DNA from: Sinohyriopsis cumingii
Lineage: Eukaryota; Mollusca; Bivalvia; Unionida; Unionidae
NCBI GenBank assembly: GCA_028554795.2
Contig: CM068830.1
Coordinates: 106,243,145 to 106,307,144, forward strand
DNA: 64,000 nucleotides
Direction of reading: 5' to 3'
The notes below the pieces were generated by a model. The model was given only the letters and a program-made list of their open reading frames with translations. It made no database searches and had not been told where the DNA came from. Below, piece after piece: positions 1 to 64,000 of the stretch. The position numbers and the translations under genes were made by a program. Each line of letters starts with the position of its first letter. Within the stretch, counting starts at the first letter, position 1.

Positions 1-283
1 AAAGAAATAGACTGACCAAAAAGCCTGTAGTTGCCAGCACCATACAAAGCTCGACGTAGGTCTATGATCTGCGTTTTTGTAACAGATGATAATGTGTCTA
101 CAAGTTCTGGGAGCTTTATCTGTTTCCAATCAGTGGCTTGTTTTAAGCGAATGTTTAGAGACTCTGCATTGTTATTGGTCCATAACTTAGAAATGATATT
201 TGCTTTTAATGGTTGCTAAACATGTTATAAAATTTTACCTTTGAAATGTGTTTCATAGTAAGTTTTAAATCTAGATGATTATC
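1..283 (-). pseudogene. C-terminal fragment of host MULE-type transposase gene
   Basis: Read on the minus strand, this stretch encodes the end of a MULE-type transposase domain. Recognisable parts are the TNNNAESLN block and the RRALYGAGNY block, as in PHD-OTU-MULE proteins of invertebrates. It is the continuation of the gene at 35,488-37,731: removing everything between the two ATTATC copies brings the reading back to a YFDN context. A stop or frame change near 205-215 separates the first ~75 bases after the junction from the conserved part, so this copy is probably decayed. The reading runs off the window at base 1. Identity is inferred from motif memory, not from a search. Confidence 0.7.
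278..283. repeat. Left target-site duplication of Polinton-A (ATTATC)
   Basis: ATTATC at 278-283 directly precedes the terminus AGTAGTGAATGG. The same six bases follow the other terminus at 35,488-35,493. Six-base duplications and AG...CT ends are the known signature of Polinton integration. Confidence 0.93.
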
Positions 284-516
284 AGTAGTGAATGGGGGCG
301 ATAGCGGGACAAGGGGACTTACCATTAAATGTAGGGGTCCCGGCCCTTGGGGGACTACGTAAATTTAACATGGGAGATATTGTTGCGGCCCTTTGGGGAC
401 AATGGGAATTGACATGGGAATCTATTTTGGGTTAGTTTAGGGACAAGGGAAATTTAACATGGGAGAAAGAAAGCAATTCTAGGGACAAGGGGAATTTAAC
501 ATGGAAATAAATCGTG
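284..516. repeat. Polinton-A left TIR, outer part
   Basis: This is the reverse complement of 35,255-35,487 with few changes. The TIR is itself an array of imperfect 45-60-base units built on 'tagggacaaggggaattt aacatggga'-like sequence. It was cut at 511-516 (ATCGTG) by insertion of Polinton-B and resumes at 17,844. Confidence 0.92.
511..516. repeat. Left target-site duplication of Polinton-B (ATCGTG)
   Basis: ATCGTG precedes AGTAGTGAAAGGGG here and follows CCCTTTCACTACT at 17,844-17,849. The unbroken site, AATCGTGGGACTG, is preserved in the right TIR of Polinton-A near 35,255. Confidence 0.93.
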
Positions 517-1023
517 AGTAGTGAAAGGGGTGAGATTAGCGTCAATGGGAATTAGCATTAAAAACACCCCATGGGCGAGATTAGCGTCAATGGAAATTTA
601 ACATTAACCACCCTGGGCGAGATTAGCGTCAATGGAAATTTAACATGGGCAAAAAACCCTGGGTAAGATTAACGTCAATGGAATTTAACATTGGAGAAAG
701 GAAAAAAAAGGAAATATTGAGATTAGCGTCAAAGGCATTCGAACAATGGAAAAAAAAATATCGATTCTAGGGACAAAGGCAATTGAACATGGGGAATAGA
801 GTTTGGGTCTGTCTAGGGACAAGGGGAATTGAACATGGGAATAAAGTGTGGGTTTGTCTAGGGACAAAGGGGAATTGAACATGTTAGAAAAAAAACTACT
901 TTAGGGACAAGGGGAATTGAACATGGGATTTTTTTTTTTTTAAATTTTTTTTATAAAGGGGTAGGCAATTGAAAAGTCATTCTCTTTTCGAGAAATATGG
1001 CTGGCCCTGAAAAGGGCCTTTGG
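517..1023. repeat. Polinton-B left TIR
   Basis: Inverted match to 17,337-17,843. It contains two families of short internal repeats: units with GAGATTAGCGTCAATGG and units with AGGGACAAGGGGAATTGAAC, each followed by an AACATGGGA-like end. The inner edge includes the histone-type stem-loop at 1,003-1,018, so the 3' end of the outermost gene is encoded in the TIR. Confidence 0.92.
1003..1018 (-). terminator. Histone-type 3' stem-loop of the gene at 1,045-1,425
   Basis: On the minus strand it reads GGCCCTTTTCAGGGCC: a six-pair stem with a TTTC loop, AAA before it and purine-rich TCTCGAAAAGAGA after it. This is the form of the metazoan replication-dependent histone mRNA end. It lies 27 nt beyond the last coding base. 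Confidence 0.88.
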
Positions 1024-1044
1024 TTTCTTCTTCTTCTTTTGCTT

Positions 1045-1425
1045 CTAATTTCTTCTTTTTCTCCACCAACTTCTTATTTTCTCACCTACACTCTTTTTCT
1101 TCTTTTTTTTCTCCTCCTCTTCTTTCTTCTCTTCCTCCTCCTCTTCTTTCTTCCTCTTCTCATTTTCTTCTTCTTTTTCAATTTTTTCATTCCATTTTCT
1201 TATTCTTATCCTTTCCTCTTCATCCTCCTTCTCCTCCTTTATTTCCTTCATCACACCACTTATCATGTCCTTTGCTTTTCTTAAGTTGTTAATCTCTATT
1301 TTTACTCTATGCGGACTATAAGAATAGTGGTCTTCATTGAGTCGTACTAGCATTTGTTCTATCATGCCCAAATTGTCAGGGACGTCTTGCAATGTTTGAA
1401 ATTTATCGAGGTGGTTCGAAGCCAT
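1045..1425 (-). CDS. Accessory coiled-coil protein 1 (Polinton-B left arm)
   Basis: 126 aa, unrecognised. The first ~55 residues are mixed (start MASNHLDKFQTLQDV); the rest is a long Glu/Lys/Arg-rich charged helix, probably a coiled coil, ending in the basic tail WWRKRRN. Similar length and layout to the next two genes suggest a tandem family. The ATG at 1,425 follows a TATA-like TATAAG (about 1,464-1,473) and the shared upstream motif at 1,482-1,510. The stop codon is followed by a histone-type stem-loop instead of a poly(A) signal. Function unknown; low-complexity composition prevents a family call. Confidence 0.7.
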   Translation of the reverse strand: MASNHLDKFQTLQDVPDNLGMIEQMLVRLNEDHYSYSPHRVKIEINNLRKAKDMISGVMKEIKEEKEDEEERIRIRKWNEKIEKEEENEKRKKEEEEEEKKEEEEKKKKKKSVGEKIRSWWRKRRN

Positions 1426-1463
1426 CTTCTCTGTAGAATGGTTTGAACGACGAATACTGTGGG

Positions 1464-1510
1464 TTCTTATACGAAAAGCGTGGACGTGAAGGAAAACATC
1501 CCCCTAAAAC
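1464..1510 (-). promoter_or_regulatory. Left-arm promoter: conserved motif plus TATA
   Basis: The plus-strand motif GGACGTGAAGGAAAACATCC (1,482-1,501), followed by CCCTAAAAC, lies 5' of the gene at 1,045-1,425. On the gene side it is followed by CGTATAAGAA, a TATA-like box ~40 nt before the ATG. The motif recurs at 2,651, 3,523 and 18,644 before other left-arm genes. A further copy with one change is at 1,551-1,572. Confidence 0.72.
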
Positions 1511-1599
1511 ATAAAATTGATATTACCTAGATCATGACCTAACATCGTGCGGACGTGAAAGAAAACATCCCCTACTTTTCTCATTTCATATAATATACT

Positions 1600-1985
1600 A
1601 TCCACATAAGTGAAGCAACAATAAACAAACCCCAAATCTACTATTTACACACGCAAATCATTAAAACAAAATCCATAATCTACTATCCACACAATCGTAC
1701 GTGAGCGGTTACAAAACCCAAACTATACTCTCCACATACGCTAAGAAACAATAAACAAAATCCATAATCTACTATCCACACAATCGTACGTGAGCGGTTA
1801 CAAAACCCAAACTATACTCTCCACATACGCTAAGAAACAATAAACAAAATCCATAATCTACTATCCACACAATGGTACGTGAGCGGTTACAAAACCCAAA
1901 CTATACTCTTCACATACGCTAAGAAACAATAAAGAAACCCATAATCTACCATTCACACAAACTTACGTGAGCAGTTAAAAACACA
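1600..1985. repeat. 89-bp tandem repeat between left-arm modules
   Basis: About 3.6 copies of an 89-base unit containing ATCCATAATCTACTATCC and CGTACGTGAGCGGTTACAAA; exact starts at 1,671, 1,760 and 1,849. A diverged single unit occurs in the matching position of the next module (~2,805-2,930). No coding potential seen. Confidence 0.8.
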
Positions 1986-2050
1986 AACACACAAACACAT
2001 ACACTTGCACTATGAAAAAAGAGTTAGTGTTTATATTCACACTACTCTAC

Positions 2051-2098
<48 letters not shown>
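2051..2098. repeat. (CA)n microsatellite
   Basis: About 23 CA units following CTACTCTACCTA. The second module has the same flank (2,985-3,006) with only a few CA units, so the array expanded after the module duplicated. Confidence 0.9.
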
Positions 2099-2137
2099 TG
2101 GCAAATTGATGGTTATTTCTTTTCTAGAGTATTGGGT

Positions 2138-2153
2138 AGCCCTGAAAAGGGCT
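2138..2153 (-). terminator. Histone-type 3' stem-loop of the gene at 2,185-2,583
   Basis: The minus strand reads AGCCCTTTTCAGGGCT: same loop and six-pair stem as the others, with a compensating A-T outer pair. The downstream purine tract is TCTAGAAAAGAAA. It lies 32 nt past the end of the coding region. Confidence 0.85.
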
Positions 2154-2184
2154 GGGTTTTTTTTGGAACTTCATGGACACCTGG

Positions 2185-2583
2185 TTAATGGTGGCACCTT
2201 CCAGGCCTGGCGCCACATACACATCTTGTTCCCCAGTTGCTTTTTACTTTTTTGGGGGAGAGAGCAGAGGCAGGATATGTGGCTTCAAAATCCCAATTTT
2301 CGGTTTCTGGGATTCTGAAATTTCTTCTTCTTTTCTCCTTTTCCTCCTCCTCTTCTTTGTATCTTCTCTCCTCCTCTTCTTTGTATCTTCTCTCCTCTTC
2401 TTTGTATCTTCTTTCCTCCTCTTCTTTGTATCTTCTCTCCTCCTCTTCTTTATTTCTTCTTTCCTCCTCCTCTCTCATCCTTCCTTCTTCCACAATGGCC
2501 TCCGCGGCCAGTTCGTTCAACAGGCGCCTGGCATATTCCAGATGAACATGAAGTTCCAACAGTTTCGCCAGTCTCGTGTTCAT
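2185..2583 (-). CDS. Accessory coiled-coil protein 2 (Polinton-B left arm)
   Basis: 132 aa from the first ATG at 2,583; reading upstream to 2,598 gives no ATG. The N-terminus MNTRLAKLLELHVHLEYAR aligns by eye with the start of the gene at 3,091-3,453, so the two are paralogues. Next comes a repeated EEERRYKEE segment (about five 8-residue units), probably coiled coil, then a tail with a few Cys/His (CVCGARPGRCHH). The upstream motif is at 2,651-2,676 with TATA-like TAGTATAAA at ~2,634-2,641, and the 3' end is histone-type. Function unknown. Confidence 0.7.
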   Translation of the reverse strand: MNTRLAKLLELHVHLEYARRLLNELAAEAIVEEGRMREEEERRNKEEEERRYKEEEERRYKEEERRYKEEEERRYKEEEEEKEKRRRNFRIPETENWDFEATYPASALSPKKVKSNWGTRCVCGARPGRCHH

Positions 2584-2633
2584 TCTAGTGTTGATCAATC
2601 AACAAGGGTAGCTGGACTGCCGAACGAGTTTCA

Positions 2634-2676
2634 ATTTATACTAAAACTGCGGACGTGAAGGAAAACATCCCCCTAA
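2634..2676 (-). promoter_or_regulatory. Left-arm promoter, second copy
   Basis: GGACGTGAAGGAAAACATCC at 2,651-2,670, followed toward the gene by TAGTATAAATTG. It sits 50-70 nt before the ATG at 2,583. A decayed second copy (GCGGACCTAAAAGAAACG) lies at ~2,721-2,740. Confidence 0.72.
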
Positions 2677-3047
2677 AAAACACAAAATTGATCTTACCTA
2701 GATCATGACCAAAAAACAACGCGCGGACCTAAAAGAAACGCTCACTCACTTTTTTATACTACCCATTCCTATTCTAAAAAAATTTTTCATTAATCACTCC
2801 AATATACTATTCACATACGCAAAGCAATTCAATCAAACCCCCAAAATCTACTCTCCCCACACCTCAAACAGCCAAAAAAAACATGATCTTAATCTACTAT
2901 CCACACCAACGTACGTGAGATGTTACAAACACAAACACACAAACACATACCCTCACACTATAAAAAAGAGTTAGTGTTTATATTCACACTACTCTACCTA
3001 CACACATTGGCAAATTGATTGTTATTTCTTTTCTAGAGTATTGGGGT

Positions 3048-3063
3048 AGCCCTGAAAAGGGCT
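3048..3063 (-). terminator. Histone-type 3' stem-loop of the gene at 3,091-3,453
   Basis: AGCCCTTTTCAGGGCT on the minus strand, 28 nt past the end of the coding region, with the TCTAGAAAAGAAA tract downstream. Confidence 0.85.
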
Positions 3064-3090
3064 GTTTTTTTTGTTTGCTATGGCAATCTT

Positions 3091-3453
3091 TTAGTTTCTA
3101 AGAATGCGATGTCCTCTGAGGATAGACTTTCTGGCGATAGGTCTGCTTCTTCGGAAAGAGAAGAAGAACTCTTTGGTGTCGATACGACAATCGACAAAGC
3201 CTCTCTCAGGTTCAGGTTCCTGCTGCTGTTGCTGCTGTTGATGTTGTTGTTGCTGATGTCTCTGAAGTCTGTACTTCTCTGTCCATTCTTCTTTCTCCCT
3301 GTTCACTTCTTCTCTGAAGAGTTTTTCTATCAAGTCTTCAGTGACTTTTAGCATTCTCACATTCTCTATCTCTTCTGTCTTCGGTATCAGACTGTGTCTG
3401 ACCCTATGCAAATTCACGTAGGCTTCGTTTAGCTTAGCTAGTTTGGAGCACAT
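3091..3453 (-). CDS. Accessory protein 3, Gln-rich (Polinton-B left arm)
   Basis: 120 aa from the ATG at 3,453. The start MCSKLAKLNEAYVNLHRVRH matches accessory protein 2, marking it as a paralogue. The middle is helical and charged, followed by a Gln/His run (QQQQHQQQQQQQ), then a basic C-terminus with RRSRPIARK. Its promoter motif is at 3,523-3,546 with a TTTAAGAA TATA-like box; the 3' end is a histone-type stem-loop. Role unknown. Confidence 0.7.
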   Translation of the reverse strand: MCSKLAKLNEAYVNLHRVRHSLIPKTEEIENVRMLKVTEDLIEKLFREEVNREKEEWTEKYRLQRHQQQQHQQQQQQQEPEPERGFVDCRIDTKEFFFSFRRSRPIARKSILRGHRILRN

Positions 3454-3505
3454 CTTCGTAGGAGGATGAGTCGACAATGGATGGTTAGACTGGAAACAAC
3501 CCGGT

Positions 3506-3546
3506 TCTTAAAGTGAAAGCGCGGACGTGAAGGAAAACATCCCTCC
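3506..3546 (-). promoter_or_regulatory. Left-arm promoter, third copy
   Basis: GGACGTGAAGGAAAACATCC at 3,523-3,542 with CTTTAAGAAC ~10 nt nearer the gene. It lies before the accessory gene at 3,091-3,453. Confidence 0.7.
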
Positions 3547-3892
3547 ACGGTTTTCGAGCCGCAATGTTCAATGAGTGTCATGAGAGGGATAGTAAGAAGT
3601 CAAAGAGCATGAATCAAACATTCTTATAGCCAAACAAATCACAAAGGCATTTTTTTCAAAACACATCATTTTTTGTTCAAAAATCACTTAACACTAACCA
3701 ACAACTCTAACATTTTTTAACAATAATCCAACAATATAACATCAAACATCTTTTCAATTTACACTCTACTTTAAACAGGGTTGGCAAAGTTGTGAATGAA
3801 AGTGTGATTTCCACTATTGCAAGTCATTGAGTCATGGATGGACACTACGTTTCCTAGCTGAAGACAACAAAATAAGCATACTAGTCAAAAAA
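3547..3892. other. Non-coding spacer, left arm to late-gene block
   Basis: 346 bases of AT-rich sequence. It should contain the 3' end of the late minus-strand transcripts. I see no clean AATAAA and no histone-type stem-loop here. Confidence 0.5.
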
Positions 3893-4375
3893 TCAACGAT
3901 TTACTTTCTCATCGTTTCTAGAAAAATCACGATCAAAATAAGTCACTAAATGTTCTTTTGCTGATAATAAGTGATCAATTTCGATCTCGACTTTCTCTTT
4001 GAATTTGTCAAAGAGGGTTTTGATGTAATGGATGTCTCGAGTCGTTAATGGAGGACAGAAATGTTCACGAAAGTCTTTATACCACCAACGTAACACATCT
4101 TTTTTAAACAGACTCCAAGCTTCGTCCAGATATTCGTTGAATTTTTCTTCTTGACTGATGTTTTGACATCCATAGTAATCATGCTTCATCCATGTCGTAG
4201 TTGTCTCTGCCAGGTATGTAGCACAGTAGGAGACCAATTGCTGTTCTTGTTCTGGCCATCTCGACTTGATCACGATGTCCTTTTCGTCTTTGTGTTGGGA
4301 TTCTCCTTCCACGGTCTCCTCACATTCCATCTTCAAAGCTTCTCCACTAGGTAAAGAGGGATAACAGTCTTCCAT
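3893..4375 (-). CDS. Unknown Polinton-B protein downstream of hexon
   Basis: 160 aa, ATG at 4,375, only a few bases after the hexon stop and so probably on the same transcript. An acidic N-terminus (~40 aa) is followed by a mainly helical, Trp/Tyr-rich region (WWYKDFREHFCPP, IHYIKTLFDKFKEK). No membrane segment or catalytic motif seen. No family recognised; position suggests a late or accessory role. Confidence 0.65.
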   Translation of the reverse strand: MEDCYPSLPSGEALKMECEETVEGESQHKDEKDIVIKSRWPEQEQQLVSYCATYLAETTTTWMKHDYYGCQNISQEEKFNEYLDEAWSLFKKDVLRWWYKDFREHFCPPLTTRDIHYIKTLFDKFKEKVEIEIDHLLSAKEHLVTYFDRDFSRNDEKVNR

Positions 4376-4380
4376 GGCTT

Positions 4381-5709
4381 CTAGTAATCTAGAATGACTT
4401 CTCTCAAACTGTTGATTTCTATGGTATTATCGAATTCTGCATACAGGATGACGTTCAACGTTACATCATCATCACCGATTCTGTTTCCGAACTGAATTTC
4501 CACACGAATCTGGCCGGATTTTATAGGGTGGAAATGTCCCTCGTCGCTGCCTTGGTCTGGAGTGAAATCAAAAGCCCACAAAGCATAGCCTCCGTCATAA
4601 TCGTCGTACGTAATGCCGTGACTGGTGTTGGTTCCTAACTGTCCCGTGGCTTCGTACAAGGACAAGTACGATCTCAAGTAATTCTTCTTCTCAAAGTCAG
4701 GTTCGAAAGGTCGGGTACACAAGGTCTTGCCATCGCGACTGACTTCAATCTTGGACACGTTGAAGTGATGAAAGTTGAAAGGATTTTTAGTGATAGCTCC
4801 GTTGAAGGTTTCATTCGAGACCATACCAAGGATCAAACGTTTGGGTAGCTGTCCTTGGAACAGATGATCTTCAATCATGGATCGCTGTCCACTAGGAATG
4901 GTGAAAGTTTTCACTTCTACGCGTCGGATCGGATACTTGGAGGTCGTTCTGCTCAACGTCTGACTGATGTCGTTACCTGCTTTAGGTAACACTTCCACAC
5001 GACGTACGTAGAGTCTGGCTTCTTGGATTTTGGTTTTGTACTCGCCAGCATCAGCCAATAAATGGAAAGCGGTACTGCTCCGATTCAGTCTCAGGCGGAC
5101 ATCCACCCCGTTCAGCAAATATTTTTCTTGCAACCACATGTCCAAATGCAAACGATCCATCAGTTCTAAACTTTGGTTGGGTCCTATGATTCTCTTTCTT
5201 CGTTCTACAAATCCCTCATTGGTGGTTGTTTTTGATTTGGGGTCAGCTTCAAGACCTGTTTTATCAAATTCGCCCGCTTCGTCAGGTTCCCATAGCACGC
5301 AGGCATTGAGATGAGTGTTCTTGGCGTCTATTCCGTACGTCAAGAGATTTTCCAGGTAGGCACGGTAAGGGCAAGTATCCATGCTGCTACTAACCAGTTT
5401 GTTGTTCAAGTACAAGTCCACTGAGCTGAACAAGGAATGCATGAAATTGTTGACGGGATCTACTGGCTCAGTGTCTATAGCATTTCCATCCTTATCTACA
5501 ACTTTGACTTTCAGGTACAAGTAACTGCTATTCAGATCGATGTAATCTTCGGGCTGTCCCTTGATTTCAAACTCGATGGGAGCGGAATCGGTCAATGAGG
5601 AGACGGGATGAAATTCCACCCATTGGGATTCTTGCATGGTCATCATGGTGGGGGGCATGGCAAACAGATCCAGTTCCGTCTTGGAACAGGCGCAAGACTC
5701 TCGGTGCAT
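4381..5709 (-). CDS. Hexon: major capsid protein, Polinton/adintovirus type
   Basis: 442 aa from the first ATG at 5,709. It is the double-jelly-roll major capsid protein that forms the trimeric capsomer. Seen: the N-terminal SQWVEFHPVSSLTD block and PIEFEI, PVNNFMHSLFSSVDLYLN, RAYLENLLTYG, a central LNGVDVRLRLNRS and a C-terminal region ending near LREVILDY. These are hallmarks of the widespread Polinton MCP family, and the length is usual. The frame is open throughout. It overlaps nothing; the pVI-like gene ends just upstream at 5,730, consistent with a late transcription unit running leftward. Confidence 0.93.
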   Translation of the reverse strand: MHRESCACSKTELDLFAMPPTMMTMQESQWVEFHPVSSLTDSAPIEFEIKGQPEDYIDLNSSYLYLKVKVVDKDGNAIDTEPVDPVNNFMHSLFSSVDLYLNNKLVSSSMDTCPYRAYLENLLTYGIDAKNTHLNACVLWEPDEAGEFDKTGLEADPKSKTTTNEGFVERRKRIIGPNQSLELMDRLHLDMWLQEKYLLNGVDVRLRLNRSSTAFHLLADAGEYKTKIQEARLYVRRVEVLPKAGNDISQTLSRTTSKYPIRRVEVKTFTIPSGQRSMIEDHLFQGQLPKRLILGMVSNETFNGAITKNPFNFHHFNVSKIEVSRDGKTLCTRPFEPDFEKKNYLRSYLSLYEATGQLGTNTSHGITYDDYDGGYALWAFDFTPDQGSDEGHFHPIKSGQIRVEIQFGNRIGDDDVTLNVILYAEFDNTIEINSLREVILDY

Positions 5710-5729
5710 CCTTTTTTTGTTGCAGTGTC

Positions 5730-6146
5730 TCAATAATCGAAAACGTCTAAGTCTCGAACGGTTCTTCTTTTCTTGGCCTTTCTAGCTTGAAGTCTGGTGA
5801 AAGGGTGTTTTCTTCGTCGTCTCTTTCTGCCTTGTCCTTGCTGAATGCTTGCCTCGGTAGCGTGCAGGGCATTTATAGGTGTGTCTTGTCGGCCCAAAAG
5901 GTCTTTACCCGTTTGCAGCAAGACATTTTTGCCTGCCCTCATGAAGGCTTCTTTAGGGTTTTGTTTGTCGATGATGACATTTTGGAGAAATTCTTTGCCT
6001 TGTGTCAGTGCCGCATTTTTCAAGGCGTGCAATCCGCGTGTCACCATCGGTTTCAACACCGGGGCCACTGAACGAAAGGCCGATTTTAACACATCTCTTA
6101 AACCGTGTCCTCGCTGTCGTGCAACCCCTCGATACACTGGATACAT
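5730..6146 (-). CDS. pVI-like / basic virion protein
   Basis: 138 aa, ATG at 6,146, between penton and hexon. The N-terminal YRGVARQRGHGL, followed by amphipathic helix SVAPVLKPMVTRGLHALK, is the usual start of the small Polinton/adintovirus protein placed beside the hexon. The C-terminal third is very basic (GRKRRRRKHPFTRL, RKAKKRRTVRDL). By analogy with adenovirus pVI or core proteins it would link capsid and DNA or disturb membranes; that is inference. The frame is intact. Confidence 0.8.
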   Translation of the reverse strand: MYPVYRGVARQRGHGLRDVLKSAFRSVAPVLKPMVTRGLHALKNAALTQGKEFLQNVIIDKQNPKEAFMRAGKNVLLQTGKDLLGRQDTPINALHATEASIQQGQGRKRRRRKHPFTRLQARKAKKRRTVRDLDVFDY

Positions 6147-6187
6147 GATTTACGAGTCGTGAGAGAACCGTTTTCGAAAATGGAGTT

Positions 6188-7063
6188 TCACCGTGATTTT
6201 CTTTTGGTGAATGGAATATTTTGTCCCAAATCTCCTTTTATAGCAATGTTGACCGTGTCCAAATACGACTTGCTGACAGGCAAATAATGAGGATGCACAA
6301 ATTCCCGGTGGACGTGATAGGTGTTTCCACCTTCCTGGTCACTGGTCGTGGTACTATCCACTTTGAAAGGAATGACACGCAGTAACGGTACAGAGGTGTG
6401 TCCCACCACGTTATACTCCACCACATCGGAGTACACGAACATCAAATTCAGTCCTTGGTTCAGTTCTACAGGGAATCGAAAAAACTTGTAAAATTCCGTA
6501 TTGCTGTTGATCTTCGGTTTAAAATTTGGAGCCATTTTTGTGTCTCCACCTAAAATATCAAACAAGTCACGATTAAAACTGATGGACAACGTTTGGGTAT
6601 CCTGAAATTTCATCAGTAAGCGACAAGCCACTTTATGGTACTCCAGGGTGACACTTTTTTTGACTCTGTTCAGGGCTTTGCCAAAGGCGAACTCGAACCT
6701 GGAAGTAATGGTGTCCACCAAATGTTGGCCACTAAAATAAAACCCTGCCGGAATTTTCAAGGTGTAGATATTGAAGGGTGAATTGTTGGATGGTCTTGTG
6801 TCCCCTGAAAACCCGATGTCATTCATGGCTTCTTGTAATTGTTGGTTCAGGATTTCGACCTCAAAAGTGTTTTGCTTTTCGGTGATGTTTTGGATTTGTG
6901 TAGGGTGAATCATTTCTACTAAAGCCTATTCCCAATGGGCTTCGTGATCTAACTGGATGGCTTGAGGTAATTTAGCCGTGTAACAGCACAACGTGTTGTG
7001 GGGAAACACCTCCATGGAACTGTCACTGGGTAAGGTTAAGTAAAATTGGTTTTCGTGACTCAT
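6188..7063 (-). pseudogene. Penton (minor capsid protein) with an in-frame stop
   Basis: The reading begins at ATG 7,063, overlapping the stop of the membrane-protein gene (ATGA overlap). The first 45 codons contain the FYLTLPSDSS and FPHNTL blocks typical of Polinton pentons. A TAG at 6,926-6,928, directly after HWE, interrupts them. The frame continues with ALVEM and a 241-aa open stretch from 6,913 containing FYFSGQHL, SRFEFAFGK and NLMFVYSDVVEYNVVG. The single-jelly-roll penton sits at capsid vertices. Re-initiation at 6,913 would give a shorter protein without the conserved N-terminus. Family call by motif; break seen directly. Confidence 0.85.
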
Positions 7064-7479
7064 AATTCCAGAGTTCTGTGGCTGTCCGAGGAGTTAGTGG
7101 ACGTCAGAGGCGTGTCTCCGCCCAAAATGGGGTTCTGGTTGTGGTTGTTGTTGGAGTGGTGACTGGCACTGGTACTGGACACAAGGTTCCCGTGGTTCCC
7201 GTTCGAGGAGAATTTCAGGGAGGGATTGGGAAGCAGGTAATCGATGCAACTGCTCAATAAAATGGTCCACAGTTGTTTGTCTCCTTGTTGCAAACTCAAA
7301 TTGGCAATGGCTGCCCCGATGACACAATACACCACGAAGATTTGGCAGAAAAAGACGATTTGCGTTTTAGGCACACGTTCTCCACACCACACCCACAAGG
7401 GTTGTTTTTGTAAATCTTGCACAGAAGAACTAGGTGAAGGAGGAGTGGTCGACGTAGCTGCGTCTGTGTGAAAGGGCAT
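7060..7479 (-). CDS. Polinton late membrane protein
   Basis: 139 aa from the ATG at 7,479; upstream in-frame codons lack an ATG. PLWVWCGERVPKTQIVFF leads into a hydrophobic stretch (IFVVYCVIGAAIANLSL), then WTILLSSCIDYLLPNP and a Ser/Asn/His-rich tail. This WCGE/VPKT plus LLPNP pattern is typical of a small membrane protein found in many Polintons; its role is not established. TATA (ACTATAAAAAG) at about 7,491-7,500 lies ~15-20 nt before the ATG. Its stop overlaps the penton start. Confidence 0.8.
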   Translation of the reverse strand: MPFHTDAATSTTPPSPSSSVQDLQKQPLWVWCGERVPKTQIVFFCQIFVVYCVIGAAIANLSLQQGDKQLWTILLSSCIDYLLPNPSLKFSSNGNHGNLVSSTSASHHSNNNHNQNPILGGDTPLTSTNSSDSHRTLEL

Positions 7480-7484
7480 GATGG

Positions 7485-8594
7485 TCACTTCTTTTTATAG
7501 TCGATGACTTGCGAAGCGTCGATCCAAGAATCAAAACTGGGCGGATATCCTTTCCAACGTACTTTGACTTCTTTGACACGTCGTTTGCCCACTTTACGGG
7601 TTCTGCGTTCGAGAATGCTTTCGATGTCGTACACGTCGTCTTCTTTTTTGGTGACACGTTGTAACTCGGGCAAATAAAACGTTCCTTTGAGCACTTCTCC
7701 GTTCATGTCTTCCAATTTATAGACGGCAGGATGACGGCCATGCACTCGTCCAGTGACGCGAAACAATTCGGTCGTCCAGTTAGGTAAGTAACCTTTGTCG
7801 AAAGTGCGTTTGGTATTGCCAATGCGCACCCAATCTCCTACGGCCAACTCTCCACTTTTCATGGGGACAGCCCTCGTCGGGGACGTACCGAACAGACGCT
7901 CAAACACCAACACTTCGTTGTCGGGAGTCACGTCTTGCGGGGCACGTCCGATGCTTCGATGGTAAGATTGGTTGTACGCTTGCACCAGGTGCGGTAAGAT
8001 GTCGATGTACTTCAGAGTGTGGTGATGCGTAAAATATTTCCACATGCGTTCTTTCAAAGTGCGTTGAAAACGTTCCACGATGCTGGCTTTGGTTTCGGGA
8101 TTCTCGGTGGTAAAAAATTGAATGTCACGTTTCTTTAATTCTTTTTGGAAAGCTTGGTTCAGAAATTCATTGCCTTTGTCCGTTTGCCATCGAAGAGGGT
8201 GACGACCGCTTTGTTTCAACACCCGTTGCAGGGCTCGCACTAACTCGCTGCTGGATTTGGAAGTCAAGGGCACGACCCAGGCAAATTTGGAAAAGACGTC
8301 GATGACAGAAAACAAATATTTGTAGCCACGATTGTAGCTGGCCAAATGAGAGACATCGGCTAAATCGGCTTGCCATTGATGATCGATGCCTTCCACTCGG
8401 GTGCGACTTCTGGCAAACTTGCGTCGAATGGGTTTGTGTAAAGTGTAGGTAGCTTGTTCTTGTAACCATCGTTGCACTTGAGGTAAACGGAGACTTTTCA
8501 GTCGCGTTTTGGCAGCACGATACAATTTTTGAACTCCTGCGTAACCTGCAGGATGCGAGGGATCGTAGTAAATGCTGGCTAAGACTTTTTCCAT
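7485..8594 (-). CDS. Retroviral-type integrase with chromodomain
   Basis: 369 aa from the ATG at 8,594. It catalyses insertion of the linear element with 6-bp staggered cuts. Order: N-terminal helical region, then the rve core with the D,D,E triad (WQADLADVSHL; WQTDKGNEF; ASIVERFQRTLKERM), an SH3-like segment (AVGDWVRI), and a C-terminal chromodomain (YDIESILERR, VRWKGYPPSFDSWI). Chromodomain integrases are known in Polintons and chromoviral Gypsy elements and may direct target choice to marked chromatin. The frame is intact. Chemistry agrees with the 6-bp duplications at both Polintons here. Confidence 0.95.
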   Translation of the reverse strand: MEKVLASIYYDPSHPAGYAGVQKLYRAAKTRLKSLRLPQVQRWLQEQATYTLHKPIRRKFARSRTRVEGIDHQWQADLADVSHLASYNRGYKYLFSVIDVFSKFAWVVPLTSKSSSELVRALQRVLKQSGRHPLRWQTDKGNEFLNQAFQKELKKRDIQFFTTENPETKASIVERFQRTLKERMWKYFTHHHTLKYIDILPHLVQAYNQSYHRSIGRAPQDVTPDNEVLVFERLFGTSPTRAVPMKSGELAVGDWVRIGNTKRTFDKGYLPNWTTELFRVTGRVHGRHPAVYKLEDMNGEVLKGTFYLPELQRVTKKEDDVYDIESILERRTRKVGKRRVKEVKVRWKGYPPSFDSWIDASQVIDYKKK

Positions 8595-8614
8595 TTTTTG
8601 TGTTGGTTGGTGTG

Positions 8615-9253
8615 TTAATAAGGCACCCACTCTTGGAAGATGCTACTCTTTTTCTCTTGTGGTACTTTCTTGGATTGCAATGCTTTGCGTGTGCGACCAG
8701 CATTAGGTGTTGAAGAGGAGGATATCTGAGCGGGGGATATCGGTTCTTGTTTCACTTCTGTCTTCACTTCTGTCTTCACTTTCTTTTTCTCTTGTGATGA
8801 AGAAGGGGTGGCCATCATCTTTTTAATCCATACAATTCTGGAGGTAGGTGGTGTTGTTAACTTGCGTACTTTTTCTGGTGGAGTTTGAAACCCTTCTTCT
8901 TCTTCTTCTCCTTTTTCTGTCTTGGTCACTGGTAGTGGTGGTACTGGTACTGGTACTGGTGATGGTGCTGGACTTTTCATCAAGGTCTTAAAATCTTTCA
9001 GAGTGGGTAGAGCTGTTTCGTCTAAAGCTTTCTGGTGAAAGAGTTGCAGTCGTTGCAAGAGTTGACCGTACTTTTGCGATTTTTCTGTTTCGGACAAATC
9101 TTGGCGATCCATTAAGGACTGCAATTCGTGTTGTAACTGGGACATCTCGCTCAAATGGGGATTGGGAGGTAAATGCGGGGTGCGTTGTTCTTGCCACCGA
9201 TGGTATTCCATCCATCGTTTGTAAGGCACTAAAGCTAGTTTTCGTCCTTCCAT
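8615..9253 (-). CDS. Coiled-coil Polinton protein (KLALVPYKRW family)
   Basis: 212 aa from the ATG at 9,253. KLALVPYKRWMEY near the start is followed by a helical region with heptad-like LQHELQSLM and YGQLLQRLQLF. The rest is low-complexity Pro/Ser/Lys-rich, with acidic GEEEEEGF and VKTEVKTEVKQE repeats. Polintons commonly encode a protein with such a start between the integrase and core genes; its function is unknown, perhaps an internal virion protein. A GATAAAAAG TATA-like box lies at about 9,297-9,308. Confidence 0.65.
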   Translation of the reverse strand: MEGRKLALVPYKRWMEYHRWQEQRTPHLPPNPHLSEMSQLQHELQSLMDRQDLSETEKSQKYGQLLQRLQLFHQKALDETALPTLKDFKTLMKSPAPSPVPVPVPPLPVTKTEKGEEEEEGFQTPPEKVRKLTTPPTSRIVWIKKMMATPSSSQEKKKVKTEVKTEVKQEPISPAQISSSSTPNAGRTRKALQSKKVPQEKKSSIFQEWVPY

Positions 9254-9302
9254 AGGGTTGTCAGGGGTCAATTCTGAGATCTTGGGACTTCCGAGGGCCT
9301 TT

Positions 9303-9689
9303 TTATCTTGCTCCCACCAGTCCTCCCAACATGGTTCCCAAGACTCCTTTCAGTATGGGGCCTAACAAGAGAGTCAAAATGCCTCCACGTTGGACCAACA
9401 TCTTCTTCTTTTGACGAATGGGAATTTTCTTTCGAACCATTTGGCGAAGAACGTGACGATGTTTGCTTAAGCATTGTTTCTGGTGTTTGGACAAAGGGAT
9501 CGTGCCTTTCAAAACGTTCAAACAACATTCGCACACGGTATCGATGACCTCTTTGGAGGCCGATTGAATGAGTTTTTTTCGTAGAGGTGACGAAGCTTTG
9601 GACAGGACAGATAACATGTCCCCATGTTTGACTAAACGTGGTGGTAGTCCTTTTCTTTTCTTTCCTTGGGGTTTTCTGGAGGGTGACAT
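9303..9689 (-). CDS. Basic core-type protein (pX-like), copy 1
   Basis: 128 aa from the ATG at 9,689; a TATA box (AGTATAAAAAAG, ~9,748-9,757) lies within the longer open frame, which makes 9,689 the likely start. A conserved block of Cys and basic residues (VCECCLNVLKGTIPLSKHQK; RKKIPIRQKKKMLVQRGG) is followed by a hydrophobic Gly-rich tail (GPILKGVLGTMLGGLVG). This is a very widespread Polinton/adintovirus small protein, compared in the literature to adenovirus core protein X. Probably virion DNA- or membrane-associated. Its domain recurs in the next gene. Confidence 0.75.
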   Translation of the reverse strand: MSPSRKPQGKKRKGLPPRLVKHGDMLSVLSKASSPLRKKLIQSASKEVIDTVCECCLNVLKGTIPLSKHQKQCLSKHRHVLRQMVRKKIPIRQKKKMLVQRGGILTLLLGPILKGVLGTMLGGLVGAR

Positions 9690-9751
9690 CTTTGAGTCTT
9701 CAGGAGCACCAAAAGAAACACTGATATCCCCGACTTGGTCACAGGTCTTTT

Positions 9752-10675
9752 TTATACTGGAACGCGTCGCCACTGATTGTCTTTACGGCGTATCAGTTTG
9801 AGGACAGGCATGACACGTCGTGGAGGGGTACGCAACGGACTAAATCGAGCCAGTTCTTGCTTGGACAAATCCAGTAAACTTTGTAACATACCCGATCTTT
9901 CATGGACTTTGATTTTGGGAGAAGGTACTTTGTGAGCAGCAGCCACTGCCACTAAATTGGAGGGTCCTGCCACTGGGGAAGTTCTTTTTGGGGTCATCAA
10001 CGGAGAAGTTCTTGGTGTGATCAACGTTTCCAAGTACTCTTCAGTTCTTGGCGTCATCAACGGAGAAGTGGATGAACGTGAGGCTGCCGGAAATGCGGTC
10101 ACCGCCGTGGCAGGTCGTGGTTTGCGGGTGTAAGGTTGCGTCCTGGCCGAAGTGCCTCTCTTGCGACTAGTTTTCTTCTGTGGACTTTTCTTTTTCTGGG
10201 GGCTTCTTTTCTTTTCCCGGGGTGGTGTCTGGTAAGAGGAGGGTCCCGCCACTGGAGAAGTTCTTCTTGGGGACCTGGTCTTTTTCTTTTTCTTCTTGGG
10301 GCTTCGTTGGACTTTTTTCTTGGGGATAACTTTGGGGGCATTAGGATCCCATCTTAAGAGTGAGCGAATGATGACCCCTCCTAGAGTACCACTCCCTCCA
10401 GGTTTCAAAATGATTTGTTTTTTGGTTTGAGTGTCGATGCGGGGATCGGCCAGTTGGACCAAAGCGACTTTGTTTCGATCGAAAAAGCGTTTGGTTTGAT
10501 GAGGAATCTGAATGATTCCTTGGAGTATTTGACGTGCCGTCACCGTGAACCATCGTAAGACTTCTTTGAGACTAGCTTCTAAGACACGAGCTCGTATTTG
10601 TGGATTTTTTTCTCGACTGATGCCATACAAGGCACGAATCAATTTGACGGGAAGATGCGACTGAAGGGACGTCAT
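9752..10675 (-). CDS. Basic core-type protein with pX-like N-terminal domain, copy 2
   Basis: 307 aa from the ATG at 10,675 (TATAAAAA at 10,716-10,723). The first ~110 residues resemble gene 9,303-9,689 in pattern (ARQILQGIIQIP ... TKKQIILKPGG), suggesting duplication and divergence. Residues ~120-260 are Lys/Pro/Ser/Thr-rich with repeated RTSPVAGPS and TSPLMTP motifs, reminiscent of histone-tail-like or Cdk-type SP/TP sites. A short basic C-terminus includes LKLIRRKD. Likely a DNA-binding virion protein; function inferred only from composition and position. Confidence 0.65.
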   Translation of the reverse strand: MTSLQSHLPVKLIRALYGISREKNPQIRARVLEASLKEVLRWFTVTARQILQGIIQIPHQTKRFFDRNKVALVQLADPRIDTQTKKQIILKPGGSGTLGGVIIRSLLRWDPNAPKVIPKKKVQRSPKKKKKKTRSPRRTSPVAGPSSYQTPPREKKRSPQKKKSPQKKTSRKRGTSARTQPYTRKPRPATAVTAFPAASRSSTSPLMTPRTEEYLETLITPRTSPLMTPKRTSPVAGPSNLVAVAAAHKVPSPKIKVHERSGMLQSLLDLSKQELARFSPLRTPPRRVMPVLKLIRRKDNQWRRVPV

Positions 10676-10793
10676 GTTCGCACTGTGAGTGAGACAGAAC
10701 AAAAAGGGTCTGAGGTTTTTATAGATTTTTTTATGTGGAGTGAAATGAAGTCGAGGACTGAGACGTGTACAGGACAGGCCCTCCGTCTTGGCA

Positions 10794-11474
10794 TCAGTGG
10801 TGAAACAAGTGGGTACGAAATCGCAAATCCTCGGGGGTCGTAGGTTTCAAATCGACGAGTAAATAGGCGTGTGGAGTTTGAGTGGCATCGTCGTACGCCT
10901 GAGTCAGCCAAGGCGTTCCTAACTGTTTGGCTAAGACTTGCACTTGCGATTTATCTCGAGGGCTTTTAAACAAGACCACGTAATGCGCATTGAGACTGAG
11001 GGTGCGATGGGCTTTACTTTGTTGAAACAAATTTTGGGTGATGTAAACGACACTGGCATTACGGCGATGCCCTTTGCGCGTAAACCACAGTTTAATTTCT
11101 TCTTCGTCTTCTCCTAACATGTCGTCGAAAATGACCAAATGGGTTTGACGGGAGTCAGAGACGATGCCGTCGTCTTCTTTAGGAATGCCTTCCACAAACA
11201 CGACGGAATCGCCTTGACTTTCTCGCAAGAGGCTGTACGCCGATTGCCACTCTTTGTAACACCACACGATCCGCTGAGGTGGTCGATCGATCAAATGATG
11301 TTTATGTTCGATCAAACGTTTGACAAATTCGGTTTTGCCTGAACCGCTAGGTCCAGCAATGAGCATGTTAAAGGGATGGCGAAGATACAAAGCCTCCCAA
11401 CTGGCACGATCTAAGTGTTCGTCGATGACTTTGACAGTGGAGGAAGAGGGAGCAGAGACAGCAGAGGTAGCCAT
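10794..11474 (-). CDS. Genome-packaging ATPase (FtsK/HerA-A32 type)
   Basis: 226 aa, ATG at 11,474, TATA (AGTATATAAA) at ~11,521-11,530. Walker A is GPSGSGKT at residues ~41-48, Walker B is HLVIFDDML, and VVYITQNLF is the sensor-type strand. This is the standard Polinton/NCLDV-like packaging motor that translocates DNA into capsids. Length and motif spacing are normal for the family and the frame is intact. It is the first gene of the late block reading leftward. Confidence 0.93.
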   Translation of the reverse strand: MATSAVSAPSSSTVKVIDEHLDRASWEALYLRHPFNMLIAGPSGSGKTEFVKRLIEHKHHLIDRPPQRIVWCYKEWQSAYSLLRESQGDSVVFVEGIPKEDDGIVSDSRQTHLVIFDDMLGEDEEEIKLWFTRKGHRRNASVVYITQNLFQQSKAHRTLSLNAHYVVLFKSPRDKSQVQVLAKQLGTPWLTQAYDDATQTPHAYLLVDLKPTTPEDLRFRTHLFHH

Positions 11475-11544
11475 AGTGTGAGAAATGTCACTTGTGACAC
11501 GAAAACAAACAAGACAAGAGTTTATATACTTTTTTCAGAACACG

Positions 11545-11550
11545 TTTATT
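11545..11550 (-). terminator. Poly(A) signal of the polymerase transcript
   Basis: AATAAA on the minus strand (TTTATT on plus), after the end of the polymerase reading. Contrast with the histone-type ends of the accessory genes. Confidence 0.65.
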
Positions 11551-11557
11551 GAATGTT

Positions 11558-11755
11558 TCAAACATGAATACGAAAGACAAAAATACATAAAATCCAAAGG
11601 CTTAAGTATAAGGATAAAAGGCACATGATAACCATGAACGTGGAATAAACACAAGTGTCTGTACAACATGTTTTGGGTAATGTTCTAACCAGTTCTATAG
11701 TAGGGGGTAAGGTCACAGAAGTGTCCTCCCGAAAGGGTCTTTGAGGCCTGTCCAC
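11558..11755 (-). other. Open frame with C-terminal membrane segment replacing the polymerase C-terminus
   Basis: A 65-codon open stretch with no ATG (first codon GTG) whose end is strongly hydrophobic (FMVIMCLLSLYLSLWILCIF). It begins where Polinton-B diverges from the polymerase of Polinton-A, and AATAAA follows. It may be a fragment of another gene joined by recombination, or reached by frameshift. Not recognised. Confidence 0.35.
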
Positions 11756-14700
11756 GACAGTCCTAAACGGTCTCCTTCGATGTCAGGGTGCTGTTGACTC
11801 GGGGGATGGATGTAAATGCAACTGTCCGTGTCAAAGTACAGGACACGTTCCCCTAACAGTTCTAAAGCTTCGTACAATTTTAAGCGAGCATGAGCTGTCA
11901 CGTAAGCCGCAATGATGATATTTCCAAAGGGGTCGTCTTGTACAAAGTCCAGATCTTCTTCGTAATTGACCAAGATCAAATCCTCGCGAACGATGTCCAC
12001 GTGTTTCATGAATTTGGTTTTGTCGTGAATCATCTGAAAGTAGCGGGAAGGTTCTGTCAAATATTCCGTCTTGGGTAAACACGGTCGTTGTGCCATTTTA
12101 CCCCACAAACAATTTAACATCACTTTGGCAAACGACCGCCTGCCTTCGTTTTTCTCGATGTGGTCTAAAGAGATGCCTTCTTGTTCATAGTATTTCTCTT
12201 TGAATGTCTTTTCGTCTTCGGAAGTGTGACACCAGGAAGGATAGCCGCTGGCTTCTTGCTTCAGTTTCAAAAAGGCATCCACGTAGTCGGCGAAAATGCC
12301 TTTCTGACTGGGGTCACCCTTGTGGTATTGTTGTGTCTTGGGAAAGTGGCAAATTTCGTACACTTCTAACAGTTGGTATCCCATGTCCAGAGCTTTGAAC
12401 AATTCTACGCTGACCCAGGTTCCCGTCAAGGCCCGTTCTTCCTGGGTGTGCTGACAAGGTTGGTCTTGGTTGCACGTTTCGGCACAAGTACGACACAATG
12501 GAAACATCAGTTTGCCTTGACAATGGTGAGGTTAGACGGGATGGTATAGGTTCGTGGGAGGCACAACTTTGCACTTGATCAAGCCTTCGTATTGTCGAAT
12601 GTTTTTCAGGTCGATGTGTTCCGTGAACAATTGTGGGTGCCCTGCAGGAAAGGGACAATATTTGCACACGTAAGGATACAACGAACACACGTCCAAGTAT
12701 TTGATTTCTTCTCCTTTCTCTTCGTCGGCTTGGTACAGCAAACAGGTGGCATTGGTCCTTCCTCCGTACAAACTATCCCTCGGGTTTAGGGGGTCCATCA
12801 GCTTGTAACTTTCCACGGCACGTTTAAACTCGGGATCGGTTTTCATACGGTGATCGTACTCGTGTTCCCACATTTCCACCACTTGGTATCCTTGCTGTTC
12901 TAACCTTAGGCGTCGCTGACAAGTGTCCTGGTACAAGTCTTCCATGGTTCGTTGTAAAAACTGATTTTTAGTGCTACGATCAGGGTAACAGACGGGACAT
13001 CAGTGAAATAAGCAACCGTTAAACTCGTACACGATCTTGGGGTTTTCTAAGTCCCAGCCATCGACCGAATACGTTCCGATGGTCTTTTCGCCTCCTCCGT
13101 TGCGGGCATGCTGAATCCATTTGTCTTCCTTGTCGCACAAGTAATGTAACCAACGTAGGGCTTTGACCGAGTATTGACGTTTGACATAGTGGGTCGTTTG
13201 AGGACTGATGACAGCCACGGTGTTTTCAGGCATGAATCGTTGTCGATACACTAAGGAACACGCTTTGGCAATGGTGCAAGCTTCTTTCAAAGGATCGACC
13301 CCTCCGTGTTCCATGAACAGTTCTCGAAATTTTCCACAGCAACGTCGTAAAATGTCCACGTCGGAACGACAATACTTTAGCATTTCTTCCTGAAAGTCGA
13401 AAGGGTCCGAGGCGTGAGTTTGGTACCTAAGCGTAGAAAGCTTCTCGTTGTTCGGTACGCATGTTGTCGGGGTCGTAATAGTGAGCCTCAGGCAAATGGG
13501 GTAGAACGGCGTGTTGATTGGCTTCAGTATTGAAAAAGTGTGGAAAGTACCCTTTAGCCATTTCTGTCATTCCAAACGTTTTAGGCATTCGGCTCAAAGG
13601 CATGGCCAAATAGCTCATCGAATCTTTAAACTGCACTTGTCCCACTTGCATGAAAATGATTTTGGCTCCGTTCAAAGTCACTTCAGGACGCTCGGTGCCT
13701 TGTTCCGTATAGTATCTGAGAAGAAACTGTCCATCGTATCCGGAGAAATTGTGAACCATCACTGTGGCATGACGATGACAATCTCCGTAACGTTCGATGT
13801 CCTCTTGGCTCCACGTCTTGTCGATGGGATCTAAGACCCATTGGGCAAAATCGGCTAACGTGTTCGGTCCTCGAAAGATTTTTTTCACGCCCTCCGGGAA
13901 TCTTGCTGCAGTGAGGGCAATGACTCAAGATAGGTTCTTGAATGCACTTCTCGCACGCTCGATGAGCCACGCAGAAATTAGGAATGTGAATGCCAGTCTC
14001 TTGCATGCATTCGAAATCTAAAAAGATGAAATTGCCTTTCTTCTTGTGACCGTCCTCTTTCTCTGGTGGGGGTTCGCATTTTTGCACGTAGCATTCGTGT
14101 TTCAAGTCCACGATGTGGTGACAAATGTGACATTTTTTCTTTCCTGAACATACGTGTGCCTTGGCATTATTGGTACGTAGGCCTTGTCGACACGTAGGGC
14201 ACAGTCTCAGCAGTTGACAAGCACATTTCTGCTGTGAACCTTGCGTCTTCAGATGTTGTTGGTAACAGGCAGGGCTGACAAACGTGCGCAGACAAGCAGG
14301 ACAATGTACTCTTTCTTGTCCTTCGCTCAGACAGGGTGGAGAGGCCAAACATCCTGGGCATTTCCATCCGCAATGTTTGTGTTGCTCTCGATTGCTATAG
14401 CCATAGTCACATTTCTCACAGTAATAACTGTATCCCAGGAATCCAGTGATAGTGGTAATGGTATCGAAATGGTCATCGTGATAATAGACATGAATGTATT
14501 TTCCGTCCTTAAAGTCTTTCCTTCGAAAGAACAGAGGCCCACGCACTTCTTGAGGGTGCACTTTCAAGGTGTAGCGTGGAGCTAGGACATCTTGCAATTT
14601 TTGCATTTCAGGAATGCCACAGGGTGTGTCTTTGGACGGGCCGGCTTGTTTCAACAGGAGTTCTGCTTCGTTTCGTTGTTTGGCTCGGTCCGATTGTTGA

Positions 14701-15440
14701 ATAGTTTTCCAGGCTCTTTTCCATTCTGCCGTGTCGTTCTTGTTGGCATAGGTTCGTCCCACCACGATGGCTCGGGCTAAGCACATCTGGTCTTGAGGGT
14801 TGTTAATTTGGACGAGATTCTTTTTGGTGCTGCGAAGGTCGTTCACCAATAACACCTTATTGCGTTGTCCGGTCCCTTGAGGAGGAGAGACGTGGGCCAT
14901 TTTCAGTGTGGTTTTTCCATCGGTGATGTCAAACTGGTCATTAGATTGTTGTACGTGTTGAATCTTGTCCATGACTTTGGAAGGGGTTAGTTCTGCGGGT
15001 CTGCTAAACTCGATCCAAACAGGGGATTTCAAGCTGTCGTGATCTATGGATAGTGTCAAGCGATCGTCTTCTTTGGGTTGACATTGTCGCTTGAGTGTGG
15101 TGAGCAAAGAATCCCACATCTCGGTGATAAACCCTTCTGCTTTCTCCAAGGGTACGTCGGCCTTGAAATCTTTAAACTTCACCGTGTAGTTGTAAGCCGT
15201 GGTTCTAAATTTTCTAGAGGAGCGCTTTTCCGTCTCTCGAATGGAATAGTACTTTTCAGGGTTAACTAAGGGTGGTGAACTTTGTTCAGCGGGTTCAGAT
15301 TCTGGTTCACTCATGTCCTCTTCAAAATCACTGGCATGAATTTGTGCCAAGGCTTCAGCTCTGGTACGAGGCGATAGATCGCGTTTCTGCCTCTTACTTT
15401 CTTCTTATTCTTTCTTCTCGAATGAATAGGATCGTTTCAT
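11713..15440 (-). pseudogene. polB: Protein-primed-type DNA polymerase B, broken (Polinton-B)
   Basis: Family B polymerase that would replicate the element. Seen in order: N-terminal region; paired-Cys zinc modules around 14,100-14,400; Exo I (FIFLDFECMQE), Exo II (HNFSGYDGQF), Exo III (YCRSDVDIL); polymerase motif A (DVCSLYPYVC), B (KVMLNCLWGKMA) and C (YFDTDSCIY). Breaks seen: in-frame stop near 15,405; frame changes near 13,886 and 13,430; stops near 13,000 and 12,535. The sequence after motif C is lost near 11,760 compared with Polinton-A. No single product is possible as written. Start at ATG 15,440, divergent from the zinc-knuckle gene. Confidence 0.9.
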
Positions 15441-15575
15441 CTTGAGTGCAAAACGTCAAATGACTCAAGTTTAAACACCATAGACTAATTTATTGTCATG
15501 ACAAACCAGCGTATATAAAAAGGGTGTGTGTCTTGTCCTTTCACTATTCATTTCACTCTCAAACGGAGCACAACG
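15441..15575. promoter_or_regulatory. Divergent promoter: polymerase / zinc-knuckle gene
   Basis: TATATAAAAAGG at ~15,513-15,524 serves the plus-strand gene. TGACTCA (AP-1-like) at ~15,460 is not kept in the Polinton-A counterpart (33,268-33,400), which does keep GTATATAAAGG. Confidence 0.6.
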
Positions 15576-15935
15576 ATGGAAGAGACTACCCAGATGGAAC
15601 GTTTCATCAGAGCTTTGCGAGGGGTCATTAGAAAATTCTCTTCAGACCAGCCGACGGACTACTCTCCTTCCTTTCGAGATAAAAGTCAAGATACTTGCTA
15701 TATCTGTCAGAAGAAAGGGCATTGGTCTTCAGAGTGTCCAGACCGTCAAAAAAGAAAAAAAGGGGCTAGAAAAGACAAAAGCCAAGATACCTGTTATTAT
15801 TGTCAAGAAAAAGGACATTGGTCTCCAGATTGCCCAAAAAAGAAACAAGAGGAGTCGGAAGAAAAGAGCGATTCTTCAGAAGAAGAGAGAGATTCTTCAG
15901 AGGAAGAAAGCAGCCAGGTGAAGAAAAAGAAATAG
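15576..15935 (+). CDS. CCHC zinc-knuckle protein (Polinton-B, shortened)
   Basis: 119 aa, ATG at 15,576. Two CCHC knuckles, CYICQKKGHWSSEC and CYYCQEKGHWSPDC, suggest binding of single-stranded nucleic acid. The C-terminus is Glu/Lys/Ser-rich. A TAG ends it at 15,933-15,935, where the Polinton-A copy has a glutamine codon and continues for ~40 more charged residues; the following bases are still similar. It is head-to-head with the polymerase. A zinc-knuckle gene of this kind is not part of the usual Polinton core set. No AATAAA here, but AATACA near 16,100. Confidence 0.8.
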   Translation: MEETTQMERFIRALRGVIRKFSSDQPTDYSPSFRDKSQDTCYICQKKGHWSSECPDRQKRKKGARKDKSQDTCYYCQEKGHWSPDCPKKKQEESEEKSDSSEEERDSSEEESSQVKKKK

Positions 15936-16276
15936 GAGAAGAAAAGAAGAAGGGAAGAAAGTGAGGAGGAAGAGGAGGAAAAGGCTGTGACGGTGAAGAA
16001 ATTGAAAAAAAGAGAGAGTAAAAAAAAAAGAAACAGAAGAAGTGAATGTAATTTATAAAGTGTTCTGTTGTGAATTGTGAATTGGATTGTAACTATGGAG
16101 AAAAGAATACATTAATTATATAAGGTAAGTGTCTTTGAGTTTTGATTTTAAAATAAGAAGCTACACTCACGCACTCATACACAGACATGTACTATAAGGG
16201 TAAAATGTTTTTTTTTGTTGTTGATTTTTGAGTTATTGGCAAATTGAAAGGCTATCTCTTTTCGAGAGAAGTGGGT

Positions 16277-16292
16277 GGCCCTGAAAAGGACC
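16277..16292 (-). terminator. Histone-type 3' stem-loop of the gene at 16,318-16,869
   Basis: The minus strand reads GGTCCTTTTCAGGGCC (one G-U pair in the stem), followed by ACCCACTTC and TCTCGAAAAGAGATAG. It lies 26 nt past the end of the coding region. Confidence 0.86.
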
Positions 16293-16317
16293 TTTTTATT
16301 TTGGTGTAGGGGTGAGT

Positions 16318-16869
16318 TTAAGCAATCAACTTTAACTGCCTTAAGCCTTTGCCACGGCCGAGGCCTACTTCTGATGATTGGGTTGAAATCACTAAGGGTG
16401 GTACGATAGGCTTAGTCACAGGGTTGGCGTGTTTAGCTCGGGAAGGTCGTATTCTCTTCGGTCGTGATAAAGAAGTCTGATACATTTGTTTCAGACTTCT
16501 TAACTCCGCTAAAATGTCCAACAGTATCGTAGCCGTTTGATTTTCACCCTCTTGTTTCTTTGCTGCTACTTCTTCTTGTTGTTTTTTTTTTCTTACCTCT
16601 TCTTGTTGCTGTTGCTGTTGCTGTAGGAGAAAAGCTTGTTCCGCTTCCTTTTGTCGTTGCATAAATTTCTCCAATTCTTCTTTCTGTCTCTGTCTAAAAT
16701 TCTCCACTTGCGGTAATGAAGAATGAGACGAAGGTTCCGGAACAAACTCTTGCGAGGTAAGAAAATCCACAAAATCCCAATGTACCCCTTCTGAAAGTAA
16801 GTCCCGGTTCCCTTGGGCGGTCTCCACTGCTGGTGCACCCCAATGGATCGTTTTCTGAGTTTCCGTCAT
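16318..16869 (-). CDS. Right-arm Gln-rich coiled-coil protein (Polinton-B)
   Basis: 183 aa, ATG at 16,869. The N-terminal ~70 residues contain TIHWGAPAVE and WDFVDFLTSQEFVPEP; then a long Gln/Glu/Lys coiled coil with a run of Q; then ILLDILAELRSLKQMY and a basic C-terminus with RPKRIRPSRAK. It is paired head-to-head with the small basic gene at 17,089 over a shared promoter. Both ends of the pair have histone-type stem-loops. The Polinton-A copy is at 34,115-34,662. Family not recognised. Confidence 0.78.
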   Translation of the reverse strand: MTETQKTIHWGAPAVETAQGNRDLLSEGVHWDFVDFLTSQEFVPEPSSHSSLPQVENFRQRQKEELEKFMQRQKEAEQAFLLQQQQQQQEEVRKKKQQEEVAAKKQEGENQTATILLDILAELRSLKQMYQTSLSRPKRIRPSRAKHANPVTKPIVPPLVISTQSSEVGLGRGKGLRQLKLIA

Positions 16870-17088
16870 GTTGAATCACTGTCGCATAGATTGACAGCAC
16901 ACAGGCGCTAGCGAATCTATATAGACCACATGACGTCACAGACTGCTCTCTTCGGATTGGATGCGGACTGACTGAATTTTGTAACGCGTGTTCGGATTGG
17001 TGAATGAACTCAATCCGTTTCAATCCTTCCTCTACCTATAAATAAGCGCAGTTCACTGCATTGATTCACCTGTTCTCGTCGCCTCACG
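16870..17088. promoter_or_regulatory. Divergent promoter with CRE, CCAAT and TATA elements (Polinton-B)
   Basis: Between the two ATGs lie TATA-like CTATATAGA (~16,917-16,925) for the leftward gene, CTATAAATAAGCG (~17,036-17,047) for the rightward gene, a perfect palindromic CRE TGACGTCA at 16,931-16,938, and two GGATTGG (inverted CCAAT) boxes at 16,954 and 16,994. The same order is kept in Polinton-A, supporting function. Confidence 0.7.
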
Positions 17089-17322
17089 ATGTGGACCACA
17101 GTTGAATCATCCACCCTTGTGTCTTCCATGATGTGTAGGACGGACATGCTCATGTATGTCCGGTCCAAGTGGACTGTTGTTGATAGGACAGATACTAGTC
17201 TATGGATGAGAAGAGTTTACATAGAAAGACAAGGATGCCTCAAGAGGGTACTTGTGTATGGACCTGCAGTTAGAAGGAGTTTAAGAAGAAGAAGAAGATG
17301 TGACAGATGCCGTCTATGTTAA
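17089..17322 (+). CDS. Small Arg/Cys-rich basic protein (Polinton-B right end)
   Basis: 77 aa, ATG at 17,089. The first half is Thr/Ser/Met-rich (MWTTVESSTLVSSMM). The C-terminus is strongly basic and ends in paired cysteines (RRSLRRRRRC ... CRLC), suggesting nucleic-acid binding, perhaps protamine- or core-like. The histone-type stem-loop lies 25 nt after the end of the reading. It is the outermost right gene and ends inside the TIR. No family recognised. A close copy is in Polinton-A. Confidence 0.72.
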   Translation: MWTTVESSTLVSSMMCRTDMLMYVRSKWTVVDRTDTSLWMRRVYIERQGCLKRVLVYGPAVRRSLRRRRRCDRCRLC

Positions 17323-17336
17323 TATTAATATTAACA

Positions 17337-17843
17337 TAAACCCAAAGGCCCTTTTCAGGGCCACCCACATTTCTCGAAAAGAGATAGCCTTTCGATTGCC
17401 TACCCCTTTATAAAATTTTTTAAAAAAAAAAAATCCCATGTTCAATTCCCCTTGTCCCTAAAGTAGTTTTTTTTCTAACATGTTCAATTCCCCTTTGTCC
17501 CTAGACAAACCCACACTTTATTCCCATGTTCAATTCCCCTTGTCCCTAGACAGACCCAAACTCTATTCCCCATGTTCAATTGCCTTTGTCCCTAGAATCG
17601 ATATTTTTTTTCCATTGTTCGAATGCCTTTGACGCTAATCTCAATATTTCCTTTTTTTCCTTTCTCCAATGTTAAATTCCATTGACGCTAATCTTACCCA
17701 GGGTTTTTTGCCCATGTTAAATTTCCATTGACGCTAATCTCGCCCAGGGTGGTTAATGTTAAATTTCCACTGACGCTAATCTCGCCCAGGGGGTGTTTTT
17801 AATGCTAATTCCCATTGACGCTAATCTTACCCCTTTCACTACT
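17337..17843. repeat. Polinton-B right TIR
   Basis: Inverted copy of 517-1,023, ending CCTTTCACTACT and followed by ATCGTG. Confidence 0.92.
17347..17362 (+). terminator. Histone-type 3' stem-loop of the gene at 17,089-17,322
   Basis: GGCCCTTTTCAGGGCC on the plus strand, preceded by CCCAAA and followed by ACCCACATTT and TCTCGAAAAGAGATAGCC. This is essentially the canonical histone context (AAA, stem-loop, ACCCA, purine-rich downstream element). Confidence 0.92.
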
Positions 17844-17849
17844 ATCGTG
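17844..17849. repeat. Right target-site duplication of Polinton-B (ATCGTG)
   Basis: Second copy of ATCGTG; Polinton-A's TIR resumes directly after it. Confidence 0.93.
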
Positions 17850-17973
17850 GGACTGTTTAGGGACAAGGGGAATGGAACATGGGATTTTTTTTATATAAAA
17901 AAAATAATGGGGGTAGGCAATTGAAAGTAAATCTCTTTTCGAGAAATTGGAGTGGCCCTGAAAAGGGCCTTTG
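17850..17973. repeat. Polinton-A left TIR, inner part
   Basis: Continuation of 284-516; inverted match to 35,131-35,254. It includes the stem-loop at 17,954-17,969. Confidence 0.9.
17954..17969 (-). terminator. Histone-type 3' stem-loop of the gene at 18,000-18,575
   Basis: GGCCCTTTTCAGGGCC on the minus strand, 31 nt past the coding end, with AAA before it and TTTCTCGAAAAGAGAT after it. Confidence 0.88.
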
Positions 17974-17999
17974 GGTTTCTTCTAACTCCTCCACTTCTT

Positions 18000-18575
18000 T
18001 CACCATCCCCTTATCTTTCCCAAAATTCCTTTCTTCTTCTCCTTTGTCTCTGTTATCCAGTCAGGATGACCCATCTCTCTGAATTTCTGTTGAATCTTTA
18101 TCCAATTGTTGTTAAGCCGCTCAAACTCTTCCTTTTTCTTTTTGTTTTCTTCTTCTTTTCTTTCTACAGTCCACTTTTCTTTGATCTTCTTGACCTCTTC
18201 GGTCAGCACTTTCCTCATTACTTCTTCCCCTTTCTTAAGCTTGTCTAAGCCCCACTTCACAAAAGACCAATCTGTCCATTCAACAATGTCTTCTAAAAAA
18301 CACCTTGCACTTGTCACCTAATGTATCGCTTCTTTCAACTTGCCCACTTTCACATACGGTGGGTAAATGAAACCTCTAATTCTCTTCTCCTCATCCTCTA
18401 TAATTTCTTTCACAATACCGATGGCTAAGTGGAGGCTGGTTACTTGTCTTGAGACGAAGTCTTTTGTCACTGCATGCCTCCATTCATGTTCAAGCCTTTC
18501 TGCTACATTCAATCCATCCACCATCCAATACCAACTTCCCATAAGGTTGTTATACAAAGCTGAAGCTGCTGGCAT
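18000..18575 (-). pseudogene. Polinton-A left-arm accessory gene with one in-frame TAG
   Basis: From the ATG at 18,575 the frame runs 85 codons to a TAG at 18,318-18,320, then stays open in the same frame for 106 more codons. The first part holds WYWMVDGLNVAERLEHEW and GIVKEIIEDEEKRI; the second holds a Lys/Glu coiled coil (VERKEEENKKKKEE) and ends with KGILGKIRGW. Promoter motif and histone-type stem-loop lie at the two outer ends of the combined frame, so it was one gene. Either it is disabled by a nonsense change or the stop is read through. Function unknown; analogous in place to 1,045-1,425 of Polinton-B. Confidence 0.7.
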
Positions 18576-18624
18576 CTTCTTGTTTGCTTATTCCGTGGAA
18601 TGGGCTCCAATGGCAAACACTGTT

Positions 18625-18672
18625 AGTTTTATAGTTAAAGTGCGGACGTGAAGGAAAGCATCCCCCTAAAAC
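18625..18672 (-). promoter_or_regulatory. Left-arm promoter of Polinton-A
   Basis: GGACGTGAAGGAAAGCATCC at 18,644-18,663 (one difference from Polinton-B), followed by CCCTAAAAC, with TATA-like ACTATAAAAC at ~18,625-18,634 toward the ATG at 18,575. Confidence 0.72.
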
Positions 18673-18764
18673 AAAATTAGTTAGTTAGTTGGATTATAGT
18701 GGTTTTCGCTCTTTTGAACATGTACCATTTGTTTATTCACGCACTGCGTGATTTTTAATTACTC

Positions 18765-18799
18765 CTGGGGGAAGGAAAAGGAGCCTCATCCCCCAGGCT
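18765..18799. other. Hairpin in the LINE 3' region
   Basis: CCTGGGGGA and TCCCCCAGG form a nine-pair stem around a ~17-base loop. It lies in the untranslated 3' part and could aid recognition by the reverse transcriptase, or be incidental. Confidence 0.45.
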
Positions 18800-19000
18800 T
18801 TTATGTACTCAAAGAGTACTTTTTAATTTAGCCACTCAGGTGTAGGACTAACTAGTCCTTAACAACCTGACTGAAAGGCTAATAAACATGAGTGGGAATA
18901 GTCACACCACACACTCGTGTTTCTTAGTTGGATTGAAATGCCTCAGGTGTCAAACAAAGCAGTATGTGACTCCCGCTACGATTGGTCGGCAGCGATGACG

Positions 19001-19306
19001 TCACATTAGGACACCTGGCCTTGTGGCATTGACGAAGTGGCCCGCTTTTTTGATATCATCAATTGCCTTTCCCAGTCCCATATTCCGGTAGACAGAGCCT
19101 TCCTTTTTCCCACTCTGTTTAGGTGGTGCAGGTTCATCAGCTTCATCGCCGCTGGAGGATGACACTTCCGGGGCCGCTGCCAGTGTGGAAGCCTCAAACT
19201 CTTCAGGGCCGTCTGCCAACACCGCCCGGCCCCGGCCGAGCATGCTAGTAGAAACAGCTGTGGAAGCCCGATCCAAAAGTTCAGCCAGACGCCGCCCAAG
19301 AGACAA
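19001..19306 (-). other. GC-rich open frame of unknown origin in the LINE 3' region
   Basis: 101 codons, no ATG at the start (TTG). Ala/Ser/acidic-rich, with SSSSGDEADEPAPP and a C-terminal MGLGKAIDDIKKAGHF. The block 18,960-19,430 is much more GC-rich than its surroundings, which suggests a different origin (captured sequence, or part of the LINE 3' region). No family recognised. Confidence 0.3.
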
Positions 19307-19483
19307 GGAGACGGTTAGGAGTATATTTTTTTTTCTTTTTCCTTCCTCCTCCCCATGAACTCCCCACTTATCCCGACCCCCATCCTATCGGCCCGGAATG
19401 AAAACCTGCTCCACGGCTGCCCGTATGCTACTATGGAGTCCTGTTTTAATTAATTCCTATTTTCCTATTTTAATTTTTTGTGG

Positions 19484-19700
19484 CCTTAATTGGTTTTTAT
19501 TATTCGGGCTATGAACGGCTGTGTCAGTTTGTGAACCTACGAGACCTAGCAGGCCGTCATAATTCCCAAACAGTGATTTTGTAATATTCGTCCTTAACTG
19601 GTTTTTATTATTCGGGCTATGAACGGCTGTGTCAGTCTGTGAACCCACGAGACCGAGCCGGCCGTCATAATTCCCAAACAGTGATTTGTAATATTTTTAA
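19484..19700. repeat. Two tandem 108-bp units in the LINE 3' region
   Basis: TTATTATTCGGGCTATGAAC followed by GGCTGTGTCAGT, twice, 108 bases apart (from 19,491 and 19,599). Differences are few, so the duplication is recent or kept homogeneous. The second unit overlaps the end of the RT/RNase H frame. Confidence 0.85.
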
Positions 19701-22700
19701 CTGGTCTTTGATTTACTTTCTTAGATTTTTTTATTAGATTGGATTCGTGTATAAAACTTATGATATTTTTGAATGTTAGATTAATATTGGGGTTTGTGTT
19801 CATCAAGACTTCTGGGTATGTTGCAGGGGATCCAATATTATGCTGTTTAACTTTAAACTTAGCCCTTTCTTTTTCAAGTGTATGGCAGTTGTTAAAAATA
19901 TGCTCTATGTCTTCTAGGACCCTGCAGTGGTAGCAGTTAGGGTTATGTGGTTGTGGTCCTATGCACTGTCCGAAGCTGTTAGCCAGCTTGGTTTTGCCCG
20001 TGAGTATTCTATTTATGAATTTTTGTTCACTGCCTTTTGTTTTGGGTGGTTTCCTATTTCTACATACTTCTTTAATGATGGTTTTTAGTTTCCTGCCTTG
20101 AGTGCTTGTGTTCCATAATTCCTGCCATTTATTGTCAATGAGGGTTTTAGATATGCTATTGAGTTCGCATATGCTATAATCTAGGTTGATATGAGTGGTT
20201 TCGTTTAGTTTTTGTTTAGCTGTTATATCTGCCATATCGTTACCTGGTATGTTAATATGGGATGGTATCCACATAAATTCTACTTGTAAGTTATTATTGT
20301 TCAGTATTTTTAACAATAAATTGGTTTGCCTAAGATAGTTTTCTCTTGATATGGTGTTGTTATTAAGTATTGAGTTTATGACGCTTAGCGAGTCACTTAT
20401 TATTACCGCTTGGGGTATTTTGTTCTCTTTGATCCATTTGAGTGCTTCAGGTATGGCCCAGAATTCAGCTGTGTATATAGAGCAGAAGTTAGGTAGTCTT
20501 CGTCCTACTTTAATGTTAAGTTCGGGGATTACGTAAGCTGCTGCTGTTCTGGGTGGTTCTGTAATTTTGGATCCATCAGTGTAAATCTTAATGTAGTTGC
20601 AATATTTTGAGTTGATTTCTTCTGTACAGATTGTGTTTAGTTTGAGTTCCTGCTCGTTTTTATTGCCATATTTCGTAATGAGGGTGTTAACTGAGGGGTT
20701 GATATTTATCCATGGTTCTTTGTCATAGTGATTTGCAGTTTCTGCTTGGAGGTTGTTTATAGGAAGTTGTTCAACTAATTGATGGACTAATTTCCCTGCT
20801 GGTATGTTTTGTGATAATTTAGTTCTAAAAGGTATGTTGCATTTATTTATAGCTAGCCGGGTGGGGTGTGTGTCGGGGTGTGTTGTTAGCCTGGCTGCAT
20901 ATCTGAGGGTGAGTTCTTGTCTTCTAAGGTGGAGCGTCAGTTCTCCAGTTAAGATTTGAAGTTCCACTAGTGATGTGGATGGTAGTGCTCCAGTGCAAAT
21001 AATTAGGGCCTTTCTTTGTATGCTATCTAGTTTCTTGAGGTTATTTTGGGGTGCCGAGTTGTAAATTTGGCATCCGTAATCTAGTTTAGATCTAATTAAC
21101 GATTCATATAATGCTAGTAAGGTTTCTTGATTGGATTCCCAGGTGGTTCCTTTAAGGGTTGTAAGGAGGTTAAGGTCTTTATTGCACCTTTTGACTAGTT
21201 CGTTTATGTGGTGTCCCCAGTTTAGTTTGGAGTCATAATGCATTCCTAAAAATCGTGCTACTTTTACGAATTTAATTTCTTGATTTTGGATGGTGAGTTT
21301 GGGAAACTGATTTTGTAATTTACGTTTGGTGGTGAATAATACTGCTATGGTTTTCTCATGGGATAATTTGAAACCCCATTTATCAGCCCATTTCCCTATT
21401 TTGTTTAAACTTGTTTGATTATCGCTGATTACTTTGTGGTTGGAGGGGTTTCCTGCTCTCCATAATCCACTATCATCAGCAAATTGTGAGAGTTCAATTA
21501 GTTTTGATGTTAAGTTGGTGTCCAAGTCATTAATCATGATGTTGAAAAGGTTTGGGCTGAGTACGCTCCCTTGTGGTGTACCGTTTTCAAGTGTGTGTGG
21601 TTCAGAGTAGGTGTCGCCGACTCTGGTTGATATTTTACGGTCAGCGAGGAAATTTTCAATGAATTTAAACATTCGACCTGTGATTGCGTAGTGGTTGAGT
21701 TTGGCTAATAAGCCTTTGCTCCATACAAGGTCGAATGCCTTTTCGAGGTCAATAAATACTGCAATTAAATTGCTATCAGCTTTGCGTTTGGAGTTGAACG
21801 CTAATTTGATTGCGATTTCTAATCGTATTAGTTGATCCGTGGCGGATCTTTTGTTTCTAAATCCGCATTGATTATCGGAGATTAAATTATTGCTCTCTAG
21901 GTGGTGTTTGAGTCGGTTGGTGACTATGGTTTCCATGATCTTACAAATGTTGTTTGTTTTGGAAATGGGTCTGTAGGAGCTAATATCGTTAGGGCCTTTT
22001 CCTTGCTTGGGTATTGGAATTACTATTGCTTGTTTCCATTTATCGGGTAGTTTGCCTGAGGTCCATATTTGGTTTAGTAATTTAATAATTGTTTGTTTAA
22101 TGTTATTTGGGATATTTTTGTATATTGTGTATCCTATTTGATCTTCCCCTGGGCTAGTTTCGTTTTTGGTTTTCAATGCTAGGTCCCATTCGTAAGTTGT
22201 AATGTCTTTATTTAGGTTCGAGACTTTGGGACCGAGGTCTTTAAAGAGATTACTATGGGTTTTTTCTACTTTGTCCCTATGTAATTGAAATGCTGGGGTG
22301 TGGTTGGTGTTGCTACTCATATCTGAGAAATGCTGAGCTAGTCGGTCAGCTTTTTCTTTATTAGTAATGGCTCCAGCTATTTTTGGGGTGGTGTTAGTTG
22401 TCTTACCTCTAATTGATCTAATCTTATCCCAGACTTGTTTGGTACTAGTTGTGATATTGATATTCGTGCAGTAATTATGCCAAGTTGATTCCTTTGCCTG
22501 TTTAATTATGTTTTTAAGGTTTTTCTCCTTTTGTTTATATATAGTGAAATCAATAGAGTTTTTAGTGCGTTTGAATTTATTGAGGGCTTTTTTCTTATCA
22601 GTGATGGCTTGTTTGCATTCATCATTCCACCATGGGACTGCTTGTTTATTTGGGTTACCACTAGTTTTGGGTATGTTATTGGTGGCTGCCTTTAGTATGG

Positions 22701-23560
22701 TATCAGTCAGGTCTTCGTAATATTTAGTAATATTATCATTTTCTAGGTTTTTGGTGTCTATTTTGCTTAGTGTTTCATTAAATGTGGTCCAATCTGCTTT
22801 TGAATATATCCATCTAGGGTTCTTTTTAGCGAGTTGTATTGGACCATCATCTGCAGGGTGACTATTACTGGAAAGTGGTCACTGCCCAAGGGGTCAGTTT
22901 GATCCATTCTCCAGTTCGCCACCTGGGTTATTGATGGCGAGCAAATGGTGAGGTCGATGGCGGACATGAGACCGTTTTCTGGGTTAAGGCGTGTTTTTGT
23001 ACCGTCATTTAAAATGGCTAAGTTAGATTCTGCGGTCCATTCTTCAATCAATTTGCATCTTTTGTCCGTCACACCGCCCCCCCCCCCATAGCTCGTTATG
23101 GGCATTGAAATCTCCACAGATGACGATCTGATTTACTCGTTTGTGATCATTTATTTGTTTGTAAATAATTAAATTAAGTTAGCTGTGCCTGATGTTCCCC
23201 CTGGGTCATAAATATAGAATATTTGTATTTGACCCTTGCCTGTATGAATTATGAGGGACTGAATTTCGAATGCTTCGTTGCTACCTGGGGTTGGTGTTAT
23301 GGTTATTGTTGTTACATTCGGGATGTTATCTGCTATATAGATGGCTAAACCCCCACCTCCTTGTCCCGTGGTTCAATTTTTGAAGTGACCTGGGACGTAT
23401 CCTGGGAGTTTGGGTATTTGTTTGGTTCTACTTGTTATTTTTGTTTCTTGAATGTATATAATATCTGGTTTGTGTTCTAAGCTTTGTAATTTGGCTTTGA
23501 GTTCACTGATATTACTTATTAAGCCTCTAGCATTCCATTGCCATATTATAATGTTCCGGT
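19594..23560 (-). pseudogene. LINE ORF2: endonuclease, reverse transcriptase, RNase H
   Basis: APE-type endonuclease (WQWNARGL; IQETKI; GSDHFPVIV) spans ~23,560-22,800 with stops and frame changes. A continuous frame then runs from about 22,760 to 19,594, of which 908 residues follow the first ATG. It has the RT core (PIPKQGKGPNDISSYRPIS; AVFIDLEKAFD; NGTPQGSVLSP; FADDSGLW) and RNase H (KIYTDGSK; YTAEFWAI; ISDSLSV; WIPSHINIPGNDMAD). The RNase H domain after RT places it in the I-like group. RT and RNase H are intact in frame; the endonuclease is broken. Confidence 0.88.
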
Positions 23561-23845
23561 TTGTTGTCTAATCCATTATTGGGGTGGTCATTTATTGATT
23601 GTTTTGTGTTGAGGGTTATGATGTTAACTTCAAATTTGATTCGATTTTGCTTATTATGCTTATTATCTGTGTTATTTTATCCATGATGTAGTGGTGGTTG
23701 TTGATAAGTTCGGCTTTGATCTCTATGAGTAACTTTTCTATTGTCGGGTTTGACAGTGATTTGTTTTTGGTGTTAGTGTTATCTGATTCTTCGGGGTGGA
23801 GTTGTGAGTCTTTGTGGGATTTGATTAAGAATGTATCTTGTTTAT

Positions 23846-24610
23846 TTAATCTTGTTTGATCTTGTTTGACCTTGGTTGGTTGGGTGTTTGGGCTGTGGTT
23901 GCTTCAGTTGCTGGTTTGTTTGGGGTCATGATGTGGTGATTTTTATTACTGGGGGTTAGTTTTTTCGCCGCATGATACGGGATTTGCTTGTTGTTCATTA
24001 TATCTATGGTTTGATATTCCTTGATAGTGTTGGGGCGTTCGTGGGATTTAGGTAGGTGGGGGCCCCTGTAGTTGGTACATTTGGGTGTAGTTCTACGACA
24101 TACACCTTTGTGGTTTCCCCCGTATTTGTAGCATAGTTGGGTATATCTACATCTGTTAGAGAAATGTCCCCAGTGTTGGCAGTTGCTGCAGAACCTGGGT
24201 TTGATTATGTAGGTCTCAAGGCGGTGGCGTGCCCCAGAGTGATCTAGTCTTATCATGGTTGAGAGTGGAGAATTTGATTCTAGTATCGCTGTATTGGTTT
24301 CCTGTCCTAAATGATTTTTGAGTTTATAAGCCCTATTTATGGGGGTACCACTGTCTTTGAGTTTGGCAGTGAGGGTTTCATTGTTTATCCCATTATTTTG
24401 TCCTGTGAGTTTTATAACTGCTTTAAATGTTGGATTGTTCGTGCGGGAGTGTGTGGCTAAGTCAATTGTTCGTGTGTTATTGTTTATTGCCATAAGGGTC
24501 TGGTTGCTATTGTGTGTTTTGGTTATTATGTTCTTTGTCCCTATTTGTTTGTGTCTTTCGACGTTAACCCTAATGTTGTTAATAATTTCAATTTCTAGGA
24601 ATTTGGCCAT
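23846..24610 (-). CDS. LINE ORF1: gag-like CCHC protein
   Basis: 254 aa with three Cys/His knuckle-like groups near the middle (CSNCQHWGHFSNRC; CYKYGGNHKGVC; CTNYRGPHLPKSH), the second and third lacking some ligands. It binds LINE RNA in related elements. The ATG at 24,610 may not be the native start, as the element seems truncated here. It precedes the endonuclease region by ~290 bases. Confidence 0.75.
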   Translation of the reverse strand: MAKFLEIEIINNIRVNVERHKQIGTKNIITKTHNSNQTLMAINNNTRTIDLATHSRTNNPTFKAVIKLTGQNNGINNETLTAKLKDSGTPINRAYKLKNHLGQETNTAILESNSPLSTMIRLDHSGARHRLETYIIKPRFCSNCQHWGHFSNRCRYTQLCYKYGGNHKGVCRRTTPKCTNYRGPHLPKSHERPNTIKEYQTIDIMNNKQIPYHAAKKLTPSNKNHHIMTPNKPATEATTAQTPNQPRSNKIKQD

Positions 24611-25191
24611 TTGACTGCGAGTGCTGCAGTGTATGGATACAGTTCTTGTAATAATTGATGGTAATGATCCACGGTTTGAATATGGTCATTGAGTTCCTTC
24701 CACGGAATCTGTTCAATTACATGTGATAAAAGTCGTGGCATGGCAGCCTGTTTTATAGTCTCTTTGTTTCGGAAACAATACACGTACTTTCTAGCCAGAC
24801 ATCTTCGTTCTTCAAATCTTGCATACTGTAACCGAAACTTCAGAGTTTGTTTAGATGTTTCCTCTTCCGCTAAGTAGATTCCACGTAAAATATGTCGGTA
24901 ATCCTTTAACTCGTCTTCCTCAATGCGTTGCTCTAGGTGAATCTCTAAGTAACCAAAATGACCAACACGTGGATCATCGGGGCCCTGGAAGTATTGAACA
25001 AGGTCTGACCACTGAAACAATTTCTGACGAATCAGTTCTTTTATACGATTCAGGTACCAGTGGTTAAAGATCTGGTGACGTAACGGATGCAACTGTTCTT
25101 TACGTTTGACTTGTATTTTGACCAGCTCTCGGTAAATGCGTTCTCTCAACTCCACAGGCAAAGCACGAATGTTCTCTTGTAAAGTATCCAT
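24595..25191 (-). CDS. Unknown Polinton-A protein, tandem copy 2, probably cut by the LINE
   Basis: 198 codons from ATG 25,191. The first 38 residues are almost identical to those of the gene at 25,204-25,659 (LPVELRERIYRELVKIQVKR), then the two diverge while keeping segments such as HWYLN. The LPxELRxxIY start is faintly F-box-like; that is weak. The last ~6 codons come from the adjoining LINE, so the true C-terminus is missing. Helical, Arg/Leu-rich. Confidence 0.6.
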   Translation of the reverse strand: MDTLQENIRALPVELRERIYRELVKIQVKRKEQLHPLRHQIFNHWYLNRIKELIRQKLFQWSDLVQYFQGPDDPRVGHFGYLEIHLEQRIEEDELKDYRHILRGIYLAEEETSKQTLKFRLQYARFEERRCLARKYVYCFRNKETIKQAAMPRLLSHVIEQIPWKELNDHIQTVDHYHQLLQELYPYTAALAVKWPNS

Positions 25192-25203
25192 AAACAGGTC
25201 ATA

Positions 25204-25659
25204 CTAAATCCTCTTTTGTCTGACAGAAGAAATGTACCGTTTGCACAGACATGGTTTTACTTCAGTGCCAAATTTAAATCGTTTAGTCACTAATTTACAC
25301 ATTACAATTCGTTTAGAAGTTTCCTCTTTCACTAAGTTGACATTGTGTAAAAGATGTCGGTAATTCGTTAACTCTTCCTCTGGAATTCGATGCAGTAAGT
25401 TCACACTGTAGTAGATAGAATCATCAATAGCAAACCAATCCTTTTTAAAACCAGGGGGTTGTTGATCAATGTCTGTCCAATGGAACACTTTCAAACGAAT
25501 CAGTCCTTTTATAGCATTCAGGTACCAGTGATTAAAAAATCGGTGACGTAACGGATGCAATTGTTCTTTACGTTTCACTTGTATTTTGACCAGCTCTCGG
25601 TAAATCCTTTCTCTCAACTCCACAGGCAAAGCGCGAATGTTCTCTTGTAAAGTATCCAT
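25204..25659 (-). CDS. Unknown Polinton-A protein, tandem copy 1
   Basis: 151 aa, ATG at 25,659. Paralogue of 24,595-25,191: near-identical N-terminus and shared core, then a basic C-terminus ending RQKRI. Possibly an adaptor-type accessory protein given the F-box-like start, but this cannot be shown from sequence. The near-identical 5' parts beside diverged 3' parts suggest gene conversion or selection on the N-terminus. Confidence 0.6.
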   Translation of the reverse strand: MDTLQENIRALPVELRERIYRELVKIQVKRKEQLHPLRHRFFNHWYLNAIKGLIRLKVFHWTDIDQQPPGFKKDWFAIDDSIYYSVNLLHRIPEEELTNYRHLLHNVNLVKEETSKRIVMCKLVTKRFKFGTEVKPCLCKRYISSVRQKRI

Positions 25660-25681
25660 AAAAAGGTTATGTTAAGTTACT

Positions 25682-26317
25682 TCAATGTCTCGGTCCCACT
25701 AAGGGTAAGTAATGACAATTCGGTGACCATCGAGCATGTTCCAGGTAGGCTGAATCTTGTGGTTCCCAGTGGTGAAGTGACACATCGCAACTGAAGCATT
25801 TGACTTTATCCCTTTCGCCCAAGTAGAAAAATCCGGCTCTGGCTAATTCTTCGGGGGTCGGACCTCCCAAATACTTAGGCCATTTTCCTTTGAACGATTG
25901 AAGACGATTTTCAAAGTCGCAGTATTCCGACAAACGCACAGGGAACGAATATTCGTCTTTCACATGTTCGTTTCGATGAGGGTTGGGTGCCATGGACAGG
26001 AGTTTGCTCAGGGCTGGATGACATCCGTAGGGAGGTAAACGTGAAGGTGAACATCCACCTTTAAAACGAAACCCAGTAACGTGTCCAAGAGGACGAGTGG
26101 CATCGCTTTCGCATCCCTCAGGTTTGGCACGCACAGCATCACTTTCCATGATAGGGGTAGTGAAAACAAAGTTCCCATGATGCTTTACGGCATCGCTAAG
26201 GTCACAGCGTACAGCATCGTTCCTATCGCAAGGCTCACAATCGCATTCCACTTCAGAAACCCTACACTTGAATTGTGCCTGTCTGAACTTATTTTGTGTT
26301 TCTCTGAAAGTATTCAT
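25682..26317 (-). CDS. BIR-domain protein (IAP-type) of Polinton-A
   Basis: 211 aa, ATG at 26,317, TATA (AGTATAAAAAGG) at ~26,371-26,382. The N-terminal half is Cys/Asp-rich with DAVR/DAVK repeats and not recognised. The C-terminal ~85 residues form one BIR domain: GFFYLGERDKVKCFSC, then HHWEPQDSAYLEHARW and SPNCHYL, giving the CxxC...H...C zinc set. IAP-type BIR proteins of insect DNA viruses block caspases or bind their regulators; a similar anti-apoptotic role here is inference. No RING finger. Confidence 0.85.
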   Translation of the reverse strand: MNTFRETQNKFRQAQFKCRVSEVECDCEPCDRNDAVRCDLSDAVKHHGNFVFTTPIMESDAVRAKPEGCESDATRPLGHVTGFRFKGGCSPSRLPPYGCHPALSKLLSMAPNPHRNEHVKDEYSFPVRLSEYCDFENRLQSFKGKWPKYLGGPTPEELARAGFFYLGERDKVKCFSCDVSLHHWEPQDSAYLEHARWSPNCHYLPLVGPRH

Positions 26318-26479
26318 CTTGTTCGCTTAGTCTTGGTAGTCACAATGAACTATCGATCTTGCCTAGGGTTCCTTTTTATACTAGTCGCAATGCAGTCTCA
26401 AGCTTGTACATCGTTCCTTTTTTATGTCTTGTTTTGGAAGGTACTGTCTCTAAGGTGCCGTCATCAATGTACCGTAGTG

Positions 26480-26809
26480 TCATGGGCGGAAAGGCCAGTG
26501 CGGAGACCATCGAGTATGTTCCAGAATAGCTGAATCTTTACAGATACATAGATCCATTCGTAATATCAGGCCACAACTGAAACACTGTACTTCGTATCCC
26601 AATCCAGTCTCAGGTCCCAAGTAGACAAATCCTGTTCTAGCTAAAACATTCGAAGTAGGTAATCCTTTCCTATCCGTGAGCCATTTTTGAAACGTTTCCA
26701 ATCGACGGGCACAATCACAATAGTCAGGTAAGAAGACTGGAAAATGGTGGGGTTTGAACTTGGAGTTCTCATCGGGTTTCTCAATCGATTCTTGTTGTGG
26801 CGAAGTCAT
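26480..26809 (-). CDS. Second BIR-domain protein, zinc ligand altered
   Basis: 109 aa, ATG at 26,809, TATAAAAC at ~26,841-26,850. It is nearly all one BIR domain: RRLETFQKWL, TGFVYLGPE, VQCFSCGLIL, then ILEHTRWSPHWPF. The last zinc ligand, cysteine in ordinary BIRs (as SPNCHYL in the neighbour), is absent: the sequence has HW. It may use the histidine, be non-functional, or have a changed role. Paralogous to 25,682-26,317. Confidence 0.8.
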   Translation of the reverse strand: MTSPQQESIEKPDENSKFKPHHFPVFLPDYCDCARRLETFQKWLTDRKGLPTSNVLARTGFVYLGPETGLGYEVQCFSCGLILRMDLCICKDSAILEHTRWSPHWPFRP

Positions 26810-26846
26810 TCTTCTGGTGAGTGACTATCCTCTTACAACCAATGTT

Positions 26847-28587
26847 TTATACCAACGTGTCCATACGGCAAAGTAAAGTGGTTGGAAAGTCACACTCGCT
26901 TCTGGTACACGATTTGATAGACTTTTTCCAAGGGTCGACTGACGATGTGGTGAGTGGGTAAACGTAAATCTTGTTTGGCTGATAGGTGGTCACTTTAAAG
27001 TGTTCATCTTTTCCAGACTGCAAGGCTTCTTTCAATACGTCAAAGTTCACCACTCGACTGGTACGATAATTCAGAGTCAATCCTTTCACTTTACACTTCG
27101 TGTGCACTTCTCCTTGTTTGTCCCGGTATTCGTAGCCGTAATTTTTAGGACCGCCACTGGCGAAACTTAGATTCTTGTCGTCGGGGTGCTCGTCTGTCCA
27201 GGCTCCTAAACGGTCTCCTTTGATGTCAGGGTGCTGTTGACTCGGGTGATCGATGTAAATGCAACTGTCCGTGTCAAAGTACAGGACGCGTTCCCCTAAT
27301 AGTTCTAAAGCTTCGTACAATTTTAAGCGAGCATGAGCTGTCACGTAAGCCGCAATGATGACATTTCCAAAGGGGTCGTCTTGTACAAAGTCCAGATCTT
27401 CTTCGTAATTGACTAAGATCAAATTTTCGCGAACGACGTCCACGTGTTTCATGAATTTGGTTTTGTCGTGAATCATCTGGAAGTAGCGGGAAGGTTCTGT
27501 CAAATATTCCGTCTTGGGTAAACACGGTCGTTGTGCCATTTTGCCCCACAAGCAATTTAACATCACTTTGGCAAACGATCGCCTGCCTTCGTTTTTCTCG
27601 ATGTGATCTAACGTGATGCCTTCTTGTGCCCGGTATTTCTCTTTAAATGTCTTTTGGTCTTCGGGAGTGTGACACCAGGACGGATAGACGCTGGCTTCTT
27701 GCTTCAGTTTCAAAAAGGCATCCACGTAGTCGGCGAAAATGCCTTTCTGCGTGGGGTCACCCTTGTGGTATTGTTGTGCCTTGGGAAAGTGACAAATTTC
27801 GTACACTTCTAACAGTTGGTATCCCATGTCCAGAGCTTTGAACAATTCTACGCTGACCCACGTCCCCGTCAAGGCGCGTTCTTCCTGGGTGTGCTGACAA
27901 GGCTGGTCTTGGTTGCATGTTTCGGCACAAGTACGGTACAAAGGAAACATCAGTTTGCCTTGGCAATGGTGAGGTAAGACGGGATGGTACAAGTCCTTGG
28001 GAGGCAAAATTTTGCACTTGATCAAGCCTTCGTATTGTCGAATGTTGACCAGGTCGTTGTGTTCCGTCAACAATTGTGGGTGCCTTGCAGGAAAGCGACA
28101 ATATTTGCACACGTAGGGATACAGCGAACACACGTCCAAGTATTTCATTTCTTCTCCTTTTTCTTCGTCGGCTTGGTACAGCAAACAGGTAGCATTGGTC
28201 CTTCCTCCGTACAAACTATCCCTCGGGTTCAGCGGGTCCATGAACTTGTAACTATCCACAAGGCATTTAAACTCGGGATCGGTTTTCAAACGGTGATCGT
28301 ATTCGTGTTCCCACATTTCCACCACTTGGTATCCTTCATGTTCTAACTTTAAGCGGCGCTGACAAGTGGCCTGGTACAAGTCTTCCATGGTTCGTTGTAA
28401 AAACTGATTTTTAGTGCCACGGTCAGGGTAACAGACGGGACATCCGTGAAATAAGCAACCGTTAAACTCGTACACGATCTTGGGGTTTTCTAAGTCCCAG
28501 CCATCGACCGAATGCGTTCCGATGGTCTTTTCGCCCCCTCCGTTGCGGGCATGCTGAATCCATTTGTCTTCCTTGTCGCACAAGTAA
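26847..28587 (-). pseudogene. polB: DNA polymerase B, C-terminal part (Polinton-A)
   Basis: One open frame from the transposon junction, covering polymerase motif A (DVCSLYPYVC), B (KVMLNCLWGKMA), C (YFDTDSCIY) and the region beyond it, which Polinton-B lacks (GPKNYGYEYRDKQGE; KCKVKGLTLNYRT). Near 26,960 the frame changes, so the family C-terminus is in another frame. The N-terminal part is at 30,994-33,267, separated by the 28,588-30,993 transposon. Confidence 0.88.
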
Positions 28588-28850
28588 CACTGGTCAACAG
28601 TGAAATCATTACTGACTTAAAAAGGCCCTAATCTGTAGTATTTTGGTGTGCCGAACACGAATATAACCGTGAAAAATTTGTATTGGCTCTCGTTTTGAAG
28701 ATATTCATATACCTCATTTTCTATGTTTCACTGTGTAAATTTCTCCAGTAGGACTGCAGCAACATCCGGAATAATGATGTAACATTGCATAATACCATCA
28801 TGCTCACATCATCCACAGTTGATTGCATCATTTTCTGATGCAATGCAATA

Positions 28851-28976
28851 CTAATGCCATGCGGCTGCTGAAGTAAGTTGACGTCAGCAGTGTACTATAC
28901 ATGTGTAGGCCTATTATACTAATGCCAGGCGGCTGCTGAAGCTGACGTAAGCAGTGTACTATATAAAGCCCAATCA
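28851..28976. repeat. Tandem duplication in the transposon promoter
   Basis: Two copies of a ~55-base unit with GCGGCTGCTGAAG and AGCAGTGTACTATA, about 68 bases apart. The second ends in CTATATAAAGCCC, a TATA box ~110 nt before the ATG at 29,082. Confidence 0.75.
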
Positions 28977-29081
28977 GATAGGTTCAGCATTTAAAATATT
29001 TTAGACGTTGTGCGAGACAGTTCAAGCTACTGTTACATAAAACTTATTATTTTATCCATTTACGTACAATAAAGAACAGTA

Positions 29082-30776
29082 ATGCCTCGAAAGTGTGTTA
29101 ATACCGCGGACAATTTTTGCTATATTTGTGGGGAAGTGACATTTGCCAACCAGAAGAAAAGTATCAATTCTCAAGTGAAGAAGGCATATCATCTTTACTT
29201 CGGATGCAAGGTTGGTGACCAAGACAAGCCTTGGGCTCCGCATATATGCTGTGCTACATGTACAACACAGCTTTCACAGTGGTTGAATTGCAAAAGGTCA
29301 TCAATGCCGTTTGCAGTCCCAATGGTGTGGAGAGAGCCAAGCAACCACCTAAATGACTGTTACTTCTGCTTGGTTCCTCCTCTTTCCGGCGGAATAACGA
29401 AGCGAAAGAAGTCGAGAATAGGAATAGTCTACCCAAACATTCCGTCTGCATTGAGACCAGTTCCACATGGTGAGGGACTTCCTATTCCAGAACCTCCAGC
29501 AGAATATTCTCTTGATTCATCTGACGAAGACAAAGGTGAGTCGACCTGTTCTTCTCCTGGTCCATCAGCATGCAGTGATCCAGATTTTCACTGTGGTGCA
29601 TCATCAACCCCACACAGAATAACACAGGAAGAACTAAATGACCTGATTCGTGATTTGGACTTATCAAAGAACAAGGCAGAATTGCTAGGATCAAGACTCC
29701 AACAATGGAATCTTCTAGAAGAAGATGTCACAATTACTGCATATCGAAAGCGCCACCAGCAATTGGAGCCTTTCTTCAGAAAGGAAAGTAATCTGATATT
29801 CTGTTCCGATATTGAGGGCCTCATGAATGCTTTAAAAATCACTCATGACCCACAAGAATGGAGACTATTTGTGGACTCTTCGAAACTGAGTCTCAAGGCT
29901 GTGCTTTTGCACAATGGAAACATTCTTCCATCTATTCCAGTAGCGTATGCTGTCCACATGAAAGAGACATACGATAACTTAAGGCAGCTACTGAATTCCA
30001 TTGAGTATAACAAGTACAGCTGGCACCTCTGTGGTGATTTGAAGGTAGTTGCCCTTTTAATGGGACTGCAGCAAGGATATACAAAATACATGTGTTTCTT
30101 ATGCGAGTGGGATAGCCGAGCAAGGGAAATGCACTACATGAGGAAGGAATGGACTCACAGGCAGAATGTAGCCATTGGAGAGAAGAATATCCAACAGCCA
30201 GCTCTGGTTGAGGCTCAGAAAATCTTGCTACCACCCCTTCACATCAAACTAGGTTTGATGAAGAACTTCGTGAAAGCCATTGACCGGACTTTGCCAGCAT
30301 TCCGATACCTGCATGAAAAATTCCCTCGACTCAGCGAAGCAAAGATTAAAGAGGGAGTTTTTGTGGGTCCTCAGATTCGAGAGCTTTTCAAAGATGACCG
30401 GTTCAACAACTTGCTGGAAGGTGACGCGAAACAAGCATGGAATGCTTTTCGCCTAGTTTCTACAAACTTCCTCGGAAATGTTAGGGCAGAAAACTATAAG
30501 GAACTAGTAGAAGACATGTTGATGAAGTATAAGAAACTTGGCTGCAATATGTCTCTAAAGATTCACTTCCTTCATTCCCATTTGGATTTCTTTCCTAGCA
30601 ACTGTGGTATTGTTAGTGATGAACACGGCGAACGTTTTCATCAAGATATCGCAACAATGGAACAAAGATACCAGGGAAAATGGTCCACTACAATGCTGGC
30701 TGACTACTGCTGGACACTCCTCAGAGATGCTCCCGAACAGCTGTACAAGAGACAGGCGAAGAAATCTAAGATGTAG
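29082..30776 (+). CDS. Putative transposase, intact, family common in invertebrates
   Basis: 564 aa, ATG at 29,082, uninterrupted. N-terminal Cys/His-rich region (CYICGEVTF; CCATCTTQL) probably binds zinc and DNA. Then an acidic linker and a long conserved part: DSSKLSLKAVLLHNG; YSWHLCGDLKVVALLMGLQ; YMCFLCEWDSRA; LLPPLHIKLGLMK; IHFLHSHLDFF; DEHGERFHQDI. I recall this as a widespread uncharacterised family of arthropod, cnidarian and mollusc genomes. DDE-type catalysis is plausible (Asp in CGDLKV and others) but unproven. It sits between CACTG termini, supporting a transposase role. Confidence 0.8.
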   Translation: MPRKCVNTADNFCYICGEVTFANQKKSINSQVKKAYHLYFGCKVGDQDKPWAPHICCATCTTQLSQWLNCKRSSMPFAVPMVWREPSNHLNDCYFCLVPPLSGGITKRKKSRIGIVYPNIPSALRPVPHGEGLPIPEPPAEYSLDSSDEDKGESTCSSPGPSACSDPDFHCGASSTPHRITQEELNDLIRDLDLSKNKAELLGSRLQQWNLLEEDVTITAYRKRHQQLEPFFRKESNLIFCSDIEGLMNALKITHDPQEWRLFVDSSKLSLKAVLLHNGNILPSIPVAYAVHMKETYDNLRQLLNSIEYNKYSWHLCGDLKVVALLMGLQQGYTKYMCFLCEWDSRAREMHYMRKEWTHRQNVAIGEKNIQQPALVEAQKILLPPLHIKLGLMKNFVKAIDRTLPAFRYLHEKFPRLSEAKIKEGVFVGPQIRELFKDDRFNNLLEGDAKQAWNAFRLVSTNFLGNVRAENYKELVEDMLMKYKKLGCNMSLKIHFLHSHLDFFPSNCGIVSDEHGERFHQDIATMEQRYQGKWSTTMLADYCWTLLRDAPEQLYKRQAKKSKM

Positions 30777-30993
30777 TCAATGACTTGATTTTTTATAGGT
30801 AGGCTATTACAGTTGACCTTTTACTATTGGAATGCATTTCGTTATGTAAACATTAATTTCTTGCAGATTGCAAAAAAACTAGAGCCAATTTTGCAATTTG
30901 ACTGTCATATTCGTGTTCAGCACATAAAAATTGATAAGAATTGACTAATTTTATTTCAGTAACATGACTTTTGTAAAAATTTGTTGTCCAGTG

Positions 30994-33267
30994 TAATGTA
31001 ACCAGCGAAGGGCTTTGACCGAGTATTGACGTTTGACAAAGTTGGTCGTATGAGGACTGATGACAGCCACGGTGTTTTCAGGCATGAATTGTTGTCGGTA
31101 CACTAAGGAACACGCTTTGGCAATGGTGCAAGCTTCTTTCAAAGGATCGACCCCTCCGTGTTCCATGAACAGTTCTCGAAATTTTCCACAGCAACGTCGT
31201 AAAATGTCCACGTCGGAACGACAATACTTTAGCATTTCTTCCTGAATGTCAAAGGGGTCGGAGGCGTGAACCTGGTACCAAGCGTAGAAAGCGTCTCGTT
31301 GTTCGGTACGCATGTTGTCGGGGTCATAGTCTTTAGCCTCAGGCAAATGGGGTAGAACGGCATGTTGATTGGCTTCCGTATTGAAAAAGTGTGGAAAGTA
31401 CCCTTTAGCCATTTCTGTCATTCCAAACGTTTTAGGCATTCAACTCAAAGGCATGGCCAAATAATTCATCGAATCTTTAAACTGTACTTGTCCCACTTGC
31501 ATGAAAATGATTTTGGCTCCGTTCAAAGTCACTTTAGGACGTTCGGTGCCGTGTTCTGTATAGTATCTCAAAAGAAACTGTCCATCGTATCCGGAGAAAT
31601 TGTGTGCCATCACCGTGGCATGACGATGACAATCTCCGTAACGTTCGATGTCCTCTTGGCTCCACGTCTTGTCGATGGGGTCTAAGACCCATTGGGCAAA
31701 ATCGGCTAGCGTGTTCGGTCCCCGAAAGATTTTTTCACGCCCTCCAGGAATCTTACTGCAGTGAGGGCAATGACTGAAAATAGGTTCTTGAATGCACTTC
31801 TCGCACGCTCGATGAGCCACGCAGAAATTAGGAATGTGAATGCCAGTCTCTTGCATGCATTCAAAATCGAAAAAAATGAAATTGCCTTTCTTCTTGTGAC
31901 CGTCCTCTTTCTCTGGTTGGGATTGGTATTTTTGCACGTAGCATTGGTGTTCCATGTCCACGATGTGGTGACAAATGTGACATTTTTTCTTTCCTGGACA
32001 TACGTGTGCCTTGGCACTATTGGTACGTATGCCTTGTCCACACGTAGGGCACAATCTCAGCAGTTGACAAGCACATTTCTTCTGTGAACCTTGCGTCTTC
32101 AAATGTTGCTGGTAACAGGCAGGGCTGACAAATGTGCGGAGACAAGCAGAACAATGCACTGGTTCTTGTCCTTCGTTCAGACAGGGTGGAGAGGCTAAAC
32201 ATCCTGAGCATTTCGATCCGCAATGCTTGTGTTGCTCTCGATTATTATAACCATAGTTACATTTCTAGCAATAATAAGCATATCCCAGGAATCCGGTGAT
32301 AGTGGTAATAGTATCAAAATGGTCATCGTGATGATAGAGGTGAATGTATTTTCCATCCTTAAAGTCTTGGCCTCGAAACAACGGAGGTCCGCGCACTTCT
32401 TGAGGGTGCACTTTCAAGGTGTAGCGTGGAGCTAGGACATCCTGCAAGTTTTGCATCTCAGAAATACCACAGGGTGTGTTTGTGGACAGGCCTGCTTGTT
32501 GTAACAGGAATTCTGCTTCGTTTCGTTGTTTGGCTCGGTTCGATTTTCGAATGTTCTCCCAGGCTCTTTTCCATTCTACCGTGTCTTTTTTGTCGGGATA
32601 GGTTCGTCCCACCACGATAGCCCTGGCTAAACACATCTGGTCTTGAGAGTTGTAAATTTGGACGAGGCTCCTTTTTGGTGCTACGAGGGTCGTCCACCAA
32701 TAACAACTTTTTGCGTTGTCCGGTCCCTTGAGGAGGTGAAACGTGGTTCATGTCCAGTGTGACATTTCCATCGGTGATGTCAAACTGGTCATTGGATTGT
32801 TGTACGTGTTAAATCTTGTCCATGACTTTGGAAGCGGTCAGTTCTGCAGGGCTGCTAAACTCGATCCAAACAGGGGATTTCAAACCGTCGTCTTGTATGG
32901 AAAGTCTCAAGCGATCGTCTTCTTTGGGTTGACATTGTCGCTTGAGTGTGGTGAGCAAAGAATCCCTCACCCCGGTGATGAACCCTTCTGCTTTCTCTAA
33001 CGGTACTTCGGACTTGAAATCTTTAAACGTTGTTCTAAATTTTCTAGAGGAGCGCTTTTCTGTCTCTCGAATGGAATAGTATTTGTCAGGGTTAACTAAG
33101 GGTGATGAATTTTGTTTAGAGGGTTTGGATTCTGGTTCACTCATGTCGTCTTCAAAATCACTGGCATGAATTTGTGCCAAGACTTTAGCTCTGGTACGAG
33201 GTGATAGATCACGTTTCTGCCTCTTACTTTCTTCTTCTTTCTTCTCAGATGAATTGGATCGTTTCAT
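30994..33267 (-). pseudogene. polB: DNA polymerase B, N-terminal part (Polinton-A)
   Basis: ATG at 33,267. N-terminal acidic/basic region, Cys-rich zinc modules (32,100-32,290), Exo I (FIFFDFECMQE), Exo II (HNFSGYDGQF) and Exo III (YCRSDVDIL). Breaks: a stop near 32,809, frame changes near 32,680, an in-frame stop near 32,265, and a stop at ~31,440 before MPKTFGMTE. Each differs from the breaks in Polinton-B, so the two copies decayed independently. Confidence 0.88.
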
Positions 33268-33400
33268 CTTGAGTGTAAAACGTCAAATGACTAAAGTTTA
33301 AACACCATGGGCTACTTTATAGTCATGGCAGACCAGCGTATATAAAGGGTGTGTGTCTTGTCCTTTCACTATTCATTTCACTCTCTAACCGAGCACAACG
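33268..33400. promoter_or_regulatory. Divergent promoter: polymerase / zinc-knuckle gene (Polinton-A)
   Basis: GTATATAAAGG at ~33,338-33,348 is the TATA box of the plus-strand gene. The layout is the same as in Polinton-B. Confidence 0.6.
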
Positions 33401-33886
33401 ATGGAAGAGACTACCCAAATCGAACGTTTCATCAAAGCTTTGCAATGGGTCATTAGAAAATTTTCTTCAGACCAACCTTCGAACTACTCTCCTTCCTTGC
33501 GAGATAAAAGTGAAGATACTTGCTATATCTGTCAAAAGAAAGGGCATTGGTCTTCAGAGTGTCCAGACCGTAAAAAGAGAAAAAAAGGGGTTAGAAAAGA
33601 CAAAAGTCAAGATACCTGTTATAATTGTCAAGAAAAAGGACATTGGTCTCCAGATTGTCCAAAAAAGAAACAAGAGGAGTCAGAAGAAGAGAGGGATTCT
33701 TCAGCGGAAGAAGAGGAAGAAAGAAGAGAGGTGAAGAAAAAGAAACAGGAGAAGAAAAGAAGAAGGGAAGAAAGTGAGGAGGAAGAAGAGGAAAAGAGTG
33801 TGAAGAAATTTAAAAAACAGAGAGAGGAAATAATGAGGCAGAAGAAGTCTATGAACTTTTTTAGAGTGTTTTGTTGTGATTTGTGA
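33401..33886 (+). CDS. CCHC zinc-knuckle protein (Polinton-A, full length)
   Basis: 161 aa, ATG at 33,401. Knuckles CYICQKKGHWSSEC (~residues 44-57) and CYNCQEKGHWSPDC (~73-86), then a long Glu/Lys/Arg tail and a C-terminal FFRVFCCDL. Retroviral nucleocapsid-like knuckles suggest single-strand DNA or RNA binding, perhaps in replication, given the head-to-head pairing with polymerase. AATAAA at 33,912-33,917 marks a polyadenylated end, unlike the accessory genes. Confidence 0.85.
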   Translation: MEETTQIERFIKALQWVIRKFSSDQPSNYSPSLRDKSEDTCYICQKKGHWSSECPDRKKRKKGVRKDKSQDTCYNCQEKGHWSPDCPKKKQEESEEERDSSAEEEEERREVKKKKQEKKRRREESEEEEEEKSVKKFKKQREEIMRQKKSMNFFRVFCCDL

Positions 33887-33911
33887 ATTAAATTGTAAAT
33901 ATTGATAAAAG

Positions 33912-33917
33912 AATAAA
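33912..33917 (+). terminator. Poly(A) signal of the zinc-knuckle gene
   Basis: AATAAA, 26 bases after the stop codon. The Polinton-B copy has AATACA at this place. Confidence 0.65.
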
Positions 33918-34076
33918 TTGATTATAAAAGGTAAGTGTCTTTGGGTTTTTGATTTTAAAATAAGAACCTACACTCACGCACTCATACACAGACACGTACT
34001 ATAGGGGTAAAATGGGTTGTTGTTTTTTTTGAGTTATTGGCAATTGAAATTGTATCTCTTTTCGAGAGACGTGGGT

Positions 34077-34092
34077 GGCCCTGAAAAGGGCC
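34077..34092 (-). terminator. Histone-type 3' stem-loop of the gene at 34,115-34,662
   Basis: GGCCCTTTTCAGGGCC on the minus strand, then ACCCACGTC and TCTCGAAAAGAGATAC. It lies 23 nt past the coding end. Confidence 0.9.
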
Positions 34093-34114
34093 TTTTTTTG
34101 GTGTGGGGGTGAGT

Positions 34115-34662
34115 TTAAGCAATCAACTTTAACTGTCTTAAGCCTTTGCCACGGCCGAGGCCTACTTCCGATGATGATTTGGTTGAAATCACTAAGGGTG
34201 GTACGGTAGGCTTAGTCACAGGGCTGGAGTGTTTAGCTCGGGAAGGTCGTATTCTCTTCGGTCGTGATAAAGAAGTCAGATACATTTGTTTCAGACTTCT
34301 TAACTCCGCTAAAATGTCCAACAGTACCGTGACGGTTTGACTTTCACCCTCTTGTTTCTTTGCTTCTTCTTCTTCTTCTTGCTGTTTTTTTCTTACCTCT
34401 TCTTCTTGCTGCTGTTGCTGTAGAAGAAAAGCTTGTTCTGCTTCCTTTTGCTGCTTCATAAATTTCTCCAATTCTTCTTTCTTCTCTGTCTAAAATTCTC
34501 CACGTGTGGTAATGATGGTGACGAAGGTTCTGGAACAAATTCTTGCGAGGTAAGAAAATCCACAAAATTCCAATTCGCCTGTTCTGAAAGTAAGTCCGGG
34601 TTCCCTTGTGTAGTCTCCACGGCTGGTGCACCCCAATGGATCGTTTTCTGAGTTTCCGTCAT
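34115..34662 (-). pseudogene. Right-arm Gln-rich coiled-coil gene (Polinton-A), one frameshift
   Basis: Copy of 16,318-16,869. It starts at ATG 34,662 (TIHWGAPAVE kept), then a frame change near 34,490 before the Gln/Glu coiled coil; the C-terminal 118 residues are open and end as in Polinton-B (RGKGLRQLKLIA). Shares a divergent promoter with 34,882-35,106 and ends at a histone-type stem-loop. Confidence 0.78.
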
Positions 34663-34881
34663 GTTGAAAAACTTTCACATGGATTGACTGCACACAGGTG
34701 ATATCGAATCTATATAGACTATGTGACGTCACAGACTGCTCTCTGCGGATTGGATGTGGGCTAACTGAATTTTGTTACGCGTGTATGGATTGGTCAACGA
34801 ACTCAATCCGTTTCAATCCTTTCTGTCCCTATAAATAAGCGCAGTTCAGTGCAATCACTCACCTGTTCTCGCAGCCTCAAG
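34663..34881. promoter_or_regulatory. Divergent promoter with CRE, CCAAT and TATA elements (Polinton-A)
   Basis: Palindromic CRE TGACGTCA at 34,724-34,731, GGATTGG boxes near 34,748 and 34,788, TATA-like TCTATATAGAC (~34,709-34,719) and CTATAAATAAGCG (~34,830-34,842). Same order and spacing as 16,870-17,088. Confidence 0.72.
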
Positions 34882-35106
34882 ATGTGGACCACAGTCGAAT
34901 CATCAACCCTTGTTTCTTCAATGATGTTCAGGACGGACATACCCATGTATGTCCGATCCAAGTGGACCGTTGTCCATAGGACCACCACCAGTCTATGGAT
35001 ACGTAGGATTTACGTGGAGAGACAAGGATGCCTCAAAAGAGTACTCATTTACGGTCCTACAGTGAGACGAAGTTTAAGGCGAAGAAGATGTCGCAGATGC
35101 CCTTAA
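34882..35106 (+). CDS. Small Arg/Cys-rich basic protein (Polinton-A right end)
   Basis: 74 aa, ATG at 34,882. Close copy of 17,089-17,322: MWTTVESSTLVSSMM start and Arg-rich end with paired Cys (RRSLRRRRCRRCP). The frame has stayed open in both elements while neighbours broke, which hints at selection or recency. Ends 29 nt before a histone-type stem-loop. Confidence 0.75.
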   Translation: MWTTVESSTLVSSMMFRTDIPMYVRSKWTVVHRTTTSLWIRRIYVERQGCLKRVLIYGPTVRRSLRRRRCRRCP

Positions 35107-35130
35107 TGTTAAGGGCATATTAACATAAAC

Positions 35131-35487
35131 CAAAGGCCCTTTTCAGGGCCACTCCAATTTCTCGAAAAGAGATCTACTTTCAATTGCCTACCCCCATTTA
35201 TTTTTTTTATATAAAAAAATCCCATGTTCCATTCCCCTTGTCCCTAAACAGTCCCACGATTAATTTCCATGTTAGATTCCCCTTGTCCCTAGAATTGCTT
35301 TTTTTCTCCCATGTTAAATTTCCCTTGTCTCTAAACTAACCCAAAATAGATTCCCATGTTAATTCCCATTGTCCCCAAAGGGCCGCAACAATATCTCGCA
35401 TGTTAAATTTACATAGTCCCCCAAGGGCCGGGACCCCTACATTTAATGGTAAGTCCCCTTGTCCCGCTATCGCCCCCATTCACTACT
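35131..35487. repeat. Polinton-A right TIR
   Basis: Inverted match to 284-516 joined to 17,850-17,973, ending CCATTCACTACT. It carries the uninterrupted target sequence of Polinton-B. Confidence 0.92.
35135..35150 (+). terminator. Histone-type 3' stem-loop of the gene at 34,882-35,106
   Basis: GGCCCTTTTCAGGGCC on the plus strand, with CCAAA before it, then ACTCCAATTT and TCTCGAAAAGAGAT. Confidence 0.9.
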
Positions 35488-35493
35488 ATTATC
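35488..35493. repeat. Right target-site duplication of Polinton-A (ATTATC)
   Basis: Second copy of ATTATC; the host gene resumes on the minus strand with FDN codons. Confidence 0.93.
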
Positions 35494-37731
35494 GAAATAG
35501 ACAGAGAGGTTGTCTTCTCGCTTTGAAAACTCGAGGTTGTCTTTACTAAAACCTAATCCGTCTTTGTCTTCACTGAAGATTATATTTATAATCTTCTCCC
35601 TCTCTTTTTCATCAGAACCAGTTTTTTGAAGAAAATGCCTAATGTTATCTTTCAGATGTTTTGTACACAGCAGATAATTTGCTTTGGGAAAATTGTTTGT
35701 TAAAGAATTTCGTATTGCTTTCTCATCATCTGTGCCAAATGTCAAATTTTGTGAGTCTAGTTTTTCTCTAACATGGGATACAAATGGTGATAAGTACGCT
35801 GCTCACCATCCCAGTGAAGACAAAGAGATCCTAGAAAAATTGGATATTGCATAGATTTTCTGCTAACGATGCTTCTGTTTTTATAACACATTGTTGTTAC
35901 AAACACTTTACCAAGATTAAACGTTCTGTCGATGCCGATCACACTGCCTTCCTCCCCAAAACAGTTTTTTTTATAAAAAAATCTACTATTTGATCGTCAG
36001 TGTACATAATTATAATTGGTTGTTTGCCTTTCGTAATAGTAACAACCTGGACGAAAGGGTTGTCGTGTAGCTCTCCGATTATTGTCAATATATCGTCCGC
36101 AATATTGTTTCCAGGCACCCTCAGAGGTATTTTCTTTGTGTTTTCTCTGTAGATTTTTTTCTGGAGTTGGCGACCTGATTTAGGGGCCATGAAACTGTCA
36201 TCATCAGCCATCTTGCTTACCACTTCCGTCGCCTTCTTCCTCCCCACTTTTTCGTATGCCATTTGGAGGATACGTGGATGAATTCTTGTGTACGATTCAC
36301 CACTTTTTGAGTTTCCATGCGGATGATTTGAATTTGACTTCTTTACACCTAAATACTCAATCACCGCGAGGGTTTTTAAATGGCTAAGCCATTCGGGTGA
36401 TTCAGTTACAGTAGTAACTCTTTTCCTGTAGCTCTCATCGTCTTTTAGCTTAGTGTAGTAGCGATGAAGAGTTAATATATCTGTGGGTTGAGGATCAATT
36501 GAAACATATTGTTTTTTTCCACGATCTTTTTCAGGCAAAACTGACTATTTTTCTTGAAAATATTTTTTAATTTGTTTTCCATAGTTACAACGAATACCTG
36601 GTTTACAGTGGTGCCCGAGTTACAGTCCCATGGCCCACAGTCATCGGGAAAGTCGTTCCGTTTTCCCCCTTCATTCTGTTGATGCCTCACTACAACGTGA
36701 ACATTGCTTTTGTGTCCCAAAGGTATTCTTTCTGCTGGAGCATCTTCACTTAAAAGCGTTTTAAGTAGTTCGTCATTTTCCAAGACCCTGTTTCCTGGAT
36801 TTTCCTTAACTTGTTGGCACTCAATACTCAGTGGTACAACGGCAAGGGACTGTTCTTTTTCTTTGGTAAAAGATATATCTGCTTCACTATCACTGTCCGC
36901 ATCAGTTAAATCTTGAAGATTATCTAAGTTGTTCGATGACGAAATTTCACCTTCCAGTGATATTAATGATACATTAGAGCAACACCTTTTGGGGTACAGA
37001 CTCCCTGTAGATGCCACTGAAGTGGAAGATGAAAGTCTGCGTTTGTGGCTAGTACCATATTCAACAGTATTGTCATCCGTTGATGGATACGCTATCATAT
37101 GTACCGCATGAATAACAGCTGCAAAGTGATTGACGGCGTACCACTTTCCCGGTCCTGGTGTTGGTACATCTCCACTCTTGTACCAAAGGATTGCTAGCTG
37201 ACGTCTGTTCTCAAAATTTCCAGATGGTTTGAATTCGGTGTTCAAAGTTTTGTAGCCGATATCATTTGTCTCGTTTGCGTATGGGTATATCACTCTTATT
37301 TTCATGTTAACAACATCTGCCAAAGCTATAATTGTCCACGCATTGGAGAGTTTTCCGATGACGGCAGAGTCCAGACAAGACTGTGCGTAACTGCTAGAAA
37401 GCAGTTGTATTTGAGGTCTCTGTGGATGCAGCATGTATTGTTCCCCGCTTGTAAGAAGTTTTATACACGTGTGGTACCTTAGTTTCACTGACATGGTTTC
37501 GTTACTACAAAGCAAGATAGAGACGGCATTGAAAAGGCAGTCTCCATCAGCGCTTGTCGTCAGGGGGATTCCGTTTATGTGGTCGACGTAATTGTCCATC
37601 ACCTCAGCAGCGACTGGATCAACGTCTGGCAAATAAGACGTTGGCTCTTCTGGAATTTGTAATTTCACTTTGAACATTAGCTCTTTCTGAACAGCTTCCT
37701 TTAGTTTCTCTATGTTCTTTGCTGCCGCCGC
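35488..37731 (-). pseudogene. Host OTU-MULE gene, second exon, interrupted by Polinton-A
   Basis: The exon opens at a good acceptor (TTTTCTCTCTAG, ~37,732-37,743). OTU-like cysteine protease domain: GDCLFNAVS (catalytic Cys) and WYAVNHFAAV (His), residues ~45-210; a Ser-rich linker; then a MULE-type DDE core with GIDRTFNLGKVFV, FGTDDEKAI and LLCTKHLKDN. Frame change near 36,500 and stops near 35,940 and 35,750; the coding stops at the Polinton and resumes at 283. Such OTU-MULE proteins are abundant in invertebrates; whether this was a transposon or a domesticated gene is not settled. Confidence 0.8.
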
Positions 37732-39861
37732 CTAGAGAGAAAAGAAAACCGCATTAAAATAGTCGATAAATACTGGACTTAATGCAGATTTTGAATTTTT
37801 TCAGACATTAGTAATATGCATGAAACGCGAATAGCATCGAGATATGTTGTATCATCCCAAAACGGCATGGGTAGACGCATGTATCAAGGATATGAAGATC
37901 GGTAGCGTTCTATGAGATGGCGTTATGCGCACGGACAGACAAATGAAGAGGTACTCAATAAGATACCTACACATATTATAGACTGTTGTATAGCTTGAAA
38001 TCTCCGCTTCACCTCTATAGTTTTAGCCTAGAAATACGTGGTGCCATCACAAAACGGCATGGTTAGATGAACGTAGCCTGTATATAAAAATATTTAAATT
38101 CGCAAGCGAAAATGAATAAAAAAAATACAAACATTTTTATTTTGCATCTGTACAAATATTTTTTGGCACAGATGGCTTTAAAGTGATTAGAAACTTATCA
38201 ATTGCCAATAAATTTATCCAAATCGGTGGTTGTTTACAACCCATATCGAACATGCCTGTAGGGTAGTGAAGTGCTGCTGTAATCCGATTCACACGTGTTA
38301 TCGCGTGTTACAACCACAAGTAGCTGAGTATACACGCGTTACATCAATTACCATTGCGGCGCTACAAAGACAGTTAAAATGATTTACAACAAATATATAA
38401 AATTGATGGTGGTCCCCTGTTGTTGTTTGTCAAAATCGTCTTGCGAGAAAGCCAAACCAATATACTCGTTGGAAATCAACGATGTTGCCTCTAAAACTCC
38501 TGGGACTAGCATCGCACATTTGTGTACTGATTTGTGTATATGTATATTGTATATGTATCGTATTTAGATGAAGAAAAAAAAACGAGAATTAAACTATATC
38601 TATTATATCTTTTTATCTCTTTATCTTTTTTCATGTTAGTTCTAAGTATAAATTGTAAAGGAAAAAGATTAAAGAGATTTTAATCTCTTTTACTTTTCTT
38701 TTTGTTTATATGCATGTATTAAAAGAGTTCTGATATTCTGTATCAATTTATTCATTTGTCATCTCTTTATACTACACATCTCAAATTGTGGATTCATGTA
38801 TTAATAGCTAAATAATATGCACTGGGAAACCTTTAGCACTTTCGTGCATGTAAAACCGATAGGTATTAAATTCAAAATTGTTGAACATAAAACAATGGCG
38901 TCACTCGGGTTGGTGTCACCCAGTGCGGTAGCTCATGGTGTCACCCCCATGGTCTTCCTTCCGTAACAGACCATACAGAATCCTTAGTAATGTGATTCTG
39001 GTGTCACCCCCTCTGATGGTGTCACCCGGTGCAGTCCCCACCCCCCGCATCCCCCTAGCGACGCCACTGCTGTGCCTGCTAGTCATGTATTTAACTGATC
39101 GGTTATCCGCTTATGTAATCCGACTAGACCGAGCAGTGTGTGTTCTGTATAATTTGCAATTTTTCATTTTGGTGTCACCCCTCTGAGATGGTGCCACCCG
39201 GTGCGGTCCGCACCCCCCTAGAGACGCCACTGACATAAAAAGCAGGGCCCAGGTACCTAGTCCCGGGTAGACTAATGTGTAGCAAATTCTTAACAAGATA
39301 TACTATAGAAAGTAGTCCAATACAATACTATCCAATATTTGTTTGACAAAAGACTCTTTTTAAATAATAACACTAACTTAATACAACGGTGAGTGGCAAT
39401 ATACATTGAAAAAAATGGGCAATATAACAGTATGGTATTACAATAATTTTAAAACAGTATTATCACAGAAAGTGCTATAACAATATACACATGTGAATGA
39501 ATTTATGCCTCATCTGATGTGAAGACTGTACATTTCATCATGCTATAAACTTCAACTGGTGCGATTGATTTGCAATGTCGTGTCATCAGGTTGTATCATA
39601 AGTATATCACACATTTTAGTTTAATATAAAGAAATAGAAACATTAGACAAATAAAATTAATAAAATTGTGCATAGGCTGCATTTTTTCAAAGATAAAATG
39701 GTCATTTAATCGGATGATAATCCATGATTTTGCATGATAATTACACACATAATTAGGGATCTATACAAAAAAAATGCATTGCGAAAAGAAAGTTATCTTT
39801 GCGTGTTCTAACCTAAGTAATTTAATTATTACAAATTTTAAAGTAAATGCTGATACTTACA
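37732..39861 (-). other. Intron of the PHD-OTU-MULE gene
   Basis: Donor GTAAGTATC after LQN codons at ~39,862 and pyrimidine-rich acceptor at ~37,732. Contents: two diverged copies (~37,851 and ~38,045) of a unit with CAAAACGGCATGG, and a dispersed repeat at 38,890-39,235. No gene seen inside. Confidence 0.65.
38890..39235. repeat. Dispersed repeat with GGTGTCACCCGGTGC units
   Basis: Repeated blocks of GGTGTCACCC and CGGTGCGGTCCGCACCCC, followed by GACGCCACTG; two halves (~38,890-39,070 and ~39,170-39,232). I have seen this kind of sequence in many animal genomes; family name not known to me. Confidence 0.6.
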
Positions 39862-40022
39862 TTCTGCAGACGATGCATGGCCATCAGGTAGTCAAACTCA
39901 TTACCATCCAATGTACGACACGAAACGCACACGTATTCCAGATCAATATTTCCCCACATTTTCAATTCATCGTCTGAAATTTCTTGGCATTTGTTATGTT
40001 GAAATTGTGTCCACAAATACAA
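39862..40022 (-). CDS. Host exon: end of a PHD-type zinc finger
   Basis: The minus-strand frame contains FQHNKCQEISDDELKMW and EYVCVSCRTLDG, matching the last third of a PHD finger, then DYLMAMHRLQN and a splice donor GTAAGTATC. The following exon would be 37,731-35,488. The 5' boundary of the exon was not determined. Confidence 0.6.
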
Positions 40023-42425
40023 ATTAACATTATTGTAGAATATAGATATCTAAGTATTAAGTATGCAAATTAGGGACATATATATGTCGTCCCGGACTAT
40101 GTCGATAATTTCCGAGCAAATGGTAATTGGAGATGTACGAAACGTTTCGTACAACGAATTTCTAATTGCTCTAGTCATTTAAAGTATTCATTTTTGACCC
40201 AGAACTTAACTTGACAATGAATTTAATTAATTTTTTTTAGTAGTAAATGTATCAGTTGCTTGTCTCTGGACAGTATTTTGGGCAGTATTTGGGTATATTT
40301 GGGTAAATCGTGCCACCCTTATATTTCCGCTATCCCTTCCCACCCCATTTTATTTGAACATTTTGTCTGTTTAATCTACCGCTGCCGCACGGTGGCAGAA
40401 TAGGGTAGCCACTTACAAGCAAGATTTAAGGCCCTAATTTGTTTATATATTCTCATTCACAATGTTATCAGTTTAGAGCATATTTATTATTTTAGAGTGC
40501 ATTGCAAATTCTGCTATTTGTAGCAGTAAAGACCTCATAAGGTTTGAGAAAAGTGCAGATAATTGCACCTCGAGGCTATACTTTCATTTCTTTATTCACG
40601 AGATATATATAACAAGAAGTAAGGTAAAAAGTCAAATTATACAGAATTCTTATATATGTATGGCATGGATAATTATGCAATAACCAGCAAGTATTGTCAC
40701 TAGTTGTCTATGACAAGTATGTCATATCTCCAATTTCATTTTAAATCTCCAATTCCAATACAACAGCAAGAGGCCAATGACTTGAAACAAGGACATCACA
40801 TACAAAGCATATATGCTACAAAAATATGAACTGATTTCATTATATAAGAAAAGAAATTCTAAGAGTATGAAATATATTTTCTATATGTAAACATAAAGAA
40901 CACTTCCATAAAATTATGAGATACTTTATTTTGACAGATCAAACTTGAAATTACTTTTTTGTATTATTTAAAACTATATTCATCCATATATGAAGTGATA
41001 TTTATAGTACAGATAAAATGACTGTTTGTATGGTACCTCACTGATAAAACATCAGTCTCCTTTGGTAGCAATTATACAAATAGAATATATTGAATGTAAA
41101 TAACATTGCTACTGCTACCAGTAACCAGCTCAATTTGTTTGTATTATTACTGCTACAGTCCAGTACTAAAAGTGCTTGATATATTTGGATATGAAATTAA
41201 TGTAGTAGTTAAAAAGATTAATACAAATTTTTACATGTATCTTCTACAGATGTGATTGTTTTGTGTTAGAAGAATAAGACACACCCCCACCTCACATAAT
41301 TTTCTAAAAAACTTGTAAAGTTTTTAAGGCTAGTCACAGCTTAGGCTGTTGTAGCATCCATCACCCCTACCACCCCACATAAACATCTTCATTTGTCTGT
41401 GATTTGATCATTATTTTATCCTGTTTAAAATATAAGCTAATATTGTCATGACACAAAATATTTCAGCACAATACAACTATGCAATAAAGCAAAATAAATA
41501 AATAAAAACTATATACAGTCCCATATTTAACTTTTCATAGGAAATATAAGAGAAAAAAAGTTTAATTTAATCTGGCATTCACAAAAACAATATTGTTGGA
41601 TGAATATGTCTGAAACAAAAATTATCATACAGGTAGGCAGTTATAAGGAACAAATACCTGGATTGTCATGTTACATTGTTCTTATAGATTTATTTGACAA
41701 CCCCTTATGTTTTTCACTTTCACATGAATAAAACATGAATGGAGACAAGCTTTCCACAAAATCTGGTTTTTAGATTGGACTTACATTCATCATTGTAAAA
41801 TTTTGAGGAATTAAAACTGTAAATTCTGGATTGGCCAAGACACATTACCATTTGCGTACCACATACATTTGTAAATTAGGACTCAAGAACAGTCAGGTTA
41901 TATTCCCTAGTGTCTGTGCCAAGAATTAATCCCCCAAAACATTCCATTGCTGGATCTGTATTCCATATATATGCTGTACAAAATGCTCACTTTTTGATAA
42001 ATTTATTTTGTGGTCAATAAAAACAAGTTGTTTGCACATGCTATGAGCAAAAAACCTTGAAAAGGATTATATTTTATTTGCTAGTTTGTTTTTTCTGATG
42101 CTCTGACCATCACAAAACTATTATATTTAGGAACCTGAGATGAAATTGTAAATTTGGCTTCTTATCCCTAATGTATGTGCCTTGTCTTAATCACTCAGCA
42201 GAGAGAGAGAGAGAGAGAGAGAGATTCATAAGTAAGTTAGTTTCTTCACAGAATAGTAGAAATCACTAGCCAATTACTGACTGCAGTTGTAACATATCTG
42301 AGCAGAAAGTAACAGCTACTTTATAAGCATGCAAGCCATTTTAATGTGAGTTATAGGCCCCCAAGTACTATTATTCACCAGAGAAGACACAAGACTGGGT
42401 TTTAGAAATTAAAGCCACACAAGTA
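40023..42425. other. Host intergenic or intronic DNA, no gene seen
   Basis: AT-rich, many stops in all frames. Contains a (GA)n run at ~42,200-42,224 and no repeats that I could link to known families. Confidence 0.6.
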
Positions 42426-43050
42426 CCAGTTTGTTACTTTGTGAAAAATGGGGTCATTATGAGAAAATGGACACACCTGATGTACCTGCTGGTGATGAGT
42501 GGTCAGTGAACAATCAAATTGTTGTTCCTAAGTCATATAGACAGGAAATGTATAGTCTAGCCCATAAAACTCCTTAAGCTGGTGTCAATAAGACTTATCA
42601 CAAGATCCTGAATCATTTTTATTTGCCGAAAATTAAAAGTGATGTTTATAAGTGCCATAGATCTTGTCACACTTGTCAAATGGTAGGAAGTCCCAGTCAG
42701 AAAATATCTAAGGCACATCTGCAACCATTTCCTGCATTTGACCATTTGACAAGCCATTTAACAGAAAAATGGTAGACTGTCGGTTCTTTACCTAATACCA
42801 AGTCAAGCAACCAATACTTGTTAACCATAATGTGCTCGTCCTCAAGATTTCCATAGTCAGATTTGGGGAGGTAAACAAGTATTCAAAACATGGCCTAAAA
42901 GTTTAGGCAATGTTCTTAACACTTGTTTGCCTCCCCAAATCTGTCTAGCAAATTTTATGTTTGATTATTTCCAACAACTTATGCATGAATTAGACATCCA
43001 ACAGTTTAATTTTTCTAACTGTCACCCAGAAAGTAATGGGGCTAGCTCAA
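42426..43050 (+). pseudogene. Decayed Gypsy-type integrase fragment
   Basis: Plus strand ~42,480-42,745 reads as an H2C2 integrase zinc-binding domain (VVPKSYRQEMYSLAHKTP; HFYLPKIKSDVYKCHRSCHT; CQMVG) with a stop. ~42,935-43,045 reads as part of an integrase core (FDYFQQLMHELDIQQFNF; CHPESNGA). Between them the expected sequence is replaced by an inverted repeat. Small remnant of an LTR element. Confidence 0.7.
42859..42942. repeat. Inverted repeat within the Gypsy remnant
   Basis: 22-base arms at 42,859-42,880 and 42,921-42,942 (one mismatch), with a second palindrome GCCTAAAA/GTTTAGGC in the loop. Half of each arm is integrase coding-like sequence, so it probably arose by inverted duplication of ~40 bases. 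Confidence 0.75.
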
Positions 43051-43465
43051 GACTGTCCGAAAACAGTCTCACCTACCCAGGATACATGCATACCATTATA
43101 TTGAATCAAACCTTAAAAAAGACAGTGATCAGTAAAATCCTGCATTGTATAACTATCGAGTAAGAACAGGAGAGTTTTTTTTCCGGATATTGATATTTAT
43201 CGCCAAATGAAAGACTCCATGACTACCCTAAAACAATAAAAGACTGTCCCAAAACACACTCAACTACCCAGGATACATGTAGGCAATTAAATAGAACTAA
43301 AAAATAAAAAATAAAAAGGCAGTGATCTGTAAAATTCTACCTTGTATAATTATCGAGTAAGATCAGTAGAGTTTATTCTTTTGTTGATACTTGCTAAAGA
43401 CTGTCACAAAGCACACCCATCAACCCAGGATACATGTGTACAATTACAATGACTTAATGAAATAT
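43045..43465. repeat. Diverged ~160-190-bp tandem repeat, about three copies
   Basis: Each copy has AGACTGTC, then CCCAGGATACATG, then AGTGATC(A/T)GTAAAATCC-like sequence and TATCGAGTAAGA. Starts near 43,049, 43,235 and 43,397. Confidence 0.7.
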
Positions 43466-44638
43466 GCAATTTGGGTACATTCTCTTTCTTTCTTTCTCTC
43501 TTTCTTTGATCATAGATAATTCATTAAACTACTTTCATATTGCAAAGAGCAGCACAATTAACAAGTCAGAATCATGTGTCACTACATTCATATTTCAAAA
43601 ATTCTTTAGAACTTTTTTTAGATCTTTAATGTGACAGCGAGTAACTGAATAATTACAACCTATGGTGCTATATTTATATTATTAAAATTCTTGAACCAAA
43701 TTATTAATTTTAATTGGTTTGATAATGGTAAGAATTACTATAAATAAAAGTAAAATCTCCTGTAACATCTTTTGTCTCTGATTATTTCCACTTCTAGAGA
43801 CAAAAGTTTTAAAGAATGCAAACCAGTTTTAAAGCTGTTTTTTTTTTGTTGTATTTTTATAAATACATTCAAATGTTGAGGTTCTGTACATTAATAATGC
43901 AAATAAAGTATTGGAAAACAATTGTACACTAAATCCAGTCTTTCTAATCGCAAGTAAACATTTTTATCATGATACGATCATGATTTTCCACAGTTTGATT
44001 ATTTCGGTTTTTGCGGCAAAATATGTTCCAAAATGAAGATCGTGACAAGAATAAGAACACCTTCTAGGAATGCTTAATTTTTTTAATGTCATTTTACCTA
44101 TAAACATTTTTTTATGTGCTATTGATGTTGCTCTAAAATATTTTATTTTCGCAGGAGCTGATGTACAAGAGTATCACAGGAAAAGATAGACGTCTGGGAG
44201 GTGCGTCGAAATGGGTGACGTACAATACTATCCTTACAACCAGGGTTCGTCTGATGAAAGCTCGTTAAGAAGAGTACTAGGGAATATATCATTATCATTT
44301 CTGATCCTTACTAAAACAACTAATGTTTCCAAAGCAATGAGAGATATCACTCAGAAGTAAATTTCTTAAACGGTGAAGGTAAATACTTAAGTGCGTCAAA
44401 ACTGGGGTTGAAAAAGATGGACCACCTTGCTGTACTGTATGCGTTTTTGTTTTCGTAATGTGCTATAAATCACTTAGATCTTCGAAAAAGCATATGGTTT
44501 TAGAGACGATTAAAACTTTGTTGCTAATGTACACCTTAAAAAAGGGACTGAAAGAGTTATCGACACAAAATGAATTTCGTCAAGCTCCATGGTGAACATC
44601 GTTATTTCTGGTAAAGGAAAAACTTGAGAAATTTAGAG

Positions 44639-44699
44639 CGCCGTCTGTTGTCATAATGCCATGCTAATCTCTAGTATGTCATTATGACAACAGATGGCG
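44639..44699. repeat. Short perfect-type hairpin (foldback)
   Basis: CGCCGTCTGTTGTCATAATG at 44,639-44,658 pairs with 44,680-44,699 with one mismatch around a 21-base loop. Could be a tiny foldback transposon remnant or a small-RNA hairpin. Confidence 0.6.
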
Positions 44700-44889
44700 A
44701 AACGAGTTGGACAACAAAGACGATACTGATAAAACATAGTATTTACATTGTTGCAAGGCTAAATCTATATGAAAACAGTAGTTGGAATGATGTAATTGTA
44801 AAGTTTTTAAACAGAATATACAAAACTTGTAATAACTGACATAGCATTTGTCATACGACAAACTTCAGAATTAGTTTAGTAGTTGGTAA

Positions 44890-45145
44890 ATTGCAAGATG
44901 CAATGACGCAGAAGGAAAGTAGATCGAAAAACTTGCAAGCAACCATTTACAGCTTGGATCAATGAAAAATAAAAAATTCATTACTAGAATTACGAATGTA
45001 GCACTTGCAAGCAGTCATTTACAATAATGCAGAAGGAAAGTAGCACTTGCAAACTGTCACGTCCAATTTGCATCAATGAAAATACAATATACATTGATAG
45101 AATTATGAAAGTAGCACTTGCAAGCAGCCATTTACAATAATGTAT
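44890..45145. repeat. ~100-bp imperfect tandem repeat
   Basis: GTAGCACTTGCAAGCAG(T/C)CA with CATTTACAATAATG and AATGCAGAAGGAAAGTAG recur three or more times. Non-coding. Confidence 0.65.
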
Positions 45146-45447
45146 CAAGGAAGATTGGGAAATACACACATATAATTATGGCGTTAATCCCCCTCCATAT
45201 TGTTCAGCCGATGCGTTGACTTGCGCAGCTTCAATTTAAATATTGTACCATGCATGCATTAAGGGCTGACCATTTGACTGGGTCTCTTTTTGTCCAATAT
45301 TTGGCTGGAATTTTCTTTAGAAACAAGATTTATATTCTTTTTATCATGTTTACCTCAAAATAAATAAAAACTCATCTTTATAAGCTACTCTGTGTGTGTG
45401 TGTTTAATTTGTATTGTTTGTTGGCTTTCCTCTGAGATAATATCTGT

Positions 45448-45541
<94 letters not shown>
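45448..45541. repeat. Compound microsatellite (ATGT)n (CT)n (AT)n
   Basis: Consecutive runs: ATGT from ~45,451, CT from ~45,479 and AT from ~45,519 to 45,541. Nothing coding. Confidence 0.9.
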
Positions 45542-46957
45542 ATTTTGAGTTGGAGAATATACGAATGACCCATTTCTCTGTAGATAACACTATCACCCAT
45601 AAATAAAAAATCTCAGCTGTAATGTTTCTGCTTAATGCCTTCGTCACTGATTAAGTTATTTAACCACTTACTTGGTAGAGTTGACTATATCTGTTTTCTT
45701 TCTACAATGAGACACTGTATCCATAATCAAATGGCAGGAACCATTCCTTATAGGTGATGCTGGCATGATAACTGGATTATACCAATCAAGCCTATAGAAA
45801 GCAAAATATATTGTATTCCTATTTATATATGTAGGAGTTTGTAATTATATGTGTAATTTTATGTCATGTCCTTGTCATTCTCATGTCTGTACCATTTTTC
45901 TATGTTGCTTTTAATCTCTTAAAGGAGGAAATAATGATTAATTAGGCACAATTGCTCTGTGCAGATCCTGTACCATCATCGCAAGCCACAGTTGAAACTA
46001 CGTTATGCTCAATAACTGCACTGATTGCCTGCGATAAATTTTCCACCTTTCTCATGAATATGCATAAGCCTGCTTAATAGATTAAAATGTATAAAATTTT
46101 CTAGCAGTGTTGATCTTTCAAACTGTTTGAATGAACCATTAAAAGTTTCTCTTCTAATGAGAATCACTTAAGAGATCAATAAAAAGAGCACACTTTTGTT
46201 GATGCAGGAAATTGTTAAATCATGTTGTTGATGACATATTTCTGTTATGCATATTTGTGTAGAAGAGGAAATCTTGTTGCAGGCAGCGATGGTTGGAAAA
46301 GGAACATAACTAGCTAAAGCTCATGGATTGCAACAATGTTCCAGTACATGATATGGCCTATGTTAATAAAACAAACATGGTGATGGAAAAGAAAAAAGTA
46401 CAAAATCACACAAGAATAAATTGTTTAGAGCATCAAAGATTACACAAACTTTGATGAAATTGCAATCTGACATTCAAGTTACATATACCGAAGAATATAT
46501 ATCTTCAAATGGTTTATATTTCTTATATTAGCTGTCATCGACTTTTGTACAATAATGTCAAGAGTAAGAAATAATAATTCTTTTCTTAAAGGAATTGTGG
46601 CACTTACATGTATTAAAATTTTCTTAAAATGCTTTGTGCATTCCACCTTACTTGTTACATTCTTTATATTCAATTTAATATATTGTACCGATCATGACAA
46701 AAAATAAATAAATTATAAATATAAATTAATCAATCGATGGATCAATCAATCAACCAATTAATCTCATTCTTCTGTGCAAGGATCCCATCTTTACCCCACA
46801 TTTTTAAAAAGATATCACGAATGCTTTTTTTTTCCCTTCCATCTGTCTATTCATCACATTAACTTATACAGTTTATTAAATGAACTGCTAAAAATAGTTC
46901 CCCTGGTATGTAAAGTGGTGCAAAACGTATTTTGTTTTCAGCTGCAATGCCTTCATG

Positions 46958-46996
<39 letters not shown>

Positions 46997-48120
46997 TAGA
47001 TATACTAACTGTATCATCCCCAGGAACTTAGCCACACCCTTCTTTGGGATTCGGCTCCTGTGTCATACCTTGGAAAAACTATTTAGATCTCCATACTATA
47101 ACCATATGTGCATTTACCGTGCTTGAAAAGATAAATTCAGCTAATTTACTGATATTGGTCCCCATGTCTTTCTTTTTTCCCACTCCACCTCACCACCGCT
47201 TCCTCCCAAGGATTTGGCACTTAGACAATTAATCAGAAACAACCAAGATACACAGTCTATAGTGCTTGTTCTTTCTGGATGTGACGTTACTAAATGCAAA
47301 TATGTAGCTACGTTGACCCTTAGGGGCATTTGAAGCTTAAAATCTGAGAATGAGGGTCATTACATCAGCCTGAGGCTATGCATTTTACAAACACATGCAT
47401 CTCGATTCTTTTTAGGACATAGTTTAGTCATGCAATGTTTGATTAAATATATATATAGGTATTGGCATTGTTATGTATATTTAATGTAATTGTCTGTCTG
47501 TTAGTTTTAATTTTTTTTTTAAAAACCATTACATGCTATTCTAATGTAACATTGTTTGCTGGACTTGACCTTGTCCAAAACTGAGTTCAGTTCTGTTTGA
47601 CCTGATTGACTTATTTTGTTTATTTTTTTATTTCATTGATGTAAACAACTAATAATAGCTTCATTATTTTATGAGCATAAGCTCATTGACCAAATTGTTA
47701 TTCAGGTAAACATGTTGATCAGGGTCAGGGTTTTGGAGATTCCCAGGTGAATTTAATAGGTTGTTAGGTTTTAAATAAACAAGGCTCATTAAGTCATGCT
47801 AGAAAGTTATTTTCCATTAGATAATGGTTGGTTTTAGAAAATGCTAATTTGTGACCTCAGGTCAAACAGAGACTGTGAGGATTTCACCAGTTGTGCTTAA
47901 ACATCTGACACTTTAAGTTCTAATATGTTTTGTCCAGTTTGGGCTGAATTTTATTTTCTTCAAATTATTGAATTCAAGTGATTATTTTCTCTGGAAATAT
48001 AAAAGTGCTCTGAAAAAATTCTTAGATAAAGACATTCATTGGAATTTATACTGAATTCAAACCTGGAATAATATTTATGTGATTCAGCAAGAGACTGTTG
48101 ATACGTCAGTACGATGTAGG
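45542..48120. other. Host non-coding DNA
   Basis: AT-rich with no supported gene. Includes a (CA)n microsatellite at ~46,958-46,994. Confidence 0.6.
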
Positions 48121-48360
48121 CAGCAACAGAGAGGGCGAACATACCAAGCAAAAAAGCGTCCAAATGCCGAAATAAGCCTTCCTAAAAAAACGGATTAAAT
48201 TGACGTGAATGACCTTAAAATTAAAATAACTAACCTCGTTGAGGATTCCTTGTAAGAGGTTAGTTAATTTTTTTTTCTCTGACTGAAAACTCATCAAGAT
48301 AGACGCGAATATATTACGAAATTGAACCAACTTGAGGTCGCGCCCTCTCTGCTGCTATTA
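48121..48360. repeat. Left terminal repeat of PLV-C
   Basis: Inverted copy of 62,626-62,863; the match ends outward near 48,135. The unit is itself bounded by CAGCAACAGAGAGGGCG (48,122-48,138) and its inverted CGCCCTCTCTGCTGC (48,341-48,355), so it could be a ~235-bp MITE-like sequence instead of a true viral end. Confidence 0.7.
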
Positions 48361-48473
48361 ACCAAATATTTTATCAAGACCTACACGATATCTTGTTCTG
48401 GGATCATGTAAGTTTATCGTTATAAATCCGTGTGGGGTTGACTGTGCTCGAGAAAAGAAGATTTTAAATTTAA

Positions 48474-49026
48474 TTATATCCATGTCACCGCCACACCAAG
48501 TTTGATGAATATTCGCAATGTATGCGTGTCGACTCCATTAAACACAACTAAAATATCACAGTTATCTCTGATCACTTTTTGGTATTTGTGTGTATCGCTG
48601 AGTAACATAAATCACATCAGTTCTTTTATGACTGCCTCGAGAAAAAATCCTAGCTGGATTTTATTGTTTGTCCAGCATCACATCATCGTAAACAACCAAA
48701 TTATTAATAAATCCGTCTAAATCATAAACACTCGGCGCTTCATCAATATCGGTTATAAATTCAATGACGTTATCACCGCGCTCATCCAAAGATCTTGCGT
48801 TTTCATTAAAATCTTTAAGTACATCATAGCATCTCTGATCATCAACTGATGGTGATACTAAATACAACTTATCCCACTTCAACCATCTCATTATAAGATT
48901 AAGTAGCAATTGCGTCTTACCCGTTCCAGATGGACCTATTATTATCATTCTGATAGAATTTGGTAGCGCTGGATGGTGCTTGACAGGCTCTTGCTTTCGT
49001 GTCGCTGAGAAATAAATTATATCCAT
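48474..49026 (-). pseudogene. Packaging ATPase of PLV-C, broken
   Basis: ATG at 49,026. Walker A is GPSGTGKT (~residues 33-40), Walker B is LVVYDDVM. A TAA follows KQ near 48,661; the same frame goes on with FSRGSHKRTDVIYVTQ, the family's sensor strand, and then a frame change near 48,580 leads to a reading ending at 48,474. It would be a genome-packaging motor of the A32/FtsK-HerA type. Confidence 0.85.
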
Positions 49027-49212
49027 ATTACAATATATATGAATTTATACTGTTTGCACTGCAGAACTACAACTCCAACTAATGATCTATCCACTGTTAC
49101 AACAAAATATAAAAGAATAGCATAAGGTGGAAAATGTGCAATATGTAACAGGAAGAAATTTTCGTTTTTACCTAGAATTCAACGTAAAGATGGTGGTGAT
49201 ATTGCTACATTA

Positions 49213-49548
49213 ATGTCAAAGTTCCAAGGAACCCCATGGGCTAAATACCCTGGAGAAAAATATCTACCAGGATATAATTATTGTGGTCCTGGTACTCGAC
49301 TTGATATCAGGCTTGACAATCAAGATCACCCAAAACCAGATGAATATCCCATAAATGATATTGATAAAACATGTCACGTTCATGATGTGGCTAATGAAAA
49401 TAAAAACCTACAAGATAGACATAGTGCAGATGTGAAGTTGATTCATTCGCTAAATTCCATAAAAAATAAAAATATCAGAGAATCATTAGCTAATTGGTTG
49501 GTAAGATCCGCGATGAAAAGTAAACTGGCGTTAGGGGCTGGTAATTAA
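49213..49548 (+). CDS. Phospholipase A2-like domain protein (VP1-type)
   Basis: 111 aa, ATG at 49,213. YNYCGPGT is the calcium-binding loop and DKTCHVHD the catalytic His-Asp helix, as in parvovirus VP1-unique and some Polinton/adintovirus PLA2 proteins, where the enzyme opens the endosomal membrane. The open frame may extend upstream without an ATG (a CAIC..RKK motif at ~49,135). One of the few uninterrupted genes of PLV-C. Confidence 0.82.
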   Translation: MSKFQGTPWAKYPGEKYLPGYNYCGPGTRLDIRLDNQDHPKPDEYPINDIDKTCHVHDVANENKNLQDRHSADVKLIHSLNSIKNKNIRESLANWLVRSAMKSKLALGAGN

Positions 49549-49565
49549 TTAATTACTTATTATTA

Positions 49566-50541
49566 ATGGAATCAATTTATTATAGTCGAAGGTGATACTG
49601 GAGAGGTAGAGCAACAATTAGTAAACTCGCTGATGCAGCAAATGTCACACGTTCTGCCGCCGCAGCGTGGTTAGCACGACAGGCAATATGGCAAATTTAC
49701 CTACCACCACTGAAACGAATTCAGTACGCACATTTCGATGTTAGTGTTCCTAATGAAGTTCGTCAAGCAGAGATCTTATTTTTACCACACGATACTATTA
49801 AAATTGGAAGACGTCAAATAACGTACAAATACGCATTAACTGTCATTGATGTTGCAAGTAGGTATAAAGAGGCAGAACCATTATCAACTAAAACAGCGAC
49901 TGAAGTGTCTTCTGCGTTTGAACGAATTTATCAACGAGGATCTGGACCACAAGGTTGTCTACGATGGCCACAACTATTACAGGTTGATCCTGGCAAAGAA
50001 TTTCTTGGTCCAGTATCATCGTTGATAAAGCGACATAATGTTAAAATCAGACGAGGGCATACTGCAATTCATCGTGATCAGGCAATTGTTGAACGATTGT
50101 TTTGCTGAGCGGTGATTTGGATATCAATACGCGAAGGAAATAGTTCAGGATACGAGATCTCGCGAATGGGTTGCAAGATTGACAAGTGTGATAACTGCGT
50201 TAAATAATGAGATTACTCGAACAACCAACATGAAACCCATTAATGCAATTACAAAAAAAAAACATATACCCGTACAACGACGTGATTGTTCAGCGCAGCA
50301 AGTATTAGGTAATTTTACTGTAAGATATTTATATGAGCCCGGTGAAGTTGAAGGTGGTAAAAAAATAGCGACTGATCCTATTTGGAGTATTACGACGCAC
50401 AAGATATCTAGTATAACAAGATTTACTGGTAGACCCGCTATCTACAGATTAGATTCAACTGCTCCTCAGCGTGGATTTACACGTAAACAATTACAGATGA
50501 TTCCTGAAGATACACAATTACCACCGCGATCACTTAACTAG
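49566..50541 (+). pseudogene. Integrase of PLV-C, broken
   Basis: ATG at 49,566, in-frame TGA at 49,593-49,595, then an open reading through a helix-turn-helix-like start (ISKLADAANVTRSAAAAWLA) and the rve core: HFDVSV, TVIDVASRYKEAEPL, VDPGKEFLG, HRDQAIVER. A frame change near 50,105 separates it from the C-terminal part (VRYLYEPGEVEGGKK; FTRKQLQMIPED). It has no chromodomain, unlike Polinton-B. Confidence 0.82.
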
Positions 50542-53500
50542 CACCTCTACGCCGATTACATTCAAGACAGGTCAACATCGTATTTTTTCGTGTATGACCA
50601 AGACTACTATCTTTTCTGTCTACGGTGAATTGTCTTGGATTATTACTCGAGTACTGCCACAACATTATACAATTACAATTTACACAATGATTATTCTGCT
50701 GTTGTTTCAGCGCTATGATAAATTCAACATCAAGGTCAAAGTCTCGTTTTTTTGTCACACTGTTTATAACTAACTAATTTTTTTCTTATTATATCACTAT
50801 CATCGAGGACATCGCCAGGGGTTTCTGTAACGTCTGTGACAATTCTCCGCAGCTGAGATATTCTTCTCATTCGAGACACTGCGAGATAAATTAAATCTGA
50901 CCATTTGATACGATAATCGACGATCCAAACTCGCGTATCAGAAATAGTTAACCCATGAGATGAGTGAATTGTCATCGCGTATTCTAGCGTCCACGGAGAT
51001 ATATTTATTTTTAATGCATCTTCAACAATATTGACATCAGCTAAAACAATATCATTTAATACAAGATTTTGTTTCTCGGTCTGTCCTTGTATATCAACGA
51101 CAATATTTTGCCGTCACGTATCTGCTGATCCATAACACAACAGCACTGGTAATCCTGAAAACTTTTCTTTATGTAACATAAATAATTGTTGTTGAAGTTT
51201 ATCACAAACTATCTTTCTACTTGCAACTATGTTGAAGTGTAACACGAACTATCTTTCTACTTGCAACTATCAAACCATTTGGTCTCCACGTTTGCAGAAA
51301 GTCGTTCATGGAAGTTTCTGAATTTATTTCTCGCATTATTTCACACTGAATTTTATTCTGTTGTAGTCTGATTACCTTTTTAATTTCTCTTAATTCTGGA
51401 TCAAGTGCTCTATGATCATCAGTTATTTCTTCATAATAATCAACAAAATTCCTTAGCCAATCATGTGGAGATGGTCCAACAAAAGGTGGTAGTTGACCGT
51501 AATCGCCACACATTATCACAGCAGTATTTTTTGTTAATAACCAATCAAGAAATGTTTTTAATGTTTCTAACGACACTGTACATATTTCATCCCAAACGAT
51601 ACTCTTTGGAATATATTTCTCCACCATTCGATCAGGAGTCCATGCGTCACCCTTGTACCGAAAAAAGCTATGATAGTACATGATTGCACTCCTTGTTGTT
51701 TCATTTCTCTTGCGAGTCTGTGTGTAGGTGTTAAAACAACCATATCTGAATTCTGTCGAAATAATTCGATCGCTCGAGTCGTCTTACCAGAACATCCCGG
51801 TCCGTTTAGATAAACGGTCTTGTGTCTAGATACTGGATCATACACAGATGCCGCAGACGATAATTCTGATATCTGATTATTTTTATAATAAATATCTGTA
51901 TTCGCAACATCTGCGGATTCGGAATAATTACATAACATTTCTTCTTTTATTCTCCACGAACCCCATGATGCATCAGTGTTTGTAAAATGAGTCCGTAATT
52001 TTGAGTATTTTTTTTCTCGATATAAAACGAATCCGTTGCAACTCTAATTGCAGTGTCAGGGAATCTATTTCTCATCGATAATAAATTTATAAAAACATAC
52101 GCGAGCATTCAAGATCTTAAATGAGTGAACTGAGGTGACTCGCCATCAGTATAACCAACAATTGTACCTAACCATTCTCCGTCAGATAAATAAGCGTTTT
52201 CTCGACTCACAAATATATATCTCTTTGTTGCATCGGCGATTATACAATCATATTCAACATCATCTATAATTATTCGTGGATAATGTCGTCTATGATCATA
52301 TGCCCCACCTTGAGTTAACTTGCCAATTATTCTATTGCCGAGATCTTTTGCGTTCTTATCATCATCAGGTGTTGGTAACCAAACTTCGGTCTGCTTCCGA
52401 TATGATATAATTGCCTCACCTACAATCAACGATTTCAGTATTTTACAGTCAAGCATATATCGTAACAGCACTATTGGTGATCAGCGTTTTTCTGAAAAGT
52501 GTCTACCAAACCAAACATAACAAATAGGATGAAGACCATTAGCAAACTCGAATGATAAAATACGAGCGAATCTGGTTAGATCAAAATCAGGCAGTGGTCC
52601 ATTTATCGATACTCTTGTCATCTCGTATGTTGGATGTCTAAATCTTTTAATATATCCAGAACACTCCCCCAATCCAAGAAAACTTCCTGGATAACACGCA
52701 ACCATATGAACGGAAATAACGTCGTTTTAATTATACTTAGTATTCCACAATCCGCCGTGTCCGTAATCACAACAACTTAATTGTACGTCTTCGAGAAGTT
52801 CAAATCGTGTTGGCTTCCACGAATTTTTCTCTCTTGCAAAGTGAGCTGCAACTGACGGAACGGTGAAGCAATTATTTAGTAATTGCTCGGTATTCTCTGT
52901 TGAAAATTTCTGCGCAAGAATTTTCATTTCTTCTTGGAGAGATACTCTACGATATATTTCGCCGTTAGGTCGTACAAATTGATCATATTTTTCGTCATTT
53001 GAACTTTTAAATGGCCACACTGTCACAGAATCGTTTTTACTTATTTCATTAATTAAATAAAACATACCTCCTTGGTAAAGTCTTACAGTTCGATCTCGTG
53101 GAAACACTGTGACTGCGCTGGTCCACTCGTGAGCATTATGATCAACGATATTTATTGGAGCTCCTTTCGATTTATTTTTCGATTCGTACAATTCTTCTCC
53201 TGTTATTGTTTTTATAGTTATTGGGAATTTTAGTGTTTTTTTTTCTAACTCAACAACATCGTTTATTGTAGCTCCTTTATCCTTGATTGAATCAGCCCAT
53301 TTGTTTATTTTTTCACGTCGTAGATCCGTCAGACCGTTTCCACGCATCGCATTCGTAAATCGCTCTGTTACTCGTTCGGCTACACAATTTATTTTTGAAA
53401 ATTTCATTGGCTTCAGATTATCAACACATGGTTTTTCGTTTATCGGATAGATTCCATAAATAACTGCTGTTACATGATACGCTCGCTCATAATACGGTTT

Positions 53501-53740
53501 GTCCATACCAGTCAACATTCCTGGTTTGGAAGTTTTATTCAGTATGGCAATTTTTTCAATATGTTTGACAGGATCATATTTCTCACGGATAATCCAGTTA
53601 TCTGTTTCTGTTAGCACAACAAATTTTACTCTGAAAAAATATTTTCGATTGTCAAGGTAGTTAATGATAGTTGCCGCTCGTTTGTAGTTCATCATAGCAT
53701 CGATGACAGAATTATGCGTATAATTTTGAACGTTGACCAT
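50534..53740 (-). pseudogene. Long DNA polymerase B - SF1 helicase - HNH protein of PLV-C
   Basis: One gene broken into pieces, ATG at 53,740. Order: N-terminal region with NIVDHNAHEW (exonuclease-like position); polymerase region with ACYPGSF, HFSEK, SYRKQTEVWLP and motif C VATDSFYI (near 52,045); SF1 helicase with VYLNGPGCSGKTT, VVLTPTHRLA, IVWDEICTVS, MCGDYGQLPPF, TIHSSHGLTI and YLAVSRMR; then a Cys-rich HNH-like end (NHCVNCNCIM; FTVDRKDSSLGHT; LTCLECN). Stops near 52,727, 52,480 and 52,110; frame changes near 52,000, 51,620, 51,220 and 50,750. At motif A the usual Asp position appears to be His (SVHMVACYP). Confidence 0.82.
51208..51269. repeat. 38-bp tandem duplication in the helicase region
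   Basis: AACTATCTTTCTACTTGCAA appears at 51,208 and again at 51,246. It duplicates VASRK-coding sequence and ends the reading frame. Confidence 0.8.
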
Positions 53741-53896
53741 ACGAGAGATGCGCCATTTTTCGGATCAACCAGAGCTTTTATTGGCAAGTCATGGTATATT
53801 CTGTCAAGATTAAAATTATCTTTAGAGGGCTTGATCTTGGATAATCTCTCATGTTATATTCAAGACAAACATTTAAATTGAAATATTATATATCCA

Positions 53897-54112
53897 ATGT
53901 CTCAGGCAAGAGATAAATGCAAGTGGCTGATGATATTCTCTTTGACTCCTTGTAATAACTCTTGTATAAAAGAATTCTGCGGGTATCATTTGCAAAGCGT
54001 TTGTTATGGGACTTTAGGACCAATACCGTGTCTGCGATGTGGTGTTGGAGTTAGAAGGAAAACACAGTTGTGTGCACAATGGAGCTCAAAAGATCTTATG
54101 ATGACAATATAA
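53897..54112 (+). CDS. Small Cys-rich protein in PLV-C
   Basis: 71 codons, ATG at 53,897. CNNSCIKEFCGYHL followed by PCLRCGVGV and QLC suggests zinc binding. Small CxxxC...CG.HL proteins occur beside HNH genes in Polinton-like elements; function unknown. Confidence 0.45.
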   Translation: MSQARDKCKWLMIFSLTPCNNSCIKEFCGYHLQSVCYGTLGPIPCLRCGVGVRRKTQLCAQWSSKDLMMTI

Positions 54113-54198
54113 TGGCAGTGATAGGGTTATAAAATGTGTAGAGGATTAACTAATGAAGTTCTCAAAGTAATCATTTAGGCAAATTATGATTTAAACAA

Positions 54199-54660
54199 AT
54201 GATATTATATAAAATGGAGAAACCCACATGTCAAGAGTTTGTGAAGCATCTTATAATTACGAACTACGAAGCAAATCGTGATGGTGTAATCAGATACTGT
54301 AGGTTGAAAAGACCAGTTGGTACTGTTGATAAGGCCGGTTATCTTAGATTTAGTATTGGGAAAAAGGTATTTCTGTCACAGGTTTGTATACGAGAATTTT
54401 CATGGGGTGATCAAAGATGGTCTTGTGATCAATCATATTGACTCATACCCTCAGAACTATTCTTTATCCAATCTAAGAGTTGTCACGCAAAGTCAGAATT
54501 GTAGCTTGGAAACACTGGCTGTAATGATAAGAGCGCCAAAGCAGTTGTATCCACAAATTTAAAGACTGGCCAAGAAATCATATTTCAATCGACATATGCA
54601 GTTGGCAAATATTTTGGTATTTGCAGGTTCTCAATATATTCCGTAGCAAATAAAATATAA
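54199..54660 (+). pseudogene. HNH homing-type endonuclease, frameshifted
   Basis: Start ATG 54,199. IGKKVFLSQV, then after a frame change near 54,390, VYENFHGVIKDG, LVINHIDSYPQNYSLSNLRV and VTQSQN, the HNH_3-like core. After another frame change near 54,520 comes a NUMOD1-like helix-turn-helix (TGQEIIFQSTYAVGKYFG). Free-standing endonucleases of this type are common passengers of DNA viruses. Confidence 0.75.
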
Positions 54661-55065
54661 AAATCTGCAATCTGAAAAAATTATAAACAAAAAATCACCT
54701 TCCATTATTATTAGAGATAAACTATCTCCAGTAATTATGCCGTTATATTCATAAACTATTTTATTTAATTTATTTTTTTTTTGTTTATATTCTACATCGC
54801 TAAAATCTGAAGTTTTTTAAAATTAATTCTCTCTTGTCGTGTATTTCTAAAGTCAGTTGAGAAAAAAAACTAATCCGTATCTGGCGCGGGAAACTGTCAC
54901 GTGAAATTAGTGTGTGAAATACATGGCTAGCTTTATAATGATTTCTAAAACAGATATCAGTCAGATTCTTCCGTAGCTCATTGCTAAAGCATAGAACTGT
55001 GATACTCGACGTCTTGCGATCGAGGACCATAACTGACAACTGTCGGTGATTGCGCATATTTTCGC

Positions 55066-55066
55066 G

Positions 55067-55147
<81 letters not shown>
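55066..55147. repeat. (AT)n microsatellite
   Basis: About 40 AT units. The ORFs across it are artefacts. Confidence 0.95.
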
Positions 55148-56116
<969 letters not shown>

Positions 56117-56224
56117 GACAATTAAGAAAAATTATGTCTTTTATTGATGATACGATCCAAAGTAACTTCGTTACTGAGTGAAAGTGAAAAATATATTAAC
56201 TGTTGCCGAGTACGTGTAATCTTT

Positions 56225-56830
56225 CAGATCTTTTTTCGAAATTTTTTATTATCATCAGAAATATTTTATTATTATTCAGAAATATTTTTTATTCTTCCGA
56301 ATTATTTGTCATCAGAAATATTTTATTATTATTCCGAATTATTTATCATCAGAAATATTTTATTATTATTTCGAATTATTTTTTATCAGAAATATTTTAT
56401 CATCATAAGAAATATTTTATCATCATAAGAAATATGTTATTATCATAAGAAATATTTTATCATCAGAAATATTTTATTATTATCAGAAATATTCTATTAT
56501 TATTCTGAATTATTTATTATCAGAAATATTTTATTATCATCAGAAATATCACCATGGATACGTTGCAGTATCATCAGAAATATCATCATAAAAATAAGAA
56601 ATATTTTATTATCCTCAGAAATATCACCATAAGAAATGTTTTATTATCATCAGAAATATTTTTTATTGTTCTGAATTATTTATTATTATTCTGAAATAAT
56701 TTTTATTATTCTTATGTATTTTATTATTATTCTGATATATTTTGTTATTGTTCTGAAATATTTTATTTTATTCTGAATTATTTTATTATTGTTCTGAATT
56801 ATTTATCATCAGAAATATTTTATTTTTAAC
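56225..56830. repeat. Degenerate AT-rich tandem repeat (CAGAAATATTTTATTAT units)
   Basis: Roughly 20-35-base units of ATCATCAGAAATATTTTATT and variants with TTCCGAATTATT. Non-coding; together with the AT array it pushes the late block away from the polymerase block. Confidence 0.85.
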
Positions 56831-56964
56831 TATTCCCCACGCAGGTCAGTTAAGTGTCCCAAATGATCAGTGAGTTTGAAATTTATTAGTGATAATATAT
56901 TATTACGACACCGTAGATAAACAGGATTGATTGGTTCTTGCACGATCAAATCCCCAGGAGGTAC

Positions 56965-57957
56965 TTACGGAGTGAATGCGTATAAAATATATCCTTGTTG
57001 ATTCTGATTTGACTTTTCAAGATCTATTTGATAGCTGCCGTCGATTACATCACAAACAAGATTAACCGCGATCGTTAATGTTATATTGACGATTCCTGGT
57101 GAGATATGACGCCCGCCTCCGTATGGATCATTGTTATATTTGAGAATACCTGCTGGAGGATTTATTTTTATCCACGCATCGAGTATTTTGGGAAAGTTTT
57201 CGTTGATGATATCGTTGAGTGATTTTTTTTGGTTCGTCGGTGGTAAAACCTGGTAATATAAAATTTAATAAATCTGCTTCAGTTATTTTATAATAATCAA
57301 TATATAGTTGCCTGATACTTATTTTTTCTCTTGTATCTATATAAGTACTAGCATTTATTACCTCAACAATAACTTGATTAGCATATTTAAGGTCTGACAC
57401 AATTTGATTTAAATGTATTGTTTCAATGATTTTCCTTTTTAGATCGTTATTAGGATACTACAGGATATAATTTTTAAATAAATGCACTAATGTCGTCAAT
57501 GTAGTTATATATTCAGCTTTAATTTCATCAGCCAGTGATCTGAAACTTCTTTCATATACAATTTTAGTTGAAGTTTTACTATCATAATCAGTGATAGAAA
57601 ACGGTGTTATAATAAATCTTTTACCATCACGAAGAATGTAAATATCCGTGCCAGTCCATGGATACAAATTTCGATATTTAGGAGTTGTTATAAATTTCTT
57701 TTCATCTGTAATAAAATCATCTAACTTTGGTTCCGGTGGTTTTTCATCTCTGGTGCCATCATTGTTATTGTTGATAATAACACGCCTGTTCCAGTAACAA
57801 CAGCGGATGCCGAATAAACGATTACGTCGACGATAGCTAATCGTCTACGATATTTCTTTATTTTTATTGTGTATTGTTCGACGGTATCGATTAATTTTGT
57901 TTGCCATTCACGTGCTTGATTGTACCTGAATTTTTGAACGTCGATTGAGGTACTCAT
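56965..57957 (-). pseudogene. PLV-C membrane protein, broken
   Basis: ATG at 57,957. A helical N-terminus (~45 aa), one membrane segment (IVYSASAVVTGTGVLLSTI), then after a frame change near 57,745 a soluble part (YPWTGTDIYILRDGKRF; ADEIKAEYITTLTTLVH), an in-frame TAG near 57,455, and a frame change near 57,230 before the end (GGGRHISPGIVNITLTI; DGSYQIDLEKSN). Not recognised; late position and membrane anchor suggest a virion or assembly role. Confidence 0.6.
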
Positions 57958-57963
57958 TATATT

Positions 57964-58965
57964 TTATACAGTAACCAATTGAGGTGTTTCAGCTACAAAT
58001 TCCAGACACCACCAGTAAGATGATGCGGTTAATTTCTTATCAGCTGCTTCCAGAATAAATATTCTTCGTTTCCTTTATTTAATATGATAGACACAACTCC
58101 AGAAAACTTATCGGTTGAATGACGCCATGGATACGTTGTAAATATCATGAATTTTGCAGCACTGAACACAGACATCCTGTACACACCAGTAACCTCTGCG
58201 GTATGCTTAAGAGTTTTATTTTGCTGTGACTATGTCGAGAATCCAGATGATACTGTGTATACTATGTTGGTAGTCTGCTGGTGTGGAATTTTAATCAGAA
58301 TAACTTTGTTAACGATCTCAGGAATCCCACTTACGACGTCTTCTTTTGTTGTTTTAATCGTGTTAATGTTCGTCTTGATATCAAAGAGCTTTGCGTCAAC
58401 GGTCAACGGATCACCAAAGAATGAACCTGCGATTTCATTAAGTTTTCTAAAATTTCTACGGAGATCTGTAAACGCGCTTACGTGGCCATCGTACTCGGCC
58501 CGCAACGTGGATAAATTTACCATCTACGGTGATGTAGTAAACGTCAACGTAATTTTTTGTTGCAACATCTTCGTCGGATGTTGGATCTCTCAAAACCACT
58601 ATCTTATCCATGTTCATACTGAGTTCGCCCGTCATTGTGTCGCCAGGGTTTTTCAAACGATTAGCAACGCTTCTTGCAATTTCATATCTGATGGTTGCAA
58701 ACGATATACTTGAGTCTCTCATTCTACCGCCGTCGATAAATAGTGGAATGTTATCCGTAGTACCACGTCGAACTATCTCATTCCATTTGATGTTGCTCGT
58801 TTTTAAAACACCGTATTTATCCTGAAAAACAACAACTTCATCTGGGTCAACTCCAGTAAAATTCATAATATCAGCAAGTTCATCTTTAGTCGCGTACTTC
58901 GACAGATCAGTATCATCTTTTTTAATAGCATTGGTAGAAGAAGATCTTCCGTAAATATCAACCAT
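57964..58965 (-). pseudogene. Fiber-like protein of PLV-C, broken
   Basis: ATG at 58,965. NPGDTMTGELSMNMDKI and DEDVATKNYVD are repeats typical of phage tail-fibre and viral fibre shafts. A frame change near 58,500 is followed by DLRRNFRKLNEIAGSFFG, then a C-terminal region with YRMSVFSAAKFMIFTTYPW and, after another frame change near 58,050, ASSYWWCLEFVAE. Probably the receptor-binding spike. Confidence 0.7.
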
Positions 58966-58971
58966 TATAAT

Positions 58972-59100
58972 TTAAAATCTCTTTGAAACGAATCGGTTAC
59001 TTGTATAATCATGCACGACTTTATGAGGTGCATTGAAAGACTTTGATATATCGTTAAGTACATTAATTACTTCACGGCCGCATATTGGTGGATCTGTCAT
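58972..59100 (-). CDS. Small PLV-C open frame
   Basis: 42 aa, ATG at 59,100, between fiber and core genes: begins MTDPPICGREVINVLND. Not recognised; could be the end of the upstream core gene region or a separate small gene. Confidence 0.4.
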   Translation of the reverse strand: MTDPPICGREVINVLNDISKSFNAPHKVVHDYTSNRFVSKRF

Positions 59101-59671
59101 TGTTTGTGTTGGTAGCGTTGAATACCAACTTTTGCTTGAAGTGGCGCGACGTACTTGATAAAAACACCTCTGCAGTTTTTTAATTTTAGTTGTTTAGCAG
59201 CACTAAGTAAATACAAATTTGATGCTGAAATAATTAACGAAGTGTTCCTGGATTTCTCAGACCTCTTCCTCGATGAGATCCTGGTAATCTTAGACCCAGT
59301 CCACGAGTGGACCGCACTCTTTTTTAAAATCCTTTTCCTGTTGCTTTCTTTAATCCATTCCAGCAGCGGTTCCAACAGCACCTAACACAGCTGCTTTTGC
59401 CACAGCTGGTATTGCTTCAAGAAGTGGAAAAATACCACCTGTTTTAACTGAGTCTTTAATCGCACCCGCAGAGAGATTAAGTTTGACGCCTGTTTTGGAT
59501 TGTTTAGCGCTGTTGAAATGTGTAAGTTGACGTTCTGATAATGATAATTTATTTTGACCACCCGTGATTTGATCCCCCTTTAATGATATTTTCGTTCCGC
59601 CGTTCTTTGCTGAATTTGAAGTTTTTTATCTCACCAGGAGTCAGACTAACACTAACGTGATGATATGACAT
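59101..59671 (-). pseudogene. Core-type protein (pX-like) of PLV-C, broken
   Basis: ATG at 59,671. Starts MSYHHVSVSLTPGE, then in another frame ITGGQNKLSLSERQLTHFN, KLNLSAGAIKDSVKTGGIF and an Ala/Gly hydrophobic stretch (AVAKAAVLGAVGTAAG), a pattern I know from very common Polinton/adintovirus core proteins. The rest is basic and frameshifted; its end is uncertain. Confidence 0.65.
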
Positions 59672-59706
59672 TTTATGATAATACTCGTGTTTTTAAATAA
59701 CGTGGA

Positions 59707-61028
59707 TTAAAGATTTTCAACTGGTGCATCAACGACTCTCATTCGACCACTACCACTTTCAAGTTACATTGCTTTGTCGCTGAGTATAACCACGATTGCT
59801 CTATAGGGGACACCACCACCTGGCGGATCATTAACACGAGCTCGGAAGTGTATATCAACGACAGATTGCTTGAATAAAGCAAGATGCTCCAGTGAAAAGT
59901 AATAAATCGGATACAGATTTGTAAAATCTAACTGTGATATTTGCAGCCCAGTATCTATGTTTTGATCACGTCCCATAAATGTCATCAAACGATGATATGC
60001 GCGTGCCACAAGATTCTGTGTGTAATATAATAATATATCTTCGGATGGTTCTTGTCCGTTTATTCTCAACGAAACCTCGGTAAAGTCGAGTTTGTTAAAT
60101 CTCATATGTGAACGTTCCTGACTGCCGTCCGATTATTATCTTGCAGAGCAACAAAAATATGTCGTGGCGCAGAAATGCCTTGTTGTGATTCTATAAGGCA
60201 AGTAAATACACTTCGAACAATACTTTGAACAGCATCTGTGGTTACTGTTAACCATGATAGCAATGCTTTACCGCCTTGATCCATAAAAGACAATAATTTC
60301 TGTTCTTCTGTGACTGATGGAATCATTACAGGCATCAACAGTGAGAGTTTTTTTATATTTATTTTACCAGCATCAGCAACACCAGCATCTCGCCAGATTG
60401 CATCATCATCATCACCTTTTCTTACGAGCATAACTGCGTATTTTGCTCCAAAGATGACCTTTCTAACATTTCTGCAAAATCCGAAGATGTGAGACAGTGG
60501 AATTACACATGTAAAACTTCTATTATCTCCTGACAATATTGATCGACGTGTTGCACATCCTAAGTTGTAAGATGCATTAACTTTTCCCATAATATCAAAA
60601 GCAGCAGCTGGTCTAACTTCATGTTGTCAGTAACATCTTTAGCAAACATCATTGGTGGACGGGCTGATCTTGTGTAATGATCAGAATATCTTGCTAGACC
60701 AATTATTGTTGTAACAACATCGACATCCTTCTGAACTGATTCAACATTTTTTCCATCAATCATATATGTAGCGCTATCATAATATCGTTGTTGACAAAAC
60801 CAACTATCAAACCATTAGTGCAACATTCGTTATAAGTTCACCTTCTACTTCAGTAAATGCCTCAGCGGATAAGAAATATCTACTTGTATCATGAACTTGA
60901 AGTTCCATGCGTCCGCGCTGATTTGGTTGTCTTGCATCGTAGGAATAAAACTGGTAATCACGTACTGATTCATCTTTGAGGACCGTTGCATCTATGTCAA
61001 ATGCTGGGTCGGATACGCGTTTAAACAT
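59707..61028 (-). pseudogene. Major capsid protein of PLV-C (double jelly roll), broken
   Basis: ATG at 61,028. YQFYSYDARQPNQRGRMELQ start; ARYSDHYTRSARPPM; then CVIPLSHIFGFCRNVRKV, AVMLVRKGDDDDAIWR, KKLSLLMPVMIPS; and C-terminal DFTNLYPIYYFSLEHL and AIVVILSDKAM. The combination IPLSHIFGFC plus VRKGDxDAI marks a Polinton-like MCP family distinct from the hexon at 4,381-5,709. Frame changes near 60,800, 60,590 and 60,105; a TAA at ~59,764 with the frame continuing to 59,707. Confidence 0.82.
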
Positions 61029-61058
61029 TTTATTATATACTTTCCATTAAATCAACTA

Positions 61059-61480
61059 TCAACGAATATGAAGTCCACTTCCTGCTATCAAATTTGAAGC
61101 AATATTTCTTTGTACTTCATCAGATCCTTGATCCATCAAGGCTGCTAGTTTTTTTATTTGCGGCTTGATTTATTACTTTACTGACGTCTGCAGGCATATT
61201 TTCCGTGCTGGGTAATTTTACTGTTGGTGATTTTCGTCGTATTAATGGTGCTAGTCTATCTTTGATAGCAGTAAAGGCCTTACCAGCAACATTGACAATT
61301 GCACCAGGAGCTTTTTCACGAACAACGTCAATAGCTTTCATCGATAATTGTTTTGCAACAGTCGCTACTTTTGGGGCTAACCTTCCAAATAATCCCTGAA
61401 CAGTATCACCAAGCCCATCTCCGAAATCACTGTATGGTTGATGATGGTGCGTTTACTGTTCTGACCGGTACAGGTCCATA
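61059..61480 (-). pseudogene. Small pVI-like protein of PLV-C
   Basis: Amphipathic and basic: DFGDGLGDTVQGLFGRLAP, VAGKAFTAIKDRLAPLIRRK, NMPADVSKVINQAAN; a frame change in an A-run near 61,150 precedes MDQGSDEVQRNIASNLIAG. Position next to the capsid gene matches the pVI-like gene of Polinton-B. The 5' end is broken near 61,450. Confidence 0.6.
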
Positions 61481-61522
61481 TTGATTATTGTGTATGACCA
61501 ACTTATTTTACTTACTGTTTAT

Positions 61523-62601
61523 CTAATCGCCGTGACAACTAATCACTGTGATAATCATCAACGAGTTCATCAATAAGTTCTCGGTAAACGCTGATACCAT
61601 GATACCACCTAGAAATAATCGCCGACAAATATCAGTTGCTTCATTAATTATTTCTGGTGAGTTATTACCAGTTCGTTTTCCTCCTATGACAACTTCTAAC
61701 CGTTGCACGTCATCGAGGATATTATTAGGACAAGCAGCAAGACTACTTTCAGTAAAACCACCTCCGGTTGCTCCTTCTTGCTCACTTGTTGTTTCCGCCT
61801 TTTTCTCAAAGAGTCTTACGGGTGATCTTTCCACCTTTGCTCTTTCAAGTAGCTCTTCAGACCTTTTAATTCCGACATCAACGTTTGCTGCGGTGAAGAA
61901 GAGTGTTGTTGTTCTATTTGTTCCAGTCTCTCTTTATAAAGTTTTCGTATTTCTTCCCCAAATCTTTTGTATTCTAAATCATCATCTCTGGCTTGTTTTT
62001 TGTTTCTATATATGCGGTATATCCATTTAATAAGATTAGTATTATTTACGTTTTCATGGCCAGGTTTTAAAATTCTAGATTTAATAAATATACCATTTAA
62101 TATTTTTTCAGGTAGTTCTTCACGTTTAGTATTTATAATATCTTAGACAAAATCGTCCCTAATTTTTTTAATCAATTCAGTGTTTTCTCTTATTGGTTTA
62201 GGTGCAAGTTCTTTTTTCACGTCGGCGACTTCAGTACGAACTTTACCAATACCCTCAGGTATTTTTTTATCGAGAGATGGAGGTTGAGCTGCAACTATTT
62301 CAATTGGAAGTTCTCGTAAAATCTTTTTTGTTTTCTTGGTTCTTCTGGCTATTTTTTTTCAGTTTGTTCAGCGGTTTGTTTTGATACTGGAAGAAGATCC
62401 TTCTTAATAGCCATTACGACTTTTTCAGTAGCTGTTGTGACGGGTTTAAATAAATGTTCTGTGCCTTCTGCGTATTCAACTTGAGTTTCTTGCCGTGCCT
62501 GTTGGTTTTTTTCGGAATGAGTCTCTAACAGGAAGAAATTGTCTGATTGTTTCTAGTCGTTCTCGTCCTAACCTAGCTGTGTGCGATTCTGGATGAACCA
62601 T
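61523..62601 (-). pseudogene. Coiled-coil minor protein of PLV-C, broken
   Basis: ATG at 62,601 (MVHPESHTARLGRERLETIR). Pieces in different frames: IVAAQPPSLDKKIPEGIGKV; KPGHENVNNTNLIKWIYRIY; FGEEIRKLYKERLEQIEQ; then an Ala/Gly/Ser C-terminal part to 61,523. Mostly helical and charged. Unrecognised; first gene of the PLV-C late block. Confidence 0.5.
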
Positions 62602-62625
62602 ATTATGACATAACATAATGATTTA

Positions 62626-62863
62626 ATTACAGCAGCAGAGAGGGCGCGACCTGAAGTTGGTTCAATTTCGTAATATATTCGCACGTATCTTGATGAGTTT
62701 TCAGTTAGAGAAAAAAACAACAACAAAATAAAATAACTAACTTCTTAAAGGGAATCCTCAACGAGGTTAGTTATTTTAATTTTAAGGTCATTCACGTCAT
62801 TTTAATCTTTTTTAGGGAGGCTTATTTCGGCATGTGGACGCTTTTTGGCTTGGTCTGTTCACC
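62626..62863. repeat. Right terminal repeat of PLV-C
   Basis: Inverted copy of 48,135-48,360: CAGCAGCAGAGAGGGCGCGAC at the inner edge to GCTTGGTCTGTTCACC at the outer edge. It lacks the outermost CTCTCTGTTGCTGC present at the left. Confidence 0.75.
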
Positions 62864-62974
62864 ATAGTTTCGGAATTTTTAAGTCCCAAGTATTATTTCA
62901 CATTTTAGAAATCTTAAGTGAAATCAGCACGCTTTTTACAATGTCATCAAAAGTGGAGATTTTTATTTCAGTAT

Positions 62975-63225
62975 ATATCTAGTTAAGTAATCACAGTCCA
63001 TACTACCAGTCCCTCATTATCTGATTAAGTAATCAAACTCAATTTTAATAGTCCCTTATTATGTGATTAAGAAATGACATTCCATTCTACCAGTCCCTCA
63101 TTATATGATTAAGTAATCACACTCAATACTACCAGTCCCTTATTATCTGATTAAGTGATCACAGTCCATACTACCAGTCCCTCAAAATCTGATAAAATAA
63201 TCATGGTCCATACTGTAAGCCCCTT
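62975..63225. repeat. 42-bp tandem repeat, about six copies
   Basis: GTCCCTCATTATCTGATTAA and following AGTAATCA; GTCCCT starts at 63,009, 63,051, 63,093, 63,135 and 63,177, with a last variant at 63,219. Confidence 0.9.
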
Positions 63226-63307
63226 AGTGTGAACTCTTAAAGAAACAAGGCTCTTGAAAATTTGCCTTTTGCAACATACAACTTAATGTAGCAGTATCTT
63301 TCTTTTT

Positions 63308-63945
63308 AGGCTTGACACACTTAATGCCTCTGATGTAATTACTCTTCCTGATTGGTCTGCAGATGCACACTTACTGGAAGGTGTTCTCAGGCTTGACACA
63401 CGTAATGCCTATGATGTAATTACTCTTCCTGATTGGTTTGCAGATGCACACTTACTGGAAGGTGTTCTCAGGCTTGACACACTTAATGCCTATGATGTAA
63501 TTATTCTTCCTGATTGGTCTGCAGACGCACACTCACTGGAAGGTGTTCTTAGGCTTGACACACTTAATGCCTATGATGTAATTACTCTTCCAGATTGGTC
63601 TGCAGATGTACACTTACTGGAAGCGTTCTTAGGCTTGACACACTTAATGCCTATGATGTAATTACTCTTCCTGATTGGTCTGCAGATGCACACTTACTGG
63701 AAGGTGTTCTTAGGCTTGACACACTTAATGCCTATGATGTAATTACTCTTCCTGATTGGTCTGCAGATGCACACTTACTGGAAGGTGTTCTCAGGCTTGA
63801 CACACTTAATGCCTATGATGTAATTACTCTTCCTGACTGGTCTGCAGATGCACACTTACTGGAAGGTGTTCTCAGGCTTGGCACACTCAATGCTTTTGAC
63901 ATGGTATTACTCTTCCTGACTTGTCTATAGAAGCACACACATACT
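63308..63945. repeat. 81-bp tandem repeat, seven full copies and a partial one
   Basis: Unit starts AGGCTTGACACACTTAATGC at 63,308, 63,389, 63,470, 63,551, 63,631, 63,712, 63,793 and 63,874. Copies are >90% alike; one is 80 bases long. Since 81 is a multiple of three the unit reads openly (27 residues, e.g. RLDTLNAYDVITLPDWSAD), but the 80-base copy shifts frame, so it is probably a satellite and not a gene. Confidence 0.92.
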
Positions 63946-64000
63946 GAAAGATGCAGCACATATCACAGGCAGGGGTCGTATCTTCATGGTACATGCCATT

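Follow-up and report, generated by a model that had tools for sequence, protein, structure and literature searches.

Histone-type 3' end signals behind the accessory genes of a Polinton lineage in Sinohyriopsis cumingii

The short accessory genes of a Polinton lineage in the bivalve Sinohyriopsis cumingii are followed by what we read as complete 3' ends of the replication-dependent histone type. This reading is well supported because a covariance model of the histone hairpin fits the sites, because other Polinton copies carry the signals, and because the histone genes of the host share both the hairpin and the spacing of the downstream core. The match with the host histone genes, which have this hairpin and this core at equal spacing, is the most telling of these supports. 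The signals, their positions, their likeness to the host histone signals and their retention can all be read directly from the DNA. We further consider it quite likely that this lineage routes its short accessory genes via the host SLBP/U7 pathway for histone 3' ends, by which the mRNAs would be processed, would lack poly(A) and would be coupled to S phase.

Eight hairpins in three Polinton copies

The window, by which we mean the whole stretch of 64,000 nucleotides under analysis, contains eight hairpins spread over three Polinton copies, one of which is complete with TIRs and a 6-bp target duplication. The features are as follows.

517..17843, no strand: Polinton copy A (17,327 bp), present over its full extent; TIRs begin AGTAGTGAA; polB in pieces
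517..1026, no strand: left TIR of copy A, an inverted match to 17338-17843 at 96% identity; inner edge 8 nt from the stem-loop
1003..1018, minus: stem-loop of left-end gene L1, in TIR; RF00032 33.9 bits, E 5.1e-6; 26 nt after stop
1045..1425, minus: L1, 126-aa Lys/Glu-rich protein; ORF, no Pfam histone match
1480..1502, plus: promoter-like motif, GCGGACGTGAAGGAAAACATCCC match, 55 bp before the L1 start codon
1549-1571: second copy of this motif, GCGGACGTGAAGGAAAACATCCC match, 124 bp before the L1 start codon
2138..2153, minus: stem-loop of L2, A-U closing pair; RF00032 27.1 bits, E 0.0018; 31 nt after stop
2185..2583, minus: L2, 132-aa protein; ORF, Pfam scan
2649..2671, plus: promoter-like motif, GCGGACGTGAAGGAAAACATCCC match, 66 bp before the L2 start codon
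3048..3063, minus: stem-loop of L3, A-U closing pair; RF00032 29.3 bits, E 0.00027; 27 nt after stop
3091..3453, minus: L3, 120-aa protein; ORF, Pfam scan
3521..3543, plus: promoter-like motif, GCGGACGTGAAGGAAAACATCCC match, 68 bp before the L3 start codon
16277..16292, minus: stem-loop of the 183-aa gene, one G-U pair; RF00032 31.0 bits, E 6.2e-5; 25 nt after stop
16318..16869, minus: 183-aa conserved accessory protein; 19 homologues in the protein database, aligned
17089..17322, plus: 77-aa right-end protein with arginine-rich C-terminus; ORF, two homologues
17338..17843, no strand: right TIR of copy A, with 9 nt between its inner edge and the stem-loop
17347..17362, plus: stem-loop of the right-end gene, in TIR; RF00032 42.5 bits, E 3.2e-9; 24 nt after stop
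17372..17384, plus: right-end gene's downstream element TCTCGAAAAGAGA, its AAAAGA core at 17377 and 14 nt beyond the stem; similar in core and spacing to host histone genes
17954..17969, minus: stem-loop in the TIR of element C (flank comparison); RF00032 38.3 bits; 30 nt after stop
18000..18218, minus: 72-aa ORF; its place makes it the probable 3' portion of element C's left-end gene
18642..18664, plus: promoter-like motif, GCGGACGTGAAGGAAAACATCCC match, 67 bp before ORF 18318-18575
34077..34092, minus: stem-loop of the 183-aa gene, copy B; RF00032 36.7 bits; 22 nt after stop
34115..34459, minus: 3' portion of the copy B 183-aa gene, with an interrupted reading frame; ORF, Pfam scan
34882..35106, plus: 74-aa right-end protein, copy B; ORF, Pfam scan
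35135..35150, plus: stem-loop in the right TIR of copy B (TIR end); RF00032 38.0 bits; 28 nt after stop

Copy A, whose TIRs are about 510 bp long and match at their ends, lies between the two copies of a 6-bp duplication, ATCGTG (511-516 and 17844-17849). Flank comparison places copy A inside the third element, C; copy B ends at 35487, where its TIR ends. The elements resemble Polintons/Mavericks and adintoviruses in their TIRs and 6-bp target duplication, and in encoding a viral/organellar (protein-primed) PolB (PF03175, matched by ORFs in both copy A and copy B with E as low as 1.5e-22), a retroviral-type integrase with chromodomain (ORF 7485-8594; PF00665 E 2.6e-14, PF00385 E 1.2e-7), an A32-like packaging ATPase (ORF 10794-11474; PF04665 E 1.8e-6, above cut-off) and a double jelly-roll capsid. 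For the capsid, a sequence profile alone had no match in the PDB, and it is the predicted model (mean pLDDT 79) whose best 50 PDB matches (E 1e-16 to 1e-12) are capsids of large DNA viruses and virophages, including Sputnik and mavirus. No ORF among those scanned had a Pfam match to an adenain-like cysteine protease. What sets these elements apart from the known families is the histone-type 3' ends on their accessory genes. The signal is not a general trait of Polintons; it is absent from six more distant Polinton contigs from other sources, of which only three have at least 5 kb beyond the capsid gene.

An earlier note on this DNA had proposed the eight hairpins, each on the coding strand shortly after a coding end, with a covariance-model search as a check, and this stands: all eight are present at the coordinates and strands it gave. 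Searching the 64 kb window with the Rfam Histone3 model (RF00032) at E<=5 returned these eight hairpins and no ninth, at 27.1-42.5 bits (E 3.2e-9 to 0.0018), with four reaching the gathering score of 34. The pattern RGYCCTTTTCAGGGCY, allowing at most one mismatch, also found exactly these eight sites; the mean in 100 shuffles was 0.01 and the maximum 1. The eight sites are thus confirmed as real at these positions. Every one lies on the coding strand, and the closeness to the stop codon holds, but the measured range is 22-31 nt and not the 23-32 nt first given. The AAA which the note described as usually preceding the stem is found directly before it at six of the eight sites but not at 2138 (CCC) and 3048 (AAC), and the purine-rich downstream element takes the form TCTCGAAAAGAGA at six sites, with CTCTAGAAAAGAAA instead at 2138 and 3048. 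It is worth pointing out that the sites are not independent: those at 1003, 17347, 17954 and 35135 lie in TIRs, 16277 and 34077 belong to the same gene in two copies, and 2138 and 3048 are part of a duplication (95% over 76 bp), so that they amount to three site classes.

The proteins encoded upstream are not histones, as the earlier note had maintained. None of the eight matches any Pfam histone family at E<=1, and host H1 and H2A gave strong histone-family matches in the same kind of scan. A match of L1 to TAF4 was weak (16 bits against a cut-off of 33, E 0.011) and was taken as composition. The promoter-like motif GCGGACGTGAAGGAAAACATCCC, with up to three mismatches, has five matches in the window and none in 100 shuffles; one of these stands before ORF 18318-18575, the likely 5' portion of element C's left-end gene.

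Host histone genes and other copies of the element

The 2.9 Gb host genome was searched for histone genes, U7, SLBP and copies of the element. In a histone repeat of the host (L094), H1, H2A, H2B, H3 and H4 each have an RF00032 match above cut-off (35.0-39.4 bits), located 27-38 nt after the stop, and the hairpin of H2B is identical to the commonest Polinton hairpin. The downstream core of the repeat is AAAAGA, or AAAAGG in H2A, and AAAAG begins 14 nt after the stem in H3, H4 and H2B and 15 nt after it in H2A and H1. The element genes share with the replication-dependent histone 3' end (RF00032) the six-pair stem, the four-base loop, the AC-type 3' flank, the AAAAGA element at +14, the short distance from the stop, and short uninterrupted reading frames. 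They differ in being non-histone genes of a mobile, virus-like element, with signals lying partly within TIRs. The searches for U7 and SLBP were of a kind weak for short or intron-split genes: the best RF00066 match for U7 snRNA reached 29.3 bits, below cut-off and without a matching 5' element, a guessed U7 pattern gave counts near those of its backward control, and neither the U7 gene nor the SLBP gene was found.

The signals are retained well beyond the window. Of 64 sites, in the window and at 30 loci picked by their hairpin, 58 have the core AAAAGA[GA]A at +14, one has it at +15, and five lack the exact core. At 6 of the 54 sites in the hairpin-picked loci no ORF ends within 80 nt upstream, and several follow very short ORFs only, as in decayed copies. 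Loci were also chosen by the 183-aa protein or the capsid protein and not by the hairpin. The 183-aa gene has at least 150 scored matches in the host genome, with 95-100% identity among the matches listed, and at 30 loci picked in this way a hairpin with at most one mismatch is found in 29, the core at +14 in 29 and all six pairs in 25, the other five hairpins having a broken pair or a deletion. Five copies picked by the capsid protein, at identities of 80, 80, 85, 86 and 93% (the last three over 279-283 residues only), have three hairpins each. All 15 match RF00032 (E 5.6e-9 to 0.0042; four above the gathering score), 14 have six pairs, and all sit 19-43 nt after the stop of an ORF. Among 50 ends of the 183-aa gene, diversity is 0.006 in the core, 0.016 in the downstream element, 0.026 in the coding end, 0.036 in the hairpin, 0.054 in the spacer and 0.102 further downstream. 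The downstream element is thus the least variable non-coding part, and the hairpin is intermediate, slightly more variable than the coding end.

Alternative explanations for the signals

The hairpins could act as DNA, as TIR palindromes serving replication, packaging or integration that came to look histone-like by convergence. The four sites in TIRs, the TIR inner edges 8-9 nt from the stem and a further palindrome directly before the right-end hairpin are in keeping with such a role. We nevertheless find it most improbable, since the other four sites are internal, all are strand-specific and placed closely behind stop codons in the window and in the five capsid-picked copies, and host histone genes resemble them in loop, 3' flank and AAAAGA at +14, features that a DNA palindrome would not need. 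It is also very unlikely that the signals are relics of a histone 3' flank acquired once and carried along unused through recent copying. The copies are indeed young, and the tail that follows the L2 downstream element is similar to its counterpart in host H2A, a likeness reached in 8 of 20,000 shuffles and the best among 20 comparisons. However, the downstream element and hairpin vary less than their non-coding surroundings, the signals persist in copies with up to 20% divergence in the capsid protein, and they stand behind five different genes, with the closing pair, one stem pair, differing on both sides between site classes.

Two other explanations are compatible with use of the histone pathway. 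The genes might be largely polyadenylated with the hairpin partly active, a mixed use which we regard as rather unlikely. AATAAA stands 18 nt after the stop of the copy A 183-aa gene, directly before the 16277 hairpin, and six of the eight sites have TATAAA-type motifs 87-150 nt beyond the stop; according to the available text of PMC1924863, C. elegans histone genes carry both a 3' UTR hairpin and a poly(A) signal. That text gives AATCC, with the poly(A) signal adjoining, as their putative U7 site, whereas AAAAGA is kept here. The case against mixed use is that the copy B 183-aa gene has none of seven poly(A) motifs within 200 nt of its stop, and that polyadenylation would not need the downstream element, which is the most conserved non-coding part. 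The contrast which the earlier note drew with AATAAA-like signals on polymerase and zinc-knuckle genes is borne out only partially: AATAAA is present after a polB fragment (163 nt) and the copy B zinc-knuckle gene (26 nt), the zinc-knuckle gene of copy A has AGTAAA, TATAAA and AATACA only, and for the nine ORFs from 3893 to 10675 a scan of 200 nt showed no motif of the seven. Somewhat doubtful, though conceivable, is that the signals work mainly for storage in oocytes or embryos, for escape from poly(A)-based surveillance, or for titration of SLBP/U7. The element exists in very many copies, as would suit such roles; titration would require large amounts of transcript, and nothing in the present data separates these roles from coupling to S phase.

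A proposed borrowing of the histone mRNA pathway

In the explanation we favor, use of the host histone 3' end pathway, a recently expanded Polinton lineage would have placed the host signal on three left-end genes, the 183-aa gene and the right-end 77-aa gene. The hairpin would be bound by host SLBP and the AAAAGA element paired by the host U7 snRNP, and the pre-mRNA would be cleaved a few nucleotides past the stem to give a poly(A)-minus mRNA. Such mRNAs would be exported, translated and destroyed as histone mRNAs are, and expression of the accessory genes may therefore be tied to S phase, when the host DNA is copied. With the signal beside the inner edge of both TIRs of copy A, one repeated cassette would end both outward-reading terminal genes before host DNA. 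It seems reasonably probable that the whole virus-like transposon lineage sends a defined gene set through the host histone mRNA pathway, in which the left-end genes share the promoter-like motif in front of them and all five genes are followed by the histone signal, partly within the TIR.

To our knowledge, no other virus or transposon has a set of non-histone genes with SLBP/U7-type mRNA ends, and a literature search for an earlier report of such transposon gene ends found none. A viral link to histones, with clam data too, is seen in the adomavirus Histoid gene among viral histone-like genes; there, in the available text of PMC11071296, it is the protein that is histone-like, while here it is the predicted mRNA end alone. 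In the available text of PMC12775136, the histone hairpin is described as the mRNA end that stands in for a poly(A) tail in animals, and as characteristic of histone mRNAs. If the proposed processing is true, a mobile element uses this hairpin on non-histone genes, and the histone 3' end pathway can be borrowed. Such transcripts could escape RNA-seq that selects for poly(A), and the elements may then look silent when they are active. The copies of the element supply many natural variants for testing, and the finding, if true, would suggest how a virus-like element in the chromosome times its genes to DNA replication.

The eight hairpins and the elements that carry them

The eight stem-loops that the earlier note had reported can all be read directly in the window sequence, starting at 1003, 2138, 3048, 16277, 17347, 17954, 34077 and 35135. 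The covariance-model check that it proposed has now been run: at E<=5 the Rfam model of the histone 3' UTR stem-loop (Histone3, RF00032) returned exactly these eight sites in the window, with scores of 27.1-42.5 bits, four of them at or above the curated cut-off of 34. A pattern search for RGYCCTTTTCAGGGCY that allowed one mismatch found the same eight sites against 0.01 expected, and these two results together rule out chance hairpins. Every hairpin lies 3' of a same-strand stop codon, as had been claimed, at a distance that needs a small correction, from 23-32 nt to 22-31 nt. The ORFs ahead of the hairpins encode 126, 132, 120, 183, 77, 72, 114 and 74 aa. That their products do not resemble histones was borne out, since no Pfam histone family matched any of the eight proteins at E<=1; this also disposes of the alternative that histone genes had been mistaken for Polinton genes. 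The protein of L1, the 126-aa left-end accessory gene, gave a weak Pfam match to TAF4, far under the cut-off.

The sites fall into three classes, namely those of the terminal inverted repeats (TIRs; 1003, 17347, 17954 and 35135), those of the 183-aa gene (16277 and 34077), and a left-end pair (2138 and 3048). Between the classes the closing stem pair is changed on both sides (G-C, A-U). Possible poly(A) motifs are also present, in the form of an AATAAA ahead of hairpin 16277 and of TATAAA-type motifs 87-150 nt past the stop at six of the window sites.

Features of the Polinton elements in the window
517-17843: copy A, a complete Polinton, with TIRs of about 510 bp that are 96% alike and a 6-bp target duplication, ATCGTG
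right end at 35487: copy B, a damaged Polinton
1480-1502, 1549-1571, 2649-2671, 3521-3543 and 18642-18664, + strand: 23-bp motif GCGGACGTGAAGGAAAACATCCC, with up to 3 mismatches

Copy A encodes a fragmented family B polymerase, a chromodomain-bearing integrase, an A32-like ATPase and a capsid protein, the predicted structure of which matches double jelly-roll capsids including those of Sputnik and mavirus. It sits within the left TIR of a third element, C, which starts at 284 and resumes at 17850. A LINE-type element of 908 aa (19594-22320), which has a reverse transcriptase and an RNase H domain, stands between the Polinton copies, and a 401-aa ORF for an OTU-like cysteine protease (36472-37677) adjoins copy B.

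Both terminal genes of copy A point outward and the TIR homology ends 8-9 nt inside the hairpin; each of the two genes thus takes its 3' end from the TIR. A second palindrome, ATGTTAATATTAATATTAACAT, lies at about 17310-17346, around the right-end stop codon and ahead of the hairpin, and other related loci have TTTATGTTAA...TTAACATAAA forms in its place. Our guess is that the right-end protein, which has an arginine-rich tail, binds DNA. At the left end, the five matches of the 23-bp motif in the window all precede accessory ORF starts, four at 55-68 bp and one at 124 bp. Judged from its place, the motif would be a shared promoter element, and since it is common to the left-end genes, these look like one regulated set.

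Likeness to the host histone genes

In the host genome (2,904,868,851 bases searched), matches to the Pfam family PF00125 (at least 150 scored, of 662 candidates) are arranged in tandem, in repeat units of about 8.3 kb, on contigs C310, C531, C561 and others. The single repeat that was read, L094, holds H3, H4, H2B, H2A and H1, with H1 and H2A confirmed by Pfam, and RF00032 matches all five genes at 35.0-39.4 bits. The hairpin of H3 and H4 is GGCCCTTTTTAGGGCC, that of H2A GGCCCTTTTAAGGGCC and that of H1 GGTCCTTTTCAGGACC, while H2B has GGCCCTTTTCAGGGCC, the same as the commonest Polinton hairpin. Downstream of the stem, the AAAAGA core (AAAAGG in H2A) starts after 14 nt in the genes for H3, H4 and H2B; in those for H2A and H1 the distance is 15 nt. 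In the Polinton sites of the window and of 30 hairpin-picked loci, AAAAGA[GA]A starts at +14 in 58 of 64 cases and at +15 in one, and is missing in five. With hairpin, core and distance alike in both, the Polinton signal matches the host histone signal in its two parts and in their spacing. The resemblance of the tails gives only a weak hint of derivation from H2A.

Copies elsewhere in the host genome

Searching the host genome with RF00032 started from 589,472 first-look candidates and gave at least 75 scored matches, each above the cut-off. A Polinton protein motif was found in all 50 loci fetched among the 75 matches listed, and motifs of H2A, H2B, H3 and H4 in none; these motifs were short, one Polinton motif being loose, and tighter ones gave 19 of 20. 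The host histone hairpins are absent among the 75 matches listed, though their scores would outrank the last of these. At 6 of 54 sites in the hairpin-picked loci, no ORF ended within 80 nt.

Copies can also be picked by protein. The 183-aa protein had at least 150 scored matches in the host genome (32,418 candidates), most of them without an internal stop. Among 30 fetched loci, 29 have the hairpin with at most one mismatch, 25 have all six pairs, and 29 have the core at +14; the proteins are 96-100% alike, so that this retention alone says little about constraint. An oyster capsid protein used as query gave at least 175 matches, and the five copies fetched are 80, 80, 85, 86 and 93% identical to the window capsid, where the last three values refer to 279-283 residues. 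In every copy three hairpins stand past the capsid gene, first two of A-U types and then one of the TIR type. RF00032 finds all 15 (four over the gathering score), 14 keep six pairs, and all stand 19-43 nt after the stop of an ORF. The right-end 77-aa protein had 2 homologues, and a regular expression for the end of its gene hit 59 ends in protein-picked loci; 29 of these carry the hairpin, and the remaining 30 are mostly ends of a different ORF. The Polinton family is very numerous in this host: five 183-aa matches follow one another on C7 (136.33-136.38 Mb) at intervals of about 11.85 kb, and many capsid matches are clustered on C16 (30.3-31.5 Mb).

Diversity was measured on 50 ends of the 183-aa gene, that is, 56 ends minus six picked by their own hairpin, of which 30 were picked by protein and 20 lay in loci that a different hairpin had picked. 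Pairwise values were 0.006 for GAAAAGA, 0.016 for the downstream element, 0.026 for the last 87 coding bases, 0.032 for ACCCA, 0.036 for the hairpin, 0.054 for the spacer before it, 0.056 for the tail, 0.087 for the gap between hairpin and downstream element, and 0.102 further downstream. The downstream element is therefore the least variable non-coding part and the hairpin is intermediate, in copies whose recent shared ancestry makes diversity a gauge of constraint on active lineages and not on each copy.

Distant relatives and the proposed use of the host pathway

Capsid relatives (best 120 of 675) that bear animal names are all bivalves (Mercenaria, oysters), at 45-53% identity, so that the host is probably a bivalve. 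Six Polinton relatives came from bacterial assemblies (two labelled endosymbiont of Escarpia, one Bathymodiolus symbiont, one Breoghania, one Rickettsiaceae and one cyanobacterium) and are probably contaminating animal DNA. RF00032 at E<=5 had no match in these six, of which three (L002, L003 and L005) extend at least 5 kb beyond the capsid gene and the others end shorter. The histone-type signal thus seems to be a trait of one lineage, and not of every Polinton. In the viral collection, neither the capsid nor the 183-aa protein found relatives; the hairpin pattern occurred in seven contigs, none with an RF00032 match at the gathering score, and a longer pattern including AAA had no match. The literature searched, covering few subscription journals, yielded no earlier report of histone-type ends in Polintons, viruses or transposons, and passages of PMC2646287 and PMC11071296 hold nothing on them.

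The host machinery was sought as well, and searches of little power found neither the U7 nor the SLBP gene. For U7 snRNA, the RF00066 model gave three sub-threshold matches, judged by eye not to be U7, and at E<=10 it matched 12 of 14 control genomes; a guessed U7 pattern matched 136 and 133 times, its backward control 93 and 112 times. For SLBP, one search, in which the controls were silent too, gave no match at E<=0.001, and another gave four below the cut-off. The best of these, L098 (C4:22739800-22742300), lies among ORFs that resemble, by eye, another virus-like mobile element.

According to PMC1924863, the hairpin of histone messages is bound by SLBP and the downstream element base-pairs with the U7 snRNP, and cleavage follows after the hairpin; the abstract of PMC12775136 describes histone mRNAs of this type as lacking poly(A) and being broken down when S phase ends. 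We consider it likely, from the sequence evidence, that this Polinton lineage uses the SLBP/U7 histone 3'-end pathway of its host for its short accessory genes. A putative host U7 snRNA would pair with the element AGAAAAGA, and the short genes would then give rise to poly(A)-minus messages, available chiefly in S phase.
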